Shown here: in pieces, positions 1-64,000 of the stretch | Position numbering within the stretch: the stretch's first letter is position 1 | Layout of the letters: the number at the start of each line of letters is the position of its first letter | Source of the DNA: Chitinophaga alhagiae | Lineage (GTDB): Bacteria > Bacteroidota > Bacteroidia > Chitinophagales > Chitinophagaceae | DNA length: 64,000 nucleotides | Direction of reading: 5' to 3' | NCBI RefSeq assembly: GCF_003568665.1 | Contig: NZ_QXMH01000001.1 | Coordinates: 1,364,001 to 1,428,000, forward strand | Made by a program: the position numbers and the translations under genes | Notes under the pieces: model-generated | Databases searched by the model: none | Told to the model about the DNA's origin: nothing | The model's input: the letters and a program-made list of their open reading frames with translations, nothing else

Positions 1-287
1 GAGATAACCAGCGTCCAGTTGATCATAAAGGAATAGGCGGGATGGAAGCCGTAAGACAGCACCTTGTAAAACCCGCCCGCCACGGGGTAACGGGAGCCTA
101 TTTCCGCATAAGTAAGCGCCCCGCAGAGCGTAACCAGGCCTCCCAGCACCCATACGGTATAGAACAGCAACGGCGTACCTGTTTCCCGCGCCACGCTGAC
201 GGGTGTTCTGAAAATGCCCATACCAATCACCAGCCCCACTACGATCATGGTAAGGTCAAAGGGACCCAGCTTTGGTTTAATACTCAT
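1..287 (-). CDS. APC-family amino-acid permease, N-terminal part (runs off left edge)
   Basis: Reading the minus strand from the ATG at 287 gives 95 codons open to the window edge. The protein begins MSIKPKLGPFDLTMIVVGLV and continues with GMGIFRTPVSVA, the glycine-rich first membrane segment typical of APC-superfamily amino-acid transporters. A second hydrophobic segment follows, and then YAEIGSRYPVAGGFY, matching the family's TM2-TM3 'aEl...P..GG.y' region. The expected role is inner-membrane uptake or exchange of amino acids. The gene is divergent from the riboswitch-controlled B12 operon. Substrate cannot be told from this fragment. The C-terminal part lies outside the window. Confidence 0.8.
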   Translation of the reverse strand, partial: MSIKPKLGPFDLTMIVVGLVIGMGIFRTPVSVARETGTPLLFYTVWVLGGLVTLCGALTYAEIGSRYPVAGGFYKVLSYGFHPAYSFMINWTLVI

Positions 288-321
288 GCTATACAAGATA
301 ACCGATTATTTACATAAAATA

Positions 322-540
322 TCCGTAGGTTTGCTGCCGGTAAACGGTTGCCCGGCGCGAGCCACTCGCACACAGGGCATTAATAGGGAATCCGGTGTAA
401 ATCCGGAGCTATCCCCGTAGCTGTAATCCCGCTCCCGATATAAAGGGAACGTTTTCCGGTATCTGCAACCACTGTTCCGCCCGGCGGAATGGGAAGGTAC
501 CACCGGAAAGCGGGAGAGCCAGAAGACCTGCCGCATACCT
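322..540 (+). promoter_or_regulatory. Cobalamin (AdoCbl-type) riboswitch
   Basis: The leader contains the conserved blocks of the cobalamin aptamer in order: an AATAGGGAA block followed by CCGGTG...ATCCGG and CCCCGTAGCTGTAA (about 380-428), CCACTGT...GGGAAGG (about 469-497), and the B12 box AGCCAGAAGACCTGCC (about 517-532). Just downstream, a short CGCTTT/AAAGCG hairpin (about 550-575) could be part of the expression platform. It sits 118 bases before the BtuB start, the usual place for B12-dependent repression of a receptor operon. Boundaries are approximate. Confidence 0.93.
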
Positions 541-657
541 CGTATTCAGTCCGCGCTTTCGGGTGAAAAGCGGAGGGTGTATGTGCGCAACCGCATGCTA
601 TACATTTTCAATTTTCCCCCTTCCGCGCGTATAAAAATTATCAACCTGTTCACTTAC

Positions 658-2571
658 ATGAAAACAACGAGCTTTTCGCTGATGGCATTCAGCCTGCTGG
701 CCCTGGGCCGGCCCGGCTTTGCGCAGGAAGACACCGCGCACGTGTCTCAACTCAACACCGTAGTTGTTACGGCTACCAAATTCGCCAAAAAACAAAGCGA
801 GACCGGCAAGGTACTGACCGTGATCTCGCGGGAGCAAATTGAAAGGAACGTGGGCCGCACCGTTACGGACGTGCTCAACGAGCAGGCCGGCATCCTCATC
901 AACGGCGCCGGTTCCAACCCCGGCAAAAACAAGGAACTGTATTTCAGGGGTGCTACGTCGCAATACACCACCATTTTGCTGGACGGTATTCCCGTAGGGG
1001 ACGCCACGGGCCTTACCGGCAACGCCATTGACCTGCGCCTGCTGCCCATAGACGCCATTGAGCGCATTGAGATATTGCGCGGCACCCAGTCTACCCTCTA
1101 CGGGGCAGACGCCATTGCCGGGGTGATCAACGTGATTACCCGCAAAGGCAGCGGCAAACCGCTGAACGGCTTCGGCAACCTGGCCTGGGGCAGCAACCGC
1201 AGCATCAAAGGCACGGCGGGGCTGCGCGGCCAGCGTGACAATGTAGACTACAACGTGGCCTTCACCCATTTTGAAACAGACGGCATTTCCGAGGCCGCCC
1301 CCTTTGATACCGTTACCAACCCGCAGTTTGACCGCGACGGTTATAAACAAAGCAGCCTGATGGCCAATTTCGGTATACAGGCCACCGAACAGCTGCGCTT
1401 TACGCCCTTCCTGATCTATTCAGATTATAAAAGCAGCTACGATGCCGGCTCTTTCCAGGACAGCAAGACCAACAACAACAAGTCCAACATGCTGCACACC
1501 GGCATGCGCGGCCTGTACGACCTGGGCAAAGGCCAGCTGCACGCCAACTTCGGCTACCAGAAAGTAACCCGCCACGATGAATCTTCCTGGGGCGTTACCG
1601 ACCTGGACGGCCGCTCCTATTTCGGGGAACTGTACGCGCATTACAATATTACCGGCTGGCTGCAGGCGCTGGCGGGCGTGGAGTACCGCAAATCAGAACT
1701 GATGGACACCACGCTCATCAACACCGGCACCTTCGGCATCGGCACCCAGTACAATACCAGCCCCTACCTGTCTCTCTTCATCAAAGACCTGTACGGGTTC
1801 AGCCTTGAAGCCGGCGGCCGGTATACCCTGCATTCACAGTTCGGCAACCACTTCACGTACAGCATCAACCCTTCTTATATGATCCGGGATAAAGTGAAGC
1901 TGTTCGTCAACATTTCTACCGGTTTCAAAGCGCCTACGCTTACCTCCCTTTACAGCCAGTGGGGCAACCCCGGCCTGAAGCCTGAAAAGGCCACCAGTTA
2001 TGAGGGCGGCGCACAGGCCTCCCTGCTGCAAGACAAGCTGGAACTGCGCGTTACAGGGTTCAAGAGGGATATTAAAGACGTGATCTCCTACATCAACTAC
2101 CAATACGTTAACTACAACAAACAGAACGATAAAGGCGTGGAGCTGGAAGTAACCGCCCACCCGGTAAAAGGGCTTGACATCAAAGCGTTCTACACGTATG
2201 TGGACGGCGCTGTTACCACCGTGGCCGCCACGCCGGGGAAAGACACGTCTTACAACAACCTGGCCCGCCGCCCCGCCCACACCGGCGGCCTCAACATCGG
2301 CTACCGTTTCTCCAAGTTCTATGTAGGCGCCAACATCCGCCACACCGGTGACCGGGACGATATATATTACGCCCCCGGCGCCTTCACCGGCGTACCGCAA
2401 CCGCTGAAAGCCTACACCATCTGGGACATGTACGCCGAGTACCGCTTCACCGGCAACGGCCGCCTGTTCCTGAACGCCAATAACATCACCAACAACCGGA
2501 AGTACTGGGAAATTTACGGCTACTCCGTACAGGGTTTCACCATGCAGGCCGGCATTGCCTTTCAACTGTAA
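658..2571 (+). CDS. btuB: TonB-dependent receptor, BtuB-like cobalamin transporter
   Basis: Outer-membrane receptor of 637 residues, expected to import vitamin B12 or a related corrinoid using TonB energy. The start at 658 was preferred to an in-frame ATG at 577 because it opens directly on a signal peptide (MKTTSFSLMAFSLLALG, cleavage near GFAQ). A TonB-box-like NTVVVTATK follows at about residues 30-40. The plug domain spans about 45-165, with RGTQSTLYGADAIAGVINVI characteristic of the plug end. The remainder is beta-barrel, ending in an aromatic/hydrophobic C-terminus (GIAFQL). It lacks the N-terminal carboxypeptidase-like domain of SusC receptors, as BtuB does. The cobalamin riboswitch upstream and B12 genes downstream support the substrate. 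Confidence 0.88.
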   Translation: MKTTSFSLMAFSLLALGRPGFAQEDTAHVSQLNTVVVTATKFAKKQSETGKVLTVISREQIERNVGRTVTDVLNEQAGILINGAGSNPGKNKELYFRGATSQYTTILLDGIPVGDATGLTGNAIDLRLLPIDAIERIEILRGTQSTLYGADAIAGVINVITRKGSGKPLNGFGNLAWGSNRSIKGTAGLRGQRDNVDYNVAFTHFETDGISEAAPFDTVTNPQFDRDGYKQSSLMANFGIQATEQLRFTPFLIYSDYKSSYDAGSFQDSKTNNNKSNMLHTGMRGLYDLGKGQLHANFGYQKVTRHDESSWGVTDLDGRSYFGELYAHYNITGWLQALAGVEYRKSELMDTTLINTGTFGIGTQYNTSPYLSLFIKDLYGFSLEAGGRYTLHSQFGNHFTYSINPSYMIRDKVKLFVNISTGFKAPTLTSLYSQWGNPGLKPEKATSYEGGAQASLLQDKLELRVTGFKRDIKDVISYINYQYVNYNKQNDKGVELEVTAHPVKGLDIKAFYTYVDGAVTTVAATPGKDTSYNNLARRPAHTGGLNIGYRFSKFYVGANIRHTGDRDDIYYAPGAFTGVPQPLKAYTIWDMYAEYRFTGNGRLFLNANNITNNRKYWEIYGYSVQGFTMQAGIAFQL

Positions 2572-2589
2572 ACGCTCAATCATTTTTAT

Positions 2590-3189
2590 ATGTCAGTTAA
2601 AAACTTACAGCCCCGTTTCATAGTACTGCTGCTGTTCATTATAGTGGCAGGCGTGCTGCGCGTTACGGCAGCAGGGCATATTACGCCTTTCTCCAACTTT
2701 TCCCCGCTGGGCGCCATGGCCTTGTTTGGCGGCGCCTATTTTGCAGACCGGTGGAAAAGCTACCTGTTCCCGCTGGCCACGCTTTTTCTCAGTGACGTGA
2801 TCATGATGCAAACGGTATACAAACAATACGCCAGCGGCTTCCTGTTTGACGGCTGGTACTGGAACTACCTGGGGTTTGCGGCCGTGGTGCTTACAGGGCA
2901 GCTGCTGATCAAAAAAGTACGGGTGCTGCCCATAGTGGCGGCTTCCATAGCGGCCGCCGTACTGTATTGGCTAATAGCCGATTTCGGTACATGGATGAGC
3001 CCTTCCAATATTGACATGACTACCGGCGTGGCCTACACGAAAGACTGGCAGGGGCTGATGAAGTGCTACGCCATGGGCCTGCCCTTCCTGAAAAACACAT
3101 TGCTCAGTAACCTGGTATACAGCGGTATTTTCTTCGGGCTGTTTGAATACATGCAGCACAAGATACCGGCGCTGGCCGTTCACCGGTAG
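2590..3189 (+). CDS. DUF6580-type integral membrane protein
   Basis: A 199-residue hydrophobic protein with about five membrane segments, starting 18 bases after btuB. The N-terminal motif ITPFSNFSPLGAMALFGGAY and the following LFPLATLFLSDVI are hallmarks of the DUF6580 putative transport family, which resembles the small substrate-binding (S) components of ECF transporters. I infer a role in inner-membrane handling of cobalamin or a precursor because it is sandwiched between BtuB and a BtuF-like protein under a B12 riboswitch. No energy-coupling ATPase is encoded nearby. The family assignment is from memory; the function is not established. Confidence 0.7.
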   Translation: MSVKNLQPRFIVLLLFIIVAGVLRVTAAGHITPFSNFSPLGAMALFGGAYFADRWKSYLFPLATLFLSDVIMMQTVYKQYASGFLFDGWYWNYLGFAAVVLTGQLLIKKVRVLPIVAASIAAAVLYWLIADFGTWMSPSNIDMTTGVAYTKDWQGLMKCYAMGLPFLKNTLLSNLVYSGIFFGLFEYMQHKIPALAVHR

Positions 3190-3229
3190 ACGCTCCCGCC
3201 AACGGCGCCCCGTTGTTTACCAGGCAAAT

Positions 3230-3270
3230 AGCCGGAAGGTGCATGCCAACAAGCGTCCCTTCCGGCTTTT
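3230..3270 (+). terminator. Possible intra-operon terminator or attenuating hairpin
   Basis: A perfect 10-bp stem (AGCCGGAAGG at 3230-3239, CCTTCCGGCT at 3258-3267) is followed by only four T residues, between the DUF6580 gene and the BtuF-like gene. The short T-tract makes it a weak terminator at best. It could reduce expression of the two downstream genes or stabilise the upstream message. Confidence 0.35.
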
Positions 3271-3330
3271 GCCATACCGGGCAAAAAAAGCAAATGCCCT
3301 TCTTTCACTTTCATTACAGCACATTCCGCT

Positions 3331-4266
3331 ATGACCGCTTCTTCCTTTCTCCCCGCCGCCACGCAAATGATCTATGACATGGGCCTGCAGCACCTGCTGA
3401 ACGGCATCACTTTTGAATGCCCGCCCGCCGCACTGGCCGAAAAGCAGAAGGTGGTGCGCTGCGTGCTGGAAGGCAAACAATACAGCAGCGAAGAAATAGA
3501 CCGCATCTTTTCCGCGTCCAAAGCGCAGGGCAAAAGCCTGTACTATGTAGATGAGCCGCTGCTGGCCGCCATAGCGCCTGATGTGATCTTTACGCAGGAT
3601 GTTTGCGAGGTATGCCAGATAGATACCCATTGCACACAGCAGGCAGTGTACAAACTGCCCAAACAGCCGGAACTGGTGAGCCTCAGCCCCAATAACCTGC
3701 AGGATGTTTTTAATTGCGCCATAACCATTGGAAAGGCTTTGGGCGAAGAGGCCGCCGCCTACCGCTACCTGGCCGGCCTGCAACAGCGGCTGGACGGGGT
3801 AACGGACCGCCTGCGCGCCCACCGGGCGCCGCTGCGCCGCGTGATGATCATGGAATGGATGGCGCCGGTGTATAACTGCGGCCACTGGATACCTTACCAG
3901 GTGGCCTATGCGGGCGGGGTAGACATGCTCTCCAACCCGGCGGGAGATTCTATTGTAACACCCTGGGAAAAAATTCTCCGTTATGACCCGGAAGTGCTGG
4001 TGATAGCGCCCTGCGGCTTTCTGACAGAACGTTCCGCGGAAGAGCTGCACCTGCTTACCCGCGTGCCCGGCTGGGAGCAATTGCAGGCCGTACGCCAGCA
4101 TGAAGTGTACCTGGCGGACTACGACCTCTTTACCCAACCCAGCGCCAGCACGCTGGTAGATGGCGTGGAAGTATTGGCTCACCTGTTCCACCCCGGCGTA
4201 TTTGCCGCGCCGGCAGGGCTGGCGCACAAGTTCCGGGTGATGGCGCAAGTTGGCGCTGTAAGCTGA
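3331..4266 (+). CDS. Cobalamin-binding periplasmic-binding-protein-like protein (BtuF family)
   Basis: A 311-residue protein of the ABC-transporter periplasmic-binding family (PF01497). It starts MTASSFLPAATQMIYDMGL, the opening seen in BtuF-like 'cobalamin-binding proteins', and has FTQDVCEVCQIDTHC, a cysteine-rich stretch typical of this subfamily near residues 90-103. No signal peptide is visible, so it may be cytoplasmic or use an unrecognised route; many members of this subgroup share that feature. No BtuC or BtuD gene is adjacent. The gap from the previous gene is 141 bases and contains a hairpin. Operon membership is inferred from strand and B12 context. Confidence 0.78.
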   Translation: MTASSFLPAATQMIYDMGLQHLLNGITFECPPAALAEKQKVVRCVLEGKQYSSEEIDRIFSASKAQGKSLYYVDEPLLAAIAPDVIFTQDVCEVCQIDTHCTQQAVYKLPKQPELVSLSPNNLQDVFNCAITIGKALGEEAAAYRYLAGLQQRLDGVTDRLRAHRAPLRRVMIMEWMAPVYNCGHWIPYQVAYAGGVDMLSNPAGDSIVTPWEKILRYDPEVLVIAPCGFLTERSAEELHLLTRVPGWEQLQAVRQHEVYLADYDLFTQPSASTLVDGVEVLAHLFHPGVFAAPAGLAHKFRVMAQVGAVS

Positions 4267-4417
4267 TGCCCTGTGCAGCGGCAGTATAGGAGGCTGGCTG
4301 AAGCCTGCATACCGGATGCGCTGGCCTGCTGCGGGGCCGTAGAACGTTTTGCGCATTCAGCTCCAACACCATGCGCCGCTTATCCATCACCTGCCGCCCC
4401 GCTCCCCGAAAGAGTTG

Positions 4418-4425
4418 TATATTTG
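4418..4425 (+). promoter_or_regulatory. Candidate Bacteroidota -7 element (TATATTTG) before the CobC-like gene
   Basis: TATATTTG matches the TAnnTTTG element bound by the Bacteroidota housekeeping sigma factor. It lies only nine bases before the ATG at 4435, so transcription would start almost at the start codon. Internal promoter activity is possible but unproven. Confidence 0.3.
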
Positions 4426-4434
4426 CGCCCTGAT

Positions 4435-4992
4435 ATGGACATTTTTCTGATCAGGCACACCACGCCTGCCATTACCTACGGGACCTGCTACGGATTTGCC
4501 GACCTTGACCTTGCACCTACTTTTACCGCGGAAGCCACCCGTGTACAGGAAATTCTTCCCGGCAAAAACTTTACGGTATTTGCCAGTCCGCTGCAACGCT
4601 GCAGCAAACTGGCGCATTTCCTCTTTGGCGGCACTTTCCAGACAGACGAGCGGCTGAAGGAAGTGAACTTTGGCGACTGGGAAATGAAACCCTGGGACAA
4701 TATTCCCGAAACCACCGCACAGGACTGGATGGCCGACTACCTGCACCGGCCCATGCCCAACGGCGAAAGCTATACGCAACTCTATAACCGCAGCATAGCT
4801 GCCTTCCGGGAGATCATTGCATCCGGCCAGGATACCGCCATTGTTACCCATGGCGGCGTGATCCGCTCCATACTGGCCTATGCCAGCAACACGCCCATTG
4901 AGGCTTCTTACAAGATCAGGGTGGAATACGGGCGCGTGGCACACTTGCATCTGAACGGAAAAGGCCTGGAAGTGAAAGGTGTGAACCTGTAA
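4435..4992 (+). CDS. cobC: Histidine phosphatase, alpha-ribazole phosphatase-like (CobC family)
   Basis: A 185-residue branch-1 histidine phosphatase. MDIFLIRHTTP carries the catalytic RH dyad of the family (usually RHG; here RHT, as in many CobC proteins). FGDWEMKPW provides the mid-protein acidic region, and VTHGGVIR the second catalytic histidine. CobC removes phosphate from alpha-ribazole-5'-phosphate or adenosylcobalamin phosphate in assembly of the lower nucleotide loop of B12. The start at 4435 removes a 54-residue low-complexity extension found in the same open frame. Position in the B12 operon supports the CobC role over a generic phosphatase. Confidence 0.8.
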   Translation: MDIFLIRHTTPAITYGTCYGFADLDLAPTFTAEATRVQEILPGKNFTVFASPLQRCSKLAHFLFGGTFQTDERLKEVNFGDWEMKPWDNIPETTAQDWMADYLHRPMPNGESYTQLYNRSIAAFREIIASGQDTAIVTHGGVIRSILAYASNTPIEASYKIRVEYGRVAHLHLNGKGLEVKGVNL

Positions 4993-5151
4993 GGTTTTTG
5001 CGATAAGACACTACTTTGCCCGCCAACTGTAAAGCCAAATCAGTATTAACATACCCCTCTGTAAAGTTTTTTCAGGATAAGACACAGGCTTCCTGCCGCT
5101 GAAGTGAGTGACACAACGGCGGCCGGGCAGGGTTATACGGCTTGTACCCCC

Positions 5152-5736
5152 TTATTTTTCAGTTTCCTGGAAGAAATAAACGGCCAGCAGCAGGGCATCG
5201 TTCTCCCCGATGTTGGAAGGTTTGTGGCCCAGGCGGCCATCGAAAAAAATGGAGTCTCCCGTGTGGAGAATATGGGACTCCCCGTTGATCAGGTACTCCA
5301 CGGTGCCGCTGATCACGTATTTATATTCGTAGGCGTCTGTTTTTACAAGCTGGTTGCGGCGGGCGCCCTGCTTCAGTTCCAGCAGCACAAAATCCGTGGG
5401 GCCGCCCTTGATGCTGCGGGCAAGAATGCGTCTGTACTGGAAGCCCCTGGCGCTTTCCTTTTCAAAGGCCTGGTATTCGTCTTTTCTTTTAATGATCACT
5501 TTGGCGGCCTGCTGATGCTCGCTGATATCTATGAAAAACTCGTTCATGCCCAGGTCCAGCGCCCGTATAATGTTGACCAGCACCAGCAGCGAGGGCACGG
5601 TACGGTTGTTCTCTATCTGTGAAATGAGCCCCTTGCTCACATCTGCCTTGTCCGCCAGCTCCTGTACGGTAATTCCCTTCGCCTTCCTTTTCTCCTTGAT
5701 CTTGTTACTGATCTGGATAATAATATCTTCTCGCAT
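5152..5736 (-). CDS. XRE-family transcriptional regulator with cupin sensor domain
   Basis: A 194-residue regulator. Residues about 8-63 form an XRE helix-turn-helix (GITVQELADKADVSKGLISQ, then ENNRTVPSLLVLVNI). Residues about 120-185 form a small cupin barrel (YEYKYVISGTVEYLINGE, TGDSIFFDG.LGHKPSN). Such regulators bind a small metabolite in the cupin and control adjacent metabolic or transport genes. It is divergent from marC with 82 bases between starts, so it may autoregulate and control marC; this is inference. Confidence 0.85.
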   Translation of the reverse strand: MREDIIIQISNKIKEKRKAKGITVQELADKADVSKGLISQIENNRTVPSLLVLVNIIRALDLGMNEFFIDISEHQQAAKVIIKRKDEYQAFEKESARGFQYRRILARSIKGGPTDFVLLELKQGARRNQLVKTDAYEYKYVISGTVEYLINGESHILHTGDSIFFDGRLGHKPSNIGENDALLLAVYFFQETEK

Positions 5737-5795
5737 ACCCGTTCAAATAAGTGACAAATTAAATATTTTAGTGCATATTGGGGGGAAGAATGCCC

Positions 5796-5803
5796 TACTT
5801 TTG
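5796..5803 (+). promoter_or_regulatory. Candidate -7 element (TACTTTTG) for marC
   Basis: TACTTTTG fits TAnnTTTG and is 15 bases upstream of the marC start at 5819. A TTG lies about 17 bases further upstream, close to the spacing of the -33 element. It lies in the divergent intergenic region with the XRE-cupin regulator. Confidence 0.45.
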
Positions 5804-5818
5804 CCAAAATTCCATCAT

Positions 5819-6388
5819 ATGTTCAGTTTAGACCAGATCATCACTGTTGGCTTTACCCTGTTTGCCGTAATAGACATCCTTGGTTCCATACCGATACTGC
5901 TTTCGCTGAAGGAGAAGATAGGCGAGATCAGCGCTGTGAAGGCCACGCTGGCTTCGGGCGTGCTGATGGTGGCGTTCCTGCTGGTGGGGGAAGCGTTCCT
6001 GAAGCTGATGAGCGTAGACCTGCAATCTTTTGCGGTAGCCGGCTCCATTGTGATCTTCATCATTGGGCTGGAAATGATACTGGGCATAGAATTTTTCAAA
6101 AGCGACCAGGACACGAAAACCGGCAGCCTGGTGCCCATTGCTTTTCCGCTGATAGCCGGCTCCGGTACGCTGACCACTATTATGTCCCTCAAAGCGGACT
6201 TTGGCGATTACAACATACTGGCCGGCATCCTGGTCAACCTGCTGATCATTTACGTGGTGCTGCGCTCCCTCAGCTGGATCGAGCGCATCCTGGGCAAAGC
6301 GGGGCTGATGGTGGTACGCAAGTTTTTTGGCGTGATACTGCTGGCCATTGCGGTGCGCATTTTCAAGAGCAACATCGGCACGCTATAA
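5819..6388 (+). CDS. MarC-family integral membrane protein
   Basis: A 189-residue protein with about six membrane segments. It opens with a hydrophobic TLFAVIDILGSIPILLSL, and PIAFPLIAGSGTLTTIMSL is the signature of the MarC family (the conserved 'P.A.PliaGPGai' repeat region). The C-terminus (GVILLAIAVRIFKSNIG) also fits. MarC proteins were once linked to antibiotic resistance, but their transport role is unclear. The ATG at 5819 was chosen because it follows the promoter element closely and removes a long upstream extension antisense to the regulator. Confidence 0.87.
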   Translation: MFSLDQIITVGFTLFAVIDILGSIPILLSLKEKIGEISAVKATLASGVLMVAFLLVGEAFLKLMSVDLQSFAVAGSIVIFIIGLEMILGIEFFKSDQDTKTGSLVPIAFPLIAGSGTLTTIMSLKADFGDYNILAGILVNLLIIYVVLRSLSWIERILGKAGLMVVRKFFGVILLAIAVRIFKSNIGTL

Positions 6389-6416
6389 AAATGTTTCGGA
6401 AATTGTTAAATTAGTT

Positions 6417-6424
6417 TAGCTTTG
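6417..6424 (+). promoter_or_regulatory. Candidate -7 element (TAGCTTTG) for tRNA-Arg
   Basis: TAGCTTTG matches TAnnTTTG and ends 11 bases before the mature tRNA 5' end, giving a short leader for RNase P removal. Confidence 0.5.
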
Positions 6425-6435
6425 CAGACCTTTTC

Positions 6436-6507
6436 GGCCTCGTAGTACAATGGATAGTATAAGAGTTTCCGAAGCTCCAGATCCTGGTTCGATTCCAGGC
6501 GAGGCTA
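6436..6507 (+). tRNA. tRNA-Arg (anticodon CCG)
   Basis: A 72-base cloverleaf can be folded by hand. Acceptor stem is GGCCTCG/CGAGGCT with a G-U first pair and discriminator A6507. The D arm is GTAC/GTAT, the anticodon loop TTCCGAA has CCG at 6469-6471, and the T arm is CCTGG-TTCGATT-CCAGG. The 3' CCA is not encoded. It decodes CGG arginine codons. The first anticodon-stem pair (A62-C) is a mismatch in my folding. Confidence 0.93.
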
Positions 6508-6520
6508 CGAGTTTTTACAG

Positions 6521-6550
6521 AAGGCGGCGGTAAACCCGGCGCCTTTTTTT
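6521..6550 (+). terminator. Rho-independent terminator after tRNA-Arg
   Basis: AAGGCG (6521-6526) pairs with CGCCTT just before a run of seven T residues, with a partly paired GC-rich interior. It lies 13 bases after the tRNA and 18 bases before the end of the convergent membrane-protein gene. Confidence 0.75.
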
Positions 6551-6568
6551 ATTGCTAATGATGCCCCG

Positions 6569-7813
6569 CTACCTGAAACCGAATATCAACGGGAACAGGA
6601 AGGTCACAATGATGGTCCAGGCAAAATAGAGCGGCAGGTACAAAGAAATCACCGTTCCCACCCCGGAAATATCTGTCTTTTTCACCAGCGCCTTGTAGAG
6701 CTGCACGGCCACCAGCACCAGGTTGATCAGCATTAAAGTATTGCCGCCCAGCACCGCCGCACGGTTGGGCGTGATACCCCATTCCACGATCCGGAACAGG
6801 ATGGCAGACAGCGCAATGCCATTCACTATAATGGTGACAACAGACAGCGGGAAAAGTACCCACACCTCGCGCAGGTTTTTGGCGTTTTTGGATATTTCCG
6901 CCACGGAAAAGAAAATGATGGCCATTACACCTACCAGCAGGGCGTTAAAGATCAGGAGGAACTCCCGGTCGTTATAGGGGTCTTTGCCGGAATAAATAAT
7001 GGCAACAAGATAGATGACCAGCATCACCAATACGAGCGGACTGAAAATTCTGGCGATGACCGGTGAGACCTTCCCTACCAGCTGCGGATTGGCCTGGGTA
7101 AGCCAGGTGCCGAGGATGGGCGCCGCGGGCAGCCCGAACACCACTATGTAGTTAAAATAAAAATGCTCAATATCCAGTCCTATCAGCCGGAAAAGGCTGA
7201 GAGTTACCCCGGTCAGGATAGCCCCTGCTATGACGATGAGCGTTGTCATCACGATCAGGTCACCATTGTACCTTAAATAACCGAGCCGCTTTTCCAGATC
7301 ATTCAAAGCTCCGCCAACAAAAACGAAACCAAGCAAAGACCATAGGAACAAGGCGAGGTGGATGCATGACAGCACCAGGGTATCGCTTTTGGGGTCTGCG
7401 GGGAAGGCGTTGATAAAGACCACTCCAACCAGCATTGCGCCGGTTATGAAAGCGGCCTTGCCGGCAGACAGCCTGTTCTTCCAGGCAAAGTAGGCCATTA
7501 ACGCCGGGAAAACGATAAAACTGATGTTCCTGGTATAGAAAAGCTCTTCATCTATATGGAGGAACGCCGGCAGTTTGGCAATGAGGCCGGCCACCAGTGC
7601 GGCAACGATCACAAACAGCAGGTCCCTGGCGGTACCCCAGGAAATTTCTTCCCTGGTGAAATTCAGCCGGGCGTTCCAGAAGCCGGTGAGGCTGTTGTCT
7701 TTCAGCTCCGGCAGCAATGCGCTGAATGCTTCCTTAAAGGCTGATTTATTGGCCCTGTACAGCTTTTCCAGCTGCGCGGGATCGTTGAGGTTGGATAATA
7801 TTTCGTCTTTCAT
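6569..7813 (-). CDS. Multi-pass membrane protein, DUF4153-like
   Basis: A 414-residue protein with a soluble N-terminal region of about 60 residues rich in charged side chains, followed by about ten hydrophobic segments to the C-terminus (ending FLFPLIFGFR). The architecture resembles DUF4153 membrane proteins common in Bacteroidota, but I cannot name a catalytic or binding motif. It is convergent with the tRNA and stands alone. Function unknown. Confidence 0.65.
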   Translation of the reverse strand: MKDEILSNLNDPAQLEKLYRANKSAFKEAFSALLPELKDNSLTGFWNARLNFTREEISWGTARDLLFVIVAALVAGLIAKLPAFLHIDEELFYTRNISFIVFPALMAYFAWKNRLSAGKAAFITGAMLVGVVFINAFPADPKSDTLVLSCIHLALFLWSLLGFVFVGGALNDLEKRLGYLRYNGDLIVMTTLIVIAGAILTGVTLSLFRLIGLDIEHFYFNYIVVFGLPAAPILGTWLTQANPQLVGKVSPVIARIFSPLVLVMLVIYLVAIIYSGKDPYNDREFLLIFNALLVGVMAIIFFSVAEISKNAKNLREVWVLFPLSVVTIIVNGIALSAILFRIVEWGITPNRAAVLGGNTLMLINLVLVAVQLYKALVKKTDISGVGTVISLYLPLYFAWTIIVTFLFPLIFGFR

Positions 7814-8052
7814 AAACTCTTTAATGAATTGATTGTCATTGTTTTTAGAGACTTTTTGACAGGTAGTGCCGTTTACTCAAAGCACTTTGTATTTCAAAGT
7901 TAATTAAAAAATTGACATTTCCGGAAGAACGGCTGGAAATATTTATTTCCCGGAGGGGTAACGGGAGGCTCGGGTGGGGTGCGCAGGTCGGAAATGTTGA
8001 AAATACACTTCTTTATTTCTATCTTTCATCATTCAACACCGAAATAAATTCC

Positions 8053-8676
8053 ATGTCTACGCTCTCACAAATACTCGAACACAAAGTTATTGCCATCATA
8101 CGCGGCGTGCAGCCGGCAGACGTGCTCCTGCTGGCCGAGGCCATGTACGCCGGCGGTATCCGGCTGCTGGAGGTCACCATGAACTCCCTGGAGCCGCTGG
8201 CCGTTATCAGGGAAGTATCCGCCAAAATGGGCGATAAAATGATCATCGGCGCAGGCACCGTACTGGATGCCGCCGCCGCCCGCGATGCGGCCGCGGCGGG
8301 AGCGCGTTTCATTCTTTCTCCCATCCTGGAGCCGGAAGTGATCAAAGCCGCCCGGGACCTGGGCATGGTCAGCATACCGGGCGCTTACACCGCCACGGAA
8401 GTTTATGCCGCTTACAAACAGGGCGCAGACATGATCAAGATATTCCCCGCCACGTCTCCCGCTTACATCAAAGACATTGCCGCGCCCCTGCCCAAAATGC
8501 ACCTGCTGCCCACCGGCGGCATCACGCCTGAAAATATCCGGGACTTCCGGCAAGCCGGGGCCGCGGGCTTCGGCATCGGCAGCGCACTGGTGAACGCAAA
8601 GGCGGCCGTTACCCCGGCATACCTACAGCAGCTGACCGAAAGATCGCGGCAGTTCATCAAGGCCATTCAATCCTGA
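8053..8676 (+). CDS. eda: 2-dehydro-3-deoxy-6-phosphogalactonate/gluconate aldolase (DgoA/Eda type)
   Basis: A 207-residue class I aldolase cleaving 2-keto-3-deoxy-6-phospho sugar acids to pyruvate and glyceraldehyde-3-phosphate. Visible family motifs are the N-terminal VIAIIRG (substrate arginine), RLLEVTMNS with the catalytic glutamate, IIGAGTVLD, and DMIKIFPAT with the Schiff-base lysine. The ATG at 8053 was chosen because the upstream extension is unlike the family and the length then matches KDPG aldolases. It is the first of four genes (to 12177) that together encode the De Ley-Doudoroff pathway for D-galactonate, so the phosphogalactonate substrate (DgoA role) is likely. Confidence 0.9.
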
Positions 8677-8687
8677 AAAAAGACGTT

Positions 8688-9836
8688 ATGAAAATAAAAA
8701 GTTACGAACTGTTCCAGGTGCCGCCGCGGTGGCTGTTCCTCAAAATAGAAACAGACGAAGGCATTACCGGCTGGGGAGAACCCGTAATAGAAGGAAAGGC
8801 CGCCACCGTTAAAACAGCGGTAGACGAGCTGATGGAATACCTGCTGGGCAAAGACCCCATGCATATTGAAGACCACTGGAACGTGATGTACCGCGCCGGC
8901 TTCTACCGCGGCGGCCCCATCCTGATGAGCGCCATTGCCGGTATTGACCAGGCGCTGTGGGACATTAAAGGCAAATACTACAACGCCCCCGTTCACCAGT
9001 TGCTGGGCGGCAAGGCACGGGATAAAATGAAGGTCTACTCCTGGATCGGCGGCGACCGCCCGGCGGAAGTAGGGCTGGCCGCCCGCAAAATGGCGGAGCA
9101 GGGTTTCCTGGCCGTAAAAATGAACGCCACCGAAGAGCTGCAGTACATAGACAGCTATGAAAAAATTGACGCCGCCATTCAGCGCATTGCCGCGGTGCGG
9201 GAAGCCGGCGGGCCGGGCATGGGCATCGGCATCGACTTCCACGGCCGCGTACACAAACCCATGGCCAAAATACTGGCCAAAGAACTGGAGCCCTTCCGCC
9301 CCATGTTCATTGAAGAGCCTGTACTGCCGGAAAACAACGAAGACCTGCGGGACATTGCACAGCATGTGGCCATCCCCATTGCCACCGGCGAGCGCATGTT
9401 CTCCAAATGGCAATTCAAAACATTGCTGAAAGAAGGTTATGCAGACATCATTCAGCCAGATGTTTCCCACGCCGGCGGTATCACCGAATGTAAAAAGATC
9501 ATCTCCATGGCAGAGGCCTTTGACGTGGCCGCGGCCCCCCATTGCCCGCTCGGGCCCATTGCTCTGGCCGCCTGTCTGCAGGTAGACGCTACCTGCCATA
9601 ACGCCTTTATACAAGAGCAAAGCCTGGGCATCCACTATAACCAGGGCAGCGACCTGCTGGACTACCTGGCGGATAAAACCGTGTTCCACTATAAAGACGG
9701 TTATGTGGACATTCCCGCCAAACCGGGCCTTGGCATAGAGATCAACGAAACGCATGTAAGAAAAATGGCCGCCGAAGGGCACAACTGGCGCAACCCCGTA
9801 TGGCGGCATACAGATGGCAGTGTGGCGGAATGGTAA
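8688..9836 (+). CDS. dgoD: D-galactonate dehydratase
   Basis: A 382-residue enolase-superfamily enzyme, the same length as I recall for E. coli DgoD, that converts D-galactonate to 2-keto-3-deoxygalactonate. Motifs include [20 protein letters not shown] at the end of the capping domain, [11 protein letters not shown] in the second barrel strand, [10 protein letters not shown] with metal-ligand Asp and the DgoD-type histidine, [10 protein letters not shown] with metal-ligand Glu, and [15 protein letters not shown] near the C-terminus. It starts 11 bases after the aldolase stop. The motif pattern is distinctive for DgoD rather than mandelate racemase or gluconate dehydratase. Confidence 0.93.
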
Positions 9837-9854
9837 ACACAGATCTGCAACTTG

Positions 9855-11135
9855 ATGAAACCTACTAAAATACGCTACCAGGTACTGTTCCTGATATTTG
9901 TGAACGTGGTGATCAACTACATGGACAGGAGCAACCTGGCCGTGGCCGCTTCTGAAATAGACAAGGAATTTCAATTCACCCCCGTACAACTGGGGCTGAT
10001 CTTCTCCGCCTTCAGCTGGACGTACCTGGCCTTCCAGATACCCGGCGGCATACTGGTGAACCGCTTCAGCCCCCGCATCCTGTACGCGTTCAGCCTCATA
10101 GCCTGGTCGCTCGCCACCGTCATGCAGGGTTTTGCAAAGGGTTTTGCCACGCTCTTCGGCCTGCGCATGGCCACCGGCGTGTTTGAAGCGCCGGCCTTCC
10201 CCATCAACAACCGCGTGGTGAGCAACTGGTTCCCTGACAACGAACGGGCTTCCGCCATTGCCGTGTATACCTCCGGGCAATTCCTGGGCCTGGCCTTCCT
10301 GATGCCGGTGCTGTCAAGCATCCAGCTTGAAGTAGGCTGGAAAGGCTTGTTTGTAGTGACCGGCCTCATTGGCATTATATGGGGCATAGTGTGGTACATC
10401 TTTTACCGGGACCCGCATCAGCACAAGGCCGTGAACAACGCAGAGCTGCAGCATATTGAAAGCGGCGGCGGCCTGCTGGACAAACAGCAGGCGGCAAAGA
10501 GATCCGCCTTTCGCTGGGCAGACCTGAAGGCCGTGCTTTCTTACCGCAAGCTCTGGGGCATCTACCTTGGCCAGTTTGCCGTGAACGCCACCACCTGGTT
10601 TTTCCTCACCTGGTTCCCGAAATACCTGGTAGACTACCGCGGGCTTGACTTCATCAAATCCGGTTACTGGGCCTCTGTGCCTTACCTGGCGGCGTTTATC
10701 GGTATTTTATGTTCCGGCTTCCTGTCTGATTACCTCGTCAAGAAAGGCACATCTCCCGCCAAGGCGCGCAAATGGCCCATCATCATAGGCCTGTTGATAT
10801 CCGCCTTCATAGTGGGCGCCAACTACGTAAATACACCCGGCCTCATCATCTTTTTTATGTCCCTCTCCTTCTTCGGGATAGGCTTTGCCTCCATCACCTG
10901 GATATTTGTATCCACACTGGCGCCCAAGCACCTCATCAATCTTACAGGCGGGGTGTTTAACTTTATTGGCCAGCTGGCGGGCATCATTGTGCCCATTGTG
11001 ATCGGCGTGCTGGCCAGCGGCGGCAGCTTTGCGCCGGCGCTGGTGTTTGTGGCGGTGCTGGGCGTAGTGGGCGCCTGTTCATATATCTTCCTGGTGGGGA
11101 ACGTGGAAAGGATAAAAATTGCGGGCGATGAATAG
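9855..11135 (+). CDS. MFS transporter, anion:cation symporter family, probable D-galactonate importer (DgoT-like)
   Basis: A 426-residue MFS protein with 12 predicted membrane segments. INYMDRSNLAVA after TM1 is the classic signature of the ACS family, which includes hexuronate (ExuT) and galactonate (DgoT) permeases. FSAFSWTYLAFQIPGGILVN and GVFEAPAFPINNRVVSNWFP are also family-typical. Starting at ATG 9855 rather than the preceding TTG. It lies 18 bases downstream of dgoD, and its substrate is inferred from that operon position. Confidence 0.88.
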   Translation: MKPTKIRYQVLFLIFVNVVINYMDRSNLAVAASEIDKEFQFTPVQLGLIFSAFSWTYLAFQIPGGILVNRFSPRILYAFSLIAWSLATVMQGFAKGFATLFGLRMATGVFEAPAFPINNRVVSNWFPDNERASAIAVYTSGQFLGLAFLMPVLSSIQLEVGWKGLFVVTGLIGIIWGIVWYIFYRDPHQHKAVNNAELQHIESGGGLLDKQQAAKRSAFRWADLKAVLSYRKLWGIYLGQFAVNATTWFFLTWFPKYLVDYRGLDFIKSGYWASVPYLAAFIGILCSGFLSDYLVKKGTSPAKARKWPIIIGLLISAFIVGANYVNTPGLIIFFMSLSFFGIGFASITWIFVSTLAPKHLINLTGGVFNFIGQLAGIIVPIVIGVLASGGSFAPALVFVAVLGVVGACSYIFLVGNVERIKIAGDE

Positions 11136-11189
11136 TGTTCATGGTTGGGAAAGTGATGATATTAGCAGCCACCGGGATAGTGTTCATGG
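11132..11189 (+). repeat. Two copies of a 13-bp direct repeat between the transporter and dgoK
   Basis: ATAGTGTTCATGG occurs at 11132-11144 and again at 11177-11189. The first copy overlaps the transporter's stop codon. They may reflect a small local duplication or be binding sites; nothing further supports either view. Confidence 0.5.
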
Positions 11190-11247
11190 AAGGAGAACAG
11201 CAGGCATGGGCTGTATTGAACAGAACGATCTATAAACATAGCAGCAA

Positions 11248-12177
11248 ATGGACCATTTTTTAAGCTGCGACTGGGGCACCAGCTCATTCCGGTTAAGACT
11301 GGTAGAAGCCGGGAGCCTGAAGGTAACGGCAGAAGAAAGATCAGGTACCGGCATTGCCGGCACCTACCAGCAGTGGCAGCAAACATCCTTGCCCCGCGAA
11401 GACTTTTTTGCCGCTATTATCAACCGGCAGATCGCTACGCTGGCGGAAAAAACAGGCCTGCCGCTGCAGGAGGTGCCCGTAGTACTGTCCGGCATGGCGT
11501 CTTCCAGCATTGGCATGACGGAGCTGCCTTACAAAGAGCTGCCCTTCAGCCTGAGCGGGGCAGACCTGGCGGTACGGACCTTTAACCGTTTTATCATTAT
11601 TTCCGGCGCCAGCAGCGGGCATGACGTCATGCGCGGCGAGGAAACCAAAATAACAGGCTGCGCCGCGTGGTTGCCGGATACGGAGCAGGAACAACTGCTG
11701 CTCATGCCCGGTACCCATCCAAAGCACGTAACGGTACACCGCAGGCAGGCACTGCGTTTTCAATCTTTCATGACGGGCGAATTTTTTGACCTGCTGTCCA
11801 CCCACAGTATCCTGGCCGCATCGGTGAGTGCTGGCGGCCAGCTAGATGACCCCGCCTGCCAGGATATCTTTACGGAAGGAGTACACGCCGGGCGTACCGG
11901 CAACCTGCTGCATGCGGCCTTTATGGTACGCACTAACCAGTTGCTCAAAAAGGTACCGCCGGCACATAACCACTTTTATTTAAGCGGCCTGCTCATTGGT
12001 TCGGAGCTGAAAGATGTTCCGCCCCGCCTGCCTGTATACCTGGTGGCGGGCCCCCTGCATACCCCGCTTTATACACTGGCCTGCCGAGTACTTCAAATTG
12101 ATGTAGCGGCGGTGATAGATGCGGATGAAGCACTGATACACGGGCAACAGGCCGTTATTTCAAATTTGCGGCACTAA
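11248..12177 (+). CDS. dgoK: 2-dehydro-3-deoxygalactonokinase
   Basis: A 309-residue sugar-acid kinase phosphorylating 2-keto-3-deoxygalactonate at C6. The N-terminus SCDWGTSSFRLRLV is the phosphate-1 motif of the DgoK family (DWGTT.lR.r). LSGMASSSIGMTELPY, VMRGEETKITG and LMPGTHPKHVTV match other recognised DgoK blocks. The ATP-binding region is near the C-terminus (FYLSGLLIGSEL). It completes the galactonate operon; the 112-base spacer from the transporter is longer than the other spacers. Confidence 0.92.
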   Translation: MDHFLSCDWGTSSFRLRLVEAGSLKVTAEERSGTGIAGTYQQWQQTSLPREDFFAAIINRQIATLAEKTGLPLQEVPVVLSGMASSSIGMTELPYKELPFSLSGADLAVRTFNRFIIISGASSGHDVMRGEETKITGCAAWLPDTEQEQLLLMPGTHPKHVTVHRRQALRFQSFMTGEFFDLLSTHSILAASVSAGGQLDDPACQDIFTEGVHAGRTGNLLHAAFMVRTNQLLKKVPPAHNHFYLSGLLIGSELKDVPPRLPVYLVAGPLHTPLYTLACRVLQIDVAAVIDADEALIHGQQAVISNLRH

Positions 12178-12215
12178 CGGCCGTTTTGTATTTTAGTGCC
12201 CAGATAATTATACCT

Positions 12216-12929
12216 ATGAAGCATTTCTTCGCTCTCTTGACGGCCTGCCTGCTGATGCCGGCCATCGCTTTCTGCCAGGCGCTTTCCGCCGGTACACCCA
12301 TACTCATATTGCAGGAAAACGAGGCTGCTCCCACTTCCGCCAAACACATTGGCAACATACGGATCAAAGACGGCGGTTTCAAAATGCGCTGCGGGTACGA
12401 ACAAACCATGGAAGAAGCCCGCAACAAAGCCAGAAGCCAGGGCGCCAACATTGTGAAAATAACACAGCTCAAAAGACCTGACGCCCTCAGCACCTGCTAC
12501 CGCCTGCGGGCAGACATCTATTACCAGGAAGACCTGCCGGCCATGCTGGAGGAAAGGCGCGCCAGGCAAGAAACAGCGCTGAAGGCCATGCTGCCTGACA
12601 CCGCTTCCTATTCCCTGCTCTGCGTGTACCGCCCCAAAGGCGGCTACGGCTGGGCGGTGGGGTACAACCTGCACGTGAATGACTCCCTGGTGGGCCGGGT
12701 AGAAAATGGCTGCAAGTTCACGATCAAATTGCCCCACAACGGCGAAATCAAAATATGGGCACGCACGGAGGCACGGGAAGAAGTGATAGTGGACGTACGG
12801 CCAGGGCAGATCTACTTTTTACGGTGCGGCGTGGGGATGGGAGCACTGGTGGGACGCCCGCAGCTGGGTTTTATACGCCCGGAGGAGGGGATGGAGGAGT
12901 TTGCGGCAATGCCTGATCCGAAGGAATGA
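12216..12929 (+). CDS. Secreted DUF2846-like protein
   Basis: A 237-residue exported protein with an N-terminal signal peptide (MKHFFALLTACLLMPAIAF). The C-terminal half (about 125-225) reads LCVYRPKGGYGWAVGYNLHV..., then LVGRVENGCKFTIKLPHNG and IYFLRCGVGMGALVGRPQL, the pattern of DUF2846 beta-sandwich domains. The N-terminal half has two cysteines (in KMRCGYEQTM and STCYRLRADI) about 40 residues apart that might form a disulphide. Start at 12216 chosen for the signal peptide. Function unknown; it stands alone between dgoK and an ArsR gene. Confidence 0.7.
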   Translation: MKHFFALLTACLLMPAIAFCQALSAGTPILILQENEAAPTSAKHIGNIRIKDGGFKMRCGYEQTMEEARNKARSQGANIVKITQLKRPDALSTCYRLRADIYYQEDLPAMLEERRARQETALKAMLPDTASYSLLCVYRPKGGYGWAVGYNLHVNDSLVGRVENGCKFTIKLPHNGEIKIWARTEAREEVIVDVRPGQIYFLRCGVGMGALVGRPQLGFIRPEEGMEEFAAMPDPKE

Positions 12930-13097
12930 GCTAATTATAAGAGGGCAACCGAGCCAGCCCTTTCCCCTGTGCTCAATATAGCGCGTCTAGCATAGCTTTC
13001 CAGCAATGACAAAGCCTTGTGGAAGTACGGGTAAACAGATGATCATATCTTATTGCTATAGCCCTGTTTCTGTTACCTTGCAATGCTGTGGAGCATT

Positions 13098-13427
13098 TCA
13101 TTTTTTCTGTTTTGCCGGTTTATGTTCCTTTGTCAGGAACGCATCCAGCGCGTCCAGCTTTTTTGTCCAGAAAACGCGGTACTGCTCCGCCCAGTCGGCC
13201 ACGTCTTTCAACCGGCCCAGGTCAGCCATGCAATGCCTTTCCCGGCCCTGCTGCCTGATCACCACCAGGCCGCATTCTGTTAATATCCGGATGTGCTTGG
13301 ATACGGCAGGGCGGCTGATGTCAAAATGCTCCGCCACCGTGTTGAGGTTCAATGGCCGGCGCGCCAGCAGGTGAATGATTTCCCTGCGCGTTGGGTCTGC
13401 TATGGCCTGAAAAACATCTCTTCTCAT
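13098..13427 (-). CDS. ArsR/SmtB-type winged-helix regulator
   Basis: A 109-residue regulator beginning MRRDVFQAIADPTRREIIHL, typical of the ArsR subgroup often paired with SRPBCC (AHSA1) genes. LNLNTVAEHFDISRPAVSKH is the helix-turn-helix. No metal-binding CxC motif is present, so it is probably not a metal sensor. An open frame extends to 13448 from a TTG, but that codon lies inside a good -7 promoter element, so the ATG at 13427 is preferred. No partner SRPBCC gene follows it in this window. Confidence 0.87.
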   Translation of the reverse strand: MRRDVFQAIADPTRREIIHLLARRPLNLNTVAEHFDISRPAVSKHIRILTECGLVVIRQQGRERHCMADLGRLKDVADWAEQYRVFWTKKLDALDAFLTKEHKPAKQKK

Positions 13428-13445
13428 GTTGGGTGCTTTCTGCTC

Positions 13446-13453
13446 CAAATATA
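13446..13453 (-). promoter_or_regulatory. Candidate -7 element (TATATTTG) for the ArsR gene
   Basis: On the minus strand TATATTTG fits TAnnTTTG exactly and ends 18 bases before the ATG at 13427, ideal spacing. It also decides the start codon, as the alternative TTG start lies within it. Confidence 0.5.
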
Positions 13454-13615
13454 CGGAACCTAATGGTTACGTATCAATTTAACCGTTTGGGCGGAGCGGG
13501 TCTTCTCCGGAATGGCCAGGCATTCAGGAGCTTATCTTTGTTGCACAGGGGTGCCGGCAATCAGGTGTTTCCCATCACCCGTACGCCTAGCGGCAATTTT
13601 AATTAATTTGCGATT

Positions 13616-14131
13616 ATGATCAAGTTCACGGCCATCCTTAAAAAATTTGACTCACAAGGAGAGAAAACCGGTTGGACGTACCTCGAAGTGCCGGCCAACC
13701 TTGCTGCCAAGCTCAAACCCGGCACCAAAAAGTCGTTTCGCGTAAAAGGCTTACTGGATGCCTACCCTATTCACCAGACATCCCTGGTGCCCATGGGTGA
13801 AGGTGACTACATACTGGCCGTCAACGCGGCCATGCGCAAGGGCATTGGCAAACGCCAGGGCGCCTCCGTGAAGGTGCAGCTGGAAGAAGACAAGGTGGCA
13901 TACCAGATGGATACAGATTTTATGGCCTGCCTGCTGGAGGAGCCTCAGGCGCAGGCTTTTTTCAATACCCTGCCGCCCAGCCACCAGCGGTATTTTTCAA
14001 AGTGGATAGACAGCGCCAAAACCGAAGAAACCCGTGCCAAACGTATTGCGCTCTCCATTAACGGGCTGGCAAAGAAAATGGGGTACGGCGAAATGATCCG
14101 CGCCCAGAAAGCCGCGAAAGACAAATTCTGA
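13616..14131 (+). CDS. YdeI/OmdA-family protein with DUF1905 domain
   Basis: A 171-residue protein. Residues 1-95 look like DUF1905 (KTGWTYLEVPANLAAKL, RVKGLLDAYPIHQTSLVPMG). Residues about 110-165 are the bacteriocin-protection YdeI/OmpD-associated helical domain (LPPSHQRYFSKWIDSAKTEE, RAKRIALSINGLAKK). The fusion is common in Bacteroidota. The cellular role is not established. It is a single gene between the ArsR gene and a secreted protein. Confidence 0.85.
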   Translation: MIKFTAILKKFDSQGEKTGWTYLEVPANLAAKLKPGTKKSFRVKGLLDAYPIHQTSLVPMGEGDYILAVNAAMRKGIGKRQGASVKVQLEEDKVAYQMDTDFMACLLEEPQAQAFFNTLPPSHQRYFSKWIDSAKTEETRAKRIALSINGLAKKMGYGEMIRAQKAAKDKF

Positions 14132-14197
14132 CCGCTTGCATCTTAACTTTTCTTTAGTAAAAAAGGGAATATCTTGTTTCAGCTTTTTTGTGAAACC

Positions 14198-14896
14198 ATG
14201 CGCAGGATATTTTCTGTCATACTGCCGTTATTATGCAGCCATGCGCTGTTTTCCCAATCTATGGTGGAAGGGCTGGTAGCCGGGCGGGACTCCTTACCGC
14301 TGCCCGGTGTATCCATCAAGAACATCCGCTCCGGTACGCTCGCAGTATCCGCCGGCAGCGGCCACTTCCGTATTACGGCGCAATCTGGCGATACGCTGCT
14401 CTTTACCACCATCGGGTACGTGCCGCTGGCCATACAGGCCGGCCGGTTGCCCAAGGTACTGTTCCTCCATACACAGATCACCCGGCTACCTGGCGTTGAA
14501 GTCCGCAAACGCACACATACCGCAGATTCCCTGGCGCTACGGGAAGAATACAACAAGGCGTTCAACTTCCGCCGGCCCCGCTGGCACGAAGTAGGCATGA
14601 TCACCCCAACGGGCATTGGCATCAATATCTACAAACTATACAAAGCGCTTTCTTTCAAAAGCAACAAACGGGCTGATGTGTTCAAAGAGCGGCTGCTCAG
14701 TTATGAGCAGCAAAAATTCATTGACCAGCGGTTCACGCCTGCGCTGGTAACGCAGTTTACCGGCCTGCGGGGTGATAGCCTGGCCCGGTTTATGAATACC
14801 TGCCGGCCGGATTATCAGTTCACGGCAGAGGCGGCGGATTATGATTTTATCCGGTTTATTGTGGAGGCTTGTGCCAGGTTCAGGAAAGGCGGATAA
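14198..14896 (+). CDS. Secreted protein with carboxypeptidase-like regulatory domain
   Basis: A 232-residue exported protein with a signal peptide (MRRIFSVILPLLCSHALFSQ). Residues about 22-90 form a carboxypeptidase D regulatory-like beta-sandwich (LPLPGVSIKNIRSGTLAVSA, LLFTTIGYVPL), the module Bacteroidota attach to many envelope proteins. The C-terminal part is helical and charged with no recognised motif. Start 14198 chosen for the signal peptide. Function unknown. Confidence 0.75.
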   Translation: MRRIFSVILPLLCSHALFSQSMVEGLVAGRDSLPLPGVSIKNIRSGTLAVSAGSGHFRITAQSGDTLLFTTIGYVPLAIQAGRLPKVLFLHTQITRLPGVEVRKRTHTADSLALREEYNKAFNFRRPRWHEVGMITPTGIGINIYKLYKALSFKSNKRADVFKERLLSYEQQKFIDQRFTPALVTQFTGLRGDSLARFMNTCRPDYQFTAEAADYDFIRFIVEACARFRKGG

Positions 14897-15162
14897 GAAG
14901 TTATGTTTTTTCACCTGTCTCGAAAGCGTTGATAGATCCATCTGGCCGCAGAGAGGAAGTTACCGGGCAATAGAACGAAAAATTTTGAGTGGTTTCTATA
15001 GGATCTCCAATTTATAATAACGCATGGCTAGCGCGGTAGGGAAGACTAAACCGCAGGTAAATCCCGAAAGTTCCCGGTTGCCGCGATGGTATATTAGCAC
15101 CTTCTGCATGTAAACAGGTTGTTGTCTCTGGCCGGTAGTCAGGCTTTTCTACATGCTAAGTA

Positions 15163-15699
15163 TCATTCCCCTCCTTTTTCCTTGTTTTCCAGGTACGCCT
15201 CCATTTTCGGGAATGCCAGTTGAAACCAGTGGGTAAAGGTATCCGGTTCTTCGGCCAGCAAACGGCGAATGGTACCGAGCGGTAAAAAGCGGTGTGACAG
15301 TACCTCTTCGGCGTCTGGCGTTATGACGCCATCGTACACGCCTAAAAATACATGGTCAAATTCGTGCTCCGTGAGCCCGTTGTCAAGCGCTGCCCGGTAA
15401 GTGAAGCTGAAAATTGCCTCCAGCCCGCAATCAAACCCCATTTCTTCCTGCAGGCGGCGGTGGGCGGCAGCCAGTACATCTTCTCCCGGTAAGGGGTGGC
15501 TACAGCAGGTATTGGTCCATAACCCGCCTGAATGGTACTTGTGGAGCGCCCGCTGCTGAAGCAGCATCTCCCCTTTGGAATTGATTACAAATACGGAAAA
15601 TGCGCGGTGTAGCAATCCCTTCTGGTGGGCCTCCATTTTTTCCATGGTGCCAACAGGTTCGTCCTTTTCATTCACTAGTATAACAGGCGGTTGTAGCAT
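15163..15699 (-). CDS. idi: Isopentenyl-diphosphate delta-isomerase, type 1
   Basis: A 178-residue Nudix-fold enzyme interconverting isopentenyl and dimethylallyl diphosphate. WTNTCCSHPLPGE contains the catalytic cysteine and metal histidine, RRLQEEMGF is the Nudix-like helix, and LTEHEFDHVFLG carries the second catalytic glutamate region. Length matches the E. coli enzyme closely. It is a stand-alone gene; quinones or carotenoids would be typical end products in this group. Confidence 0.95.
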   Translation of the reverse strand: MLQPPVILVNEKDEPVGTMEKMEAHQKGLLHRAFSVFVINSKGEMLLQQRALHKYHSGGLWTNTCCSHPLPGEDVLAAAHRRLQEEMGFDCGLEAIFSFTYRAALDNGLTEHEFDHVFLGVYDGVITPDAEEVLSHRFLPLGTIRRLLAEEPDTFTHWFQLAFPKMEAYLENKEKGGE

Positions 15700-16095
15700 T
15701 ACTCAGCGGAAATGGTTTAGCCTATAAATATATATTAAGTTGTTGTGATTTTACAGCAGTGTGTAAAAATGGGGCTGTCTGCGGTGGTGTTGCAGCATTG
15801 TTGGCTGAAGTGGCCCTGGGGATCGGAAATCTGCGGCATTCCCGTTTGCGGTGTATCTGCAGCATACCTTCAGCGTGGAAACATTCCGGATGCACGGCGG
15901 CCCTTTCGCTGCATGCAATTATATTCTCCTGCGTTTGGCCGGAGGGGATCAGCGTTTCTTTGAGTGCTTTGTTACGCCGGGTTACAATACGGCATTACCT
16001 GTCCGGCGGGTTAAGTTCCGGGTTCAGTACAAAGGCTCAAAGGGATATTGTGATTGGAGTAATCCGGGGAAAGCGGATGTTAAATAAAAGGAAAG
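15700..16095. other. 396-bp stretch with no supported gene
   Basis: It lies between the divergent starts/ends of idi and the ECF sigma gene. Open frames of up to 131 codons exist on the plus strand, overlapping one another in different frames, but none has a recognisable family or promoter. One GTG-started frame (15851-16087, 78 aa, ending VRRVKFRVQYKGSKGYCDWS) is basic and could be a gene remnant. I see no RNA signature. Confidence 0.5.
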
Positions 16096-16596
16096 TTAGA
16101 AACGGGTTACCTGGGCTTTCAACATTTTACGGGCAAAGTGGATACGGCTCTTAATGGTTCCTAATGGTTCTTCAAGGATTTCAGCGATCTCGAAATATTT
16201 AAATCCGTCGAGATACAAAATGAACGGTTTCTTGAAAATGCCGGGGAGGTTGTGAACGCTCAATTGTATGTCTTTGATTCTCAGCCCGCTTTCTGCCTGG
16301 TTACCAATGATCACCTGTTGGGTATTGAGCAGGAAGTCGTTGGTGGAATTGTCGAAGCAGAGGTGTTGTTTTGACTTTCGCCGGTAATTGTTAATGAAGA
16401 TATTTCTCATGATGGTGTACAGCCAGGCCCTGATATTGGTGCCTGCGAGGTACTTTTCCTGGTTTGAAAGAGCTCTGAACATGGTTTCCTGGTAAAGATC
16501 CTTGGCGGATTCGCTGTCCTTGGTCAAGGTGATGGCGAAGGGTTTTAGGAAGTCAGCATTGCTGAGCAGTAGGGTGTTAAATTCAGCGGATGACAT
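16096..16596 (-). CDS. ECF-type RNA polymerase sigma factor
   Basis: A 166-residue sigma factor. Region 2 is seen as DSESAKDLYQETMFRAL and NIRAWLYTIMRNIFINNYRR (-10 binding and melting). Region 4 is about residues 112-160 (LYLDGFKYFEIAEILEEP, LGTIKSRIHFARKML). No anti-sigma gene is adjacent. It is divergent from the polysaccharide operon across about 450 bases of AT-rich DNA, so it might regulate that operon; this is inference only. Confidence 0.92.
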   Translation of the reverse strand: MSSAEFNTLLLSNADFLKPFAITLTKDSESAKDLYQETMFRALSNQEKYLAGTNIRAWLYTIMRNIFINNYRRKSKQHLCFDNSTNDFLLNTQQVIIGNQAESGLRIKDIQLSVHNLPGIFKKPFILYLDGFKYFEIAEILEEPLGTIKSRIHFARKMLKAQVTRF

Positions 16597-17052
16597 ATTG
16601 TTTAATTTTTGTTATTCTAATTTAAACAAAATAATGCGTTACTCCAAACAATTTCCTTGATTTTTTTCCGTTACCAGACAGAGTTAATTAACAAGTAATT
16701 ATTTCATAATCAACAGTTAATAACATAACAAGAAATATTATTCACATGCGTAAATAGTGGTTAACGGGTCATGGCATGTTTAATCACACATATAAAACAT
16801 AAAACAAATATATAATTATAGACATACGAGTAGATAATCAATACACCACAATACATACGCCCACACTAGTCTTGTGGTTTTATATCTTGAGAAAAATTGC
16901 CTGTATTGTCCCATTGATTTTCAGCCTGCTAACATTTATATGTTATTTTCAATAAATTTGCCGATCCCTTTTTGTAAACCCTTTATTTGGTAAGAAGTTT
17001 GCAGAAAACGGCCGAAATATCTTGAGAAGTGTATTTATTATCTGGATACTGC
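16597..17052. other. AT-rich regulatory gap upstream of the polysaccharide operon
   Basis: 456 bases with no gene, between the divergent sigma factor and the export gene. A 12-bp direct repeat ATATCTTGAGAA occurs at 16882-16893 and 17017-17028, the second copy 24 bases before the chosen start. A -7-like TAAATTTG is at 16953-16960. The region probably holds the main promoter of the 24-gene operon. No JUMPstart or riboswitch signature was recognised. Confidence 0.5.
16953..16960 (+). promoter_or_regulatory. Candidate -7 element (TAAATTTG) for the polysaccharide operon
   Basis: TAAATTTG fits TAnnTTTG and would give a leader of about 85 bases before the ATG at 17053. No clear -33 TTTG was seen, so this is tentative. 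Confidence 0.35.
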
Positions 17053-19527
17053 ATGAAGAAGCTATTATTGATTCAATTGTTCCTGTCTATCGGCCTGTGC
17101 GTCTATGCTCAGGTTCCTGTTATTCCCCAAGCCCAAAAAGTGAAGGTAGATGAATTGTCTGATGAGCAAATCAGGCAAGTGGTAGTGGAGATGAAACGGA
17201 ACAAGGTGCCCCTTGATGATCTGGATAATTATGCACAACAAAAGGGTATTTCTGCATCCGAGGTGATCAAACTCAAAGACCGCATCCGACTGCTCAATCT
17301 CGATAAGGAACTCGCTTCACCCTCCTTTCGCCCGTCAACAGACTCGCCTGACAATAATGATCGTGGCATCGATCCGGATGATATGAATTACCAATCTGCC
17401 CGCGATAAAGAACCCATGACTGCGGAAGAAAGAGCTTACCAAGCTCGGCGTAAAAAGATATTCGGCGCGGAACTATTCACCAACAAAAACCTCACCTTCG
17501 AGCCCAATCTCCGTATGCCTACACCGCTTAACTACAAATTGGCCGCAGGCGACGAATTGGTGATAGACGTGTATGGTTACTCTGAGGTACAACATAAATT
17601 AAAGGTTTCGCCCGAAGGCAATATCCGTGTTCCTTACCTCGGCCCCGTTTACGTAAACGGTCTCACCATGGAGGAAGCCAAAAACAGGATTACTAAACAG
17701 CTGACTGTCATTTACAATGGAATCAAATCAGGCAATACATTCGTACAAGTATCTCTCGGCGCAATTCGTAGTATTAGGGTGTTACTGATCGGTGAGATTG
17801 AACGCCCCGGAACATATATGCTACCCTCCCTCGCTACCGTGGCCAATGCTTTATATGCTTCCGGCGGACCTAGCGAGAATGGTTCCTTCCGTAACATACA
17901 GGTGATCCGCAACGGCTCCCCCATCTCACAATTTGACTTATATGATTTTCTTAATCAGGGTGATCTAACAAACAATATTGTATTACAGGATCAGGACATC
18001 GTTCGGGTGAATCCTTATAAAACACGCGTTGAACTTACCGGACAAGTAAAACGTCCCGCAATATTTGAAACAAAAGAAACAGAAACACTCCAAAACATAC
18101 TTGATTATGCTGGCGGCTTCACCGATATCGCTTATCGCGATGTAATCCGCGTCAGCCGTATTAATAATAAGGAACGCGAGATCGTAAACGTGCCCAGTGC
18201 AGAAATCCTCTCCTTCAAACTACGCTCTGGCGATAAATTTACGATTGATTCCGTGTTGGGCCGCTTTTCTAACAGAGTATACATCACGGGTGCTGTATTT
18301 CATCCTGGCGAATACGCGTTGGAAAATAATATGACCGTAGCCGATCTGATTACGAGAGCAGATGGTGTGAAGGAAGAGGCTTCCATGGCGCGCGCCGTTA
18401 TCTTCAGATTGAAAGAAGACTTCTCCCCATCTTCACTGAGTTTCAACGTTGAAGATATTGTCAATAATCGCCGTTCAGTGTCACTTATGCGTGAAGACAG
18501 CGTAGTAATTTACTCAAAGCTTGCCCTTCTCGAGGAATTCCAAGTAAAGATATCAGGAGAAGTGAACATGCCAGGATATTTTAGCTATTCGGACAGCATG
18601 CAGGTGGGAGACCTCATTCTCATGGCAGGCGGGCTGAGCGATGCTGCATCGCTGCAGCGAGTTGAAGTTTCGAGACGTATACGAAATAATGGGCATAGCT
18701 CCACCATAGACAGCACTACTTCCATCGTAGCGCAGTTCGACTTGAATAAAGACCTCTCCAGCGCAAATGGCTTTTTACTGGAGCCTTTTGACGAAGTGGT
18801 GGTACGCCGGACTCCTTCCTACTCGAAGCAGGCTTCTATTTCCATTGACGGAGAAGTGGTGTATCCTGGTTACTATACTATCCAGTCCAAACGTGAGAAG
18901 ATTTCTGATGTCATAAAAAGGGCTGGAGGGCTAAGGCCTGAAGCATATCCCGAGGGCGCGCTGCTGCTGCGTAAAACATTCATAAACAACTCCGACAGTG
19001 CCCTGCTAGACTCCAAACTACAAGTATACTACAACAAGCTGGCCGATAGCCTTGCTATCCGTAAAATGGAATCCACTTTTTCGCAGAAGGAGCAGCTGCT
19101 CGGCATCAACTTGAAGGAGATCATGACGAAACCAGGCTCTAAATATGACCTGTTGCTGGAAGAGGGAGATATCATTAAAATACCAAAAAAGCTACAGACT
19201 ATTCAGCTATTTGGCGAAGTGTATTTCCCCAAGAAAGTGCGTTACGACAATAATCAAAGCTTCCGCGAATATGTCAGAAACGCAGGTGGTTTTACCAGTA
19301 ATGCCTTAAAAAAAAGAAGTTATGTGGTGTATGCCAACGGCGATGTGAAAAGCACTAAACGTATTCTTTTTTTCAACAGCTTCCCAAGGTTGAAGCCGGG
19401 CGCTGAGATATATGTTCCTGCGAAAAAAGATAGCAGAGGGCTCAGTGGTGCGGAAGTAGTAGGTATAGGTACAGGTATAGCATCTATCGCATTGATCATT
19501 GTTACGCTGCTGGATAAAATACAATAA
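17053..19527 (+). CDS. Polysaccharide export outer-membrane protein with six SLBB repeats (Wza/OPX type)
   Basis: An 824-residue exported protein with a signal peptide (MKKLLLIQLFLSIGLCVYAQ). Residues about 150-235 are the polysaccharide export domain (PLNYKLAAGDELVIDVYGYS, SPEGNIRVPYLGPVYVNGLT). Six SLBB-like beta-grasp repeats follow, beginning near residues 239, 322, 406, 494, 592 and 713; each has the 'GeV..PG.y' pattern, e.g. VKISGEVNMPGYFSY. The C-terminus is a membrane helix (GTGIASIALIIVTLL). It is much longer than Wza, as usual for this Bacteroidota OPX class. Start 17053 chosen for the signal peptide. First gene of the polysaccharide operon. Confidence 0.92.
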   Translation: MKKLLLIQLFLSIGLCVYAQVPVIPQAQKVKVDELSDEQIRQVVVEMKRNKVPLDDLDNYAQQKGISASEVIKLKDRIRLLNLDKELASPSFRPSTDSPDNNDRGIDPDDMNYQSARDKEPMTAEERAYQARRKKIFGAELFTNKNLTFEPNLRMPTPLNYKLAAGDELVIDVYGYSEVQHKLKVSPEGNIRVPYLGPVYVNGLTMEEAKNRITKQLTVIYNGIKSGNTFVQVSLGAIRSIRVLLIGEIERPGTYMLPSLATVANALYASGGPSENGSFRNIQVIRNGSPISQFDLYDFLNQGDLTNNIVLQDQDIVRVNPYKTRVELTGQVKRPAIFETKETETLQNILDYAGGFTDIAYRDVIRVSRINNKEREIVNVPSAEILSFKLRSGDKFTIDSVLGRFSNRVYITGAVFHPGEYALENNMTVADLITRADGVKEEASMARAVIFRLKEDFSPSSLSFNVEDIVNNRRSVSLMREDSVVIYSKLALLEEFQVKISGEVNMPGYFSYSDSMQVGDLILMAGGLSDAASLQRVEVSRRIRNNGHSSTIDSTTSIVAQFDLNKDLSSANGFLLEPFDEVVVRRTPSYSKQASISIDGEVVYPGYYTIQSKREKISDVIKRAGGLRPEAYPEGALLLRKTFINNSDSALLDSKLQVYYNKLADSLAIRKMESTFSQKEQLLGINLKEIMTKPGSKYDLLLEEGDIIKIPKKLQTIQLFGEVYFPKKVRYDNNQSFREYVRNAGGFTSNALKKRSYVVYANGDVKSTKRILFFNSFPRLKPGAEIYVPAKKDSRGLSGAEVVGIGTGIASIALIIVTLLDKIQ

Positions 19528-19556
19528 CTACTTAATCTGATTCATATTTTCCTTGT

Positions 19557-20642
19557 ATGGAAAGAAGCCTAGAGAACTTGCAGAACCATCCTGATAAAGA
19601 AATTACGCTAAAGGATATTATTATCCAGATAAATACCTCCATTCGGTATCTGCTGGCCCGCTGGAAAATAATTGTGCTCTTTGGAATATTGGGGGGAGGC
19701 ATCGGGTTGGCGGTTTCTTTTCTCGAAAAGACAAAATATGTAGCAGAACTTTCATTTGTGCTGGAAGACGCCAAAACCAGCCAGTTAGGCGCTTATGCCG
19801 GCTTGGCCAGCCAATTCGGCATCGACTTGGGAGGTTCTACAGGCAGCGGCTTGTTTTCTGGAGACAACGTAATGGAGTTCCTGAAGTCGCGCCTGATGGT
19901 TGAAAAGTCTCTCTTGTCCACCATCAACCTCAATGGCAAAAACACGACACTGGCAGACTATTACATCTCATTTATGCCAGACCTCCGAGAAAAGATACAT
20001 CATTCAGAAAAACTGAAACACATCAGTTACCCGAAAGGCCAGGCCAGGGAAAAATTCAGCCGCCTGCAGGACAGTATCCTGTTCTTGATCTACAAACGTG
20101 TCACAGAGGAAGATCTCACAGTAAGCAAACCAGATAAAAAGCTGGCCTTTATCCATGTAAATTGTGTTTCGCGAAACGAAATGTTCGCCAAAATGTTTAC
20201 GGAAAGGCTCGTAAAGGAAGCCACACAGTTCTATGTCGCCACCAAAACCCAGCGTTCACAATCCAACATTACCAAACTCCAGGCCAAGGCAGATTCCCTC
20301 GAAACCCTGCTGAATCGTAAAACCTATTCTGCCGCCGCTTCTCAAGACCTGAACCTGAACCCGGCCAGAAAGGTATCCACTGTAGGTACAGAACTGGCGT
20401 TACGTGACAAAACCGTGCTGCTCACCATGTACAGCGAAGTGATCAAAAATCTTGAAATAAACCGCGCAGCCTATTCGCAGGAAACCCCCATCATACAGAT
20501 CGTAGATACCCCTATATTACCCCTTAAAAAACAAAAACTCGGCAAGTTGAAATCGCTTGTTACAGGCGGTATTCTTGGGGGCATACTGATCTGCTTTTTT
20601 CTTTTATTCAGAAGATTGTTGAAGAGCATCATGACAAATTGA
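19557..20642 (+). CDS. Wzz-type polysaccharide co-polymerase without kinase domain
   Basis: A 361-residue inner-membrane protein. TM1 lies at about 38-55 (IIVLFGILGGGIGLAVSF), a large periplasmic coiled-coil region follows, and TM2 is near the C-terminus (VTGGILGGILICFFLLF), the chain-length-determinant layout (PF02706). The protein ends 15 residues after TM2, so there is no Wzc-like tyrosine kinase domain. It should set chain length and connect to the export protein encoded 29 bases upstream. Confidence 0.88.
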   Translation: MERSLENLQNHPDKEITLKDIIIQINTSIRYLLARWKIIVLFGILGGGIGLAVSFLEKTKYVAELSFVLEDAKTSQLGAYAGLASQFGIDLGGSTGSGLFSGDNVMEFLKSRLMVEKSLLSTINLNGKNTTLADYYISFMPDLREKIHHSEKLKHISYPKGQAREKFSRLQDSILFLIYKRVTEEDLTVSKPDKKLAFIHVNCVSRNEMFAKMFTERLVKEATQFYVATKTQRSQSNITKLQAKADSLETLLNRKTYSAAASQDLNLNPARKVSTVGTELALRDKTVLLTMYSEVIKNLEINRAAYSQETPIIQIVDTPILPLKKQKLGKLKSLVTGGILGGILICFFLLFRRLLKSIMTN

Positions 20643-20682
20643 TGTAATTACCCAGAAACATTTTATTTCAAAATAAATCAGC

Positions 20683-21966
20683 ATGAATCAACAATACAAA
20701 ATTGCCATCATCGGGCTTGGTTATGTAGGATTACCTCTGGCGATAGAGTTCAGTAAAAAATATACTGTATTGGGGTTTGATATTAACAATGACAGGATCC
20801 GGGAACTTTCCAGTGGTAAAGACCGCACAAGAGAAGCAGGCCCGGAGGAGCTACAGGAGGCAATAGCGGGCAGCAGGGAACGGCCTCCGATCAAATTCTC
20901 CAGTAATGTGCAGGTACTTGTGGATTACAATGTTTTCATTGTAACCGTGCCTACCCCTATTGACCAGTTCAAAGCTCCCGACCTTCAGCCCCTATTAAAA
21001 GCTAGCGCCATGCTGGGAAAGCAGCTAAAAAAGGGAGATATTGTCATTTATGAGTCCACTGTATACCCCGGTTGTACGGAAGAAGATTGTGTGCCCGTGC
21101 TGGAAAAAATGTCCGGCCTTACTTTCAACAAAGATTTTTTCTGTGGTTATTCACCTGAAAGGATCAATCCGGGAGACAAAGTCAATACTCTCACCAAGAT
21201 CAAGAAGGTTACTTCCGGTTCTACGCCTGAAATAGCCGAGATAGTGGACAACCTTTACGCTAGCATCATTTCCGTCGGTACGCACAGGGCTCCAAGCTTG
21301 AAAGTAGCGGAGGCCTCCAAAGCGATCGAAAACGCACAGCGGGACGTGAATATAAGTTTTGTGAACGAACTAGCACTCATATTCGACAGGATGGGCATAG
21401 ACACTACCGATGTCATCGAAGCAGCAGGCACCAAATGGAACTTCCTCAAATATAAACCGGGTTTGGTAGGCGGCCATTGCATTGGCGTAGACCCATATTA
21501 CCTGGCCCATAAAGCGGAATCGCTGGGCTATCACCCACAAGTTATACTCTCCGGCAGAAGGGTGAACGACAACATGGGCATGTTTGTAGCTGGGAAGGTG
21601 ATCAAACTCATGATCCGCAAAGACCTGAAAGTCCATGGCACCAGGGCACTGATCCTAGGGATTACCTTCAAGGAAAACTGCCCTGATATCAGAAATTCCA
21701 AAGTGATAGATATTGTGCGGGAGATGGAAGAGTTTGGTGTAAAAGTAGACGTTTATGATCCTTATGCAGATCATAATGAAGTAAAGGAGGAATATGGCAT
21801 TTCGCTCATTAGTAAAATTGAGTTGCAATACGATGCCATTGTGCTGGCTGTGGCGCATAAGGAATTCTCGAAGCTTGATTTCAAACAGCTGAAAAACAGT
21901 CACAATACAGTTATTTTTGATACAAAAGCATTTATCAATAGAGACATAGTAGATGCAAGATTGTAA
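20683..21966 (+). CDS. UDP-N-acetylhexosamine 6-dehydrogenase (TviB/WbpO/WbpA type)
   Basis: A 427-residue nucleotide-sugar dehydrogenase oxidising C6 of a UDP-HexNAc to a uronic acid with two NAD. AIIGLGYVGLPLAIEFSKK is the NAD-binding motif, and LVGGHCIGVDPYYLAHKAES carries the catalytic cysteine. ALILGITFKENCPDIRNS is in the C-terminal UDP-binding domain. FDINNDRIREL and SLGYHPQVILSGRRVNDNMG favour the TviB-like HexNAc branch over UDP-glucose dehydrogenase. It probably supplies UDP-GlcNAcA for the diamino-uronic acid enzymes encoded at 34891-37485. Confidence 0.88.
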   Translation: MNQQYKIAIIGLGYVGLPLAIEFSKKYTVLGFDINNDRIRELSSGKDRTREAGPEELQEAIAGSRERPPIKFSSNVQVLVDYNVFIVTVPTPIDQFKAPDLQPLLKASAMLGKQLKKGDIVIYESTVYPGCTEEDCVPVLEKMSGLTFNKDFFCGYSPERINPGDKVNTLTKIKKVTSGSTPEIAEIVDNLYASIISVGTHRAPSLKVAEASKAIENAQRDVNISFVNELALIFDRMGIDTTDVIEAAGTKWNFLKYKPGLVGGHCIGVDPYYLAHKAESLGYHPQVILSGRRVNDNMGMFVAGKVIKLMIRKDLKVHGTRALILGITFKENCPDIRNSKVIDIVREMEEFGVKVDVYDPYADHNEVKEEYGISLISKIELQYDAIVLAVAHKEFSKLDFKQLKNSHNTVIFDTKAFINRDIVDARL

Positions 21967-21976
21967 TAGTATTTAT

Positions 21977-23107
21977 ATGATACCATTTAATGTTCCACTG
22001 ATTACCGGTAAAGAAAAACCTCTGCTGGATGAAGTATTATCGCTAAAAAAACTATGCGGAGACGGTTCATTCACAAAAAAATGCCACGCCTGGCTGGAGA
22101 ACTTCTACCAAGCACCCAAAGCCCTGTTAACAACCTCCTGTACGCATGCGCTAGAGATATCCGCGCTGCTTGCAGGTATCGAAGCCGGGGATGAAGTCAT
22201 TATGCCCTCGTTCACTTTTGTTTCTACCGCCAACGCCTTCGCTTTGAGGGGGGCGAAAATCGTATTTGTGGACGTTGATCCCGCTACCATGAACATGAAC
22301 GCTGAGAAGATTGAATCTGCCATTACGCCACGCACTAAAGCAATAGTGCCTGTTCACTACGCCGGCGTATCCTGCGATATGGACAGTATTATGGGGATTG
22401 CTGCTAAACACGGCCTACTAGTAATAGAGGACGCAGCGCAGGCCCTTCAATCGTTCTATAAGGGAAAGCCGGTAGGCAAATTCGGGCATCTCAGCTGCAT
22501 CAGCTTCCACGAAACTAAAAACGTTCACTGCGGTGAAGGCGGTGCTCTAGTGATCAATGAAGAGCTTTTTGCAGAAAGGGCCGAAATTATTCGTGAAAAA
22601 GGAACGAACCGTTCCAGGTTCCTCCGCGGACAGATAGATAAATATACCTGGGTAGACATTGGTTCCAGCTATCTTCCCAGCGAGCTGAATGCAGCGTTCC
22701 TGTACGCCCAGTTGGAGGAATCTGCCTCGATCACTCAAAAAAGACTAGCTATCTGGAACTCATACTATTCAAAGCTCAGCTTGCTTGAAAAAGAAGGACT
22801 GATCAATTTCGCCTCCATTCCCGCTGAAGTAAAGCATAATGCGCATATGTTCTATATCAAGTTAAAAAACATCGAACAGCGTCAGGCCCTGATCAGTTTC
22901 CTGAAGGAAAATGGCGTGCAGGGTACCTTCCACTATGTTCCCCTCCATTCTTCCCAAGCAGGCTTGCAGTTCGGACGGTTCCAGGGTGTTGACGAATATA
23001 CCACCACCGAAAGTGAAAGACTCCTAAGGCTGCCCATGCATCTGAACCTGGATGAAGCCGCAGTGGAAAAAGTCTGTGCTGAAGTAACCCGCTTCTTTAA
23101 GCCCTAA
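21977..23107 (+). CDS. wecE: dTDP-4-amino-4,6-dideoxygalactose transaminase
   Basis: A 376-residue PLP aminotransferase closely resembling what I recall of E. coli WecE/RffA, including the same length. Shared blocks include LCGDGSFTKKCHAWLE, GDEVIMPSFTFVSTANAF, SFHETKN with the PLP lysine, REKGTNRSRFLRGQIDKYTW and DIGSSYLPSELNAAF. It aminates dTDP-4-keto-6-deoxy-glucose to dTDP-Fuc4N. The ATG at 21977 is preferred over one at 21953 that overlaps the previous gene. RmlA and RmlB are not encoded in the window, so the precursor must come from elsewhere. Confidence 0.92.
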   Translation: MIPFNVPLITGKEKPLLDEVLSLKKLCGDGSFTKKCHAWLENFYQAPKALLTTSCTHALEISALLAGIEAGDEVIMPSFTFVSTANAFALRGAKIVFVDVDPATMNMNAEKIESAITPRTKAIVPVHYAGVSCDMDSIMGIAAKHGLLVIEDAAQALQSFYKGKPVGKFGHLSCISFHETKNVHCGEGGALVINEELFAERAEIIREKGTNRSRFLRGQIDKYTWVDIGSSYLPSELNAAFLYAQLEESASITQKRLAIWNSYYSKLSLLEKEGLINFASIPAEVKHNAHMFYIKLKNIEQRQALISFLKENGVQGTFHYVPLHSSQAGLQFGRFQGVDEYTTTESERLLRLPMHLNLDEAAVEKVCAEVTRFFKP

Positions 23108-23113
23108 AAAAAT

Positions 23114-23776
23114 ATGCTTGTGCTATTAAAAATACTTCGGAAAATCAAACACGCTGTTGCGCCACTTTTTACCAGTACTTCGTCTATTAAGTACTGGGAA
23201 AAAAGGGCCAAGCAATATGGCGCCAGATCAGTCATTCATTTAGGACATTCGGAAGAAGAACTGGCTGCCATTACTCAAAAACAGCAGAACATCCTTTTCC
23301 CGCTCCTTCAGAAAGAACTGAAAGGGGACGAAAAGCTACTACTGGATCTTGGCTGCGGACCAGGCCGTTTTACGCACGACCTGGCGGTCCTCTGCCATTG
23401 CCAAGCCGTAGGCATTGATCCAATCCAACATCTGCTGGATATTGCGCCGGCTTCTCCCCTGGTAAACTACAACCTCATGAAAGAAGGCATCATTCCACTT
23501 GATGACAACAGCGTGAACATTACCTGGATCTGTCTCGTGCTTGGCTCTGTAACCAACATGACCGTGCTGGAAAAGACAGTAAGCGAAGTGCTGAGGGTAA
23601 CAAAACCCGGAGGGCTTGTATTTCTAGTTGAAAAGACCTCCGAAGACCTCTCCAATTACAAAACCAAAACAGTTGCCTTTTACGAATCGTCCTTCAAAGT
23701 ATTTAATCTCAGGAAAATAGAAGAGTACCAAGATCTGGAAGACTGCAACAGCATTTTCATTGGCCGTAAACCTTAA
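23114..23776 (+). CDS. Class I SAM-dependent methyltransferase
   Basis: A 220-residue methyltransferase. LLDLGCGPGRFTHDLA is motif I for SAM binding, AVGIDPIQHLL motif II, and VLRVTKPGGLVFLVEKT the region after strand 5. An SIKYWEKRAKQYGARSVIHL block near the N-terminus resembles sugar-biosynthesis methyltransferases. It lies 6 bases after wecE, so modification of Fuc4N (N- or O-methyl) is a plausible but unproven role. Confidence 0.85.
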   Translation: MLVLLKILRKIKHAVAPLFTSTSSIKYWEKRAKQYGARSVIHLGHSEEELAAITQKQQNILFPLLQKELKGDEKLLLDLGCGPGRFTHDLAVLCHCQAVGIDPIQHLLDIAPASPLVNYNLMKEGIIPLDDNSVNITWICLVLGSVTNMTVLEKTVSEVLRVTKPGGLVFLVEKTSEDLSNYKTKTVAFYESSFKVFNLRKIEEYQDLEDCNSIFIGRKP

Positions 23777-23824
23777 AGAGAGCGAAGTGAAATTCTAGGT
23801 CCAATGTGATATGAAATATTCAAT

Positions 23825-25273
23825 ATGAGTTTAAAAAAGAACTTTCTGATTTATGGGCTTGGTAATATGTTGTATACGGCCGTTGTGTTGCTGCTTGTGC
23901 CCATCTATCTGGAAAAGCTCAACATTACCGACTATGGGCTGTATTCCATTTTCTATGTGACGGGCAACCTTCTGAGCGTACTGTTCTCGCTTTCCGTTTC
24001 CAATGGGATATTACGTTATTTTTCAGAATATAGCGGACTTAAGGAGCGTAAAGAGGCCGTATCTTCGCTACTGGTAATTTTTTTCCTCATCTTCCTTGTC
24101 ATTGCCGGCCTGACCTTCGCAGTGCGGGCGGCTGGTTTCAATGTACTTGAGGCATTCAAATTACCCGATAACCCTGCGTTTATTTCGCTGATGCTGACAT
24201 GGGCATTTAGCCGTATTCTCTTCAACATGATTCTTGGCGTATTGCGTGCAAACAATGAATCCATAAAGTATGTAATCCTGTCCATCTCTGACGTACTAAG
24301 CCTGTTCTTGATTAATTATTTTATCATTTACCATACCGCCTTTGCAGTAGAGCACATATTCTGGGGTTATACCATTTCTTCCCTGCTCAGTGTATTGACG
24401 GGCAGCATTTTTATTGCCCGCTATTTTGCTTTCCGACTGCACCAGCCCGCTGTAAAATACCTCGTGACCTACGGCATGCCGCTTTCCATTGCCAACACGA
24501 TATCTTACCTTATATCTTATGGCAACCGTTACTTTCTGTTGTATTTCACCAGCGAAAGGGAAGTAGCGATATTCGACGTTGCACAGAAAATAACCGGCAT
24601 CCTAGGAATTGTACTGGTAAACGGATTTATGATCGCATTCACCCCGTACTACCTTTCACTGCACCAATCCGCAACCGCCCTGGAATTCAACAGCAAGATC
24701 AATCTAGTGCTCGCCATTTTCACCAGGGTCTTCTTTTTTATGGGTGGCGGCGTCATTGTTGCCGATCACTATTTCTTAAGCCTATTGTCCAAGCCGGAGT
24801 ATCTGTCGTCCAGCTTTTACACCCCTTTCCTCATCATGGCCAATGCGTTCAACGTCCTGTTTATGCTACTGGCCATGACCACCAATATCCATAAGCGAAC
24901 TAGCATTGAAATGTTCATCACTTGCATTATGCTGATAATGGGCATGTCAGCAAACCTGTTGTTGATCCCTCTCCTGGGCATGATAGGCTGCGCTATTAGC
25001 CAGATAATTATGACATTTGCCGGTTTTATTGCAATCAACATTTATAATAAACGGAATTATCCGTTGAATTATCAATTGAAGCCGCTTGTGGTGTCTATTT
25101 TCATATTCATTGCTGTTACCGTTTCGGATTATTTTATTGTACGACTGGAAATTCCGGTGTCCTATAAATTGCTAGTATCCGCGCTGGCTCTTGCGCTTTC
25201 TGGTCTGCAGTTCCTGCCGAGTCTACCCGGGTTGAAAGCAACATTACAATCATTTACAAGGAATTCGTTATGA
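23825..25273 (+). CDS. Wzx-type polysaccharide flippase (MATE/MOP superfamily)
   Basis: A 482-residue membrane protein with about 12-14 hydrophobic segments. It opens KNFLIYGLGNMLYTAVVLLL, typical of oligosaccharide flippases, and has YGMPLSIANTISYLISYGNR in mid-protein, the second-half repeat of the fold. It would move lipid-linked repeat units across the inner membrane. It shares 4 bases with the next gene (ATGA), suggesting translational coupling. Confidence 0.87.
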   Translation: MSLKKNFLIYGLGNMLYTAVVLLLVPIYLEKLNITDYGLYSIFYVTGNLLSVLFSLSVSNGILRYFSEYSGLKERKEAVSSLLVIFFLIFLVIAGLTFAVRAAGFNVLEAFKLPDNPAFISLMLTWAFSRILFNMILGVLRANNESIKYVILSISDVLSLFLINYFIIYHTAFAVEHIFWGYTISSLLSVLTGSIFIARYFAFRLHQPAVKYLVTYGMPLSIANTISYLISYGNRYFLLYFTSEREVAIFDVAQKITGILGIVLVNGFMIAFTPYYLSLHQSATALEFNSKINLVLAIFTRVFFFMGGGVIVADHYFLSLLSKPEYLSSSFYTPFLIMANAFNVLFMLLAMTTNIHKRTSIEMFITCIMLIMGMSANLLLIPLLGMIGCAISQIIMTFAGFIAINIYNKRNYPLNYQLKPLVVSIFIFIAVTVSDYFIVRLEIPVSYKLLVSALALALSGLQFLPSLPGLKATLQSFTRNSL

Positions 25274-26415
25274 AGATAATACATTTAAGAGACCAATACC
25301 TCAGGGTTAGCTTTGTTTATTTCCTGTTGAAGGGGTTCAGAAAGTATGAACACTGGGTAGCATGCCGGGAGATCATTACCCGCGACCTTAAGTTGTATCC
25401 TTATGGTAAGATCATCAAGACATCGCGGTTGTTTTCTTTTACCTGGTTGTTAGACAAATTCCTAACCGTAAAGATGAAATTCAAAGCGCGGCCGGTCAAC
25501 GACTGGGTTGCCTACTATCAACTGTTGAAGGAAGAAGCCGATATACTAGTGCTTCACGCGCATATGGGACCGCAAGGATATTATGCGATACCGCTGGCCG
25601 AAAAACTGAAAAAGAATCTTTTCGTGACCTTCTATGGCTCAGACATGTCGGACGTGCCGAAACTGCCTGGGTGGGACGAACGGTATCATACACTGTTTCA
25701 CAAAGCTGCCCGTATTATTGTGGAGGGGGAATTTATGAAGGGCAAAATAGTGGAGCTGGGCTGCCCTGCACATAAAGTGGCCGTGGTGCGCATCGGCATT
25801 CCTCTGGGAGATATTCCTTTTTCATATCGCAAGAGGCCAGTGGGCGGGGAGCCGCTCCGAATACTAATGTGTGCCAACTTCTATCCCAAAAAAGGATTCC
25901 TCAGAGCGCTGGAGGCTTTCAGGATTATGCTTGGAAAAGGCTTCAGTTTTCAGGCCCAGATCGTGGGCAGCGGTCCACAAGAGCAACAGATGAAGGAATA
26001 CGTAAATGCAAACGGCCTGGCTTCCCGTGTCACTTTCCTCGGCTCCAGAACACTTCCGCAGATCTACCAGCTATCGCAAAACATGCACCTGTTTTTCCAT
26101 CCTAGCGAAACCGCTCCCGATGGCGGCTCTGAAGGCGGGGCACCCACCATCATTCTTGAAATGCAAGCATTAGGACTCCCCGTGATAGCTACTACCCATG
26201 CAGACATTCCGCACATCATCCCGGAAGCGAACCATTTTCTGGCCGCTGAATATGATGCTAAAGGGCTGGTTCAGCAGTTTGAACGGCTGCTGGCAATGGA
26301 TGACTGGAATGCATTGTCAGACAGAGGCCTTAAATTTGTGACCGAATATCACAGCAACATTGCCTGTGCCGCAAGATTGGAAGAACTGTATGCACAATAC
26401 AATAAAACCAGTTAG
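25270..26415 (+). CDS. Glycosyltransferase family 4
   Basis: A 381-residue GT-B enzyme. ILVLHAHMGPQGYYAIPLA and LFVTFYGSDMSDVP lie in the N-domain. In the C-domain are LRILMCANFYPKKGFLRALE (acceptor-binding/nucleotide loop), VGSGPQEQQMKEYV, and the donor-binding EX7E-like region SETAPDGGSEGGAPTIILEM. It resembles colanic-acid WcaL-type transferases. It should add one sugar of the repeat unit. Donor unknown. Confidence 0.87.
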   Translation: MKIIHLRDQYLRVSFVYFLLKGFRKYEHWVACREIITRDLKLYPYGKIIKTSRLFSFTWLLDKFLTVKMKFKARPVNDWVAYYQLLKEEADILVLHAHMGPQGYYAIPLAEKLKKNLFVTFYGSDMSDVPKLPGWDERYHTLFHKAARIIVEGEFMKGKIVELGCPAHKVAVVRIGIPLGDIPFSYRKRPVGGEPLRILMCANFYPKKGFLRALEAFRIMLGKGFSFQAQIVGSGPQEQQMKEYVNANGLASRVTFLGSRTLPQIYQLSQNMHLFFHPSETAPDGGSEGGAPTIILEMQALGLPVIATTHADIPHIIPEANHFLAAEYDAKGLVQQFERLLAMDDWNALSDRGLKFVTEYHSNIACAARLEELYAQYNKTS

Positions 26416-26428
26416 TAGTTGGTATAAA

Positions 26429-27631
26429 ATGAATGACTTTTTTTTAAAATATCACAACGCCGGTCTGAAAAACGTCATGTTCGCCATGCTATTTTTCATC
26501 AGCCTCCTGGGATATATTCCTATGTTGCCATACTGGCTGTATAATATTGGCACATTTATCACCATTCCCATATTCATCTTCATAACATCGAACTACTCGA
26601 ACCGCTTTGTGACGAAGAACGAGATTGCTTTCCTGGGACTTTTTGTGCTCAGCCTCCTGCTGTCTTACCTTACCTCTCCCTTCGGGTTCACCATCGCCGG
26701 TTTTCTCCGAGCACTGGTGCCGATCATCTTCTATTACCTGGTAAGGGTACTCAATGTAAAAAAAACCGACTTTTATTATTCTGTTCTTTATTACCTGCTC
26801 ATTCTTTCGTTCCTTGTGGCTGCGTACCAGTTCTTTTTCCAGCCCGCGTATATCATCAACGACGACGGCGCCTGGGAAGAAGTAGAGGGTGTACTTACAC
26901 TGATGAAACGACCAGTTTCCTACTTGGGAAACTCGAATGTATTTGGCGTATTCACAGTATTCTGCTTCCTGATATTGTTTACGGAAGGCAACCAGCGGCT
27001 CACCAAAAATCAGAAGGTAGCGCTGTTCATCGTTACCATTCTCAACCTCACCCTGTTTTCCAAGTCAAGAACCTCGCTGGCAGCATTTATTGTAACACTG
27101 CTGATATACCTCTTTCACAAACGCAAGTTCATTCCTTTGTTAGTCGTTTTCCTATTCTTTTTGGCAGGGATTGCTTATGTGCTTTCCAATTATGAGCAAA
27201 TTGAGGCTATAGATAATATCTTCCGGCTGTCCAGTCTCTCCAGTGAGGATCGCAACTCGTACAGCATCAGGAGCGAGATTGCGAAATTTGCCATCCCACT
27301 TATTGGAGAGCGACCGTTCTTTGGGGTGGGCGTAGGCAATGAACAGCAACTGATGATGAGTACCGGCGCACCGCACAAAGGCATGGAATCCGCTACCCTT
27401 TTGCTTCTGATAGAGCGGGGCATATTGGGATATTTGATATATCTTTACATCTTATTTTCAAAATTTTTACTTGTTAAAAATAATATCACGAGGATCCTAA
27501 TCGGCCTGGTAATGATTTCCGTAGACTTTACAGAAACAGTTTGCGTAATACCTCAATTAAGCACTTTTCTGGCCATTTATCTTGGGGTAACCTGGAATAC
27601 TGTGAACCAAACAGATAATAAATTGCTATAA
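26429..27631 (+). CDS. Wzy-type O-antigen/polysaccharide polymerase
   Basis: A 400-residue protein with about ten membrane segments. The long periplasmic loop contains SIRSEIAKFAIPLIGERPFF, GVGVGNEQQL and later PHKGMESATLLLLIERGILG, the Wzy_C pattern of O-antigen polymerases and ligases. Start at 26429 was chosen because the earlier ATG at 26360 lies within the previous gene. It would polymerise flipped repeat units in the periplasm. Confidence 0.82.
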   Translation: MNDFFLKYHNAGLKNVMFAMLFFISLLGYIPMLPYWLYNIGTFITIPIFIFITSNYSNRFVTKNEIAFLGLFVLSLLLSYLTSPFGFTIAGFLRALVPIIFYYLVRVLNVKKTDFYYSVLYYLLILSFLVAAYQFFFQPAYIINDDGAWEEVEGVLTLMKRPVSYLGNSNVFGVFTVFCFLILFTEGNQRLTKNQKVALFIVTILNLTLFSKSRTSLAAFIVTLLIYLFHKRKFIPLLVVFLFFLAGIAYVLSNYEQIEAIDNIFRLSSLSSEDRNSYSIRSEIAKFAIPLIGERPFFGVGVGNEQQLMMSTGAPHKGMESATLLLLIERGILGYLIYLYILFSKFLLVKNNITRILIGLVMISVDFTETVCVIPQLSTFLAIYLGVTWNTVNQTDNKLL

Positions 27632-27644
27632 ACTAACGTATGGT

Positions 27645-29093
27645 ATGCTGTTTAATTCTATTGCTTTTCTCATATTTTTCCCGATCGTAACCATATTGTA
27701 TTTTTTGCTGCCTCACAAATTCCGCTGGTTGCTGCTCCTTCTGGCCAGCTGTTATTTCTACATGTACTTTGTGCCTGTATACATCTTGATCCTCTTTTTC
27801 ACGATCATTATAGACTATATTGCCGGCATCTGTATCGAAAACGCCAAAGAACCTAAACAGCGGAAGGTTTACCTCGTTATCAGCCTCATCGCGAACATTG
27901 GTGTACTCTGTTTCTTCAAGTACTTCAATTTCCTTAACGATAATCTCAGCCTATTGCTAGGTGGCTTGGGCCGGCAGAACCCCATTCCCTATCTACAAAT
28001 ACTTCTGCCCATCGGGCTTTCATTCCACACCTTTCAGGCCATGAGTTATACGATTGAAATATATAGGGGTAATTTCAAGGCTGAAAGGCATTTTGGCATT
28101 TATGCACTATATGTAATGTTTTACCCTCAGTTGGTGGCAGGCCCCATCGAAAGGCCACAGAACGTATTGCCGCAGTTCCATAAGGTGCAGCGATTCAATT
28201 ATGCCAACCTTGTATCCGGCCTCAAACAAATGGCTTGGGGTATGTTCAAGAAAGTGGTTATAGCCGACAGGTTGTCAATTCTAGTAAACACTGTAAACGA
28301 CGACGTATATGCCCAAAACGGCTTCGGACTGCTCTTGGCTGCCTATTTCTTCGCATTCCAGATCTATTGCGATTTTTCCGGATATTCAGACATCGCACTG
28401 GGGGCAGCCAGGGTAATGGGAATCAACCTCATGAAAAATTTCGATAGGCCATATGTTTCCCAGAGTATATCCGAATTCTGGAAACGCTGGCATATTTCTC
28501 TTTCAACTTGGTTTCGAGATTACCTTTACATCCCAATGGGAGGAAACCGGACGAGCTCAAAATGGAAGCATTATTGGAACCTATTTGTTACATTCCTGGT
28601 AAGCGGCATTTGGCATGGTGCAAACTGGACTTATGTGATCTGGGGCGCGTTACATGGATTCTACCTCGTGTTCGCCCTCGTAACACGGCCCTTCCGCAAC
28701 AGGCTGGTGCAAATGGCCGGCCTGAAAAAGGGCAGCTGGTTTTACCGATTTGTGAATATGATGGTCACTTTCCACCTGGTGCTGATAGGCTGGGTGTTCT
28801 TCCGCGCTAATACCGTAAATGAAGCATTTTATTCTCTGAGAGAAATCATTAACTTTTCCGGTTATCGATATTCTTTGGAAGGTCTGGGACTCAATTGGAT
28901 GGAAATAATAGTGGCTATCAGCTCAATTTTTGGGTTGCTGATACTTGAATACATTCATTCAAAATATAATTTAAGTAGCGTGATTGGCACTAAACCATTG
29001 CCAATCAAATGGTTAGTTTATTGTTTATTTATCATTATTATTGTACTTTTTGGAGAGTACAAAGGTCAACAATTCATATACTTTCAATTTTGA
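27645..29093 (+). CDS. MBOAT-family O-acyltransferase (AlgI-like)
   Basis: A 482-residue membrane protein. MLFNSIAFLIFFPIVTILYF is the characteristic AlgI/PatA start. YFAFQIYCDFSGYSDIALGA, ISEFWKRWHISLSTWFRDYL and SGIWHGANWTYVIWGALHG are the conserved MBOAT blocks; the last includes the catalytic histidine. Such proteins transfer acyl groups across the membrane to an extracytoplasmic partner. The next gene overlaps by one base and encodes an SGNH-like protein, the usual partner. Confidence 0.93.
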   Translation: MLFNSIAFLIFFPIVTILYFLLPHKFRWLLLLLASCYFYMYFVPVYILILFFTIIIDYIAGICIENAKEPKQRKVYLVISLIANIGVLCFFKYFNFLNDNLSLLLGGLGRQNPIPYLQILLPIGLSFHTFQAMSYTIEIYRGNFKAERHFGIYALYVMFYPQLVAGPIERPQNVLPQFHKVQRFNYANLVSGLKQMAWGMFKKVVIADRLSILVNTVNDDVYAQNGFGLLLAAYFFAFQIYCDFSGYSDIALGAARVMGINLMKNFDRPYVSQSISEFWKRWHISLSTWFRDYLYIPMGGNRTSSKWKHYWNLFVTFLVSGIWHGANWTYVIWGALHGFYLVFALVTRPFRNRLVQMAGLKKGSWFYRFVNMMVTFHLVLIGWVFFRANTVNEAFYSLREIINFSGYRYSLEGLGLNWMEIIVAISSIFGLLILEYIHSKYNLSSVIGTKPLPIKWLVYCLFIIIIVLFGEYKGQQFIYFQF

Positions 29094-30064
29094 TGAAAAA
29101 ACCACTGATCCGGTTAAAAGCTTTTATTTTGTTGCTAATTTGCTTAGCTACATGCCTGCATCTGTTTCTGGTTGAGGGTTTGCGACGAAATAGCACTGGA
29201 AATTACGGCATATGGAACCAGCTGATTGCTGGGGAGGCTGCGGCAGACGTTATTTTCTCCGGTTCATCACGCACTTTCCATCATTTCGACCCGGCAATCG
29301 CTGAAAAAATAACTGGTCAACGCTGCTTTAACATCGGGTCAGATGGTTCCTTTTTCGAAATGCAACTGCCCAAACTACAAACTTACTTTCAGCATAACCC
29401 CACGCCCAAAATATTAGTGCAAGGGCTGGACCTCGAATCTCTTGAAACCAGGAAGTACGTCTGGAAAGGCGAACAATACATTCCTTACCTTTATATCCCA
29501 CAGATATACAAGCAGTTGCGAAGTATAGAACCTGATTATTGGTATTACAAATATATTCCTCTCTATGCCTTCGGCAAATACGGATTCAGAACCGTACTGT
29601 GGTCGCTAAACGGATACCTGAAGCTCAAAAAGGAAACTGTTATCAACAAAGGCTATTTGCCTATAGACGCCAGGTGGAAGGAAGATTTCGAGAAGTTCAA
29701 AAAACAATACCCTCATGGGGTGAACTATCCAATCGAAAGCTCCGCAATCAGCAATCTTAAAAAGATCATCACCGAAGCGCAGTCAAAAAATATACGGGTG
29801 GTGCTTGTTTACACGCCCGAATACTTTGAGAACTATCCGTTGAGCCGCAACAGGGACAAGATATTAGAGACTTACCGGTCTATCGCAGCAGAGCACCAGG
29901 TGCCTCTCTGGGATTACTCTAGCACCCCTATTTGCTATGACAAAAAATATTTCTATAATTCGCAACATTTAAACAAAACAGGGGCCGAGGCATTTACAGC
30001 GCAGTTTGCCACAGACCTTAAGAAATATATGAATTCAAACATTTTTGCGACTCAAATGAAATAA
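29093..30064 (+). CDS. SGNH/DltD-like partner of the MBOAT acyltransferase
   Basis: A 323-residue protein anchored by one N-terminal membrane helix (FILLLICLATCLHLFLVEGL), with the rest outside the cytoplasm. DVIFSGSSRTFHHFDP resembles SGNH block I, with GSSR carrying the candidate nucleophilic serine, and YNSQHLNKTGAEAF resembles block V with a candidate catalytic histidine; DltD and AlgX-type partners share this layout. The start overlaps the MBOAT stop by one base. I infer that the pair O-acylates the polysaccharide. Sequence is divergent, so the exact family is uncertain. Confidence 0.78.
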   Translation: MKKPLIRLKAFILLLICLATCLHLFLVEGLRRNSTGNYGIWNQLIAGEAAADVIFSGSSRTFHHFDPAIAEKITGQRCFNIGSDGSFFEMQLPKLQTYFQHNPTPKILVQGLDLESLETRKYVWKGEQYIPYLYIPQIYKQLRSIEPDYWYYKYIPLYAFGKYGFRTVLWSLNGYLKLKKETVINKGYLPIDARWKEDFEKFKKQYPHGVNYPIESSAISNLKKIITEAQSKNIRVVLVYTPEYFENYPLSRNRDKILETYRSIAAEHQVPLWDYSSTPICYDKKYFYNSQHLNKTGAEAFTAQFATDLKKYMNSNIFATQMK

Positions 30065-30093
30065 CCTGAATGATATTTGAATAAAACAGCAAC

Positions 30094-31242
30094 ATGAAAA
30101 AGCATAAAATTGGTATAATTGGATTCGGAGGAGCGGGAATAGCCCTATTTCAACATTTTGAAAGATTTTCGGATTGCAGTGTTACCAGTGTATTGGATAT
30201 AAAAGAAACCGCCTTTGAAAGGGCTCGATTTTATTTGCCTAGCATCTTTACCACTTACAGCCTTACGGAATTCCTTAACAGCGGGATAGATATCGTTGTA
30301 GTAACTTCCCCTGACAATACCCACGCGGATTATATTGCCGATAGTCTTAGCGCCGGCAAGCATGTACTTTGCGAAAAGCCGCTGACGGATTCCATCGAAG
30401 GCATTCGCAAGATCCTGGATGCTATTGCTCGCCATCCCGGGCAGGTGGTAGGTGTACAGCACCAGATGAGATGCCTGCCAGTGCATACGGAAATTCACAA
30501 TATTGTACGCCAGGGCCAGTTGGGAAAGATCGGCTACATAGAAGGGTATTACGTGCACAACCTTACCAAAAGAGCTTTCGAGTATGACGAATGGCGGTTG
30601 AGAGACAATGCCACGCCGCTTATTTACTCTGGCATTCACTTCGTTGACCTGCTGCGTTGGATCATGAAGGATGAAGTAGTGGAAGTATGTGGCATGGCCA
30701 ACAACATCTGCTTCCCGGAATACCCGGAAAGTGATCTGAATGTGATACTGCTCAAATTCCGGTCCGGTGTGATAGGTAAAGTGGTGACTGCCTTCGGTGC
30801 CGGAAGGCCGCAGGACCATACAGTACAGATTTATGGCGATCAGCGGAGCATTTTCAACAATATGCTGTTTGAAAAAGATGGCGGTTTCAAAATCTTCGCA
30901 CGGCCGAAGAAAAATACGCTGCCCGGCCGCAAACAGGCCTTTATTAAAGATCTTGCCATCACCGGCTTTTCCAATATGTTCGAAAAACTCATGAAGATAT
31001 ATCCGTACAATGCACAGTACAATATAGGTTTTTATCCGATCAGGCTATATGAACATTACCTGGCAGTAAACCAATCTGCCAAAAATTTCCTGGACGCAGT
31101 AAACGGCGAAGCGAAATTACAATGTACCGCGTTGGATGCCGCAAGATCTGTTGCCGTAGCCCTCGCTGGAGTAGAAGCCTACCGCACAGGGGCCACCGTA
31201 CAAGTAAAAAAATACTGGCCTAAAGAATTAGGTCAACTCTAA
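30094..31242 (+). CDS. Gfo/Idh/MocA-family oxidoreductase
   Basis: A 382-residue NAD(P)-dependent dehydrogenase. IGIIGFGGAGIALFQHF is the Rossmann motif, VTSPDNTHADYIADSLSAGK and HVLCEKPLTDS the family signature (catalytic lysine in EKP). YSGIHFVDLLRWIM contains the conserved active-site histidine. It immediately precedes the HisH-HisF-WbpG amidination set, but a second oxidoreductase at 34891 is a better match to the WlbA/WbpB step. Substrate therefore unknown. Confidence 0.87.
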   Translation: MKKHKIGIIGFGGAGIALFQHFERFSDCSVTSVLDIKETAFERARFYLPSIFTTYSLTEFLNSGIDIVVVTSPDNTHADYIADSLSAGKHVLCEKPLTDSIEGIRKILDAIARHPGQVVGVQHQMRCLPVHTEIHNIVRQGQLGKIGYIEGYYVHNLTKRAFEYDEWRLRDNATPLIYSGIHFVDLLRWIMKDEVVEVCGMANNICFPEYPESDLNVILLKFRSGVIGKVVTAFGAGRPQDHTVQIYGDQRSIFNNMLFEKDGGFKIFARPKKNTLPGRKQAFIKDLAITGFSNMFEKLMKIYPYNAQYNIGFYPIRLYEHYLAVNQSAKNFLDAVNGEAKLQCTALDAARSVAVALAGVEAYRTGATVQVKKYWPKELGQL

Positions 31243-31252
31243 TAAAGATGCA

Positions 31253-31870
31253 ATGATCACAATTATAGATTACGAAGCAGGCAACATCGGGTCCATCCTG
31301 AACATGATCAAAAGAATCGGGGGGAAAGCCTGCATTTCAGGAAACGCTGACGAGATCAGGATCGCTGAAAAGCTGATCCTCCCCGGCGTTGGCCATTTCG
31401 ACTATGGAATGTTGCAACTGCGCAAATCCGGCTTGTCAGAAGCCCTACAAGAGGCTGTCATCCGTGACAAAAAGCCAGTGCTTGGCATTTGTCTGGGTAT
31501 GCAGCTGATGACACAGCGGAGTGAGGAAGGTGTGCAGCCCGGCCTTGGATGGTTCAACGCTACCGTGAAAAAATTCCAGTTCTCTGACAACGAGGTAAAA
31601 CTGAAAGTGCCTCATATGGGATGGAACCACGTTTCACTGGTAAATAAAAACAGCCGGTTGTTCAAAGACATGCCCGAAGATCCCCGCTTTTATTTCGTGC
31701 ATTCCTTTTATGCTTCCGCTTCTGACCCAGCAGAAGTACTCACCACCACACAACACGGGCTGGAGTTTGCATCGAGCCTGGAAAAAGGTAATATTTACGG
31801 TGTACAGTTTCATCCGGAGAAAAGCCATAAATATGGCATAAGATTACTTCAAAATTTCCTTGACATTTAA
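31253..31870 (+). CDS. hisH: HisH-like glutamine amidotransferase for sugar amidination
   Basis: A 205-residue class I glutaminase. ITIIDYEAGNIGSILNMIKR is the HisH start, LGICLGMQLM holds the nucleophilic cysteine, and GVQFHPEKSHKYG the histidine and glutamate of the triad. It produces ammonia from glutamine. Position between sugar-modifying genes, with HisF and WbpG homologues following, points to the lipopolysaccharide-type HisH2 role, not histidine biosynthesis. Confidence 0.9.
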   Translation: MITIIDYEAGNIGSILNMIKRIGGKACISGNADEIRIAEKLILPGVGHFDYGMLQLRKSGLSEALQEAVIRDKKPVLGICLGMQLMTQRSEEGVQPGLGWFNATVKKFQFSDNEVKLKVPHMGWNHVSLVNKNSRLFKDMPEDPRFYFVHSFYASASDPAEVLTTTQHGLEFASSLEKGNIYGVQFHPEKSHKYGIRLLQNFLDI

Positions 31871-31871
31871 T

Positions 31872-32630
31872 ATGCTGAGAGTTCGAGTCATACCTGTTCT
31901 GCTATTGAAAAACAAAGGCCTGGTGAAAACGGTTTCTTTCAAGAATCCAACCTACATCGGAGACCCTATAAACGCAGTGCGCATCTTCAACGAAAAAGAA
32001 GTAGACGAGTTGATGCTGCTAGACATTACCGCCAGCGTAGAGAACCGAGAACCCAACTACGCCTGGATAAAAGATATATCAAGTGAAAGTTTTATGCCCA
32101 TCGGCTACGGTGGTGGCATACAGACGCTCGACCAGATCAAAAAGCTCTTTAACCTCGGCGTAGAAAAAGTGGTTCTTAACAGCGCCAGCACCAACCTTGA
32201 ACTGATCCGTTCCGCAGCGGCCATCTTTGGCAGTCAAAGCATCGTAGTTTCTATAGATGTAAAAAAAAGTTTCTGGGGAAAATATGAAGGTTTCACGCAT
32301 AGTGGCAGCAAAAAACTACCCATTCCCCCATTGGAACATGCCATAAACTGTGTGAACGCCGGCGCCGGTGAAATATATCTGCAGTCCATAGACAAGGAAG
32401 GGCACATGAAAGGTTACGATCTCGACATAACACGCCAGTTCAGCAACGCTTTGACAGTGCCTGTAGTAGCTTCCGGTGGTGCGGCGGATCTTGCTTCCAT
32501 GAAAGAAGTGATCTCCTTCGCGGGTGCTTCAGCCGTATCTGCAGGCAGTATTTTTGTATATAAAGGTAAACACAAAGCCGTATTGATAAATTATCCTTCT
32601 CAGGAGGTCCTCAAAGAATACTTACCATGA
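31872..32630 (+). CDS. HisF-like cyclase subunit of the sugar amidination complex (HisF2 type)
   Basis: A 252-residue (beta/alpha)8-barrel protein. VIPVLLLKNKGLVKTVSF replaces the usual IPCLDVKDG of histidine-pathway HisF: the catalytic aspartate (Asp11 in Thermotoga HisF) is a leucine here, as I recall for HisF2 proteins in polysaccharide loci. IYIGDPINAVRIFNEKE-like residues and GYGGGIQTLDQIK are also typical. It probably serves as the ammonia channel or scaffold between HisH and WbpG. Starts one base after hisH and overlaps wbpG by 4 bases. Confidence 0.87.
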   Translation: MLRVRVIPVLLLKNKGLVKTVSFKNPTYIGDPINAVRIFNEKEVDELMLLDITASVENREPNYAWIKDISSESFMPIGYGGGIQTLDQIKKLFNLGVEKVVLNSASTNLELIRSAAAIFGSQSIVVSIDVKKSFWGKYEGFTHSGSKKLPIPPLEHAINCVNAGAGEIYLQSIDKEGHMKGYDLDITRQFSNALTVPVVASGGAADLASMKEVISFAGASAVSAGSIFVYKGKHKAVLINYPSQEVLKEYLP

Positions 32631-33760
32631 CCGATAAAAGACCATATCAGATCTGTAGCCGTTGTATAATGGACACTAGCGACCCGGATATACAATTTAA
32701 CCAGGAAGGCGTTTGTAATCACTGCACGCGGTACACCGATTTGATTGATACTCGTGTGTTTCGCGGCAATCTAGCCACGCAAAAACTAAAAAAGCTGATA
32801 AGCCGGATCAAAAGAGACAAACATAACGCTGAGTATGACTGCATTATAGGTGTTAGTGGTGGCGTAGACAGCACCTACGTAGCCTATCTCACCAAAAAAC
32901 TAGGCCTTAATCCTCTCGCTGTTCATTTCGATAATGGATGGAACTCGGAGTTAGCGGTGAGTAACATCGAAAAAACGCTAGACAAACTCAATATCGATCT
33001 GTACACCTACGTAATCGACTGGGAAGAATTTAAGAACCTGCAGCTTTCCTTCCTGTATGCCTCCACACCTGATGGCGAAGTGCCTACGGATCATGCCATC
33101 AACGCACTACTTTTTAAAGAAGCCGCCAAAAGAGGCATTAAATACATCATCAACGGCATGAACTTCGCTACCGAGTCCCTCGCAGTAAAAAAATGGGCTT
33201 ATGGTCATTCCGACTGGAAATACATCAACGCGGTACACAAAAGATTTGGTATCGTCAAGTTGAAACATTACCCTCACTTTAGTTTCCTCGACCTTTTTTA
33301 CTATATCTTCATTCGCCGTATAAAAGTGATCAGCATTCTCAACTATATTCCTTATGACAAAAACGAGGTGATGAAAATATTGCAGAATGAGTTGGGTTGG
33401 CTATATTACGGCGGCAAACACTACGAATCCGTTTATACCCGCTTTTACCAAGCTTACATCCTTCCCAGGAAATTCAATATAGACAAACGAAGGGGCCATT
33501 TATCCGACCTCATTCATGCCGGCCAGCTGACCCGGGACGAAGCACTTGAGCTTATCAAAGACCCGGTGGCCGATATGAATATGCTGGAGCAAGACAAGGA
33601 TTTCGTGATAAAAAAGCTGGAACTTGATCCCACTAAATTCGAAAGTATCATGCGGGCACCGCCTACCACTTACGAATCTTACAACAACAGCGAAAAGGGC
33701 GTAGCCCGCCTGAAAAAATTTCTTAACTGGATGCGCAAAAAAGGTATATACTCAAAATAA
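32627..33760 (+). CDS. wbpG: N-acetyl sugar amidotransferase (WbpG/PseA family)
   Basis: A 377-residue ATP pyrophosphatase-type amidotransferase. It starts with a zinc-finger-like pair, CSRCIMDTSDPDIQF and GVCNHC, then IGVSGGVDSTYVAYLTKK (PP-loop) and PLAVHFDNGWNSELA. These are signatures of WbpG/PseA enzymes that convert an acetamido group of a nucleotide sugar to an acetamidino group using ammonia from HisH. It overlaps the HisF gene by 4 bases. The exact sugar acceptor is inferred from neighbours (2,3-diamino-uronic acid). Confidence 0.9.
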   Translation: MTDKRPYQICSRCIMDTSDPDIQFNQEGVCNHCTRYTDLIDTRVFRGNLATQKLKKLISRIKRDKHNAEYDCIIGVSGGVDSTYVAYLTKKLGLNPLAVHFDNGWNSELAVSNIEKTLDKLNIDLYTYVIDWEEFKNLQLSFLYASTPDGEVPTDHAINALLFKEAAKRGIKYIINGMNFATESLAVKKWAYGHSDWKYINAVHKRFGIVKLKHYPHFSFLDLFYYIFIRRIKVISILNYIPYDKNEVMKILQNELGWLYYGGKHYESVYTRFYQAYILPRKFNIDKRRGHLSDLIHAGQLTRDEALELIKDPVADMNMLEQDKDFVIKKLELDPTKFESIMRAPPTTYESYNNSEKGVARLKKFLNWMRKKGIYSK

Positions 33761-33761
33761 T

Positions 33762-34880
33762 ATGACAATACTTCATATTTGCAGTGACTACGCCAAACAA
33801 AGCATTTATAATAACCTAGTGACCTCGTTAGGCCGTCAGGGGCATTACCAGATTGTATATGTGCCTGTACGCACTGCTTATGAAGTAGGTCTGTATCAGA
33901 ATAGCACGCTTGAAAATACAGTATACCATTATGCACATATCCTGAAAAAATATCATCGTCTTCTATTTCATCTCAAAATCCGAACGGTGCTGAAAGATCT
34001 CGCATCTCGCACCGATCCTAGTGCTGTTGACATTGTACATGCCCACTTCCTTTTCAGCGACGGAGCAGTGGCCCTTCGACTCAAACAGCAATACGGCAAA
34101 CCGTATATCGTGGCAGTGAGAAATACAGATATCAATATATTTTTCAGGTACATGAAACACCTTAAAGGCCTTGCCTATAAAATATTGCGGGAAGCCAAAC
34201 AGATTATTTTCCTTTCCCCGTCATACCAGGAAAAGCTGCTGAACGACATTCTCCCTTCTAGTGTAGCCCGCGCCATCAAGAATAAGTGCATAGTAGTGCC
34301 TAATGGCGCAGATGAGTTCTGGTTTGATCACATGCATGAACGTCGCGAATTAACCACAGACACACTACGCCTGCTGTACGTAGGCGATTTCAGCGTCAAT
34401 AAGAATATACCCAGTATTATCTCTGCTGCAAAGCGGCTGGCTACCGTGCGCCCCGTGCAACTCATTATACTGGGCGGAGGGGGTAACGGCGACAAAACGG
34501 TAAAGACAGCGGCTATAGCTGAAAAAGCCCTTGTTACCCTCCTCCCCCGCACCAGCGACAAAAACGAATTACTGGAACAATACCGAAAAGCAGATATTTT
34601 TGTAATGCCCTCGCTGTTCGAAACTTTTGGCATTGTATATATCGAAGCCATGAGCCAGGGACTGCCAGTAATATACACCGAAAGCCAGGGAATAGACGGC
34701 TATTTCCCGGAAGGACAGATAGGCTATCATGTGAACCCACATAACGTACAAGATATTGCGGACAAAATAAATGCGATAGCAGGAAATTATGCCCAGATGG
34801 CCGCTGGTGCAACCCAGGCGGCGGAAAAGTTCCGCTGGTGCAAAATTGCGGACACATACACCCGGATCTATAAAAGTTAA
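33762..34880 (+). CDS. Glycosyltransferase family 4
   Basis: A 372-residue GT-B transferase. VDIVHAHFLFSDGAVAL and PYIVAVRNTDINIFFRY are in the N-domain. LRLLYVGDFSVNKNIPSIIS and ADIFVMPSLFETFGIVYIEA with the following MSQGLPVIYTES form the C-terminal GT4 donor site (E...FG...E motif). It starts one base after wbpG ends. It may transfer the amidinated sugar, judging only from position. Confidence 0.88.
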   Translation: MTILHICSDYAKQSIYNNLVTSLGRQGHYQIVYVPVRTAYEVGLYQNSTLENTVYHYAHILKKYHRLLFHLKIRTVLKDLASRTDPSAVDIVHAHFLFSDGAVALRLKQQYGKPYIVAVRNTDINIFFRYMKHLKGLAYKILREAKQIIFLSPSYQEKLLNDILPSSVARAIKNKCIVVPNGADEFWFDHMHERRELTTDTLRLLYVGDFSVNKNIPSIISAAKRLATVRPVQLIILGGGGNGDKTVKTAAIAEKALVTLLPRTSDKNELLEQYRKADIFVMPSLFETFGIVYIEAMSQGLPVIYTESQGIDGYFPEGQIGYHVNPHNVQDIADKINAIAGNYAQMAAGATQAAEKFRWCKIADTYTRIYKS

Positions 34881-34890
34881 AACCAGGAAA

Positions 34891-35904
34891 ATGACAAAAA
34901 ACATCAGATTTGCTATTGTCGGATGTGGCAGGATCGCCCAAAGACACGCAGAACATATTAAAAACAACGGCCTGCTCACGGCTGTTGTCGATATTGACAA
35001 GACGAAAGCGGAAGCGCTTGGCAGTAGATACGGTGCCAAGGTGTATGCCGATATTGATACCCTTTTGGCAGAAGAAAAGGACATAGATGTAATATCTATC
35101 TGTAGTCCCAACGGTCTACACGCGGAACATAGTATCAAATCCCTTAATGCCGGCTTTCATGTATTGTGCGAGAAACCCATGGCCATTTCTGTACACGACT
35201 GCGGCGAAATGATAAAAGCGGCAGAGAAAAACAATAAACGCCTATTCGCCATCAAACAAAACCGTTTCAACCCACCCGTCACGGCCGTAAAAGATGCTAT
35301 GGAAAAAGGTGCGCTCGGGAAAATTTACAGCGTTCAACTTAGTTGCTTCTGGAACAGGAACGAAGACTACTATCGTAATTCCTGGAAAGGCACGCAAAAA
35401 CTCGACGGAGGTACCTTATACACGCAATTCAGCCATTTCATTGACCTCCTTTACTGGATTGTGGGTGACATCAAAAAAGTACATGCCATTACTCGCAATT
35501 TCGCGCATAAAGACATCATCGAATTTGAAGATACCGGTGTGGTGGTAATGGAGTTCTACAGCGGGGCTATTGGCACTATCAATTACACTGTGAATAGCTA
35601 CAAAAAAAACATGGAGGGCTCACTGACCATATTTGCGGAAAAAGGCACTGTAAAAATCGGTGGACAGTACTTGAACGAACTGGAATACCAGCAAATTGAA
35701 GGCTTCGAGTTTAAAGACCTGCCGGAAGGTAACAAGGCCAATAACTACGGAGCGTACCAAGGTTCTATGTCCAATCACGATAAGGTGTATGAAAATCTCG
35801 TTCAGGTTCTAAACAACGGGGCCTCCATTTCAACCAATGCCTTTGAGGGACTTAAGACTGTTGAGATCATTAATAAAATATACACCTCAGCGGAAAATAA
35901 TTAA
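34891..35904 (+). CDS. Gfo/Idh/MocA oxidoreductase, WlbA/WbpB-like (UDP-HexNAcA 3-dehydrogenase)
   Basis: A 337-residue NAD-dependent dehydrogenase. IRFAIVGCGRIAQRHAEHI is the Rossmann motif; HVLCEKPMAISVHDCGEM carries the family lysine; GGTLYTQFSHFIDLLYWIVG contains the active-site histidine. In WlbA/WbpB systems this oxidises C3 of UDP-GlcNAcA, followed by aminotransfer and acetylation; those two genes follow directly (35909 and 36364). Start at 34891, as the longer frame overlaps the previous gene. Confidence 0.85.
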   Translation: MTKNIRFAIVGCGRIAQRHAEHIKNNGLLTAVVDIDKTKAEALGSRYGAKVYADIDTLLAEEKDIDVISICSPNGLHAEHSIKSLNAGFHVLCEKPMAISVHDCGEMIKAAEKNNKRLFAIKQNRFNPPVTAVKDAMEKGALGKIYSVQLSCFWNRNEDYYRNSWKGTQKLDGGTLYTQFSHFIDLLYWIVGDIKKVHAITRNFAHKDIIEFEDTGVVVMEFYSGAIGTINYTVNSYKKNMEGSLTIFAEKGTVKIGGQYLNELEYQQIEGFEFKDLPEGNKANNYGAYQGSMSNHDKVYENLVQVLNNGASISTNAFEGLKTVEIINKIYTSAENN

Positions 35905-35908
35905 CAGT

Positions 35909-36367
35909 ATGATGCAGGAATACTTTTCAGGGATAAAGGACGTCAAGATGGGAGAACATGTTAAAATTGTACATCCCGTGAACATGTACGGCTGTGAGGT
36001 CGGTGACGGAACGTTCGTTGGCCCCTTCGTAGAAATTCAGAAAAATGTTATCATCGGTAAAGATTGTAAAATCCAGTCGCACAGTTTCGTATGTGAACTG
36101 GTAACAATCGGTGACAATTGTTTTATCGGCCACGGTGTCATGTTCATCAACGACCTTTTTTCCGGTGGAGGCCCGGCTATGGGAGACATCACCAAATGGC
36201 GAAAGACCAGCATTGGCAGCAAGGTATCCATCGGCTCCAATGCCACCATCCTCCCCGTCAACATCTGCTCCAACACCGTTATAGGCGCGGGTGCCGTGGT
36301 AACGAAAGATATTCATACGCCAGGCGTATATGCCGGTAACCCTGCTAAACTAATCAAAACACTATGA
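35909..36367 (+). CDS. Left-handed beta-helix N-acetyltransferase, WbpD/WlbB-like
   Basis: A 152-residue hexapeptide-repeat acyltransferase. Repeats such as VGDGTFVGPFVEIQKNVIIG and IGDNCFIGHGVMFIND run through the protein, and IGAGAVVTKDIHTPGVYAGN is the typical C-terminal end. In the WbpB-WbpE-WbpD pathway it acetylates the 3-amino group of the uronic acid. ATG at 35909 chosen; another ATG follows directly. It overlaps the next gene by 4 bases. Confidence 0.85.
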   Translation: MMQEYFSGIKDVKMGEHVKIVHPVNMYGCEVGDGTFVGPFVEIQKNVIIGKDCKIQSHSFVCELVTIGDNCFIGHGVMFINDLFSGGGPAMGDITKWRKTSIGSKVSIGSNATILPVNICSNTVIGAGAVVTKDIHTPGVYAGNPAKLIKTL

Positions 36368-37485
36368 ACACAATCAGAAAAGTACCATTCGTAGATCTCA
36401 AATCTCAATACATTTCTATAAAAGACGAAATAGATAAGGCCATCTACAATGTGATCAGCGAAACTGCTTTTATCGGCGGCAAATACGTTAAGAACTTTGA
36501 AGAGGCCTTCAAAAGCCTGTATGGTGTAAAACATTGCATCGGCGTGGGTAATGGTACTGACTCTTTGTACATTATCATGAAAATGCTGGGCATTAGAGAA
36601 GGCGATGAAGTGATCACCAGCGCATATAGCTGGATCTCCAGCTCCGAAACCATTTCGCAAACTGGTGCTAAACCCGTATTTGTCGACATTGATGAGTTTT
36701 ATACGATCAATGCCAACATGATTGAAGCAAAGATCACTCCCCGGACAAAAGCCATCATTCCCGTACATATTCACGGCCAGGTGTGCGACATGTCCAAACT
36801 GAAAGCCATTTGTGATAAACATAAGCTTTTCCTCATCGAAGACTGCGCGCAGTCGCATTTTTCTCAATACGGCGCCCAACGCGTAGGTACTATAGGCATT
36901 GCCGCTTCCTTCAGTTTCTACCCAGGCAAAAACCTCGGCGCATATGGCGATGCCGGTTGCATTCTTACCAACGACGACAATATCGCCTCCGCCTTCAGGA
37001 TGTATGCTAACCACGGTGCGCTCGTAAAACATGCGCATAAGATAGAAGGCATCAACAGTCGTTTGGATGCGCTACAGGCTTCCATCCTTACTGCTAAATT
37101 ACCTTACATTCTCGGCTGGACAGCCAGCCGGCAGAAAAACGCCGGGATCTATACCAGCCTGCTCCAGAGTGTGGAAGATATTGAGCTTCCCGCTGTTCGA
37201 GTCAACACCTCGCATACTTTTCACCTCTACGTCATCAAAACATCCCGTAGGGATGAACTGAAAGCCTACCTGGGTGAAAAAGGCATCGAAACCGCCGTGC
37301 ATTACCCCACAGCGCTACCCAACCTGGAATGTTATCGGCATCTGGACCTGAAACAGGATGACTATCCTGTAGCCACCGGCAACCAGCAGATGCTGCTTTC
37401 TTTGCCTATGTACCCTGAATTGACACAGGACGATATCGAATACGTAACCGGTCATATCATGGAATTTTTCAAAATAAAAAAATGA
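36364..37485 (+). CDS. DegT/DnrJ/EryC1/StrS aminotransferase, WbpE/WlbC-like
   Basis: A 373-residue PLP enzyme. FVDLKSQYISIKDEIDKAIY is the start typical of WbpE-like transaminases, GVGNGTDSLYIIMKMLGI binds cofactor phosphate, and FYPGKNLGAYGDAG has the PLP-binding lysine. It should place the 3-amino group on UDP-3-keto-GlcNAcA. Tight overlap with both the acetyltransferase upstream and the glycosyltransferase downstream supports one operon. Confidence 0.89.
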   Translation: MNTIRKVPFVDLKSQYISIKDEIDKAIYNVISETAFIGGKYVKNFEEAFKSLYGVKHCIGVGNGTDSLYIIMKMLGIREGDEVITSAYSWISSSETISQTGAKPVFVDIDEFYTINANMIEAKITPRTKAIIPVHIHGQVCDMSKLKAICDKHKLFLIEDCAQSHFSQYGAQRVGTIGIAASFSFYPGKNLGAYGDAGCILTNDDNIASAFRMYANHGALVKHAHKIEGINSRLDALQASILTAKLPYILGWTASRQKNAGIYTSLLQSVEDIELPAVRVNTSHTFHLYVIKTSRRDELKAYLGEKGIETAVHYPTALPNLECYRHLDLKQDDYPVATGNQQMLLSLPMYPELTQDDIEYVTGHIMEFFKIKK

Positions 37486-38687
37486 ATATTTGGTACATCT
37501 GCAAGTATGCTTCCCCCGAGAAATATTTTTTCGGCACACGGCATTTTTACTTATCTGAAGAATGGGTAAAAATGGGGCACGAGGTGTCCATCATCACTTC
37601 CAATGCCAGCCATATGAGTGACAACCTCCCCAAATTCAAAGGGAAAATGTTTTTCGAGGTCATTAACGGCGTAAAAACATTCTGGCTGAATACTTACAGA
37701 AGCAAAACGTCTACTGGCATTTCACGGTTCTTAAGCTGGCTGCATTTTGAATGGCAGGTGCTCACCATGCCAAAGCAAAAAGCAGGCAGGCCTGATGTCG
37801 TCATTGCATCATCTCTTTCCCTGTTTACAGTAATTTCCGCTTGGATATACGCACGCCAGCACAAAGCCCGCTTGATCTTTGAAGTACGCGACATCTGGCC
37901 ACTTTCTGCCATTCTACTCGGCAATTACTCCCCCAAGCATCCAATTATTCGCCTGCTGGCCATGATCGAAAAGTTCGGCTACCGAAAGGCAGACGCAATT
38001 GTAGGCACCATTCCCAACTTGCAACAGCATGTTAGGAATGTATCAAGCTCTAGTGCGCCCGTATACTGCATTCCGCAAGGCCTCAGCCTTTCTTTTTACG
38101 AAAAGCAAGAATCCATTCCTCCAGGCTATTTTAACGCGATTCCACCGAATGCGTTCGTGGTTTGCTATGCCGGGACCATCAGTATTAACAATCCCCTCTC
38201 TACCCTTGTGGAAGCCGCACGCCTGCTGAAAAACGAGCGGGATATCTATTTCGTAATTGTGGGAGACGGATCCAATAAGCCCAACCTGCAAGAAGAAGCT
38301 AAAGGCCTCCCCAACGTATTATTTCTTCCCCCACTGAAAAAGAGCCAAATAAATGATCTGCTAGTCAAGGTACATGTATGTTACGACAGTTTTGAATCTT
38401 TTCTTGCTGCATACGGTCTTTCCCGTAATAAATGGATCGACTATATGTATGCAGGGAAACCCCTGGTATGCTCCTACGACGGTTTTCAAAGCATGGTAAA
38501 CGAAGCAGGCAACGGAGCATTTGTGAAGTATGGTGACAGTCGAGCACTGGCGGATAAACTGTATGAATACTACTTGACTCCTCGCACCGAGCTCGCGGAA
38601 ATAGGGCTGAAAGGCAAGGAATTCCTGTTAACACATCGTACATTTGATCGCCTTGCTAAAGAATATTTGGCTATTTTTACCTTATAA
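37482..38687 (+). CDS. Glycosyltransferase family 4, WbuB-like
   Basis: A 401-residue GT-B transferase. It opens MNIWYICKYASPEKYFFGTR, and FEVRDIWPLSAILLGNYSPK is typical of WbuB-type enzymes. NAFVVCYAGTISINNPLSTL, VGDGSNKPNLQEEAK and FLAAYGLSRNKWIDYMYAGK make up the C-domain. WbuB-type enzymes often attach the second sugar to the lipid-linked first sugar. Here that could be the diNAc-trideoxyhexose laid down by the PglC-like protein. Confidence 0.87.
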   Translation: MNIWYICKYASPEKYFFGTRHFYLSEEWVKMGHEVSIITSNASHMSDNLPKFKGKMFFEVINGVKTFWLNTYRSKTSTGISRFLSWLHFEWQVLTMPKQKAGRPDVVIASSLSLFTVISAWIYARQHKARLIFEVRDIWPLSAILLGNYSPKHPIIRLLAMIEKFGYRKADAIVGTIPNLQQHVRNVSSSSAPVYCIPQGLSLSFYEKQESIPPGYFNAIPPNAFVVCYAGTISINNPLSTLVEAARLLKNERDIYFVIVGDGSNKPNLQEEAKGLPNVLFLPPLKKSQINDLLVKVHVCYDSFESFLAAYGLSRNKWIDYMYAGKPLVCSYDGFQSMVNEAGNGAFVKYGDSRALADKLYEYYLTPRTELAEIGLKGKEFLLTHRTFDRLAKEYLAIFTL

Positions 38688-38697
38688 CCAATGTATT

Positions 38698-39330
38698 ATG
38701 CAATCCGTGATACTTATCGGCTATTCCGGCCATGCGTATAGTGTTATAAATATTTTTACCGCGGACAGGTGGTTGCTGGCCGGATATATGGACGACGAAG
38801 AAAAAAAGGCTAATCCATTTGATTTATCGTACCTCGGTAGCGAGAAAAACGTCGAAACACTCAGATGGCACCGCGACACCCTTTTTTTTGTTGCGGTCGG
38901 CAATAATCACGCCCGGCGGAAAATAACGCAATTCCTGCAGGAAAACAGGATATTAATAGCAAACGCTGTACATCCGTCCGCCTCCGTAAACGGTATAGTA
39001 GCGGCAAATGCCGGCGTAATGATCGGGATCAATGCGGCCGTGAACGCACTGGCAGAGATACACGAAGGCGTGATCTGCAACACGGGCTGCGTTATTGAAC
39101 ATGAATGTATTATTAACAAATTTGCCCATATTGCCCCTGGCGCAGTTCTTGCAGGAAATGTAAGCATTGGTGAAGAAACCTTTATCGGCGCCAATGCGGT
39201 TATTAGGCAGGGCGTAACTATTGGTAGAAATGTGACCGTGGGGGCAGGCTCCGTCATTATCCATGATATTCCCGACAATATGGTGGTAGCCGGGAACCCC
39301 GGCAGGCCTCTAAATAAAACATCAAACTAA
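38698..39330 (+). CDS. NeuD/PglD/LegH-type sugar O/N-acetyltransferase
   Basis: A 210-residue protein with an N-terminal Rossmann-like domain (QSVILIGYSGHAYSVINIF) and a C-terminal left-handed beta-helix (IGEETFIGANAVIRQGVTIG, GAGSVIIHDIPDN). This is the PglD/NeuD architecture, transferring acetyl to the 4-amino group of UDP-4-amino-sugars. It is followed by a LegC/PglE-like aminotransferase (1-base overlap) and a 4,6-dehydratase, forming a bacillosamine-type route. Confidence 0.88.
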   Translation: MQSVILIGYSGHAYSVINIFTADRWLLAGYMDDEEKKANPFDLSYLGSEKNVETLRWHRDTLFFVAVGNNHARRKITQFLQENRILIANAVHPSASVNGIVAANAGVMIGINAAVNALAEIHEGVICNTGCVIEHECIINKFAHIAPGAVLAGNVSIGEETFIGANAVIRQGVTIGRNVTVGAGSVIIHDIPDNMVVAGNPGRPLNKTSN

Positions 39331-40463
39331 TGATACCATTATCAGTACCCCATCTGGCAGGCAATGAATGGAAATATGTTAAAGAATGCCTAGATACAGG
39401 ATGGATTTCTACTGCTGGCGAATTTGTGAACCGATTTGAACAAAAGATCGCTGCGTTTAGCGGTGCAAAGTATGCCGTGGCGGCCATGAACGGTACTGCC
39501 GCACTGCATATTTCCCTACAGTTGGGCGGCGTAAAAGCAGGAGATTATGTAATTGCCCCCAACATCACCTTTGTGGCCAGCATCAACTCCATTTCCTACA
39601 CCGGTGCGAAACCTATCCTCATGGATGTTACGCCGGGCAGTTGGCAACTGGATATAGAGCTGTTGGAAGAATTCCTCCTAACTCAAACCTTGCGGGACGA
39701 CCAGGGTAAATTGCGATACAAAAAAGATAATGGCATTATTGCGGCTATCATGCCGGTGCATGTGCTCGGCAATATGTGCGATATGGATAGGTTTATGCAC
39801 ATTGCGGGGCAATACGGCCTTACTGTTATTGAAGATGCCACCGAATCGCTTGGCTCCTATTACAAAGCCCGCCATAGTGGCACCTTCGGCCTGTTCGGCG
39901 CCTTCAGCTTCAATGGGAACAAGATCATTTCCACAGGCGGAGGAGGCATGATTGTGACTAACGATGAAGAACTTGCGCGAAAGGCCAAACATATCACTAC
40001 CACCGCCAAAAAAGACCCCATTGAATATTATCATGACGAAGTGGGTTACAACTATCGCTTGGTAAATATTCTGGCGGCTATTGGCGTGGCCCAGACGGAG
40101 CAACTGCCCGAATTTATCCTCCGCAAGAAATATATGGACAACTATTACAGGGAGCATCTGCGCGGCGTAGGTGACATCCTTTTCCAAGAAGTATCTTCCG
40201 ATGTAGACCCCAACTGCTGGCTTTTTACCATGAGTACCATGCGCCAGCCCGAGTTGCTAAAGACGCTAAACGCCCAAGGCATCCAGTGCCGTCCATTCTG
40301 GGTGCCGATGAGCTTGCTTCCTATGTACAAAAACGCACCTTATATCACGCATAACCATACCTCGGAGAAAGTGTACGGTAACTGCTTGAGCATTCCCAGT
40401 TCGGTCAATCTCACAGAAGAAAACCTGGAAGCGATAACCACAGCTATTAAGGCATTTTACTAA
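39330..40463 (+). CDS. UDP-4-amino-4,6-dideoxy-N-acetylglucosamine transaminase, LegC/PglE-like
   Basis: A 377-residue PLP aminotransferase. IPLSVPHLAGNEWKYVKECL and the following DTGWIS match the LegC start as I recall it. AMNGTAALHISLQL binds cofactor; FSFNGNKIISTGGGGM holds the PLP lysine; YNYRLVNILAAIGVAQTE is conserved in PglE/LegC. It aminates UDP-2-acetamido-4-keto-2,4,6-trideoxyhexose. No NeuB/NeuC-like genes are present, so a bacillosamine product is more likely than legionaminate. Confidence 0.89.
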   Translation: MIPLSVPHLAGNEWKYVKECLDTGWISTAGEFVNRFEQKIAAFSGAKYAVAAMNGTAALHISLQLGGVKAGDYVIAPNITFVASINSISYTGAKPILMDVTPGSWQLDIELLEEFLLTQTLRDDQGKLRYKKDNGIIAAIMPVHVLGNMCDMDRFMHIAGQYGLTVIEDATESLGSYYKARHSGTFGLFGAFSFNGNKIISTGGGGMIVTNDEELARKAKHITTTAKKDPIEYYHDEVGYNYRLVNILAAIGVAQTEQLPEFILRKKYMDNYYREHLRGVGDILFQEVSSDVDPNCWLFTMSTMRQPELLKTLNAQGIQCRPFWVPMSLLPMYKNAPYITHNHTSEKVYGNCLSIPSSVNLTEENLEAITTAIKAFY

Positions 40464-40484
40464 TCATAATTAAACTATAGCGCA

Positions 40485-41696
40485 ATGATGCGGATTTTCC
40501 ATACTGAAAAATTCATACAACAATACATTACTCGTCGCAACGAAAGTCTTTTTGCAAGGGATATCCGCGACAACTACCACAAGCTCAGCGAAAGAATAAA
40601 AGGCAAATCAGCCCTGATAATAGGTGGAGCCGGTACAATCGGCTCATCTTTCATCAAGGCTATTCTCCGGTTCCAACCGGCGAAGCTGATCGTCATAGAT
40701 ATTAACGAAAACGGGTTAACCGAACTGGTACGTGATGTGAGAAGTACTCCCGACACAATTGTGCCCGAAATATTCCTGACCTACCCTATCGACTTTTCCA
40801 GTGATATTTTCAAAAAAATCTTCCGCCACGAAGGACCGTTTGACATTATAGCGAATTTTGCAGCACATAAGCACGTACGCAGCGAGAAAGACCAGTACTC
40901 CATAGAAGCCATGATCGAAAACAATGTGATCAGGGCCAAAGCGCTCCTGGACCTGCTTTTCACCGCACCGCCCAAACACTTTTTCTGTGTTTCCACCGAT
41001 AAGGCCGCCAACCCAGTAAATGTAATGGGGGCTAGCAAAAAGCTAATGGAAGATGTGATCATGGCTTATGCCAGCCAGATAAACATCTCTACCGCCCGTT
41101 TCGCCAACGTTGCATTTTCAAATGGCAGTCTGCTGTTCGGCTTTATGGAAAGGCTCCAGAAACAACAGCCGCTCTCTGCTCCATCCGACATTAGAAGATA
41201 TTTCGTGTCTCCCCGCGAATCAGGTGAACTATGTATGCTGGCATGCATTCTCGGCGAACCAGGCGATATATTCTTTCCAAAACTGAACGAAGAAGAAATG
41301 ATATCTTTTGCAGACATAGCCGTTGATCTCCTGAAGGCGCACGGCTTTGAGGCAGACCGCTGTACAACAGAGCAGGAAGCAAGAGAAAAGGCCGCCGCTA
41401 TTCCCGGTATTCAATATCCGGTGTATTTTTTTGAGTCAGACACTTCAGGTGAAAAATCATTTGAGGAATTTTTTACCACACAGGAAGTGCTGGATTATAC
41501 ATCTTTCAGCGCTATCGGCGTCGTAAAAAACGCTGAAAGGAAAAATCTCCAAGCGATTGGAAATGTCATCAATAGCATAGAACAGCTCTTCAGGCAAGAA
41601 CACCTACAGAAACAGGATATCATCGGAACATTAAAAACCGTCATCCCTGGTTTCAATCATATTGAAACAGGTAAAAATCTTGACCAAAGAATGTAA
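40485..41696 (+). CDS. UDP-N-acetylglucosamine 4,6-dehydratase-like protein (CapD/LegB family)
   Basis: A 403-residue soluble SDR protein of the polysaccharide biosynthesis family (PF02719). ALIIGGAGTIGSSFIKAIL is the NAD motif. FCVSTDKAANPVNVMGASKK contains the modified catalytic triad of this family (Met replacing Tyr, with the Lys). It lacks the N-terminal membrane region of PglF/WbpM. A 60-residue C-terminal extension beyond the fold is unassigned. It should make the 4-keto-6-deoxy intermediate for the aminotransferase upstream. Confidence 0.86.
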   Translation: MMRIFHTEKFIQQYITRRNESLFARDIRDNYHKLSERIKGKSALIIGGAGTIGSSFIKAILRFQPAKLIVIDINENGLTELVRDVRSTPDTIVPEIFLTYPIDFSSDIFKKIFRHEGPFDIIANFAAHKHVRSEKDQYSIEAMIENNVIRAKALLDLLFTAPPKHFFCVSTDKAANPVNVMGASKKLMEDVIMAYASQINISTARFANVAFSNGSLLFGFMERLQKQQPLSAPSDIRRYFVSPRESGELCMLACILGEPGDIFFPKLNEEEMISFADIAVDLLKAHGFEADRCTTEQEAREKAAAIPGIQYPVYFFESDTSGEKSFEEFFTTQEVLDYTSFSAIGVVKNAERKNLQAIGNVINSIEQLFRQEHLQKQDIIGTLKTVIPGFNHIETGKNLDQRM

Positions 41697-41699
41697 TCT

Positions 41700-42359
41700 A
41701 TGTACAGCATTACTAAGAGGATATTTGACCTTGCTTTTGCATCATTGCTGTTATTACTATTGCTGCCTTTTATGCTACCAATATGTATCATTCTGTTATT
41801 TACAGATGAACGGGAAGTATTTTACAGGCAGGAACGTATTGGATACTGCAACCGCAAGTTTGGCATATGGAAGTTTGCTACCATGCTAAAGAACAGCCCA
41901 AACATGCCGGGAGGGGAGATCACACTAAGAAATGATCCACGTGTGACTAGGATCGGGCGTTTCCTGCGTTTCAGCAAAATCAATGAGCTACCACAATTAC
42001 TCAATATCCTGTCTGGTGAAATGAGTTTCGTTGGACCCCGTCCGCTGATGAAAAAGAGTTTCGATCAATATTCACCTGAAGTGCAGGAAAAGGTGTACCA
42101 GTCAGTACCTGGCATTACCGGCATAGGTTCCATAATATTCCGCGACGAGGAAGAGTTGGTTACTAATTCAAACATGCCACCCCAAGAGTTCTATAGGCTG
42201 TTTGTATTTCCATACAAAGGAGAGCTGGAATTGTGGTATCACCGTCGCAGATCATTATATGTAGACTTTATGATCCTGATACTCACCGTAGTGGTCATTC
42301 TCGCCCCTCGCACCCATCTTCCATACAAGGTTTTCACCGATCTTCCCAAACGGAAATAA
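41700..42359 (+). CDS. Monotopic phosphoglycosyl transferase (PglC/WcaJ-C type sugar transferase)
   Basis: A 219-residue initiating sugar-phosphate transferase. An N-terminal re-entrant hydrophobic helix (FDLAFASLLLLLLLPFMLP) is followed by FRQERIGY-like YRQERIGYCNRKFGIWKFAT. The catalytic region reads KINELPQLLNILSGEMSF, then VGPRPLM. The usual Asp-Glu dyad (DELPQ) reads Asn-Glu here. PGITGIGSIIFRDEE and a C-terminal hydrophobic helix mark a distinct subclass. It would start repeat-unit assembly on undecaprenyl phosphate, probably with the diNAc-trideoxyhexose made by the three genes before it. Confidence 0.9.
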   Translation: MYSITKRIFDLAFASLLLLLLLPFMLPICIILLFTDEREVFYRQERIGYCNRKFGIWKFATMLKNSPNMPGGEITLRNDPRVTRIGRFLRFSKINELPQLLNILSGEMSFVGPRPLMKKSFDQYSPEVQEKVYQSVPGITGIGSIIFRDEEELVTNSNMPPQEFYRLFVFPYKGELELWYHRRRSLYVDFMILILTVVVILAPRTHLPYKVFTDLPKRK

Positions 42360-42385
42360 TCATTTACCCTGTAAATCGAAATCGT

Positions 42386-43954
42386 ATGCAACTGCAAAAG
42401 AAACTAAATTCCCTATTGATTTGCCTGCTTTTTACCATGTTTGACGGCATGGCCCAGAATGCCGGTAGCCAGTTCTCTATCGGTTTCTATCGCTCGCAAA
42501 TAGACAGTGGTAATTATCACTCATCCATACGGGATTACATTCAGCAGCGACAGTTTGTTCTGCCTTCAGATTCTGTTCCTAAAGCAAGAAGCTGGGTGCA
42601 TCGCAAACTGTTTCAGGAGCATCTTCTGGAATATGATCACCCCGATTATAACTTTTACTTCAGCCTGCTGCCAGACCTTCAGTTAGGAAACAGTTCTGCC
42701 CGCAATACCATATGGCTCAACACCCGTGGCGCTATTGCCGGGGGTAGGCTAGGCAAAAACTTTGAGTTTCGAGCAGAATTTTATGAGAACCAGGGCAAAT
42801 ATCCTCGATATCTGGATGAATTTACTCGCCGTGAGCAGATCATTCCGGGTCAGGGAGAAGTAAAATTCGACAGCAGCGGCGCTTCTTTCGATTTCGCATA
42901 TACTTCCGCCCTCCTATCTTTCACACCGAGCAAATATCTAAACGTTCAGTTGGGTTATGATCGCAATTTCATTGGTGATGGTTACAGGTCGATGTTGCTT
43001 TCAGACAATTCGTTTAACTATCCCTTCCTCAAACTCACTGCTGGGATAGGCAACGTGAAATATATGGTGATGTGGGCGCAGTTTATGGACATGAAAGAAC
43101 CAAAACTTTCATTCCTCAATGGCTATCGAAAAAAATGGGGGGTGTTTCACTACCTTGACTGGAACATTACGAATAAGTTCTCCCTTGGTCTGTTTGAGGC
43201 TGTTATCTGGAACGATGCGGATACCGCAGGCAAACGCGGATTCGACTTCAGCTACCTCATACCGCTGGCATTGCTTCGCCCAGTAGAATTTTCAGTAGGT
43301 TCGCCAGACAACGCGCTGATGGGCGTGAACGCCAAATATGATCTGTCGACAAACAGTACTATCTATGGCCAGTTTATACTCGATGAATTTAAGCTCAAAG
43401 AAGTGACTTCCGGAAAAGGTTGGTGGGGAAATAAATTTGGTGGCCAGTTGGGTTTCCGTTCGAACAATCTCTTCAGGGTGCCTGCATTGAACCTGCTTAC
43501 CGAAGTAAATGCCGCGCGACCATTTACTTACGCGCAGCGTAACAGCCTATTGGCATATACCCATTATAACCAAGCGCTGGCCCATCCCCTCGGGGCCAAT
43601 TTCATAGAATGGATGAACCTTGCCGATTATCAGTACAAAAGATGGTATTTCCGCGGTGAGGTACAGCTCGCAAGGTATGGCCTCGATTCCGGGATGACCA
43701 ATTACGGAAAAGATATTTTTGCTTCCTATCATACCAGAACGAAAGAATATGGAAACAAAATAGGGCAAGGTATTACAACTGACCTTATGTACTTACGGGG
43801 TAGCATCGCCTTCTTACTAAACCCCAAAAACAACCTCCGCTTGGAGGTGTCCGTGGCGGGCAGACAGGAAAAAAATGACCTGTTCAATCATCGGGAACTG
43901 ATATTTCAAGTGGGGTTGCGCAGCACCTTCCGAAGGTTCAATTATGATTTTTGA
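42386..43954 (+). CDS. Wzi/RemB-like outer-membrane beta-barrel protein
   Basis: A 522-residue exported protein with a signal peptide (MQLQKKLNSLLICLLFTMFD, cleavage near GMAQ). The sequence is rich in alternating aromatic/polar strands; YDRNFIGDGYRSMLLSDNSF is a block I associate with capsule-assembly Wzi-like and gliding RemB-like proteins of Bacteroidota. The C-terminus RRFNYDF ends in phenylalanine, typical for barrels. Last gene of the operon; probable role is anchoring or surface assembly of the polysaccharide. Start at 42386 for the signal peptide. Confidence 0.78.
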   Translation: MQLQKKLNSLLICLLFTMFDGMAQNAGSQFSIGFYRSQIDSGNYHSSIRDYIQQRQFVLPSDSVPKARSWVHRKLFQEHLLEYDHPDYNFYFSLLPDLQLGNSSARNTIWLNTRGAIAGGRLGKNFEFRAEFYENQGKYPRYLDEFTRREQIIPGQGEVKFDSSGASFDFAYTSALLSFTPSKYLNVQLGYDRNFIGDGYRSMLLSDNSFNYPFLKLTAGIGNVKYMVMWAQFMDMKEPKLSFLNGYRKKWGVFHYLDWNITNKFSLGLFEAVIWNDADTAGKRGFDFSYLIPLALLRPVEFSVGSPDNALMGVNAKYDLSTNSTIYGQFILDEFKLKEVTSGKGWWGNKFGGQLGFRSNNLFRVPALNLLTEVNAARPFTYAQRNSLLAYTHYNQALAHPLGANFIEWMNLADYQYKRWYFRGEVQLARYGLDSGMTNYGKDIFASYHTRTKEYGNKIGQGITTDLMYLRGSIAFLLNPKNNLRLEVSVAGRQEKNDLFNHRELIFQVGLRSTFRRFNYDF

Positions 43955-43975
43955 TCCCCATAGAAGAACATAAGC

Positions 43976-44024
43976 CATGATATAGAGAAGCGACCGTTCG
44001 GTATGGTCGCTTCTCTATATCATG
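43976..44024. terminator. Strong bidirectional terminator: perfect 20-bp inverted repeat
   Basis: CATGATATAGAGAAGCGACC (43976-43995) and its exact complement (44005-44024) flank a 9-base loop. It sits in the 77 bases between the convergent Wzi-like gene and the kelch/T9SS gene. No long T-tract follows on either side, so the very stable stem itself must do the work, or Rho is involved. Confidence 0.7.
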
Positions 44025-44031
44025 TTAAACC

Positions 44032-47000
44032 CTATTGTTTTATGATCTTCACCGATTTGCTATAACTGGGACCAGTCACCTTCAGAATATAAGTATTGGA
44101 GGGATACGCACTGAGATCAATGCGGAGGTTGTCTCTCGGATTAATAGGGCCGTATAGTATTCTGCGCCCCTGTATGTCATGTAATTGATAATAGTATTCG
44201 CTGCCTACAGCATCGCCTACGACCACATTTAGCCACGCGGTAGTCGGATTAGGATAAACCTTCAGGGTACCCCATTCCATTACTTTCAACAGAAAATGCT
44301 GGCGTTGGAAGGGGGCATAATATTTGTTGCCTGGCTGCTCGATCGTAACGTTTGTTTCACCGCTGGATTTCAATACGATTCTGCCATTTTCGAAAGCGGC
44401 CACAGCAGTATTGGAGATGCTCACCGTGGGAGAAAGTCCGCTGTCAAATATTACCGGCACAAAAGGAGTATCGACGTTCAATACTTTACGTCCAACTAGG
44501 CTATTTATGGTAATATTCTGCAATGCTCTTTTTACCACCACCGTTACATATACGGTATCAGAAGGCAGGTAATTTTCGTTGCCGGGAGAATGTACAGCAA
44601 GCAGCGCTCGACCAACGCTGTTGATCTCGATTATTGTATCGTCGTGAACCTGCACTACCTCAGGTGTTGCCGATTCAACCACAATAGGACCATAAATGGA
44701 GCTGGTTTCTTCCAAAAGAGTAAAAGGCTCATCGTCATAGCGTTTCACCAAAGTGCTGGTGTCTATTTCCAGCGGAGGCTGTAATGCCTGCGTAACAATT
44801 ACGGTCACTTTAACTGTATCTGAAGGTACATAATCGTCCGAACCTTCGCTGAAAACAGAAATTACCGAGGTGCCCGCCTTCATGATATCAAAGTGACTAT
44901 CCGTCTCCATGAGCACATCGTTATCTGATAAAAAGATTACGGGCAGGCCTGAAGAACTACCCGCGCTAAGTGTAAAGGAGGGATCGCCATATTTTTTTTC
45001 GATGACACCCGATGGTTCTACAGACACGGTTTGATATTGCTTGGTAGCAGTAGACGCAGAATCCCCCACAACAATGGTACCTGCTAATTTCATTCTGGCT
45101 TTTACACTGAAGGAATTTTCAGTATCTGGGCTTGCCGCCGATGGCCGTTGTTTGTTGAGGAATCCTTCCAGTCTGTATATTGCCGCACCACATTCGTTCC
45201 TGTCAAACAGTTCTCCTTCATCGGATTGCTTCCAGCTGAGCTCCACATTTACGTCAATATCCGTCATTGTTCCGGCGTCTAGGTTCCAAGTAGGATGTAC
45301 AAACCTTGCGGACTCCAGGTTATCCAGTTTTTCGATATTGCTGAAGTTAAGGCCCATTATACCTTCAGTTGCATTGCTGGAAATAGTTACAGGCATAAAA
45401 CCTTTCTTGTTACCTATTGGAAGGGTCACCTCATCCAAGTTGGCTTTGAACCGCAACATGCCGCTGCTGTCAGCTTGCACATAACTCTGCTCACTGCCTC
45501 CAAGGGCGTAGGCAATGCCAAGATCGTATTCATGCAAGACAAGTTGGCCGTTAACCATCCTGAGTATACCGTTGATATTTATAGATTGCCCAAGCACAGC
45601 ACCATTAGGATTATTTATCATCAAGTCGTAAACTTCCGATCCGGGTGTAATAAAATTGCTCAATTTAAGCCCCTGCTCGTTGCCAGCCAGCCGCATTGAT
45701 CCTTTATTGTCAAACATCAGTTGAAAACCGTTCTTCTGCAAATCTCCCTTAACGTAAGTGAACATGTTCAAAATATGCAAATTCGTGCCAAGTGTCACAC
45801 TTCCGTCATCTTTATGTATAACAAGGTCGCCAATTATCGGTTCACCTCCGTTCAGCGGTAAGATTTCAGCATCTTCTGAGCCCCTCATCTCCAGGTTAAC
45901 ACCTTTTGTGTTGGTATTGTTATCCGCATATAAGCTACCATAAATCCATATCCCGCTGCTATTTCCGTTATCTGTAATCACAGATCCCGTCATTCGGAGA
46001 TTATGCCCAACCTTTATCACGCTGGACGCGGTTGTGAGCTGCGTATTGCTGACCTCCAGGTTATAGTAACCATTCTGTACCCCGGGCAGGGTAGTTTCAG
46101 TATTTATGAACGCGACGGTCGAGGATGGAGCTGTTCTGGCTATATTGGGGGGGGAGGAAGACTCCCATTCCAGTCGGGAGCGCTCCGTAAGATGCATCCC
46201 CGTAGGTATATTCACACCCGGATTTACCTTTAGCGTTACTGAGTCTCGACCGTTGCCTAATATAATCTTCGAATTTTTCCCGGCTACCTGCCATGATCCT
46301 GAAAGCGTATAGGCGCTGTCATTAGTAACCACATAAATAGCATTGGACTGGTCGAAAGACAACGGTTGAAGTCCCGTACCATCCTGTACGGTGCCCCAAC
46401 TGGACAACTCCGAAAGATCCTGCCCTTTACGGGAATAATAAATCCGATAGTTGAATACCCAAACATCATTATACAAACGATCCAAGCTAAGGCCACCGTA
46501 TCCACACATGAAATAAAGCCTGTCATTAAAGTTTTTAATCATCGCCGCGTGGCGATTGGGATAGTTATCTTGAGACAAAAGCTTCCAGTCCTTCCCATTC
46601 TCGCTGTACCAAGCGTCATTAAAGTTGCCGTTATTTGCGTTGCCCACACTGTCCCACGATGCTCCACCGATAATCCACATCTTATCTTCAAAGGCCCCGT
46701 ACATGTGCCAAAAGCGGCTGGGAAGCACTGCCTCATCCGTCATCAGTTCCCAGCTGATACCATCTGAGGAAGACCATACATCGTTAGTTGCGTGTTGTAC
46801 GCCGTCAATGTATTTGCGGCCAATATATACCCAAAACTTATTGCGATGATATACAAATCCTGGCCAGTCGCGCAGGCCCCATGGAGCATCACCGTTTCGG
46901 GTAAGCGTAAAGTTGAGCCCATCAGGCGAGTAACCCGCGTTCCCATATGTATCCACGAACCAAATAGTATCGTTTACCAGTAACACTCTGCTGCTGGCCC

Positions 47001-47829
47001 TCACAGGCGATGTGCCAAGGAACTCCCATGTCACGCCGTCATCGGAATTCCAGATGCCAGTATCGTCGTATGCCCACATTTTATCTTTATAAACAATAAA
47101 ACCGCTATAAGGCTGGTAAGGTGGAGAAGGATTCACCAGAGTCCAGTTGATGCCATCGTCTGAGTTGTATATATCAGAACGGGAATGATAATCGCCATTT
47201 TCAGGCTCGTATCTCCAACCAGCCATTACCCATAATTTGTTTTTGAACAGCAGAAGTGCGTTGGGCGAACTGTCCCTACCCTGAAATGCAGTATGATTTG
47301 TAAGTTTGGACCAGGATGAGGCGAAGAGATTTCTCGCGTAAGGAGTAGACTGTATTCCAGGCAACATCACCGGAGGAAGATTCAGGAGGTGCTGTTCATT
47401 TAACGTTTCGTCATCTTTCAGCAGTGAAGGCACATGCATAATGTCTATCATGAGGTTGGAAGTCTTATGCCTTAACTCCAGTACAGACCTCACATTCTGG
47501 ACAGTGGCAGCAACATAAATATCCTGTCCGACAATTGTGCTGGTAGAAGCACCGAACCAAATCATCTTGAACTCACCACACATAATTTTCCCGGGGGGTA
47601 AAGCAACCGTCGCCGGCGAACCGTTTTCAGGTGTCACGATCAATTCGAACTCAGAAAGTTCAAGTGATTCATAAGCCGTATTGTTGATTTCCAGCCAATT
47701 GTACACTTTCCCATCTCCGGCTGCAATTGTTTTATTAGAAGGAGAGTATTCGGATAATTTAATTGATGCTTGTCCCTTTGCATTAAAGAATGCTCCCGAG
47801 AGAAGAAGCAACCATAAAAATACTTTCAT
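44032..47829 (-). CDS. Large secreted kelch-type protein with T9SS sorting domain
   Basis: A 1265-residue exported protein. Signal peptide: MKVFLWLLLLSGAFFNAKGQ. Residues about 22-110 look like a lamin-tail-type domain (KVYNWLEINNTAYESLELSE). About 170-470 contain kelch-like repeats with recurrent 'W..YSPDGL/SSDGISWEL' and 'DKMWIIGG' units. About 945-1180 hold three Big-like repeats (SVEPSGVIEKKYGDPSF, LVKRYDDEPFTLLEE). The C-terminal 80 residues (LKVYPNPTTAWLNVVV to SKSVKIIKQ) are a type A T9SS sorting domain. It faces the polysaccharide operon tail to tail. Binding or adhesion at the surface is likely; no catalytic motif recognised. Confidence 0.85.
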   Translation of the reverse strand: MKVFLWLLLLSGAFFNAKGQASIKLSEYSPSNKTIAAGDGKVYNWLEINNTAYESLELSEFELIVTPENGSPATVALPPGKIMCGEFKMIWFGASTSTIVGQDIYVAATVQNVRSVLELRHKTSNLMIDIMHVPSLLKDDETLNEQHLLNLPPVMLPGIQSTPYARNLFASSWSKLTNHTAFQGRDSSPNALLLFKNKLWVMAGWRYEPENGDYHSRSDIYNSDDGINWTLVNPSPPYQPYSGFIVYKDKMWAYDDTGIWNSDDGVTWEFLGTSPVRASSRVLLVNDTIWFVDTYGNAGYSPDGLNFTLTRNGDAPWGLRDWPGFVYHRNKFWVYIGRKYIDGVQHATNDVWSSSDGISWELMTDEAVLPSRFWHMYGAFEDKMWIIGGASWDSVGNANNGNFNDAWYSENGKDWKLLSQDNYPNRHAAMIKNFNDRLYFMCGYGGLSLDRLYNDVWVFNYRIYYSRKGQDLSELSSWGTVQDGTGLQPLSFDQSNAIYVVTNDSAYTLSGSWQVAGKNSKIILGNGRDSVTLKVNPGVNIPTGMHLTERSRLEWESSSPPNIARTAPSSTVAFINTETTLPGVQNGYYNLEVSNTQLTTASSVIKVGHNLRMTGSVITDNGNSSGIWIYGSLYADNNTNTKGVNLEMRGSEDAEILPLNGGEPIIGDLVIHKDDGSVTLGTNLHILNMFTYVKGDLQKNGFQLMFDNKGSMRLAGNEQGLKLSNFITPGSEVYDLMINNPNGAVLGQSININGILRMVNGQLVLHEYDLGIAYALGGSEQSYVQADSSGMLRFKANLDEVTLPIGNKKGFMPVTISSNATEGIMGLNFSNIEKLDNLESARFVHPTWNLDAGTMTDIDVNVELSWKQSDEGELFDRNECGAAIYRLEGFLNKQRPSAASPDTENSFSVKARMKLAGTIVVGDSASTATKQYQTVSVEPSGVIEKKYGDPSFTLSAGSSSGLPVIFLSDNDVLMETDSHFDIMKAGTSVISVFSEGSDDYVPSDTVKVTVIVTQALQPPLEIDTSTLVKRYDDEPFTLLEETSSIYGPIVVESATPEVVQVHDDTIIEINSVGRALLAVHSPGNENYLPSDTVYVTVVVKRALQNITINSLVGRKVLNVDTPFVPVIFDSGLSPTVSISNTAVAAFENGRIVLKSSGETNVTIEQPGNKYYAPFQRQHFLLKVMEWGTLKVYPNPTTAWLNVVVGDAVGSEYYYQLHDIQGRRILYGPINPRDNLRIDLSAYPSNTYILKVTGPSYSKSVKIIKQ

Positions 47830-47971
47830 TTCGTTTTCTTTGGATATAGTTCTGCCATGCTTTGCCCCAAAATATCTGGGAGCTTAAGGAAGTAAACATG
47901 TGCCAGTTTACTAACCACTGATAAATATACTATTTTTGCCTACATTCCCTAATGTAAAATATAAGAACCCG

Positions 47972-49033
47972 CTACTGTATATCACCTCGCTTTATATTTT
48001 TTACCCACGCATTATTTTTCAACTGCCGATTGCCTACCACTTTTTCTCGCCCGGTAGCACGCAAGATTTTGATAGGCTTCTTTTCGAGGTTTACCATTTG
48101 ATTGTTTTCAATAGAAACATAAAATCGGGTAGCCCCGCTAATTCGAACAAATTCCTGGTCCTTCACATACACCCAGTTATTTTTGATAATAATCGTATCA
48201 CCAGCGATCTCTTTCCTAATAGATTCGTCCATAATCTTGTGCATATCAAACGAATGTGAACTTTTATGGGCTCCGACCATGTTGTATTGTGCATCAAAGC
48301 AGGTTCCAGTTCTACCTGTGCCAGCAATGTCGTGCCGGTTCCAATCGAAGTAATTGTAATATATTCTGGCGGAAGACTTGTTTAGACAAACCCCATAACC
48401 CAATCCTTCACGTTGGTTGTGATGAATATAGTTGTTCATCACTTCTACACCTTTTGCTTCATCAATATAAATAGCTGCTTCAGACCAGCCGAAAAATTCA
48501 CAGCCGGATACGGTTATATCATCACCCATTACGCTAATGCCCCGACTGTTAGGGATAGAATAATATTCGTTGGTTTGGTAGAGCTTCATCATCTGTTCAG
48601 TTCTCCTGGAAGTGTCAGGGCCTTTCATCCTGATATTCAAAAATTTCGACCCTTTACCAGTTAGTTTTATCACAGGCTGATGACCCAAACGGCCGGTGAA
48701 CACGGTGGTACCGGTCTGAGTTTTGAGATCGTAAGTGCCCTGTAGAACGACCTTCAGGGGAAATTCGAGTACACTAGCTTCGGTGAAATCGAACATTCCA
48801 GGGCCAAGATAGATCACATCCCCATCTTTGTATTGCTTTGCAGCAGCGATCAACTCCACTGCGTTCTTCACCTGAAAAACCTGTTTTCTACCGTTCCCTG
48901 TTGAGGGTGCTTTGGAAGGCAGCTGGGTTCCAGCAAAAAAAACCTTTACCGACGGCATTGGTTGTGATTTGACCGCACAGGAAGAAAATGTGAACAAAAA
49001 AACAATAATGAAGTTTAGTATAATTTTTATCAC
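47972..49033 (-). CDS. Beta-helix lipoprotein, pectate-lyase-like fold
   Basis: A 353-residue protein starting at GTG (no upstream ATG fits). The N-terminus MIKIILNFIIVFLFTFSSC ends in a lipobox-like FSSC, suggesting an outer-membrane lipoprotein. AVELIAAAKQYKDGDVIYLG is the usual lead-in of right-handed parallel beta-helix proteins; ISVMGDDITVSGCEFFGWSE, VEVMNNYIHHNQREGLGYGV and ARIYYNYFDWNRHDIAGTG are successive coils. Many such proteins bind or cleave polysaccharides. It lies 142 bases upstream of the kelch gene on the same strand. A lyase for the neighbouring polysaccharide is possible but unproven. Confidence 0.8.
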   Translation of the reverse strand: MIKIILNFIIVFLFTFSSCAVKSQPMPSVKVFFAGTQLPSKAPSTGNGRKQVFQVKNAVELIAAAKQYKDGDVIYLGPGMFDFTEASVLEFPLKVVLQGTYDLKTQTGTTVFTGRLGHQPVIKLTGKGSKFLNIRMKGPDTSRRTEQMMKLYQTNEYYSIPNSRGISVMGDDITVSGCEFFGWSEAAIYIDEAKGVEVMNNYIHHNQREGLGYGVCLNKSSARIYYNYFDWNRHDIAGTGRTGTCFDAQYNMVGAHKSSHSFDMHKIMDESIRKEIAGDTIIIKNNWVYVKDQEFVRISGATRFYVSIENNQMVNLEKKPIKILRATGREKVVGNRQLKNNAWVKNIKRGDIQ

Positions 49034-49434
49034 AGTACTACTTCTCTATATAGTTAACAATCTACTATGTCATTACATAACGCATAAATTAAGCCAAATA
49101 GTTCACAACAGGTATTAATTTCATAAATACTGGTTAATCAGCATTTAACATACCTCTCCATCTTGCAGATTAAGGTTGAGTTGCCACAATTTTGGTTTTA
49201 ATTTTTAATAAGGTCTTTCGCAAACAATAGCAAAAACGACCGTGATGAAAATCTGTCGAAGCTCTTCTTCATTTAGCATCTCTAAGCAGCGTTCTATCCT
49301 CCATTGCCGCTAAGCAAGTTCCCCCGATTTCCAAGTTCTGACGAGCTTGCTCGCTATAAGTGTCAACCTGGTATAGCTATAAGCTAATGGGAATATTTCA
49401 TGTCCTATCCGGCCGCCTCTTCCTACATAGAAAA

Positions 49435-49457
49435 GGGCCGATCTTTTTGATCAGCCC
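49435..49457 (-). terminator. Minus-strand hairpin with short T-tract
   Basis: GGGCTGATC and GATCGGCCC on the minus strand pair with one mismatch around an AAAAA loop, then TTTT. It could end a short minus-strand transcript in this gap. Confidence 0.4.
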
Positions 49458-49582
49458 GTTATCTTTCGTAACCAGGGGAGACAAACAAAAGATAGGCCGT
49501 TATCCAATGGGGAATCCACACTGAATGAAATGCATCCTCCGTCTCTCCCCGGCTGCATCATTTTCACAGGAAGCATACTCAT
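49451..49582 (-). CDS. Possible small protein (43 aa) ending within a terminator hairpin
   Basis: Minus-strand ATG at 49582 opens 43 codons, with the TGA inside the hairpin at 49435-49457. Sequence begins MSMLPVKMMQPGRDGGCISF. No family is recognised. The only support is the adjacency of a terminator-like structure, so this is tentative. Confidence 0.22.
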   Translation of the reverse strand: MSMLPVKMMQPGRDGGCISFSVDSPLDNGLSFVCLPWLRKITG

Positions 49583-49720
49583 AATTATAATATGTATGTA
49601 CTGCTGATTCTTCGAATTGGCTGGATGGTCAAAATAAGGTCTCCGTATCTACAGGTCATCATATAATAGCTTAAATGAATATACGAAATAAATCTGGAAA
49701 AACCCAATTAACTTCGCACC

Positions 49721-51613
49721 ATGCATTATGTAACGGTAGAAGGGCTTTCCAAATCATACGGGGAAAAGCCCCTCTTTCAGGATATTTCTTTTCATATTGA
49801 AGAAGGCGATAAAATAGCCCTGGTGGCCCTCAACGGCACCGGCAAATCTACCCTGCTCAAGATACTCACCGGCAAGGAGCACCCGGATGAAGGCAAGGTA
49901 TGGATACACAAAGGCGTCACAGTGGTAATGCTGGAACAGGCTACCAATTTCCGCGAAAGTCAGTCGGTACTCGAGAACATCTTTGACCACGACCATCCCA
50001 TTCTCAACGCCATCAAGGAATACGAACAGCTCACAGACCAGGAGGGTGAGCCGGACGCACAGGTCCTCACCGCCGCCATTGCGAAAATGGATGAGCTGAA
50101 CGCCTGGCACTTTGACGCCAAGGTGAAACAAATACTGGGCAAACTCAATATCCATCACCTGGACCAGCGTGTAGGCACGTTATCAGGTGGGCAGCAAAAA
50201 CGGGTGGCCCTCGCTAAAGTACTGATAGACATAGGGTTTGAACACAAACACACCCTGCTCATTATGGACGAGCCCACCAACCACCTGGATATTGGCATGA
50301 TAGAATGGCTCGAAAGCTACCTTGCCCAGGAAAACGTAACCCTGCTGCTGGTCACCCACGACCGGTATTTTCTCGACAGTGTCTGCAATGAGATCATGGA
50401 AATAGACAATGGCCAGCTATATATCTATAAAGGCGATTACGAGAACTATCTTGAAAAAAAGGCCGCCCGGGAAGAGGCAGACAAGGCCAGTACCGAAAAA
50501 GCCCGTAACCTCTACCGCAAAGAGCTGGAGTGGATGCGCAAGCAGCCCAAGGCCCGCACCACCAAAGCAAAATCACGGATAGACGCGTTTTACGACGTAA
50601 AAGAGCGCGCCGCCAAACGCATAGAGCAGCAACAGCTGGAACTGAACGTCAAAATGACCCGCCTGGGCGGCAAAGTGCTGGAGCTGAAAAAAGTGTACAA
50701 AGCCTACGGCAAGCTTCAGATACTCAAAGGCTTCGACTATACCTTCAAAAAAGGGGAACGCATAGGCGTGGTGGGGAAAAACGGCGTAGGTAAATCCACC
50801 TTCCTGAACCTGCTGCTGGGAACGGAAAAAGCAGACTCCGGCAAGATCAACGTGGGAGATACGGTTGTTTTTGGCAATTATTCCCAGGAAGGGCTGATCG
50901 TAAAGGAAGATATGCGGTTGATCGAATTCGTCAAGAGCATCGCGGAAAACTTCCCCCTGGCAGACGGCACCAAGGTAAGTGCCGCCCAGTTCCTCAACCT
51001 CTTCCTCTTCCCTCCTGAAAAACAGTACACCTACATCTCCAGGTTGAGCGGCGGTGAAAAGCGCCGCCTGCACCTGCTGGCCATCCTGTTCCGCAACCCG
51101 AATTTCCTGGTATTGGACGAGCCCACCAATGACCTTGACCTGCCCACGCTCAGCATCCTGGAAGATTTCCTGCAAAACTACCAGGGCTGCATCATTATAG
51201 TGAGCCACGACCGGTATTTTATGGATAAACTGGTAGACCACCTCTTCGTATTTGAAGGCGATGGAGAAGTGCGGGACTTCCCCGGCAACTATACCCAGTA
51301 CAGGGATTGGGAAAAAGACCAGGAAAAGATCAGGGCGGAGCCTCCTAAACCTGCGGTTGAAAATACGCCTGCCGCCTTGCCACAGGAGCAGAAGGTCCGT
51401 AAAATGTCTTTCAAGGAAAAACGGGAAATGGAGCTGCTGGAAAAAGAAATAGAAACGCTGGAGCAAGAAAAAAAGCTGCTGGTCGGGCAGATGGCCGCCG
51501 GTAACCTGCCTTTTGAACAACTGAACCAGGCCTCCCTGCGCATTGGTGAAGTAATGCAGCTGCTGGATGAAAAAGGCATGCGCTGGCTGGAGTTGAGCGA
51601 GCTGGCTTCCTGA
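49721..51613 (+). CDS. ABC-F family ATPase, Uup-like
   Basis: A 630-residue protein with two ATP-binding domains and no membrane segments. Walker A motifs: ALNGTGKSTLLK (about 38) and GKNGVGKSTFLN (about 352). Signatures are TLSGGQQKRVALAK and RLSGGEKRRLHLLA, each followed by a DEPTNHLD / DEPTNDLD Walker B. A charged inter-domain linker (RKQPKARTTKAKSRIDAFYD) and a C-terminal coiled coil (EKREMELLEKEIETLEQEKK) place it near Uup. ABC-F proteins act on ribosomes or, for Uup, in DNA/ribosome-related quality control. Stand-alone gene. Confidence 0.92.
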   Translation: MHYVTVEGLSKSYGEKPLFQDISFHIEEGDKIALVALNGTGKSTLLKILTGKEHPDEGKVWIHKGVTVVMLEQATNFRESQSVLENIFDHDHPILNAIKEYEQLTDQEGEPDAQVLTAAIAKMDELNAWHFDAKVKQILGKLNIHHLDQRVGTLSGGQQKRVALAKVLIDIGFEHKHTLLIMDEPTNHLDIGMIEWLESYLAQENVTLLLVTHDRYFLDSVCNEIMEIDNGQLYIYKGDYENYLEKKAAREEADKASTEKARNLYRKELEWMRKQPKARTTKAKSRIDAFYDVKERAAKRIEQQQLELNVKMTRLGGKVLELKKVYKAYGKLQILKGFDYTFKKGERIGVVGKNGVGKSTFLNLLLGTEKADSGKINVGDTVVFGNYSQEGLIVKEDMRLIEFVKSIAENFPLADGTKVSAAQFLNLFLFPPEKQYTYISRLSGGEKRRLHLLAILFRNPNFLVLDEPTNDLDLPTLSILEDFLQNYQGCIIIVSHDRYFMDKLVDHLFVFEGDGEVRDFPGNYTQYRDWEKDQEKIRAEPPKPAVENTPAALPQEQKVRKMSFKEKREMELLEKEIETLEQEKKLLVGQMAAGNLPFEQLNQASLRIGEVMQLLDEKGMRWLELSELAS

Positions 51614-51789
51614 ACGCCGCAATTATCCTGATCCCGTTCTGCAGATCGCTCGCCCGTAACGTAATCAGCAGAAAAGCCTCCACCGGAATTTACATACGGC
51701 GGAGGGATTTGCCCCTGCCACGGCCTGGCACCCCTGGGGAATCCCATTTTTTATATTAGCTTTATTGACTGAACCTATAGGACCTGACA

Positions 51790-52917
51790 ATGAACCAAAA
51801 TCAACGTTTCCTCTCGCTGGACGTATTCCGCGGCCTCACCATAGCCTGTATGATACTGGTAAACACCCCCGGAAGCTGGAGCCACGTATATTCCCCTTTC
51901 CTGCATGCCAAATGGCATGGCTGCACCCCTACAGACCTGGTATTCCCCTTCTTCCTGTTCGCTGTTGGCAACGCCATGAGCTTTGCCATGAAGAAATTCA
52001 ACACCATGAGCAATGCGGCCGTGTTGGGCAAGATATTCAAACGCACCGCCCTCATTTTCGTCATAGGCCTGCTCCTGAGCTGGTTCCCTTTCATAAAGTA
52101 TAACGCCGAAGGCAACTTTGTCATGAAAGGCCTGGATACCCTGCGCATCCTCGGCGTGTTGCAACGCATTGCCCTTTGCTATGGCATTGGCGCCCTGCTG
52201 GTACATTACCTCAGGCCTAAAGGAGCCTTTATTGCCACCTGCGTGCTGCTGCTGGGTTACTGGGCCATTCTGTGGTTCTTCGGCGGCAGCGACCCTTACA
52301 GCCTGGAAGGGCATATCGGGCTGCAGATAGACCTGGCCATCATTGGCGAAAACCATATGTATAAGGGCGAAGGCATTCCCTTTGAGCCGGAAGGCCTCCT
52401 CAGCACCCTGCCTGCGGTGGGCAACGTGGTATTCGGCTACCTGGTGGGGCGCTATGTACAGCAGAACCGGCATGCCAGAGGTATGCTGCTCAAGCTGGTA
52501 CTGGCCGGCAGCATGCTGATAGTGCTGGGCATACTCTGGGGCACCGTATTCCCCATTAACAAAAAGATCTGGACAAGCTCCTATACCCTCTATACTGTAG
52601 GCATTGCCACCCTGCTGCTTTCCATTCTCATTTACCTGATAGAGATGAGGAACTGGCGATGGGGTACCTACTTTTTTGAGGTATTCGGCAAAAACCCCCT
52701 GTTCATCTATGTGATGTCTGGCGTAGTGGTGAAGTTGTACTTCCTGTTCCGGCTCGGGGAAAAGAACGAGAATATGTATTCCTGGCTGTATAACCATGTG
52801 TTCCGTCCCGCGTTTGGTGACTATCCGGGCTCACTGCTCTTCGGTATCTTTCACGTGTTATTGCTGTGGCTGCTGGGTTGGTGGATGGACAGAAAGAAGA
52901 TTTATATCAGGGTATAA
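51790..52917 (+). CDS. HGSNAT/DUF5009-like transmembrane acetyltransferase
   Basis: A 375-residue protein with about ten membrane segments. [40 protein letters not shown] and [20 protein letters not shown] are hallmarks of the heparan-alpha-glucosaminide N-acetyltransferase family. Members may transfer acetyl from cytosolic acetyl-CoA to extracytoplasmic glycans. Adjacent GDP-fucose genes and the upstream polysaccharide locus suggest a glycan acceptor, by inference only. Confidence 0.88.
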
Positions 52918-52927
52918 AACGAAATGC

Positions 52928-52935
52928 TATTTTTG
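52928..52935 (+). promoter_or_regulatory. Candidate -7 element (TATTTTTG) for gmd-fcl
   Basis: TATTTTTG matches TAnnTTTG and lies 23 bases upstream of the gmd ATG, just after the stop of the preceding gene. A clear -33 was not seen. Confidence 0.4.
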
Positions 52936-52958
52936 CCGGGATCAAACCATCCCGCTCA

Positions 52959-54071
52959 ATGAAAAAAGCATTAATCACCGGTATTACGGGCCAGGACGGC
53001 GCGTATTTAACAGAATTACTGCTGAAAAAGAACTACGAAGTGCATGGCATCAAACGCCGCACTTCGCTTTTTAATACAGACAGGATTGACCATCTTTACC
53101 AGGACCCCCATGAGAAAAATGTGCAGATGACGCTTCACTACGGGGACCTGGCAGACTCCACCAATATCATCCGCATCATCCAGGAAGTGCAGCCGGACGA
53201 GATATACAACCTGGGCGCCATGAGTCACGTGCAGGTGAGCTTTGAAACACCGGAATACACGGCGGATGTAGACGGCATCGGCACCCTCCGCATCCTGGAA
53301 GCGGTGCGCCTGCTGGGCCTGGCCCAGAAAACCCGTATTTACCAGGCCTCTACCTCTGAGTTGTACGGCCTGGTGCAGGAAGTGCCCCAATCTGAAAAAA
53401 CCCCGTTCTACCCCCGTTCTCCCTATGCCGTAGCCAAAATGTACGCGTACTGGATCACGGTGAATTACCGGGAGGCCTATAAAATGTTTGCCTGCAACGG
53501 CATCCTCTTTAACCACGAAAGTCCCCTGCGCGGGGAAACCTTTGTGACCCGTAAAATCACGCGCGGGGTGGCTAAAATAGCGCTCGGCATGCAGGACAAG
53601 CTCTATATGGGCAACCTGGACGCCAAGCGTGACTGGGGCCATGCAAAAGACTACGTAAAGGCCATGTGGCTCATCCTCCAGCAAGATCAACCGGAAGATT
53701 ACGTGATTGCCACCGGCATTACCAACACGGTGCGTGATTTTATCCGCCTCAGCTTTGCTGAAATTGGGGTGGAACTGGCGTTCAGCGGTGAAGGCGTAAA
53801 CGAGAAAGGCATTGTTAAACAGGCCTCCAACCCCGCTTACGCGCTGCAGCCGGGCCAGGAAGTAGTAGCCATAGATCCCCGCTATTTCAGGCCTACGGAA
53901 GTAGAACTCCTGATAGGCGACCCTACCAAAGCCAACAAACAACTGGGCTGGCAGCCGGAATATGATCTACAGGCCCTGGTAAAAGAAATGGTAGCGGCAG
54001 ACATAGAGCTGTTCCAACGGGAAAAGTTGCTGAAAGATGCCGGGTTTAAAGTATTGAACCAGTTTGAGTAG
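52959..54071 (+). CDS. gmd: GDP-mannose 4,6-dehydratase
   Basis: A 370-residue SDR enzyme, first step from GDP-mannose to GDP-L-fucose. [20 protein letters not shown] is the NADP motif; [56 protein letters not shown] and [15 protein letters not shown] (catalytic YxxxK) are classic Gmd blocks. [20 protein letters not shown] completes the signature. Start at 52959 chosen to begin on the Rossmann strand. Followed after 80 bases by fcl. Confidence 0.97.
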
Positions 54072-54151
54072 GGGCCGGACTCAAACGACTTGTCAAAACG
54101 CCCGGAAGTACTGGCAAAACATCCGGAGAAACTATAGAAACGTTGATCAAC

Positions 54152-55069
54152 ATGCAGACAAACGAAAAAATATACATTGCCGGCCACCGGGGTATGGTGG
54201 GCTCCGCCATTAAACGGAGGCTAGAAAAAGCCGGTTTCACCAACTTCGTGACCCGCACATCCTCAGAGCTGGATTTGCGCAACCAGGCGGCTGTAGAAGC
54301 TTTTTTTGCGGCAGAAAAGCCGGAGTACGTGTTCCTGGCGGCGGCCAAGGTAGGCGGTATTGTGGCCAACAATACCTACCGGGCGGAGTTTATCTATGAT
54401 AACCTCATGATCCAGAACAACGTGATCCACCAGGCATATGTGCATGGCGTGAAAAAACTGATGTTCCTCGGCTCCTCCTGCATTTACCCGAAGCTGGCGC
54501 CGCAGCCGCTGAAAGAAGAATACCTGCTCACCGGCCTGCTGGAGCCTACCAATGAGCCTTATGCCATTGCCAAAATAGCCGGTATCAAACTGTGTGACGC
54601 CTACCGCTCCCAATACGGCGCAGACTTCATATCCGTGATGCCCACCAACCTTTATGGGCCTAACGATAATTATGACCTGCAGAACTCGCACGTGCTGCCT
54701 GCCCTGTTAAGAAAGTTCCATGATGCCAAGGAGAAAGGAGACCCGGCAGTAACCATCTGGGGCACGGGCACTCCTTTGAGAGAGTTCCTGCATGCGGATG
54801 ATATGGCGGATGCCTGTTACTTCCTGATGCAGCAATATAGCGAGCCGGGGCCTATCAATATTGGCGTGGGGAAAGACATCAGCATTGCAGACCTGGCCGC
54901 TATGATCCGGAAAATTGTGGGGTACGAAGGGGAATTGCAGTTCGATACTACCAAGCCAGACGGCACGCCCCGCAAGCTGATGGATGTGTCCAAACTGACC
55001 GGCCTCGGCTGGAAAGCGTCCATTCACCTGGAGGAAGGGATACGGAGCGTGTATAAAGAGAAATTTTGA
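54152..55069 (+). CDS. fcl: GDP-L-fucose synthase
   Basis: A 305-residue epimerase-reductase converting GDP-4-keto-6-deoxymannose to GDP-L-fucose. [20 protein letters not shown] is the NADP motif, [20 protein letters not shown] and [18 protein letters not shown] contain the catalytic Ser, Tyr and Lys, and [20 protein letters not shown] and [15 protein letters not shown] are family hallmarks. ATG at 54152 preferred to a TTG three codons earlier. With gmd it supplies GDP-fucose, likely for surface glycans. Confidence 0.97.
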
Positions 55070-55072
55070 ATA

Positions 55073-55118
55073 GCATAAATAAGGGCAGACCAGTAAGCTG
55101 ATCTGCCCTTATTTATGC
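55073..55118. terminator. Bidirectional terminator between fcl and the rtcB-like gene
   Basis: A 21-bp inverted repeat (55073-55093 and 55098-55118, one mismatch) with a TAAG loop; AAATAAGGGCAGA pairs with TCTGCCCTTATTT. The AT-rich outer stem gives T-rich ends in both directions. It starts four bases after the fcl stop. Confidence 0.75.
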
Positions 55119-55196
55119 GCAATAATATCGTGAGCATACCTCCCACTGTTATCCGTGTTTTTCCAGAATCCACCCCCACTGTCCAGGCAGGACTTC

Positions 55197-56603
55197 TCAA
55201 TCCTCTCTCAACCCGCCGGCTTCCGCCATCCGCACAATTTTCGGGTAAAACTTGCCCACTACGTCTACGAGGGATGTCTGTGCCGCCATGACGGCAGCAA
55301 TGTTCTTGTAAGCGCCCGGCGCCTCATCCAGTCCGCCGCCAATCAGTTTTACCTTGTGCTCTGCCAGTATTTTAGCCAGCGCATGGCCGGTAAAGGATTG
55401 TGTGGCTTTGGAGCGGCTCATCTGCCGGCCGGCGCCATGGCTGGCGGAATGCAGTGAGGCGGCCTCGCCGCGCCCCCGCACAATAAAGCCAGGAGCCGTC
55501 ATGGAGCCGGGTATAACGCCCATTACGCCTTTGCCTGCCGGTGTAGCGCCTTTGCGGTGTACCACCAGCTCTTCACCGTTATGCTTTTCTTTCCAGGCAA
55601 AGTTGTGGTGGTTTTCTACCCGTGCCAGCAAAGCGCCGCCTACCGCTTTTATCAGCCGGCGGTGAATGTGATGGTGACAGGCGGAGGCATAGTTGCCGGC
55701 CAGGTTCATGGCTTGCCAGTATTCCTGTCCTTCTTCGGAATCCAGGTCCAGCCAGGCCAGGTGCTGCACTTCGCGCGGCAGCTGGCGGATTTCCCGGGCC
55801 AGGTTGGTATAATAACCCGCGATCTGCGCTCCCAAGCCACGGGAACCGGAATGAGACAGCAATGCCAGGTAACGGCCTGGCACCAGGCCTTCCCAGGGCT
55901 CCAGCATATCTACCAGCCCCCATTCCACAAAGTGGTTGCCGGAGCCGGAAGTGCTCAATTGCGCGGCAGCCTTGGCCTGCAGGTGTTTCAGCAGGCCTAT
56001 TTCAGCAAACAGCGGGCTTTCCAGCACGGCATCATCTACCCGGGGCTTCCATTCGGCCCCGGCGCCAAATACGGTGCCGGCAATCAGTTCCCTCCTGAAA
56101 ACGGATGCTTTTTTCTCCAGTTGTTCAGCGGGGATGTCTATAATGCTCAGGCACATGCGGCAACCGATATCTACTCCTACGCCGTAGGGAATAACAGCAT
56201 TTTTTGCAGCCAGCACGCCCCCAATAGGCAGGCCATAACCCTGGTGCGCATCCGGCATCAGGGCGCCGGCGGCCGTTATAGGCAACCGCATGGCGTAGTC
56301 CATCTGGCGGATAGCACCTTCATCAATAAATTCCCGGCCGTACACCTCATACGGTAACGGGGTCTCGTTCAACGGTATTTCCGCGGTTTCTTCCACGATC
56401 AGTTTCTCCGCTATGCGGCCCAGGTGTTCTTCACTTTTGAACGCCTCCGGGTTTTGCAATACCTGCCGCAACAGGCCCAGGGCGTCTGCCTGCCCATGAT
56501 GTTTGTAATGTTGTTCCATCACCGTAATTGCTACGCTGATAACGGGCCCCTCGGGGTACCCTATGTTGCGGAGGTCTTTCCCCCTTAATTTTAACTTGGC
56601 CAT
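55197..56603 (-). CDS. RtcB-family RNA ligase-like protein
   Basis: A 468-residue protein of the RtcB family (3'-phosphate RNA ligase, Mn/GTP-dependent). GVGVDIGCRMCLS carries the metal-binding Asp and Cys, but the usual DIGCGM reads DIGCRM. GSGNHFVEWG, LSHSGSRGLGAQI, ENHHNFAWKEKHN, VHRKGATPAGKG and SASHGAGRQMSRSKA (guanylylated histidine region) are all recognisable. The start MAKLKLRGKDLRNIGYPEGP was chosen over a 119-codon upstream extension that looks non-coding. It lies downstream of a basic protein on the same strand; RNA repair is the likely theme. Confidence 0.9.
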   Translation of the reverse strand: MAKLKLRGKDLRNIGYPEGPVISVAITVMEQHYKHHGQADALGLLRQVLQNPEAFKSEEHLGRIAEKLIVEETAEIPLNETPLPYEVYGREFIDEGAIRQMDYAMRLPITAAGALMPDAHQGYGLPIGGVLAAKNAVIPYGVGVDIGCRMCLSIIDIPAEQLEKKASVFRRELIAGTVFGAGAEWKPRVDDAVLESPLFAEIGLLKHLQAKAAAQLSTSGSGNHFVEWGLVDMLEPWEGLVPGRYLALLSHSGSRGLGAQIAGYYTNLAREIRQLPREVQHLAWLDLDSEEGQEYWQAMNLAGNYASACHHHIHRRLIKAVGGALLARVENHHNFAWKEKHNGEELVVHRKGATPAGKGVMGVIPGSMTAPGFIVRGRGEAASLHSASHGAGRQMSRSKATQSFTGHALAKILAEHKVKLIGGGLDEAPGAYKNIAAVMAAQTSLVDVVGKFYPKIVRMAEAGGLRED

Positions 56604-56832
56604 ATAGGTTTTAGTTGAGGTACGGCCAAAGGCCTCTGGCCGCACCCAAAGTGTCAAAATTTTAGTGGCTACAAGAGGAACCGCAAATACAGTGCCCCGT
56701 AGCTGTTCATGCCTGCCGGTACAGGTAGCCTGGCAAAGCGTGTGTTTTACGGTAGTAAGAACAGCCAATTTGCCAGGTTGCATTGTTCCGTCAAAAAACA
56801 GCGAATTGCACAGCATAAGTGAGAAATGCCGC

Positions 56833-57564
56833 TTAAACCTCCCAGGTTCCCGACAGCTCCACCGGCCTACGGCGAAGACGCTTGTGGTCCCGCTTCCGGA
56901 ACTTACGCCACCACCGGTAGCTACGCCCATGCAGGCGGTGCAGCTGGCCGTACAGGGCATATCCTTCCAGGTAGTTGCCGATCTCCTGGAGCCGCTGCTC
57001 CATCAGTGTGCTTTCAAGCCGCACTTTTGTGATCATATTAGGGCGTACCTGCAACCGGAAGCACCATTGGTCGGAGAATACATACGCCGTTTCAAACCTT
57101 TTGGTGCGGTTGCTCCAATACTCTATGGTATGGAATTTCCGCTGCTCGCACACCGTGAATTGCCGGCGGCTGAATGCCGCGGCGGAAAATGTAAGGAGGT
57201 GCTGCTTCCGCGGCACCCGCTTCTTCCGGCCCATTATTCTTTTTTTAGCCAGGAAATGCCGGTCAGGGTGGTATTGCACCGTATTGATCTTCTCCAGCAC
57301 CTGCTGGTAAAAGGTGGCATGTCTTCCGCCGACCACGTCTGGCTGGAGTACAAATGTACGTTTCCAACCCCTCATAAGGGGCTGCTCAAGGTCAACATAC
57401 CCAAGCCGGCGCTGTTCTCTACGCAGCTCCCGTTGTTCACGGTCAAGTTTCCGTAACTGCTTTTCCCGGTGCTCGCGCAGTGCGCGTTTTTTTGCCCGCG
57501 GGCACCGTATGCGGAAGGAGAGCAAGGAGCAGCTTTCCTCCGCCATCGTCATATTGTCCATCAT
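56833..57564 (-). CDS. Very basic hypothetical protein upstream of the RtcB-like gene
   Basis: A 243-residue protein extremely rich in Arg and Lys, with runs such as REHREKQLRKLDREQRELRR (about 30-50), AKKRIMGRKKRVPRKQH and KFRKRDHKRLRRRPVE near the C-terminus. A central region (TFSAAAFSRRQFTVCEQRKF) may be a folded domain. No signal peptide or membrane segment. I do not recognise a family. The charge and position before an RNA ligase gene suggest RNA or ribosome binding, but this is inference. Codons and start (two ATGs at 57564 and 57561) are not otherwise supported. Confidence 0.6.
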   Translation of the reverse strand: MMDNMTMAEESCSLLSFRIRCPRAKKRALREHREKQLRKLDREQRELRREQRRLGYVDLEQPLMRGWKRTFVLQPDVVGGRHATFYQQVLEKINTVQYHPDRHFLAKKRIMGRKKRVPRKQHLLTFSAAAFSRRQFTVCEQRKFHTIEYWSNRTKRFETAYVFSDQWCFRLQVRPNMITKVRLESTLMEQRLQEIGNYLEGYALYGQLHRLHGRSYRWWRKFRKRDHKRLRRRPVELSGTWEV

Positions 57565-57646
57565 ACCTGATATTGTAATTCATCGATAATACCGCCAGGC
57601 GGTTGTTGTTGATCGGGTTGTATGTGGACCTGGTACTTTTTCTCAT
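57443..57646 (-). CDS. Small overlapping ORF beginning MRKST (67 aa), doubtful
   Basis: Minus-strand ATG at 57646 opens 67 codons (MRKSTRSTYNPINNNRLAVL...), overlapping the basic protein's start in another frame. It begins 29 bases after a terminator T-tract. Its first 14 bases ATGAGAAAAAGTAC are identical to those of a second small ORF at 58632. It might be a leader peptide for the basic-protein/RtcB pair, or coincidence. Confidence 0.3.
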   Translation of the reverse strand: MRKSTRSTYNPINNNRLAVLSMNYNIRYDGQYDDGGGKLLLALLPHTVPAGKKTRTARAPGKAVTET

Positions 57647-57674
57647 TTTGTTCTTTTTTTAAAAAATTCTGCAT

Positions 57675-57702
57675 AAAAAAAGCTCCCGCCAAGGGCGGGA
57701 GC
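57675..57702 (-). terminator. Rho-independent terminator after the DinB-like gene
   Basis: On the minus strand GCTCCCGCC and GGCGGGAGC form a perfect 9-bp stem with a 3-base loop, followed by seven T residues. It lies 34 bases after the DinB-like gene's stop codon. Confidence 0.88.
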
Positions 57703-57735
57703 CGGGGTTGACTCTTTACCTTTTGCGTAACTCAT

Positions 57736-58302
57736 TTAAACGGCCACCGCGCTGTCTTCATACTGCTCGCGCAGCTCCTGCATCTGTGCCTGGTGGCGTT
57801 CTATATGTTTGGTCAGGAAGAAGATATATTGATAAATATCCAGCTTCCCGAGGTTGTTAACGGTCATCATGGTTTTTACCAGCCTGCCTTCCCCGTTCTT
57901 GAGCAGGCTCAGGTTGTACATGCATTGTGCAAACTGTTGTTTGAGCAACATCCTCACTTCGTACAGGTCCCGGCTGCCTGAAGGTTCCAGGTGGGCGGGA
58001 TTTACCCAGCCAAAGGATTTGCTGCGCACGATCTCTATCTGCCTGAACTTTTCCTCATAATCATGCGGCGCCATGATGATCAGGCCATCCATCTTGCGCT
58101 CCAGTGCCCTGCGGGTACTTTTATTGATGGTGAGCAGCAGGAAATAATTGGTCAGACTAATATGCTCCAGCACCTCGCGGATGTTCCACTGGTCCATGGA
58201 GGGTTTGTAATCCAGCAATGCTTCCTCTTTCTGAAACCATTTGTCCAGTTCCCGGAAATTGTTGATCAGGGCCTCTCTTACGAATTGTACTACATTTCTC
58301 AT
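57736..58302 (-). CDS. DinB/YfiT-superfamily protein
   Basis: A 188-residue four-helix-bundle protein. WNIREVLEHISLTNYFLLLT (first metal-type histidine) and IFFLTKHIERHQAQMQEL (C-terminal HxxxH-like pair) are the DinB-superfamily pattern. These proteins usually bind a divalent metal and some act as thiol-dependent transferases, but the specific role here is unknown. It is a single gene ending in a strong terminator. Confidence 0.85.
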   Translation of the reverse strand: MRNVVQFVREALINNFRELDKWFQKEEALLDYKPSMDQWNIREVLEHISLTNYFLLLTINKSTRRALERKMDGLIIMAPHDYEEKFRQIEIVRSKSFGWVNPAHLEPSGSRDLYEVRMLLKQQFAQCMYNLSLLKNGEGRLVKTMMTVNNLGKLDIYQYIFFLTKHIERHQAQMQELREQYEDSAVAV

Positions 58303-58391
58303 TGCTCTTGTTTTTGGGGCAACCGCTTTTCCCGAAAGCGCTTACCGTGTTATATATAGATGTTCAATTGTTTTATTTTCCATATGCCTTT

Positions 58392-58429
58392 AAAAAAGAA
58401 GCCCGGCCCGCTTTATGGCGGACCGGGCT
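58392..58429 (-). terminator. Rho-independent terminator after the 58-aa ORF
   Basis: On the minus strand AGCCCGGTCCGC pairs with GCGGGCCGGGCT (one mismatch-type pair), a 6-base loop, then TTCTTTTTT. It follows the 58-codon ORF by 26 bases. Confidence 0.82.
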
Positions 58430-58455
58430 ATTAATAACGTTAACGTAGTGTTCGT

Positions 58456-58632
58456 TTACATTTTAACATACCTTCTCCGCCTGCATTGTATGACATACAA
58501 TGCCCCTGGCGCCTTTGCCATGCTTCGCTCTACAGACAGTCTGATAATCAAATCTTTCATCCGTTCATAATTGATTTTAAGGCCGGATGGAACTTCACAG
58601 GAACATTGCCCTGTGCAAGTACTTTTTCTCAT
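58456..58632 (-). CDS. Small cysteine-containing ORF beginning MRKST (58 aa)
   Basis: Minus-strand ATG at 58632 opens 58 codons: MRKSTCTGQCSCEVPSGLKI, ending RRRRYVKM. It is framed by terminators: one ends 22 bases before its ATG, another follows its stop. That isolation makes it a plausible real small gene. Three cysteines cluster at residues 6-12, and the C-terminus is basic. An in-frame ATG lies upstream at 58650. No family is recognised. Confidence 0.4.
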   Translation of the reverse strand: MRKSTCTGQCSCEVPSGLKINYERMKDLIIRLSVERSMAKAPGALYVIQCRRRRYVKM

Positions 58633-58654
58633 GCTCGGTTTCATCATCACTTAT

Positions 58655-58685
58655 AAAAAAAGGCCCCGCATTTTCCTGCGGGACC
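58655..58685 (-). terminator. Rho-independent terminator upstream of the 58-aa ORF
   Basis: On the minus strand GGTCCCGCA pairs with TGCGGGGCC (one mismatch) around a 6-base loop, then seven T residues. With the promoter-like element at 58840-58847 it would delimit a transcript of about 180 bases. Confidence 0.8.
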
Positions 58686-58833
58686 TTCTTGTTATATCTC
58701 TGTTGGATAACTTCGTATTCGTTAGTACCAGCTATAACATGCCCGCATGCTCTCATCCGCCTGCTTCTTCAGCATGCGTTTTGAGACCTTTATCTTATAT
58801 GTACAATTGCGTGACACTGTTAAGTTTGTTGTT
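58655..58833 (-). ncRNA. Candidate short transcript (small RNA or leader)
   Basis: The minus-strand TATCTTTG element at 58840-58847 and the terminator at 58655-58685 bracket about 180 bases. The interval contains one very short ORF (58722-58775, MLKKQADESMRACYSWY). It may be a small RNA, or a leader whose terminator controls the 58-aa ORF downstream. No Rfam family was recognised by eye. Confidence 0.35.
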
Positions 58834-58839
58834 ACGTAA

Positions 58840-58847
58840 CAAAGATA
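58840..58847 (-). promoter_or_regulatory. Candidate -7 element (TATCTTTG) for the short transcript
   Basis: Exact match to TAnnTTTG on the minus strand in an AT-rich stretch; no -33 TTTG found at ideal spacing. Confidence 0.45.
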
Positions 58848-59084
58848 AATTTTATTTCTTTTATCCGGAAATTCTTTTTATTAAAAAATTGTTTCCCCGC
58901 TGCAAAACGCGCTTCCCCGCAGGCTTCTGCCTCTCCAAATGCCCGCCGGCAAAGGGCTTCAGGAGCAATTGCATTCAACAGATTTTTCCGGCTGACCGAT
59001 GGTGCACGCCCCGGTTTAATAAGACCAGCACGCCGCGCCCGGGAAAAGCGCCACTGCCGGGCCTTCCAGGCATCATACCAATGC

Positions 59085-61313
59085 TTATGCCTTCTTCAAC
59101 AGGAGCTTCTGCTGCTGAAATTCTTCAGCAGCATCTACCATTTGCAGCAGCAGCGGCCATTTGGCGGCAGGGGCAAAAGCATTTTTGTATACTTTCCTCA
59201 CCTGTACCACCAGCTTTCCGTCAGTGGTCCGCGTGGTCACTATAAAGCTCCCGCATTCATTATCAATGTTCCTTGCCAGTTTATCTGCCCCTTCAACCGT
59301 ATACCCGGGCGGTATGGCAAACTCCATATTGTACTCAAAACTGCGGGCAAAGGGCATGTATATATCCGCTTTCCGTTCCCTCTGCGACGGTTTGATGGCC
59401 ATCTGCGGGCCAATGAGGCGGCCCGCTTCCAATATATAATTGTTCCCCGCCTTTTTAACATAACCGTTCATTGAAAAGCGGGTAGTGTACTCCATTTCCG
59501 GCTCGGTATGACGGAGGCCCATTTTCACGATGTTAAACATTTCCAGCACCTCGGGCAACCTTTCAAACTGATCTTTGATCTCGTCAAGGAAATATTCCCG
59601 TTGTTCTTCCCTGGCCCTGTCAAAGGCATGGCGGTACTCTTCCGCCAATACTTTGTTGCGGCGGCTGTCTGCAAACTCTTCCATGAAGGACTGCGGAATG
59701 CCCAGGGCCTTGCGTTCCGCTTCATAATAATCTTCAAACAGGAGCAGCTGCTGTTGCTGCGTTTTTTTGAAATGGCCCGTAACCGTGGTGGTACGCGCAA
59801 TCCGGAGCTGCTGCATGTCTGCTTCGCCAAAACTGAACTGCAGGCGCTCCACCTGCCGGTTGTCTGCCGCAGTGCTCACCGGCACTTCCACCTGCCCTTT
59901 CATGGAGGTGGCTTTCGGCCCGCCGGGCACCAGGGGGGCCCGCTGGCCCTCGTAGGCGCCGGGTACATAGTCTGAACTGGAAAAAATGCCCACCGCACTC
60001 ATGTATACCGGCTTTTTACCGGTGGTTTTCAGCATCAGCCGGTAATCGTCCGTTTCAAATACCTCACTCTGGGCGGGGCCGTACCGGGGGGTCACCAGCA
60101 CATAGTCTGCTTCAATGTCATTTTTTACCAGCATATAGTTGACATACAGCAGAAAGTTATGCTCATTGAGACCCGCATAGTTTCGCCGCTGGTCTACCAC
60201 TATCTCTTCTCCCGGCTTTACCCGGTAAAGGCCCATGTAGCGGATCACGTAGTAGATATGCGCGGCCAGCTCCTCTTCTGTTGCATTGCGGTGCTCCCGC
60301 TTGAAACGTTTAACATGCTCCCATACCTCTCCCAGGAAAGGCAAGTTTTGCCGGGAAGTGAGGTTACGCATGGCCACGAGTTGCGCTACACTTTCATCCC
60401 TGATCTTCACCGCGTTGGGGTTGCTGTACACCGTACCCTCCCTGCGGCGGCCCAGGCCTTCCCGGCGGCCGCCTATGCGAAGGTGAAGGCGTATCAGCGG
60501 CATCTGGCGAAAGGGGTTCATCCAGAGGTTGAGGGGCTGGGCAGGCACATTACGCACCAGCATGTCCAGCTCCATCATCCTACCGCCTATTTTTTGTTTA
60601 AAATCCGGCGCACCGTTCATGGCCCGGTATTCCAGGGCAAACACCTCCTCCCAGGCCGCCACGTGAATGGCGTATTCCAATATAGGATGCTCGTCTCCCA
60701 GTACAAACACTTCTTCCGTATAGGCATTGGCATGGTTGATGAACCGCTCCGTGCGGATGAAGTAATCTATGCAGTCTCCCACCTGCAAGCCCGGAATAGC
60801 CAGCTTGCGCTGTTTGCGCTTCCAGCGGTCCACGTCTGTTACAACCGCCTCGTCTGAATAGACCTCTTTCATGCTGCCATCCGGCTTGTACACCCTGGCG
60901 CCCACATAGGTAACGGCGGTAGTTTTGCTGAAAGGGTCCAGCGTATTGAACCCGCCGGTGGCATACAGCTCGTATTGATTGAAGGTAAAACCGGAGTATT
61001 CTTCCAGCGCGGCCTTGTCATTGATCTTTACCAGCAGCCGGGTGGTCTGGTGCAGTTCCCGGTCTTTGTCGGGGGTGGTCAGTTCCTGGCGTTTGGACAG
61101 TATCACGGCAGATTCGCCCGCATGCTCTGTGGGTACGGTGCGGTTATTGAAGCCGGCATGCTCCGCGCTCCATATTTCCTCCTTCACTTCCGCCAGCCGC
61201 TTTTTGTATTTTACTTCCGCCTTTACGTCCCAGGGCGCTGTTTTTCTATCCTGGGCTACCATGCCCATCACCAGCAGCAGCAGACTGACTAATACGATTA
61301 TGAAGGTTCTCAT
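59085..61313 (-). CDS. DUF3857 protein with degenerate transglutaminase domain
   Basis: A 742-residue exported protein with a signal peptide (MRTFIIVLVSLLLLVMGMVA). The first part (about 60-270) is a DUF3857-type domain (TAVTYVGARVYKPDGSMKEV). The middle (about 300-430) aligns with a transglutaminase-like fold, but where the active cysteine motif (GDCKD) should be, it reads NYAGLNEHNFLLYVNYM, so the enzyme is probably inactive. The C-terminal part is beta-rich (DUF2569/3858-like, ending LLKKA). Ten bases downstream of a related gene with an intact motif. Function unknown; likely periplasmic. Confidence 0.82.
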   Translation of the reverse strand: MRTFIIVLVSLLLLVMGMVAQDRKTAPWDVKAEVKYKKRLAEVKEEIWSAEHAGFNNRTVPTEHAGESAVILSKRQELTTPDKDRELHQTTRLLVKINDKAALEEYSGFTFNQYELYATGGFNTLDPFSKTTAVTYVGARVYKPDGSMKEVYSDEAVVTDVDRWKRKQRKLAIPGLQVGDCIDYFIRTERFINHANAYTEEVFVLGDEHPILEYAIHVAAWEEVFALEYRAMNGAPDFKQKIGGRMMELDMLVRNVPAQPLNLWMNPFRQMPLIRLHLRIGGRREGLGRRREGTVYSNPNAVKIRDESVAQLVAMRNLTSRQNLPFLGEVWEHVKRFKREHRNATEEELAAHIYYVIRYMGLYRVKPGEEIVVDQRRNYAGLNEHNFLLYVNYMLVKNDIEADYVLVTPRYGPAQSEVFETDDYRLMLKTTGKKPVYMSAVGIFSSSDYVPGAYEGQRAPLVPGGPKATSMKGQVEVPVSTAADNRQVERLQFSFGEADMQQLRIARTTTVTGHFKKTQQQQLLLFEDYYEAERKALGIPQSFMEEFADSRRNKVLAEEYRHAFDRAREEQREYFLDEIKDQFERLPEVLEMFNIVKMGLRHTEPEMEYTTRFSMNGYVKKAGNNYILEAGRLIGPQMAIKPSQRERKADIYMPFARSFEYNMEFAIPPGYTVEGADKLARNIDNECGSFIVTTRTTDGKLVVQVRKVYKNAFAPAAKWPLLLQMVDAAEEFQQQKLLLKKA

Positions 61314-61323
61314 TGGATGGTTT

Positions 61324-63207
61324 TTATTTGTTGGTAAGGGTCAATTGTTCCTGGCAGGTTTGTTTCAGCCGGCGTATATCTTCGTTCCACTGACCAAATT
61401 CGCTTTTCAGCAGGCGGGTGTTTTTGATGATGATCTCCTTCCGGTATACCACTTCGTTGCCTTTCACCTCATAAGCGGCCTTGAAAGCGTATTTAGGCTG
61501 GTCTACCAAAAGCGGTGCCGGCAGGGATTTCACCTTGTACCCGGCGGGTATGGACAGGGTGGTTTCCTGCAGCACCTGTCTTTTGAAATGTAGCCATAGA
61601 TCATGTACGCGTGTAAGCGTGTCAATGCCGGCGCCGTCCATTTCTTTCCGGAAATCCAGGTCTATGTACATCTCGTCCCCGAAGCTGTTCACGGCCTCCT
61701 TATGCTGCACCTTGTACTGAATGGTCAGTTCCGGGCCGCGGTCCTGAAGGCCGTTGGTTTGGATACCGGAGATCCCGTAGAGGCGGTTGTCTGCTGTAAG
61801 ATATTGCAGCATCGCTTCTTCCAGCTTTTCTTTTTTGATGCTGTGTACCTGTGTCAGCAGGTATTCCGTGCATTCGCCCGTGAGGCGGTGGCGGGCCGTA
61901 CCGGTGAGGTCATTGCCTTCTATACGCAGGCTGCGCCGCTCCTGCTGCCGGTTCTGCTCATACGTGCGCTCCGGCACGCGGGACAAGATATATTCCCCGC
62001 CATTTTCTATAAGCACCTGCCGGCCCTGAATACGTTCCGCATACTCATCCAGGCCGATATAGGTCTCCGTGGCATCCAGGTAATACTGCCTGCCCTGGAG
62101 GTTTACCGCGCAAATCATGTGATTGTCTACAGACAATGTGGGCATGGAATAATCGTAAGCAATGTGCCGCGTGCCTATCCAGCAAAGCCGCGCATCCAGC
62201 CCGAGGGATACCAGCATTTCCTTGAGCAGGTTGGCCATGCCTTTACAGTCCCCGTACTTTTTCTGCAGCACATCCTGCGCAGGGGCCGGTCTGAAACCGG
62301 CTATGCCGTCTTCAAAAGCAATGTAGCGGATGTTTTCCTGTACCCAGGCATACACAGCGCGCACCTTATCGATCTCGCTGTTTTTTTCTCCGGCTATCTG
62401 CAGCGCGGCAGTTTTAACGGGCCCGGGATCGTTCCCTATTTCTTTTACCAGGCTGTGATACCAGTTGTACAGGTCTTTTACATTGCCAAAGTAGGTAATG
62501 CGCCCAGCCGGTGTTTCAGCAAAGTGGCTGCATACCAGCAGGTGAGGGTAGAGGTACGAAGGCCCGGGCGCAGACAGTTCTTTTTTTGCGGCGGGCTGGT
62601 CAAGAATGGTATAGGTGTATATGTCCGCATTGGCTTTTTCGTCAAACACCTTACTCTTACTGATGCCGGCGGTATTAAAATTCATTTCCCTTATTTCAAG
62701 CTGCATCCAGCGCGGCACTACCAGCGTTATTTCTTTACGGTGCAGGAAATAGTCTTCATTGAAATACACAGAGGTGAAGTAACGCGGGTCCAGCACGGTC
62801 TTTTCCAGGTCTACCCGGCTTTCGCGGCCCTTTTTTTCAAGGTCCAGCATGAAACCGCACACCCTGGCGTCTGAGTAAAAAAAACCTTCTATGGAATAAT
62901 AACCATGCTGCGGCCGCAGGCCTTTTACACGATTTCCGCTTACATAGGCCTTTACATCGTCTACACGGCTATAATCATCATAAAACGTACTGTAAGGAAT
63001 GGTGCCACGGAACTCGTTGCAGCGGTAGGTAGTAGAAAAATACTGTTTGACCCAAACGGGATTTTTTGCGTCGCCTTTGGTAAACTCGTACCGTTCTTTC
63101 CGCTCGCTGATCACAATATTTTTGTCTGTGCCGGCCCGGAGAGATGCCACCGGCAACAGGCTGAATAATAAAACATTCAGGTACAGACAGTTACGTGCAA
63201 TTCGCAT
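61324..63207 (-). CDS. DUF3857 and transglutaminase-like protein
   Basis: A 627-residue exported protein with a signal peptide (MRIARNCLYLNVLLFSLLPV). DUF3857 occupies about residues 45-230. The transglutaminase core is intact: KKYGDCKGMANLLKEMLVSL carries the cysteine, LSVDNHMICAVNLQGRQYYL the histidine and LDATE the aspartate. A C-terminal beta domain follows. Start at 63207 gives the signal peptide directly. It is the first of a two-gene operon with the degenerate paralogue. These proteins are common in Bacteroidota, but their substrates are not known to me. Confidence 0.87.
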   Translation of the reverse strand: MRIARNCLYLNVLLFSLLPVASLRAGTDKNIVISERKERYEFTKGDAKNPVWVKQYFSTTYRCNEFRGTIPYSTFYDDYSRVDDVKAYVSGNRVKGLRPQHGYYSIEGFFYSDARVCGFMLDLEKKGRESRVDLEKTVLDPRYFTSVYFNEDYFLHRKEITLVVPRWMQLEIREMNFNTAGISKSKVFDEKANADIYTYTILDQPAAKKELSAPGPSYLYPHLLVCSHFAETPAGRITYFGNVKDLYNWYHSLVKEIGNDPGPVKTAALQIAGEKNSEIDKVRAVYAWVQENIRYIAFEDGIAGFRPAPAQDVLQKKYGDCKGMANLLKEMLVSLGLDARLCWIGTRHIAYDYSMPTLSVDNHMICAVNLQGRQYYLDATETYIGLDEYAERIQGRQVLIENGGEYILSRVPERTYEQNRQQERRSLRIEGNDLTGTARHRLTGECTEYLLTQVHSIKKEKLEEAMLQYLTADNRLYGISGIQTNGLQDRGPELTIQYKVQHKEAVNSFGDEMYIDLDFRKEMDGAGIDTLTRVHDLWLHFKRQVLQETTLSIPAGYKVKSLPAPLLVDQPKYAFKAAYEVKGNEVVYRKEIIIKNTRLLKSEFGQWNEDIRRLKQTCQEQLTLTNK

Positions 63208-63310
63208 AAACGTATAGGTGTAAGGGACATAAAAATACAAAATATTATAAATATATAATATATCCTTATGCCGCTGCACGCTATTTGCTGTACCGCCGGT
63301 TGCCGACCCC

Positions 63311-64000
63311 TCAGAACAAGCTCAACTGGTTGTTGGGCCGTTGGAAAAGAGACGTATTGAACTCAAACCGTTCCGCATTGATGCCGAGGCGTTTGGTATG
63401 TACCTTGAACTGCTGCCGCACCATTTCCGCAAGGTTGCCATCTCCCCGCATGCGGCGGCCGAAATCACTGTCATTGACCTGGCCGCCATGCAGGCTTTCT
63501 ATCATGTGCCAAACCTTGTCCGCCCGGTCCGGGAAGTTTTTATACAGCCAGTCGTTAAAAATGATCTTCACCGCATCGTTGAGGCGCACCACCGTGTAGC
63601 CGGCATACCTGGCGCCATGGTCAGCAGCCTGTTCCAGCAGGCGGGGCACCTCATGATCATTGAGGCCCGGAATAAGCGGGGCTGTCATCACCCCTACCGG
63701 AATGCCCAGTTCAGACAATTCCCGTATCACTTTCAGGCGCTGCGCGGCCGTGGCGGTGCGGGGCTCCATTTTCTGGCGAAGATCTTCCTGCAGCGTAGTG
63801 AGAGATACGAACACACAAACCAACTTATGCTCCGCCATTTTCTGGAGAATGTACTTGTCTCGCAACACCAGCGAGTTTTTGGTGATAATGCCCACAGGCT
63901 GGCGGTACTCCCAGGCTACCTCCAGCAGTTGGCGGGTAAGCCACAGCTTGCGTTCCAGCGGCTGGTAGCAGTCCGTATTGCCGGAAATGGAAATAGGTTT
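63311..64000 (-). CDS. PA0069-like radical SAM protein, C-terminal part (runs off right edge)
   Basis: 229 residues of the C-terminal part are visible, open to the window edge in the same frame. ISISGNTDCYQPLERKLWLT, VGIITKNSLVLRDKYIL and SLTTLQEDLRQKMEPRTAT are typical of PA0069/SPL-like radical SAM proteins, whose cysteine motif would lie upstream outside the window. IPVGVMTAPLIPGLNDHEVP lies in the later barrel strands. The ORF's apparent GTG start at 63895 is internal. Function of this family is uncertain, possibly nucleic-acid or cofactor related. Confidence 0.86.
   Translation of the reverse strand, partial: KPISISGNTDCYQPLERKLWLTRQLLEVAWEYRQPVGIITKNSLVLRDKYILQKMAEHKLVCVFVSLTTLQEDLRQKMEPRTATAAQRLKVIRELSELGIPVGVMTAPLIPGLNDHEVPRLLEQAADHGARYAGYTVVRLNDAVKIIFNDWLYKNFPDRADKVWHMIESLHGGQVNDSDFGRRMRGDGNLAEMVRQQFKVHTKRLGINAERFEFNTSLFQRPNNQLSLF

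Follow-up and report, generated by a model that had tools for sequence, protein, structure and literature searches.

The amidination set of P. aeruginosa O5 includes HisH2 and HisF2. According to the excerpted descriptions of this system (PMC10622841, PMC10607449), WbpABEDI and WbpG serve the formation of ManNAc3NAmA with a 6-dehydrogenase, a 3-dehydrogenase, an aminotransferase, an acetyltransferase and the amidination set, all of which have counterparts in the Chitinophaga alhagiae operon analysed here, whereas a WbpI-type epimerase is absent from the C. alhagiae genome. The gna/dgaABC genes of A. baumannii form a module for the gluco sugar D-GlcNAc3NAcA that is listed apart from the manno-sugar gene dmaA, and the excerpted text names no amidination set alongside it, unlike the operon here (PMC9676051). 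In M. maripaludis, the WbpG homologue MMP1081 is credited with installing the 3-acetamidino group on a diamino-uronic acid of the archaellin glycan, which also contains GlcNAc3NAcA; there it is the manno sugar that carries the amidine, and its gluco counterpart does not (PMC2952790). R. leguminosarum is reported to have a gluco uronic acid that bears an acetimidoylamino substituent at C3 and, by its name, no 2-acetamido group, unlike the sugar proposed here. Sphingomonas sp. LM7, which belongs to another phylum than C. alhagiae, combines in the excerpted account of its cluster B a nucleotide sugar dehydrogenase, an aminotransferase, an acetyltransferase, an MviM-type dehydrogenase, WbuX, HisF2 and HisH in one polysaccharide cluster (PMC11340318). 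The nearest sequence and structure matches of the oxidoreductase found here are the WlbA enzymes of B. pertussis and C. violaceum, which were solved with UDP-GlcNAcA and are titled as manno-sugar enzymes in the literature.

The pathway steps are already known from P. aeruginosa O5, A. baumannii gna/dgaABC and M. maripaludis. Our preferred reading, to which we assign a probability of roughly one half, is that the operon makes gluco UDP-GlcNAc3NAcA, probably amidinated at C3.

The operon and the proposed pathway

The window, i.e. the whole stretch of 64,000 nt that was analysed, covers positions 1,364,001-1,428,000 of the forward strand of contig NZ_QXMH01000001.1 (GCF_003568665.1), and a polysaccharide operon occupies ~17.0-42.4 kb of it on the + strand (Table 1). 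Its product would be a Wzx/Wzy-type surface polysaccharide. The seven genes named in the initial annotation (TviB, HisH, HisF, WbpG, WlbA, WbpD and WbpE types) all lie on the + strand where it had placed them; the operon also holds genes that it had not named. These encode a WecE-type aminotransferase, a second Gfo/Idh/MocA protein, an MBOAT protein and its probable secreted partner (together 27645-30064) and, at 38644-42359, a block of LegC/PglE, NeuD, dehydratase and phosphosugar transferase types.

Table 1. Genes of the polysaccharide operon, with predicted functions and proposed pathway steps (positions in the window)
Feature	Position	Strand	Basis
Wza-like SLBB polysaccharide export protein, operon start	17029..19527	+	Pfam Poly_export, SLBB
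ORF, chain-length-regulator-like by eye only	19557..20642	+	no Pfam/NCBIfam match
TviB/WbpA-type UDP-GlcNAc 6-dehydrogenase, step 1	20683..21966	+	NCBIfam TviB, NDP-sugDHase
WecE-type dTDP-4-amino-4,6-dideoxygalactose transaminase (another amino sugar)	21953..23107	+	NCBIfam 602 bits, cut-off 375
Methyltransferase	23114..23776	+	Pfam Methyltransf_11
Wzx-like flippase	23825..25273	+	Pfam Polysacc_synt
GT4-type glycosyltransferase	25270..26415	+	Pfam Glycos_transf_1
Wzy-like polymerase	26360..27631	+	Pfam Wzy_C
MBOAT O-acyltransferase	27645..29093	+	Pfam MBOAT
Probable secreted partner of MBOAT protein	29009..30064	+	by eye; no family match
Second Gfo/Idh/MocA oxidoreductase	30094..31242	+	Pfam; top PDB match only 71 bits
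HisH2 glutaminase of amidination set	31253..31870	+	TIGR01855; C80, H187, E189
HisF2 (AglZ family)	31860..32630	+	NF038364
WbpG/WbuX N-acetyl sugar amidotransferase	32627..33760	+	TIGR03573; CxxC, SGGVDS
GT4-type glycosyltransferase between wbpG and wlbA	33762..34880	+	Pfam; same position in L036, 45% identical
WlbA-type UDP-GlcNAcA 3-dehydrogenase, step 2	34891..35904	+	PDB 3q2i, 3q2k; structure model
WbpD/WlbB-like N-acetyltransferase, step 4	35909..36367	+	Hexapep; weak PDB matches
WbpE-like C3 aminotransferase, step 3	36364..37485	+	PDB sequence matches
GT4-type glycosyltransferase	37482..38687	+	Pfam
NeuD/PglD-type acetyltransferase, bacillosamine-type pathway	38644..39330	+	TIGR03570 204 bits, cut-off 161
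LegC/PglE-type aminotransferase	39330..40463	+	TIGR04181 453 bits, cut-off 420; perosamine synthetase 255 bits
Nucleotide-sugar 4,6-dehydratase-like SDR	40485..41696	+	Pfam Polysacc_synt_2 142 bits
Initiating phosphosugar transferase	41700..42359	+	Pfam Bac_transf 172 bits

In the pathway that we propose, the TviB-type enzyme would convert UDP-GlcNAc to UDP-GlcNAcA, the WlbA-type enzyme would oxidise C3 of the latter, the WbpE-like enzyme would add an amino group at C3 and the WbpD-like enzyme would acetylate this amine to give UDP-GlcNAc3NAcA. HisH2 would release ammonia from glutamine, HisF2 would relay it, and WbpG with ATP would turn an N-acetyl into an acetamidino group, most likely at C3 of GlcNAc3NAcA; the product, GlcNAc3NAmA, would carry one negative and one positive charge per residue. 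What the sequence shows are the genes with their families and motifs, their order and the missing epimerase family; which reaction each protein catalyses, in what succession, and which sugar is amidinated are inferred.

Candidate enzymes for UDP-GlcNAc3NAcA

The 6-dehydrogenase candidate scores 558 bits against the NCBIfam TviB model, just below the cut-off of 592, 400 bits against the NDP-sugDHase model, above its cut-off, and 199 and 226 bits against the UDP-ManNAc dehydrogenase models, far below the TviB score. It carries GGHC at residue 263 and is the sole own-genome match at E 1e-30; two other proteins of the genome exceed 200 bits to PF03721. By sequence, it is the predicted counterpart of the 6-dehydrogenase of the UDP-GlcNAc3NAcA pathway (WbpA/B/E/D; gna/dgaABC).

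For the oxidoreductase, the top PDB sequence matches are 3q2i (256 bits) and 3q2k (229 bits), titled as WlbA with NADH and UDP-GlcNAcA, against 75 bits for 3oa2, the entry named WbpB, which places it nearer to WlbA and sets it apart from P. aeruginosa. The structure prediction suggested in the initial annotation agrees: the model aligns best with WlbA (Z 41.9 and 40.0; next 35.7), the protein being 36-39% identical to the B. pertussis and C. violaceum structures, and the WbpB entries 3oa2 and 3o9z fall outside the best 50 model alignments listed, which does not imply that their fold differs. Sequence and model thus both point to a predicted C3 dehydrogenase acting on UDP-GlcNAcA. A GnnA-type route to UDP-GlcN3N for lipid A was rejected on the structure comparison (GnnA Z 33.8, 16% identity; WlbA 41.9). 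Likewise rejected were dTDP-3-amino sugars, given the WlbA-type dehydrogenase and no ketoisomerase among the operon proteins scanned.

The aminotransferase, with Lys189 within SFYPGK, matches WbpE at 262 bits in the PDB sequence search and is predicted to act at C3. Six other distinct PDB sequences outscore WbpE, including 7b0d (334 bits) and QdtB (279 bits), so that this match alone does not identify the sugar; perosamine synthetase reaches 181 bits and ArnB-named entries at most 155. QdtB acts on another 3-amino sugar. The initial annotation had asked whether these two enzymes cluster with families acting on other sugars: the oxidoreductase is clearly of WlbA type, and the aminotransferase falls among 3-amino-sugar enzymes, but is matched better by QdtB than by WbpE. 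The WbpD-like protein is a short hexapeptide protein whose PDB matches do not exceed 59 bits (49 bits for 3mqg, which we take to be WlbB), and its gene sits between the wlbA and wbpE homologues in most Bacteroidota loci mapped. These comparisons support the presence of candidate enzymes for every step to UDP-GlcNAc3NAcA, the acetyltransferase being the weakest match.

Linkage of WbpG with WlbA and the proposed amidinated residue

WlbA was called with an HMM of our own, with a score gap between 272 and 98, and group B was defined by a WbpG score >380 with our own HMM, loci with both WbpG types being counted as B. Among loci with at least 4 kb available on both sides, WlbA and WbpG are no more than 8 kb apart in 27 of the 81 in group A and in none of the 23 in group B (Fisher p 0.0007, the loci not being independent). 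Counting all loci, 28 of the 102 in group A show such linkage, on the same strand in all 28; the two genes are ≤2.5 kb apart in 15 loci, with WlbA downstream of WbpG in each, and ≤100 bp apart in 8. The sample comprised 126 loci, some genomes contributing more than one, and 79 are the best of at least 568 candidates for a profile that resembles the WbpG of the window, which is a bias. Loci L175-L189 were collected via WlbA, and 8 of these 15 (L180-L187) are without WbpG and outside the 126-locus sample. In a draw of 395 genomes, WlbA was matched in 16 of the 60 with a WbpG match versus 49 of 395 overall; long stretches were examined for 44 of the 60, our own counted. Five of the six other genomes of this draw with a WlbA ≥66% identical have WbpG within 8 kb. 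WlbA is also found without WbpG: the sixth (G120, WlbA 66%) has no WbpG match anywhere in its genome, nor do 33 of the 49 WlbA genomes have one, and both findings count against the preferred reading.

We consider it rather unlikely that the uronic acid is plain GlcNAc3NAcA and that WbpG amidinates another residue, such as a bacillosamine-type sugar, N-acetylated Fuc4N or an ordinary HexNAc, an alternative for which the LegC/PglE-NeuD-dehydratase set and the WecE-type enzyme of the operon speak. In addition, two close relatives of WbpG (L038, Verrucomicrobia, 61%; L040, Roseicyclus marinus, 59%) come from genomes, of unstated completeness, with no WlbA at E 1e-50, the former adjoining a LegC-type aminotransferase, and among 43 genomes with no WlbA at the WbpG locus it occurs elsewhere in 18 and nowhere in 25. 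P. shigelloides O51 and V. vulnificus each have the amidine on another residue than their gluco diamino-uronic acid, which supports this alternative and, for O51, counts against the preferred reading (PMC3210612). Against amidination elsewhere, hisH2-hisF2-wbpG adjoins wlbA-wbpD-wbpE with one glycosyltransferase gene between, as compared with 4.9 kb to the bacillosamine-type genes and 8.1 kb to the WecE-type gene; WlbA is ≤100 bp from WbpG in the 8 loci mentioned; and the genome has neither PF02350 nor NeuB, on which the usual routes to FucNAc, ManNAc and nonulosonic acids depend. The amidine is only probably on the uronic acid: homologues of WbpG act on several sugars, close relatives are found without WlbA, and at least two other amino sugars have genes in this operon. 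Of the zwitterionic amidinated uronic acid put forward in the initial annotation, the presence of candidates both for UDP-GlcNAc3NAcA synthesis and for amidination was borne out, whereas the placement of the amidine is what we infer, given the WbpG relatives at 59-61% identity from genomes with no WlbA match, the WlbA genes without WbpG, and two further amino sugars that the initial annotation had not named.

In a quick WbpG tree (LG+G4, 153 rows, with L085 omitted because it is on L083's contig; the program flagged long branches that join each other), WlbA linkage takes 25 changes versus a shuffled mean of 31.0, a value as low in 1 of 500 shuffles, and is clustered yet scattered. The five rows nearest the window's WbpG are L036, L176 and L179, which are linked, and L038 and L040, which are not. 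Inferring the amidinated sugar from this tree was rejected, the linkage being too scattered.

Absence of a 2-epimerase and the proposed gluco form

The window had been noted to contain no UDP-GlcNAc 2-epimerase, and this now extends to the genome: PF02350 (WbpI/WecB/FnlC type) has 0 matches in C. alhagiae (99.99% complete), even with E relaxed to 0.1, and likewise none in the single-contig relative G033 (100% complete), with controls positive in 11 of 14; NeuB (PF03102) has 0 in the C. alhagiae genome, with controls positive in 9 of 14. The WbpI-type 2-epimerase of a P. aeruginosa-type ManNAc3NAmA pathway is thus absent and, in the preferred reading, the sugar would therefore stay gluco. With PF02350 and NeuB both missing, the routes to nonulosonic acids, and those to FucNAc and ManNAc that depend on PF02350, look unavailable; as amidination targets, a nonulosonic acid was rejected on the absence of NeuB and FucNAm via FnlC on that of PF02350. 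Among 28 genomes with WbpG near WlbA, four are without a PF02350 match (C. alhagiae, G033, L036 and L091). The other 24 have a PF02350 protein, and 10 of the 28 linked loci encode one no more than 8 kb from WbpG; both counts weigh against the preferred reading. Matches to our own epimerase HMM were counted only above 140 bits, 1 of its 30 training sequences (L134) being a neighbouring WlbA-like ORF that itself scores 110.

It is improbable that the sugar is ManNAc3NAmA, as in P. aeruginosa, made by an epimerase invisible to PF02350. The amidinated diamino-uronic acids named in the literature consulted are manno or galacto, and relatives L043 and G026 have a PF02350 epimerase beside wlbA, but PF02350 is unmatched in all four genomes named above, and the one operon protein recognised as an SDR is of the Polysacc_synt_2 dehydratase family (64 bits only against the PseB and FnlA models, far below cut-off). 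The suggestion of a gluco form, unlike that of P. aeruginosa, is strengthened because PF02350 is absent from the whole genome, although such a form is less unusual than the initial annotation implied, judging by the excerpt on A. baumannii gna/dgaABC (PMC9676051).

More tentatively, and at somewhat less than even odds, we propose that Bacteroidota lineages devoid of every PF02350 UDP-HexNAc 2-epimerase build a polymer with 2-acetamido-3-acetamidino-2,3-dideoxy-D-glucuronic acid (GlcNAc3NAmA), an epimer that has the gluco configuration in place of the manno one of P. aeruginosa. Our literature search found no report of GlcNAc3NAmA, the papers examined naming the manno sugar, though structures under other names or in papers outside the collection searched may have been missed. 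The preferred reading predicts that a Bacteroidota polysaccharide contains a zwitterionic residue, a single sugar with both an acid and an amidine group. The locus offers a natural case, single-contig relative included, for asking whether the WbpG set accepts a gluco substrate, a question relevant to the range of sugars used by a little-studied amidotransferase family.

The predicted amidination set and minor features

HisH2 scores 230 bits against TIGR01855 (cut-off 105) and has C80, H187 and E189, which we take to be the HisH glutaminase triad. HisF2, which probably starts at the ATG at 31872, reaches 351 bits against the AglZ/HisF2 model NF038364 (cut-off 310) and 278 bits against the WbuZ model, below the cut-off of 300. 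It has Leu where the HisF of its own genome has the first catalytic Asp, as do three other HisF2 proteins aligned. Two adjacent PF00977 proteins elsewhere in the genome score higher than HisF2, and we read them as a putative HisF and HisA pair serving histidine. WbpG scores 292 bits against TIGR03573 (cut-off 203); its tetracysteine C10 C13 C30 C33 (CxxC at 10 and 30) and PP-loop SGGVDS (77-82) agree with the tetracysteine and SGGxDS motifs in the excerpted description (PMC10607449). Its sole PDB match is 8wex, at 35 bits over residues 20-101. The WbpG motifs, a HisF2 distinct from the histidine HisF and the HisH triad residues together support a predicted amidination set with intact motifs. 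That the three genes are a redundant or decayed histidine-type copy, with no sugar amidinated, is very improbable: HisH and HisF are indeed paralogues of histidine enzymes, but the genome has its side-by-side PF00977 pair, HisF2 and WbpG exceed curated cut-offs with their motifs intact, and the Asp to Leu change is shared.

A Pfam/NCBIfam scan of the ORFs at 19557, 29009 and 42233/42380 gave zero matches. Between 16500 and 34500, a scan found 51 promoter-like sites versus 33.6 in shuffles and 21 terminator-like sites versus 17.4. Among the loci compared, the second Gfo/Idh/MocA protein (30094) has its best match above 100 bits solely in L036 (70%).

Candidate enzymes of the pathway

All seven genes assigned by the initial annotation to a diamino-uronic acid and its amidination are real and lie where it placed them. 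The dehydrogenase, the sole match in the genome at E 1e-30, is of the TviB type (558 bits, model cut-off 592; 199-226 bits with UDP-ManNAc dehydrogenase models). The oxidoreductase has its best PDB sequence matches in 3q2i and 3q2k (256 and 229 bits), as against 75 bits for the WbpB entry 3oa2, and the closest structures to its model (built from 13 sequences, mean pLDDT 85.7) are those of the dehydrogenase WlbA from B. pertussis and from C. violaceum, each solved with NADH and UDP-GlcNAcA (Z 41.9, 1.7 Å over 326 residues; Z 40.0, 1.8 Å over 322). The next entry reaches Z 35.7, and GnnA Z 33.8 at 16% identity. The structural check proposed earlier, carried out as a whole-model alignment, favors WlbA. 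The aminotransferase matches the C3 enzymes WbpE (262 bits) and QdtB (279 bits) better than the C4 enzymes perosamine synthetase (181 bits) and ArnB-named proteins (at most 155 bits), although six other distinct PDB sequences outscore WbpE, led by 7b0d (334 bits). The acetyltransferase (PDB matches of at most 59 bits) is the weakest assignment; support comes from its position next to wlbA and wbpE homologues in most of the mapped loci of Bacteroidota.

HisF2 and WbpG score 351 and 292 bits (curated cut-offs 310 and 203). Cys, His and Glu are conserved in HisH2, as are both CxxC motifs and SGGVDS in WbpG. In HisF2, as in three other HisF2 proteins, Leu replaces the catalytic Asp of the genome's own HisF. 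At another place the genome encodes two adjacent PF00977 proteins with stronger scores, read as the HisF and HisA of histidine synthesis, which leaves the operon copy free to act on sugars.

Features of the polysaccharide region
Position	Strand	Feature
16096-16596	-	sigma-70 region 2/4 protein, left edge of low-GC stretch
16800-50000		low-GC polysaccharide region
17029	+	Wza-like gene, start of operon
20683	+	TviB-type dehydrogenase
21953		WecE-type enzyme
27645-30064		MBOAT protein, then probable secreted partner (by eye)
30094-31242		second Gfo/Idh/MocA oxidoreductase, directly 5' of hisH2
31253-33760		HisH2, HisF2, WbpG
34891		WlbA-like oxidoreductase
35909		WbpD-like acetyltransferase
36364		WbpE-like aminotransferase
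38644-42359		LegC/PglE-type aminotransferase, NeuD-type acetyltransferase, dehydratase-like SDR, phosphosugar transferase (end of + strand operon)
42380-43954		protein 3' of phosphosugar transferase
44032-47829	-	1265-residue protein with Por_Secre_tail sorting domain, adjoins operon

Gluco or manno form

The lack of a WbpI-type epimerase, first remarked within the window, extends to the whole genome (6.1 Mb, 15 contigs, 99.99% complete), where PF02350, the family of such epimerases, has 0 matches even at E up to 0.1; as a control, the search found a match in 11 of 14 named genomes. PF02350 also has 0 matches in the genomes of the relatives L036 and L091 (completeness not stated) and in the one-contig, 5.1-Mb genome G033 of the same family, whose WlbA is 75% identical and has WbpG 5 kb away. 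WbpG and WlbA lie no more than 8 kb apart in 28 genomes, of which four, C. alhagiae included, lack the family and 24 have at least one member; in L043 and G026 the epimerase adjoins wlbA. The gene block occurs both with and without an epimerase, and the simplest reading is that C. alhagiae makes the gluco form. That form as such is not exotic: GlcNAc3NAcA is the sugar attributed to gna/dgaABC of A. baumannii, with dmaA listed for the manno sugar (PMC9676051), and Streptomyces teichuronic acids contain GlcNAc3NAcA (PMC13274773). Published work describes the five-enzyme pathway of P. aeruginosa (PMC10622841), the amidotransferase family (PMC10607449) and the M. maripaludis case (PMC2952790), and a gluco-configured uronic acid with an acetimidoylamino group at C3 is reported from R. 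leguminosarum. The literature searched, with partial coverage, yielded no report of GlcNAc3NAmA, the gluco sugar with a C3 acetamidino group. On the whole the prediction is well founded, one of known chemistry newly combined.

Candidates for the amidinated sugar

We put the probability that the diamino-uronic acid carries the amidine at somewhat over one half. The genome holds no NeuB, so nonulosonic acids are unlikely targets and the first sugar of the polymer, given the genes at 38644-42359, is probably bacillosamine-type; the absence of PF02350 makes FucNAm by FnlC and ManNAc sugars unlikely. This leaves, beside the diamino-uronic acid, the bacillosamine-type sugar, Fuc4N made by the WecE-type enzyme (21953) and an ordinary HexNAc.

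Gene order favors the diamino-uronic acid over these three. Among loci with the window's type of WbpG, WlbA lies within 8 kb in 28 of 102, always on the same strand, within 2.5 kb in 15 (downstream of WbpG in 15/15) and within 100 bp in 8; where at least 4 kb is available on both sides, linkage is found in 27/81 such loci vs 0/23 of the other type. A draw of 395 genomes gave a WlbA match in 16 of 60 WbpG genomes vs 49 overall. However, 33 of those 49 are without a WbpG match, including G120 (WlbA 66%), and on the WbpG tree WlbA linkage, though more clustered than in shuffles (25 changes, shuffled mean 31.0; 1/500 as low), is far from confined to one clade. Loci L038 and L040, whose WbpGs share 61% and 59% identity with that of the window, come from genomes without a WlbA match, and the L038 locus holds a LegC-type aminotransferase; where the WbpG locus lacks WlbA (43 genomes), it occurs elsewhere in 18 and nowhere in 25. 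P. shigelloides O51 is a case in which a gluco diamino-uronic acid and the amidine sit on different residues (PMC3210612).

Surroundings and relatives

GC content is 44.8% over 16.8-50 kb, about 8-9 points under both flanks (54.1% and 52.6%), as expected of acquired DNA. The MBOAT protein and its probable secreted partner suggest O-acylation of the polymer, and the protein following the phosphosugar transferase, with no Pfam or NCBIfam match, looks by eye like a Wzi-type outer-membrane protein. Among the matches listed, the gene block is also present in the relatives L036, L043, L045, L067, L091 and L100, which together with the Por_Secre_tail protein adjoining the operon indicate Bacteroidota. 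L040 is from Roseicyclus marinus, which has the amidination set and gave no match to WlbA (E 1e-50) or PF02350 (E 1e-10). The second Gfo/Idh/MocA oxidoreductase, which may catalyze an additional step in making one of the sugars, has a best match above 100 bits (70%) only in L036 among the loci compared. In the genome of L036, the closest relative among the matches listed, the TviB orthologue (73%) has another WlbA (47%) next to it (G395:C13:62253-65107), about 19 kb from the first WlbA.
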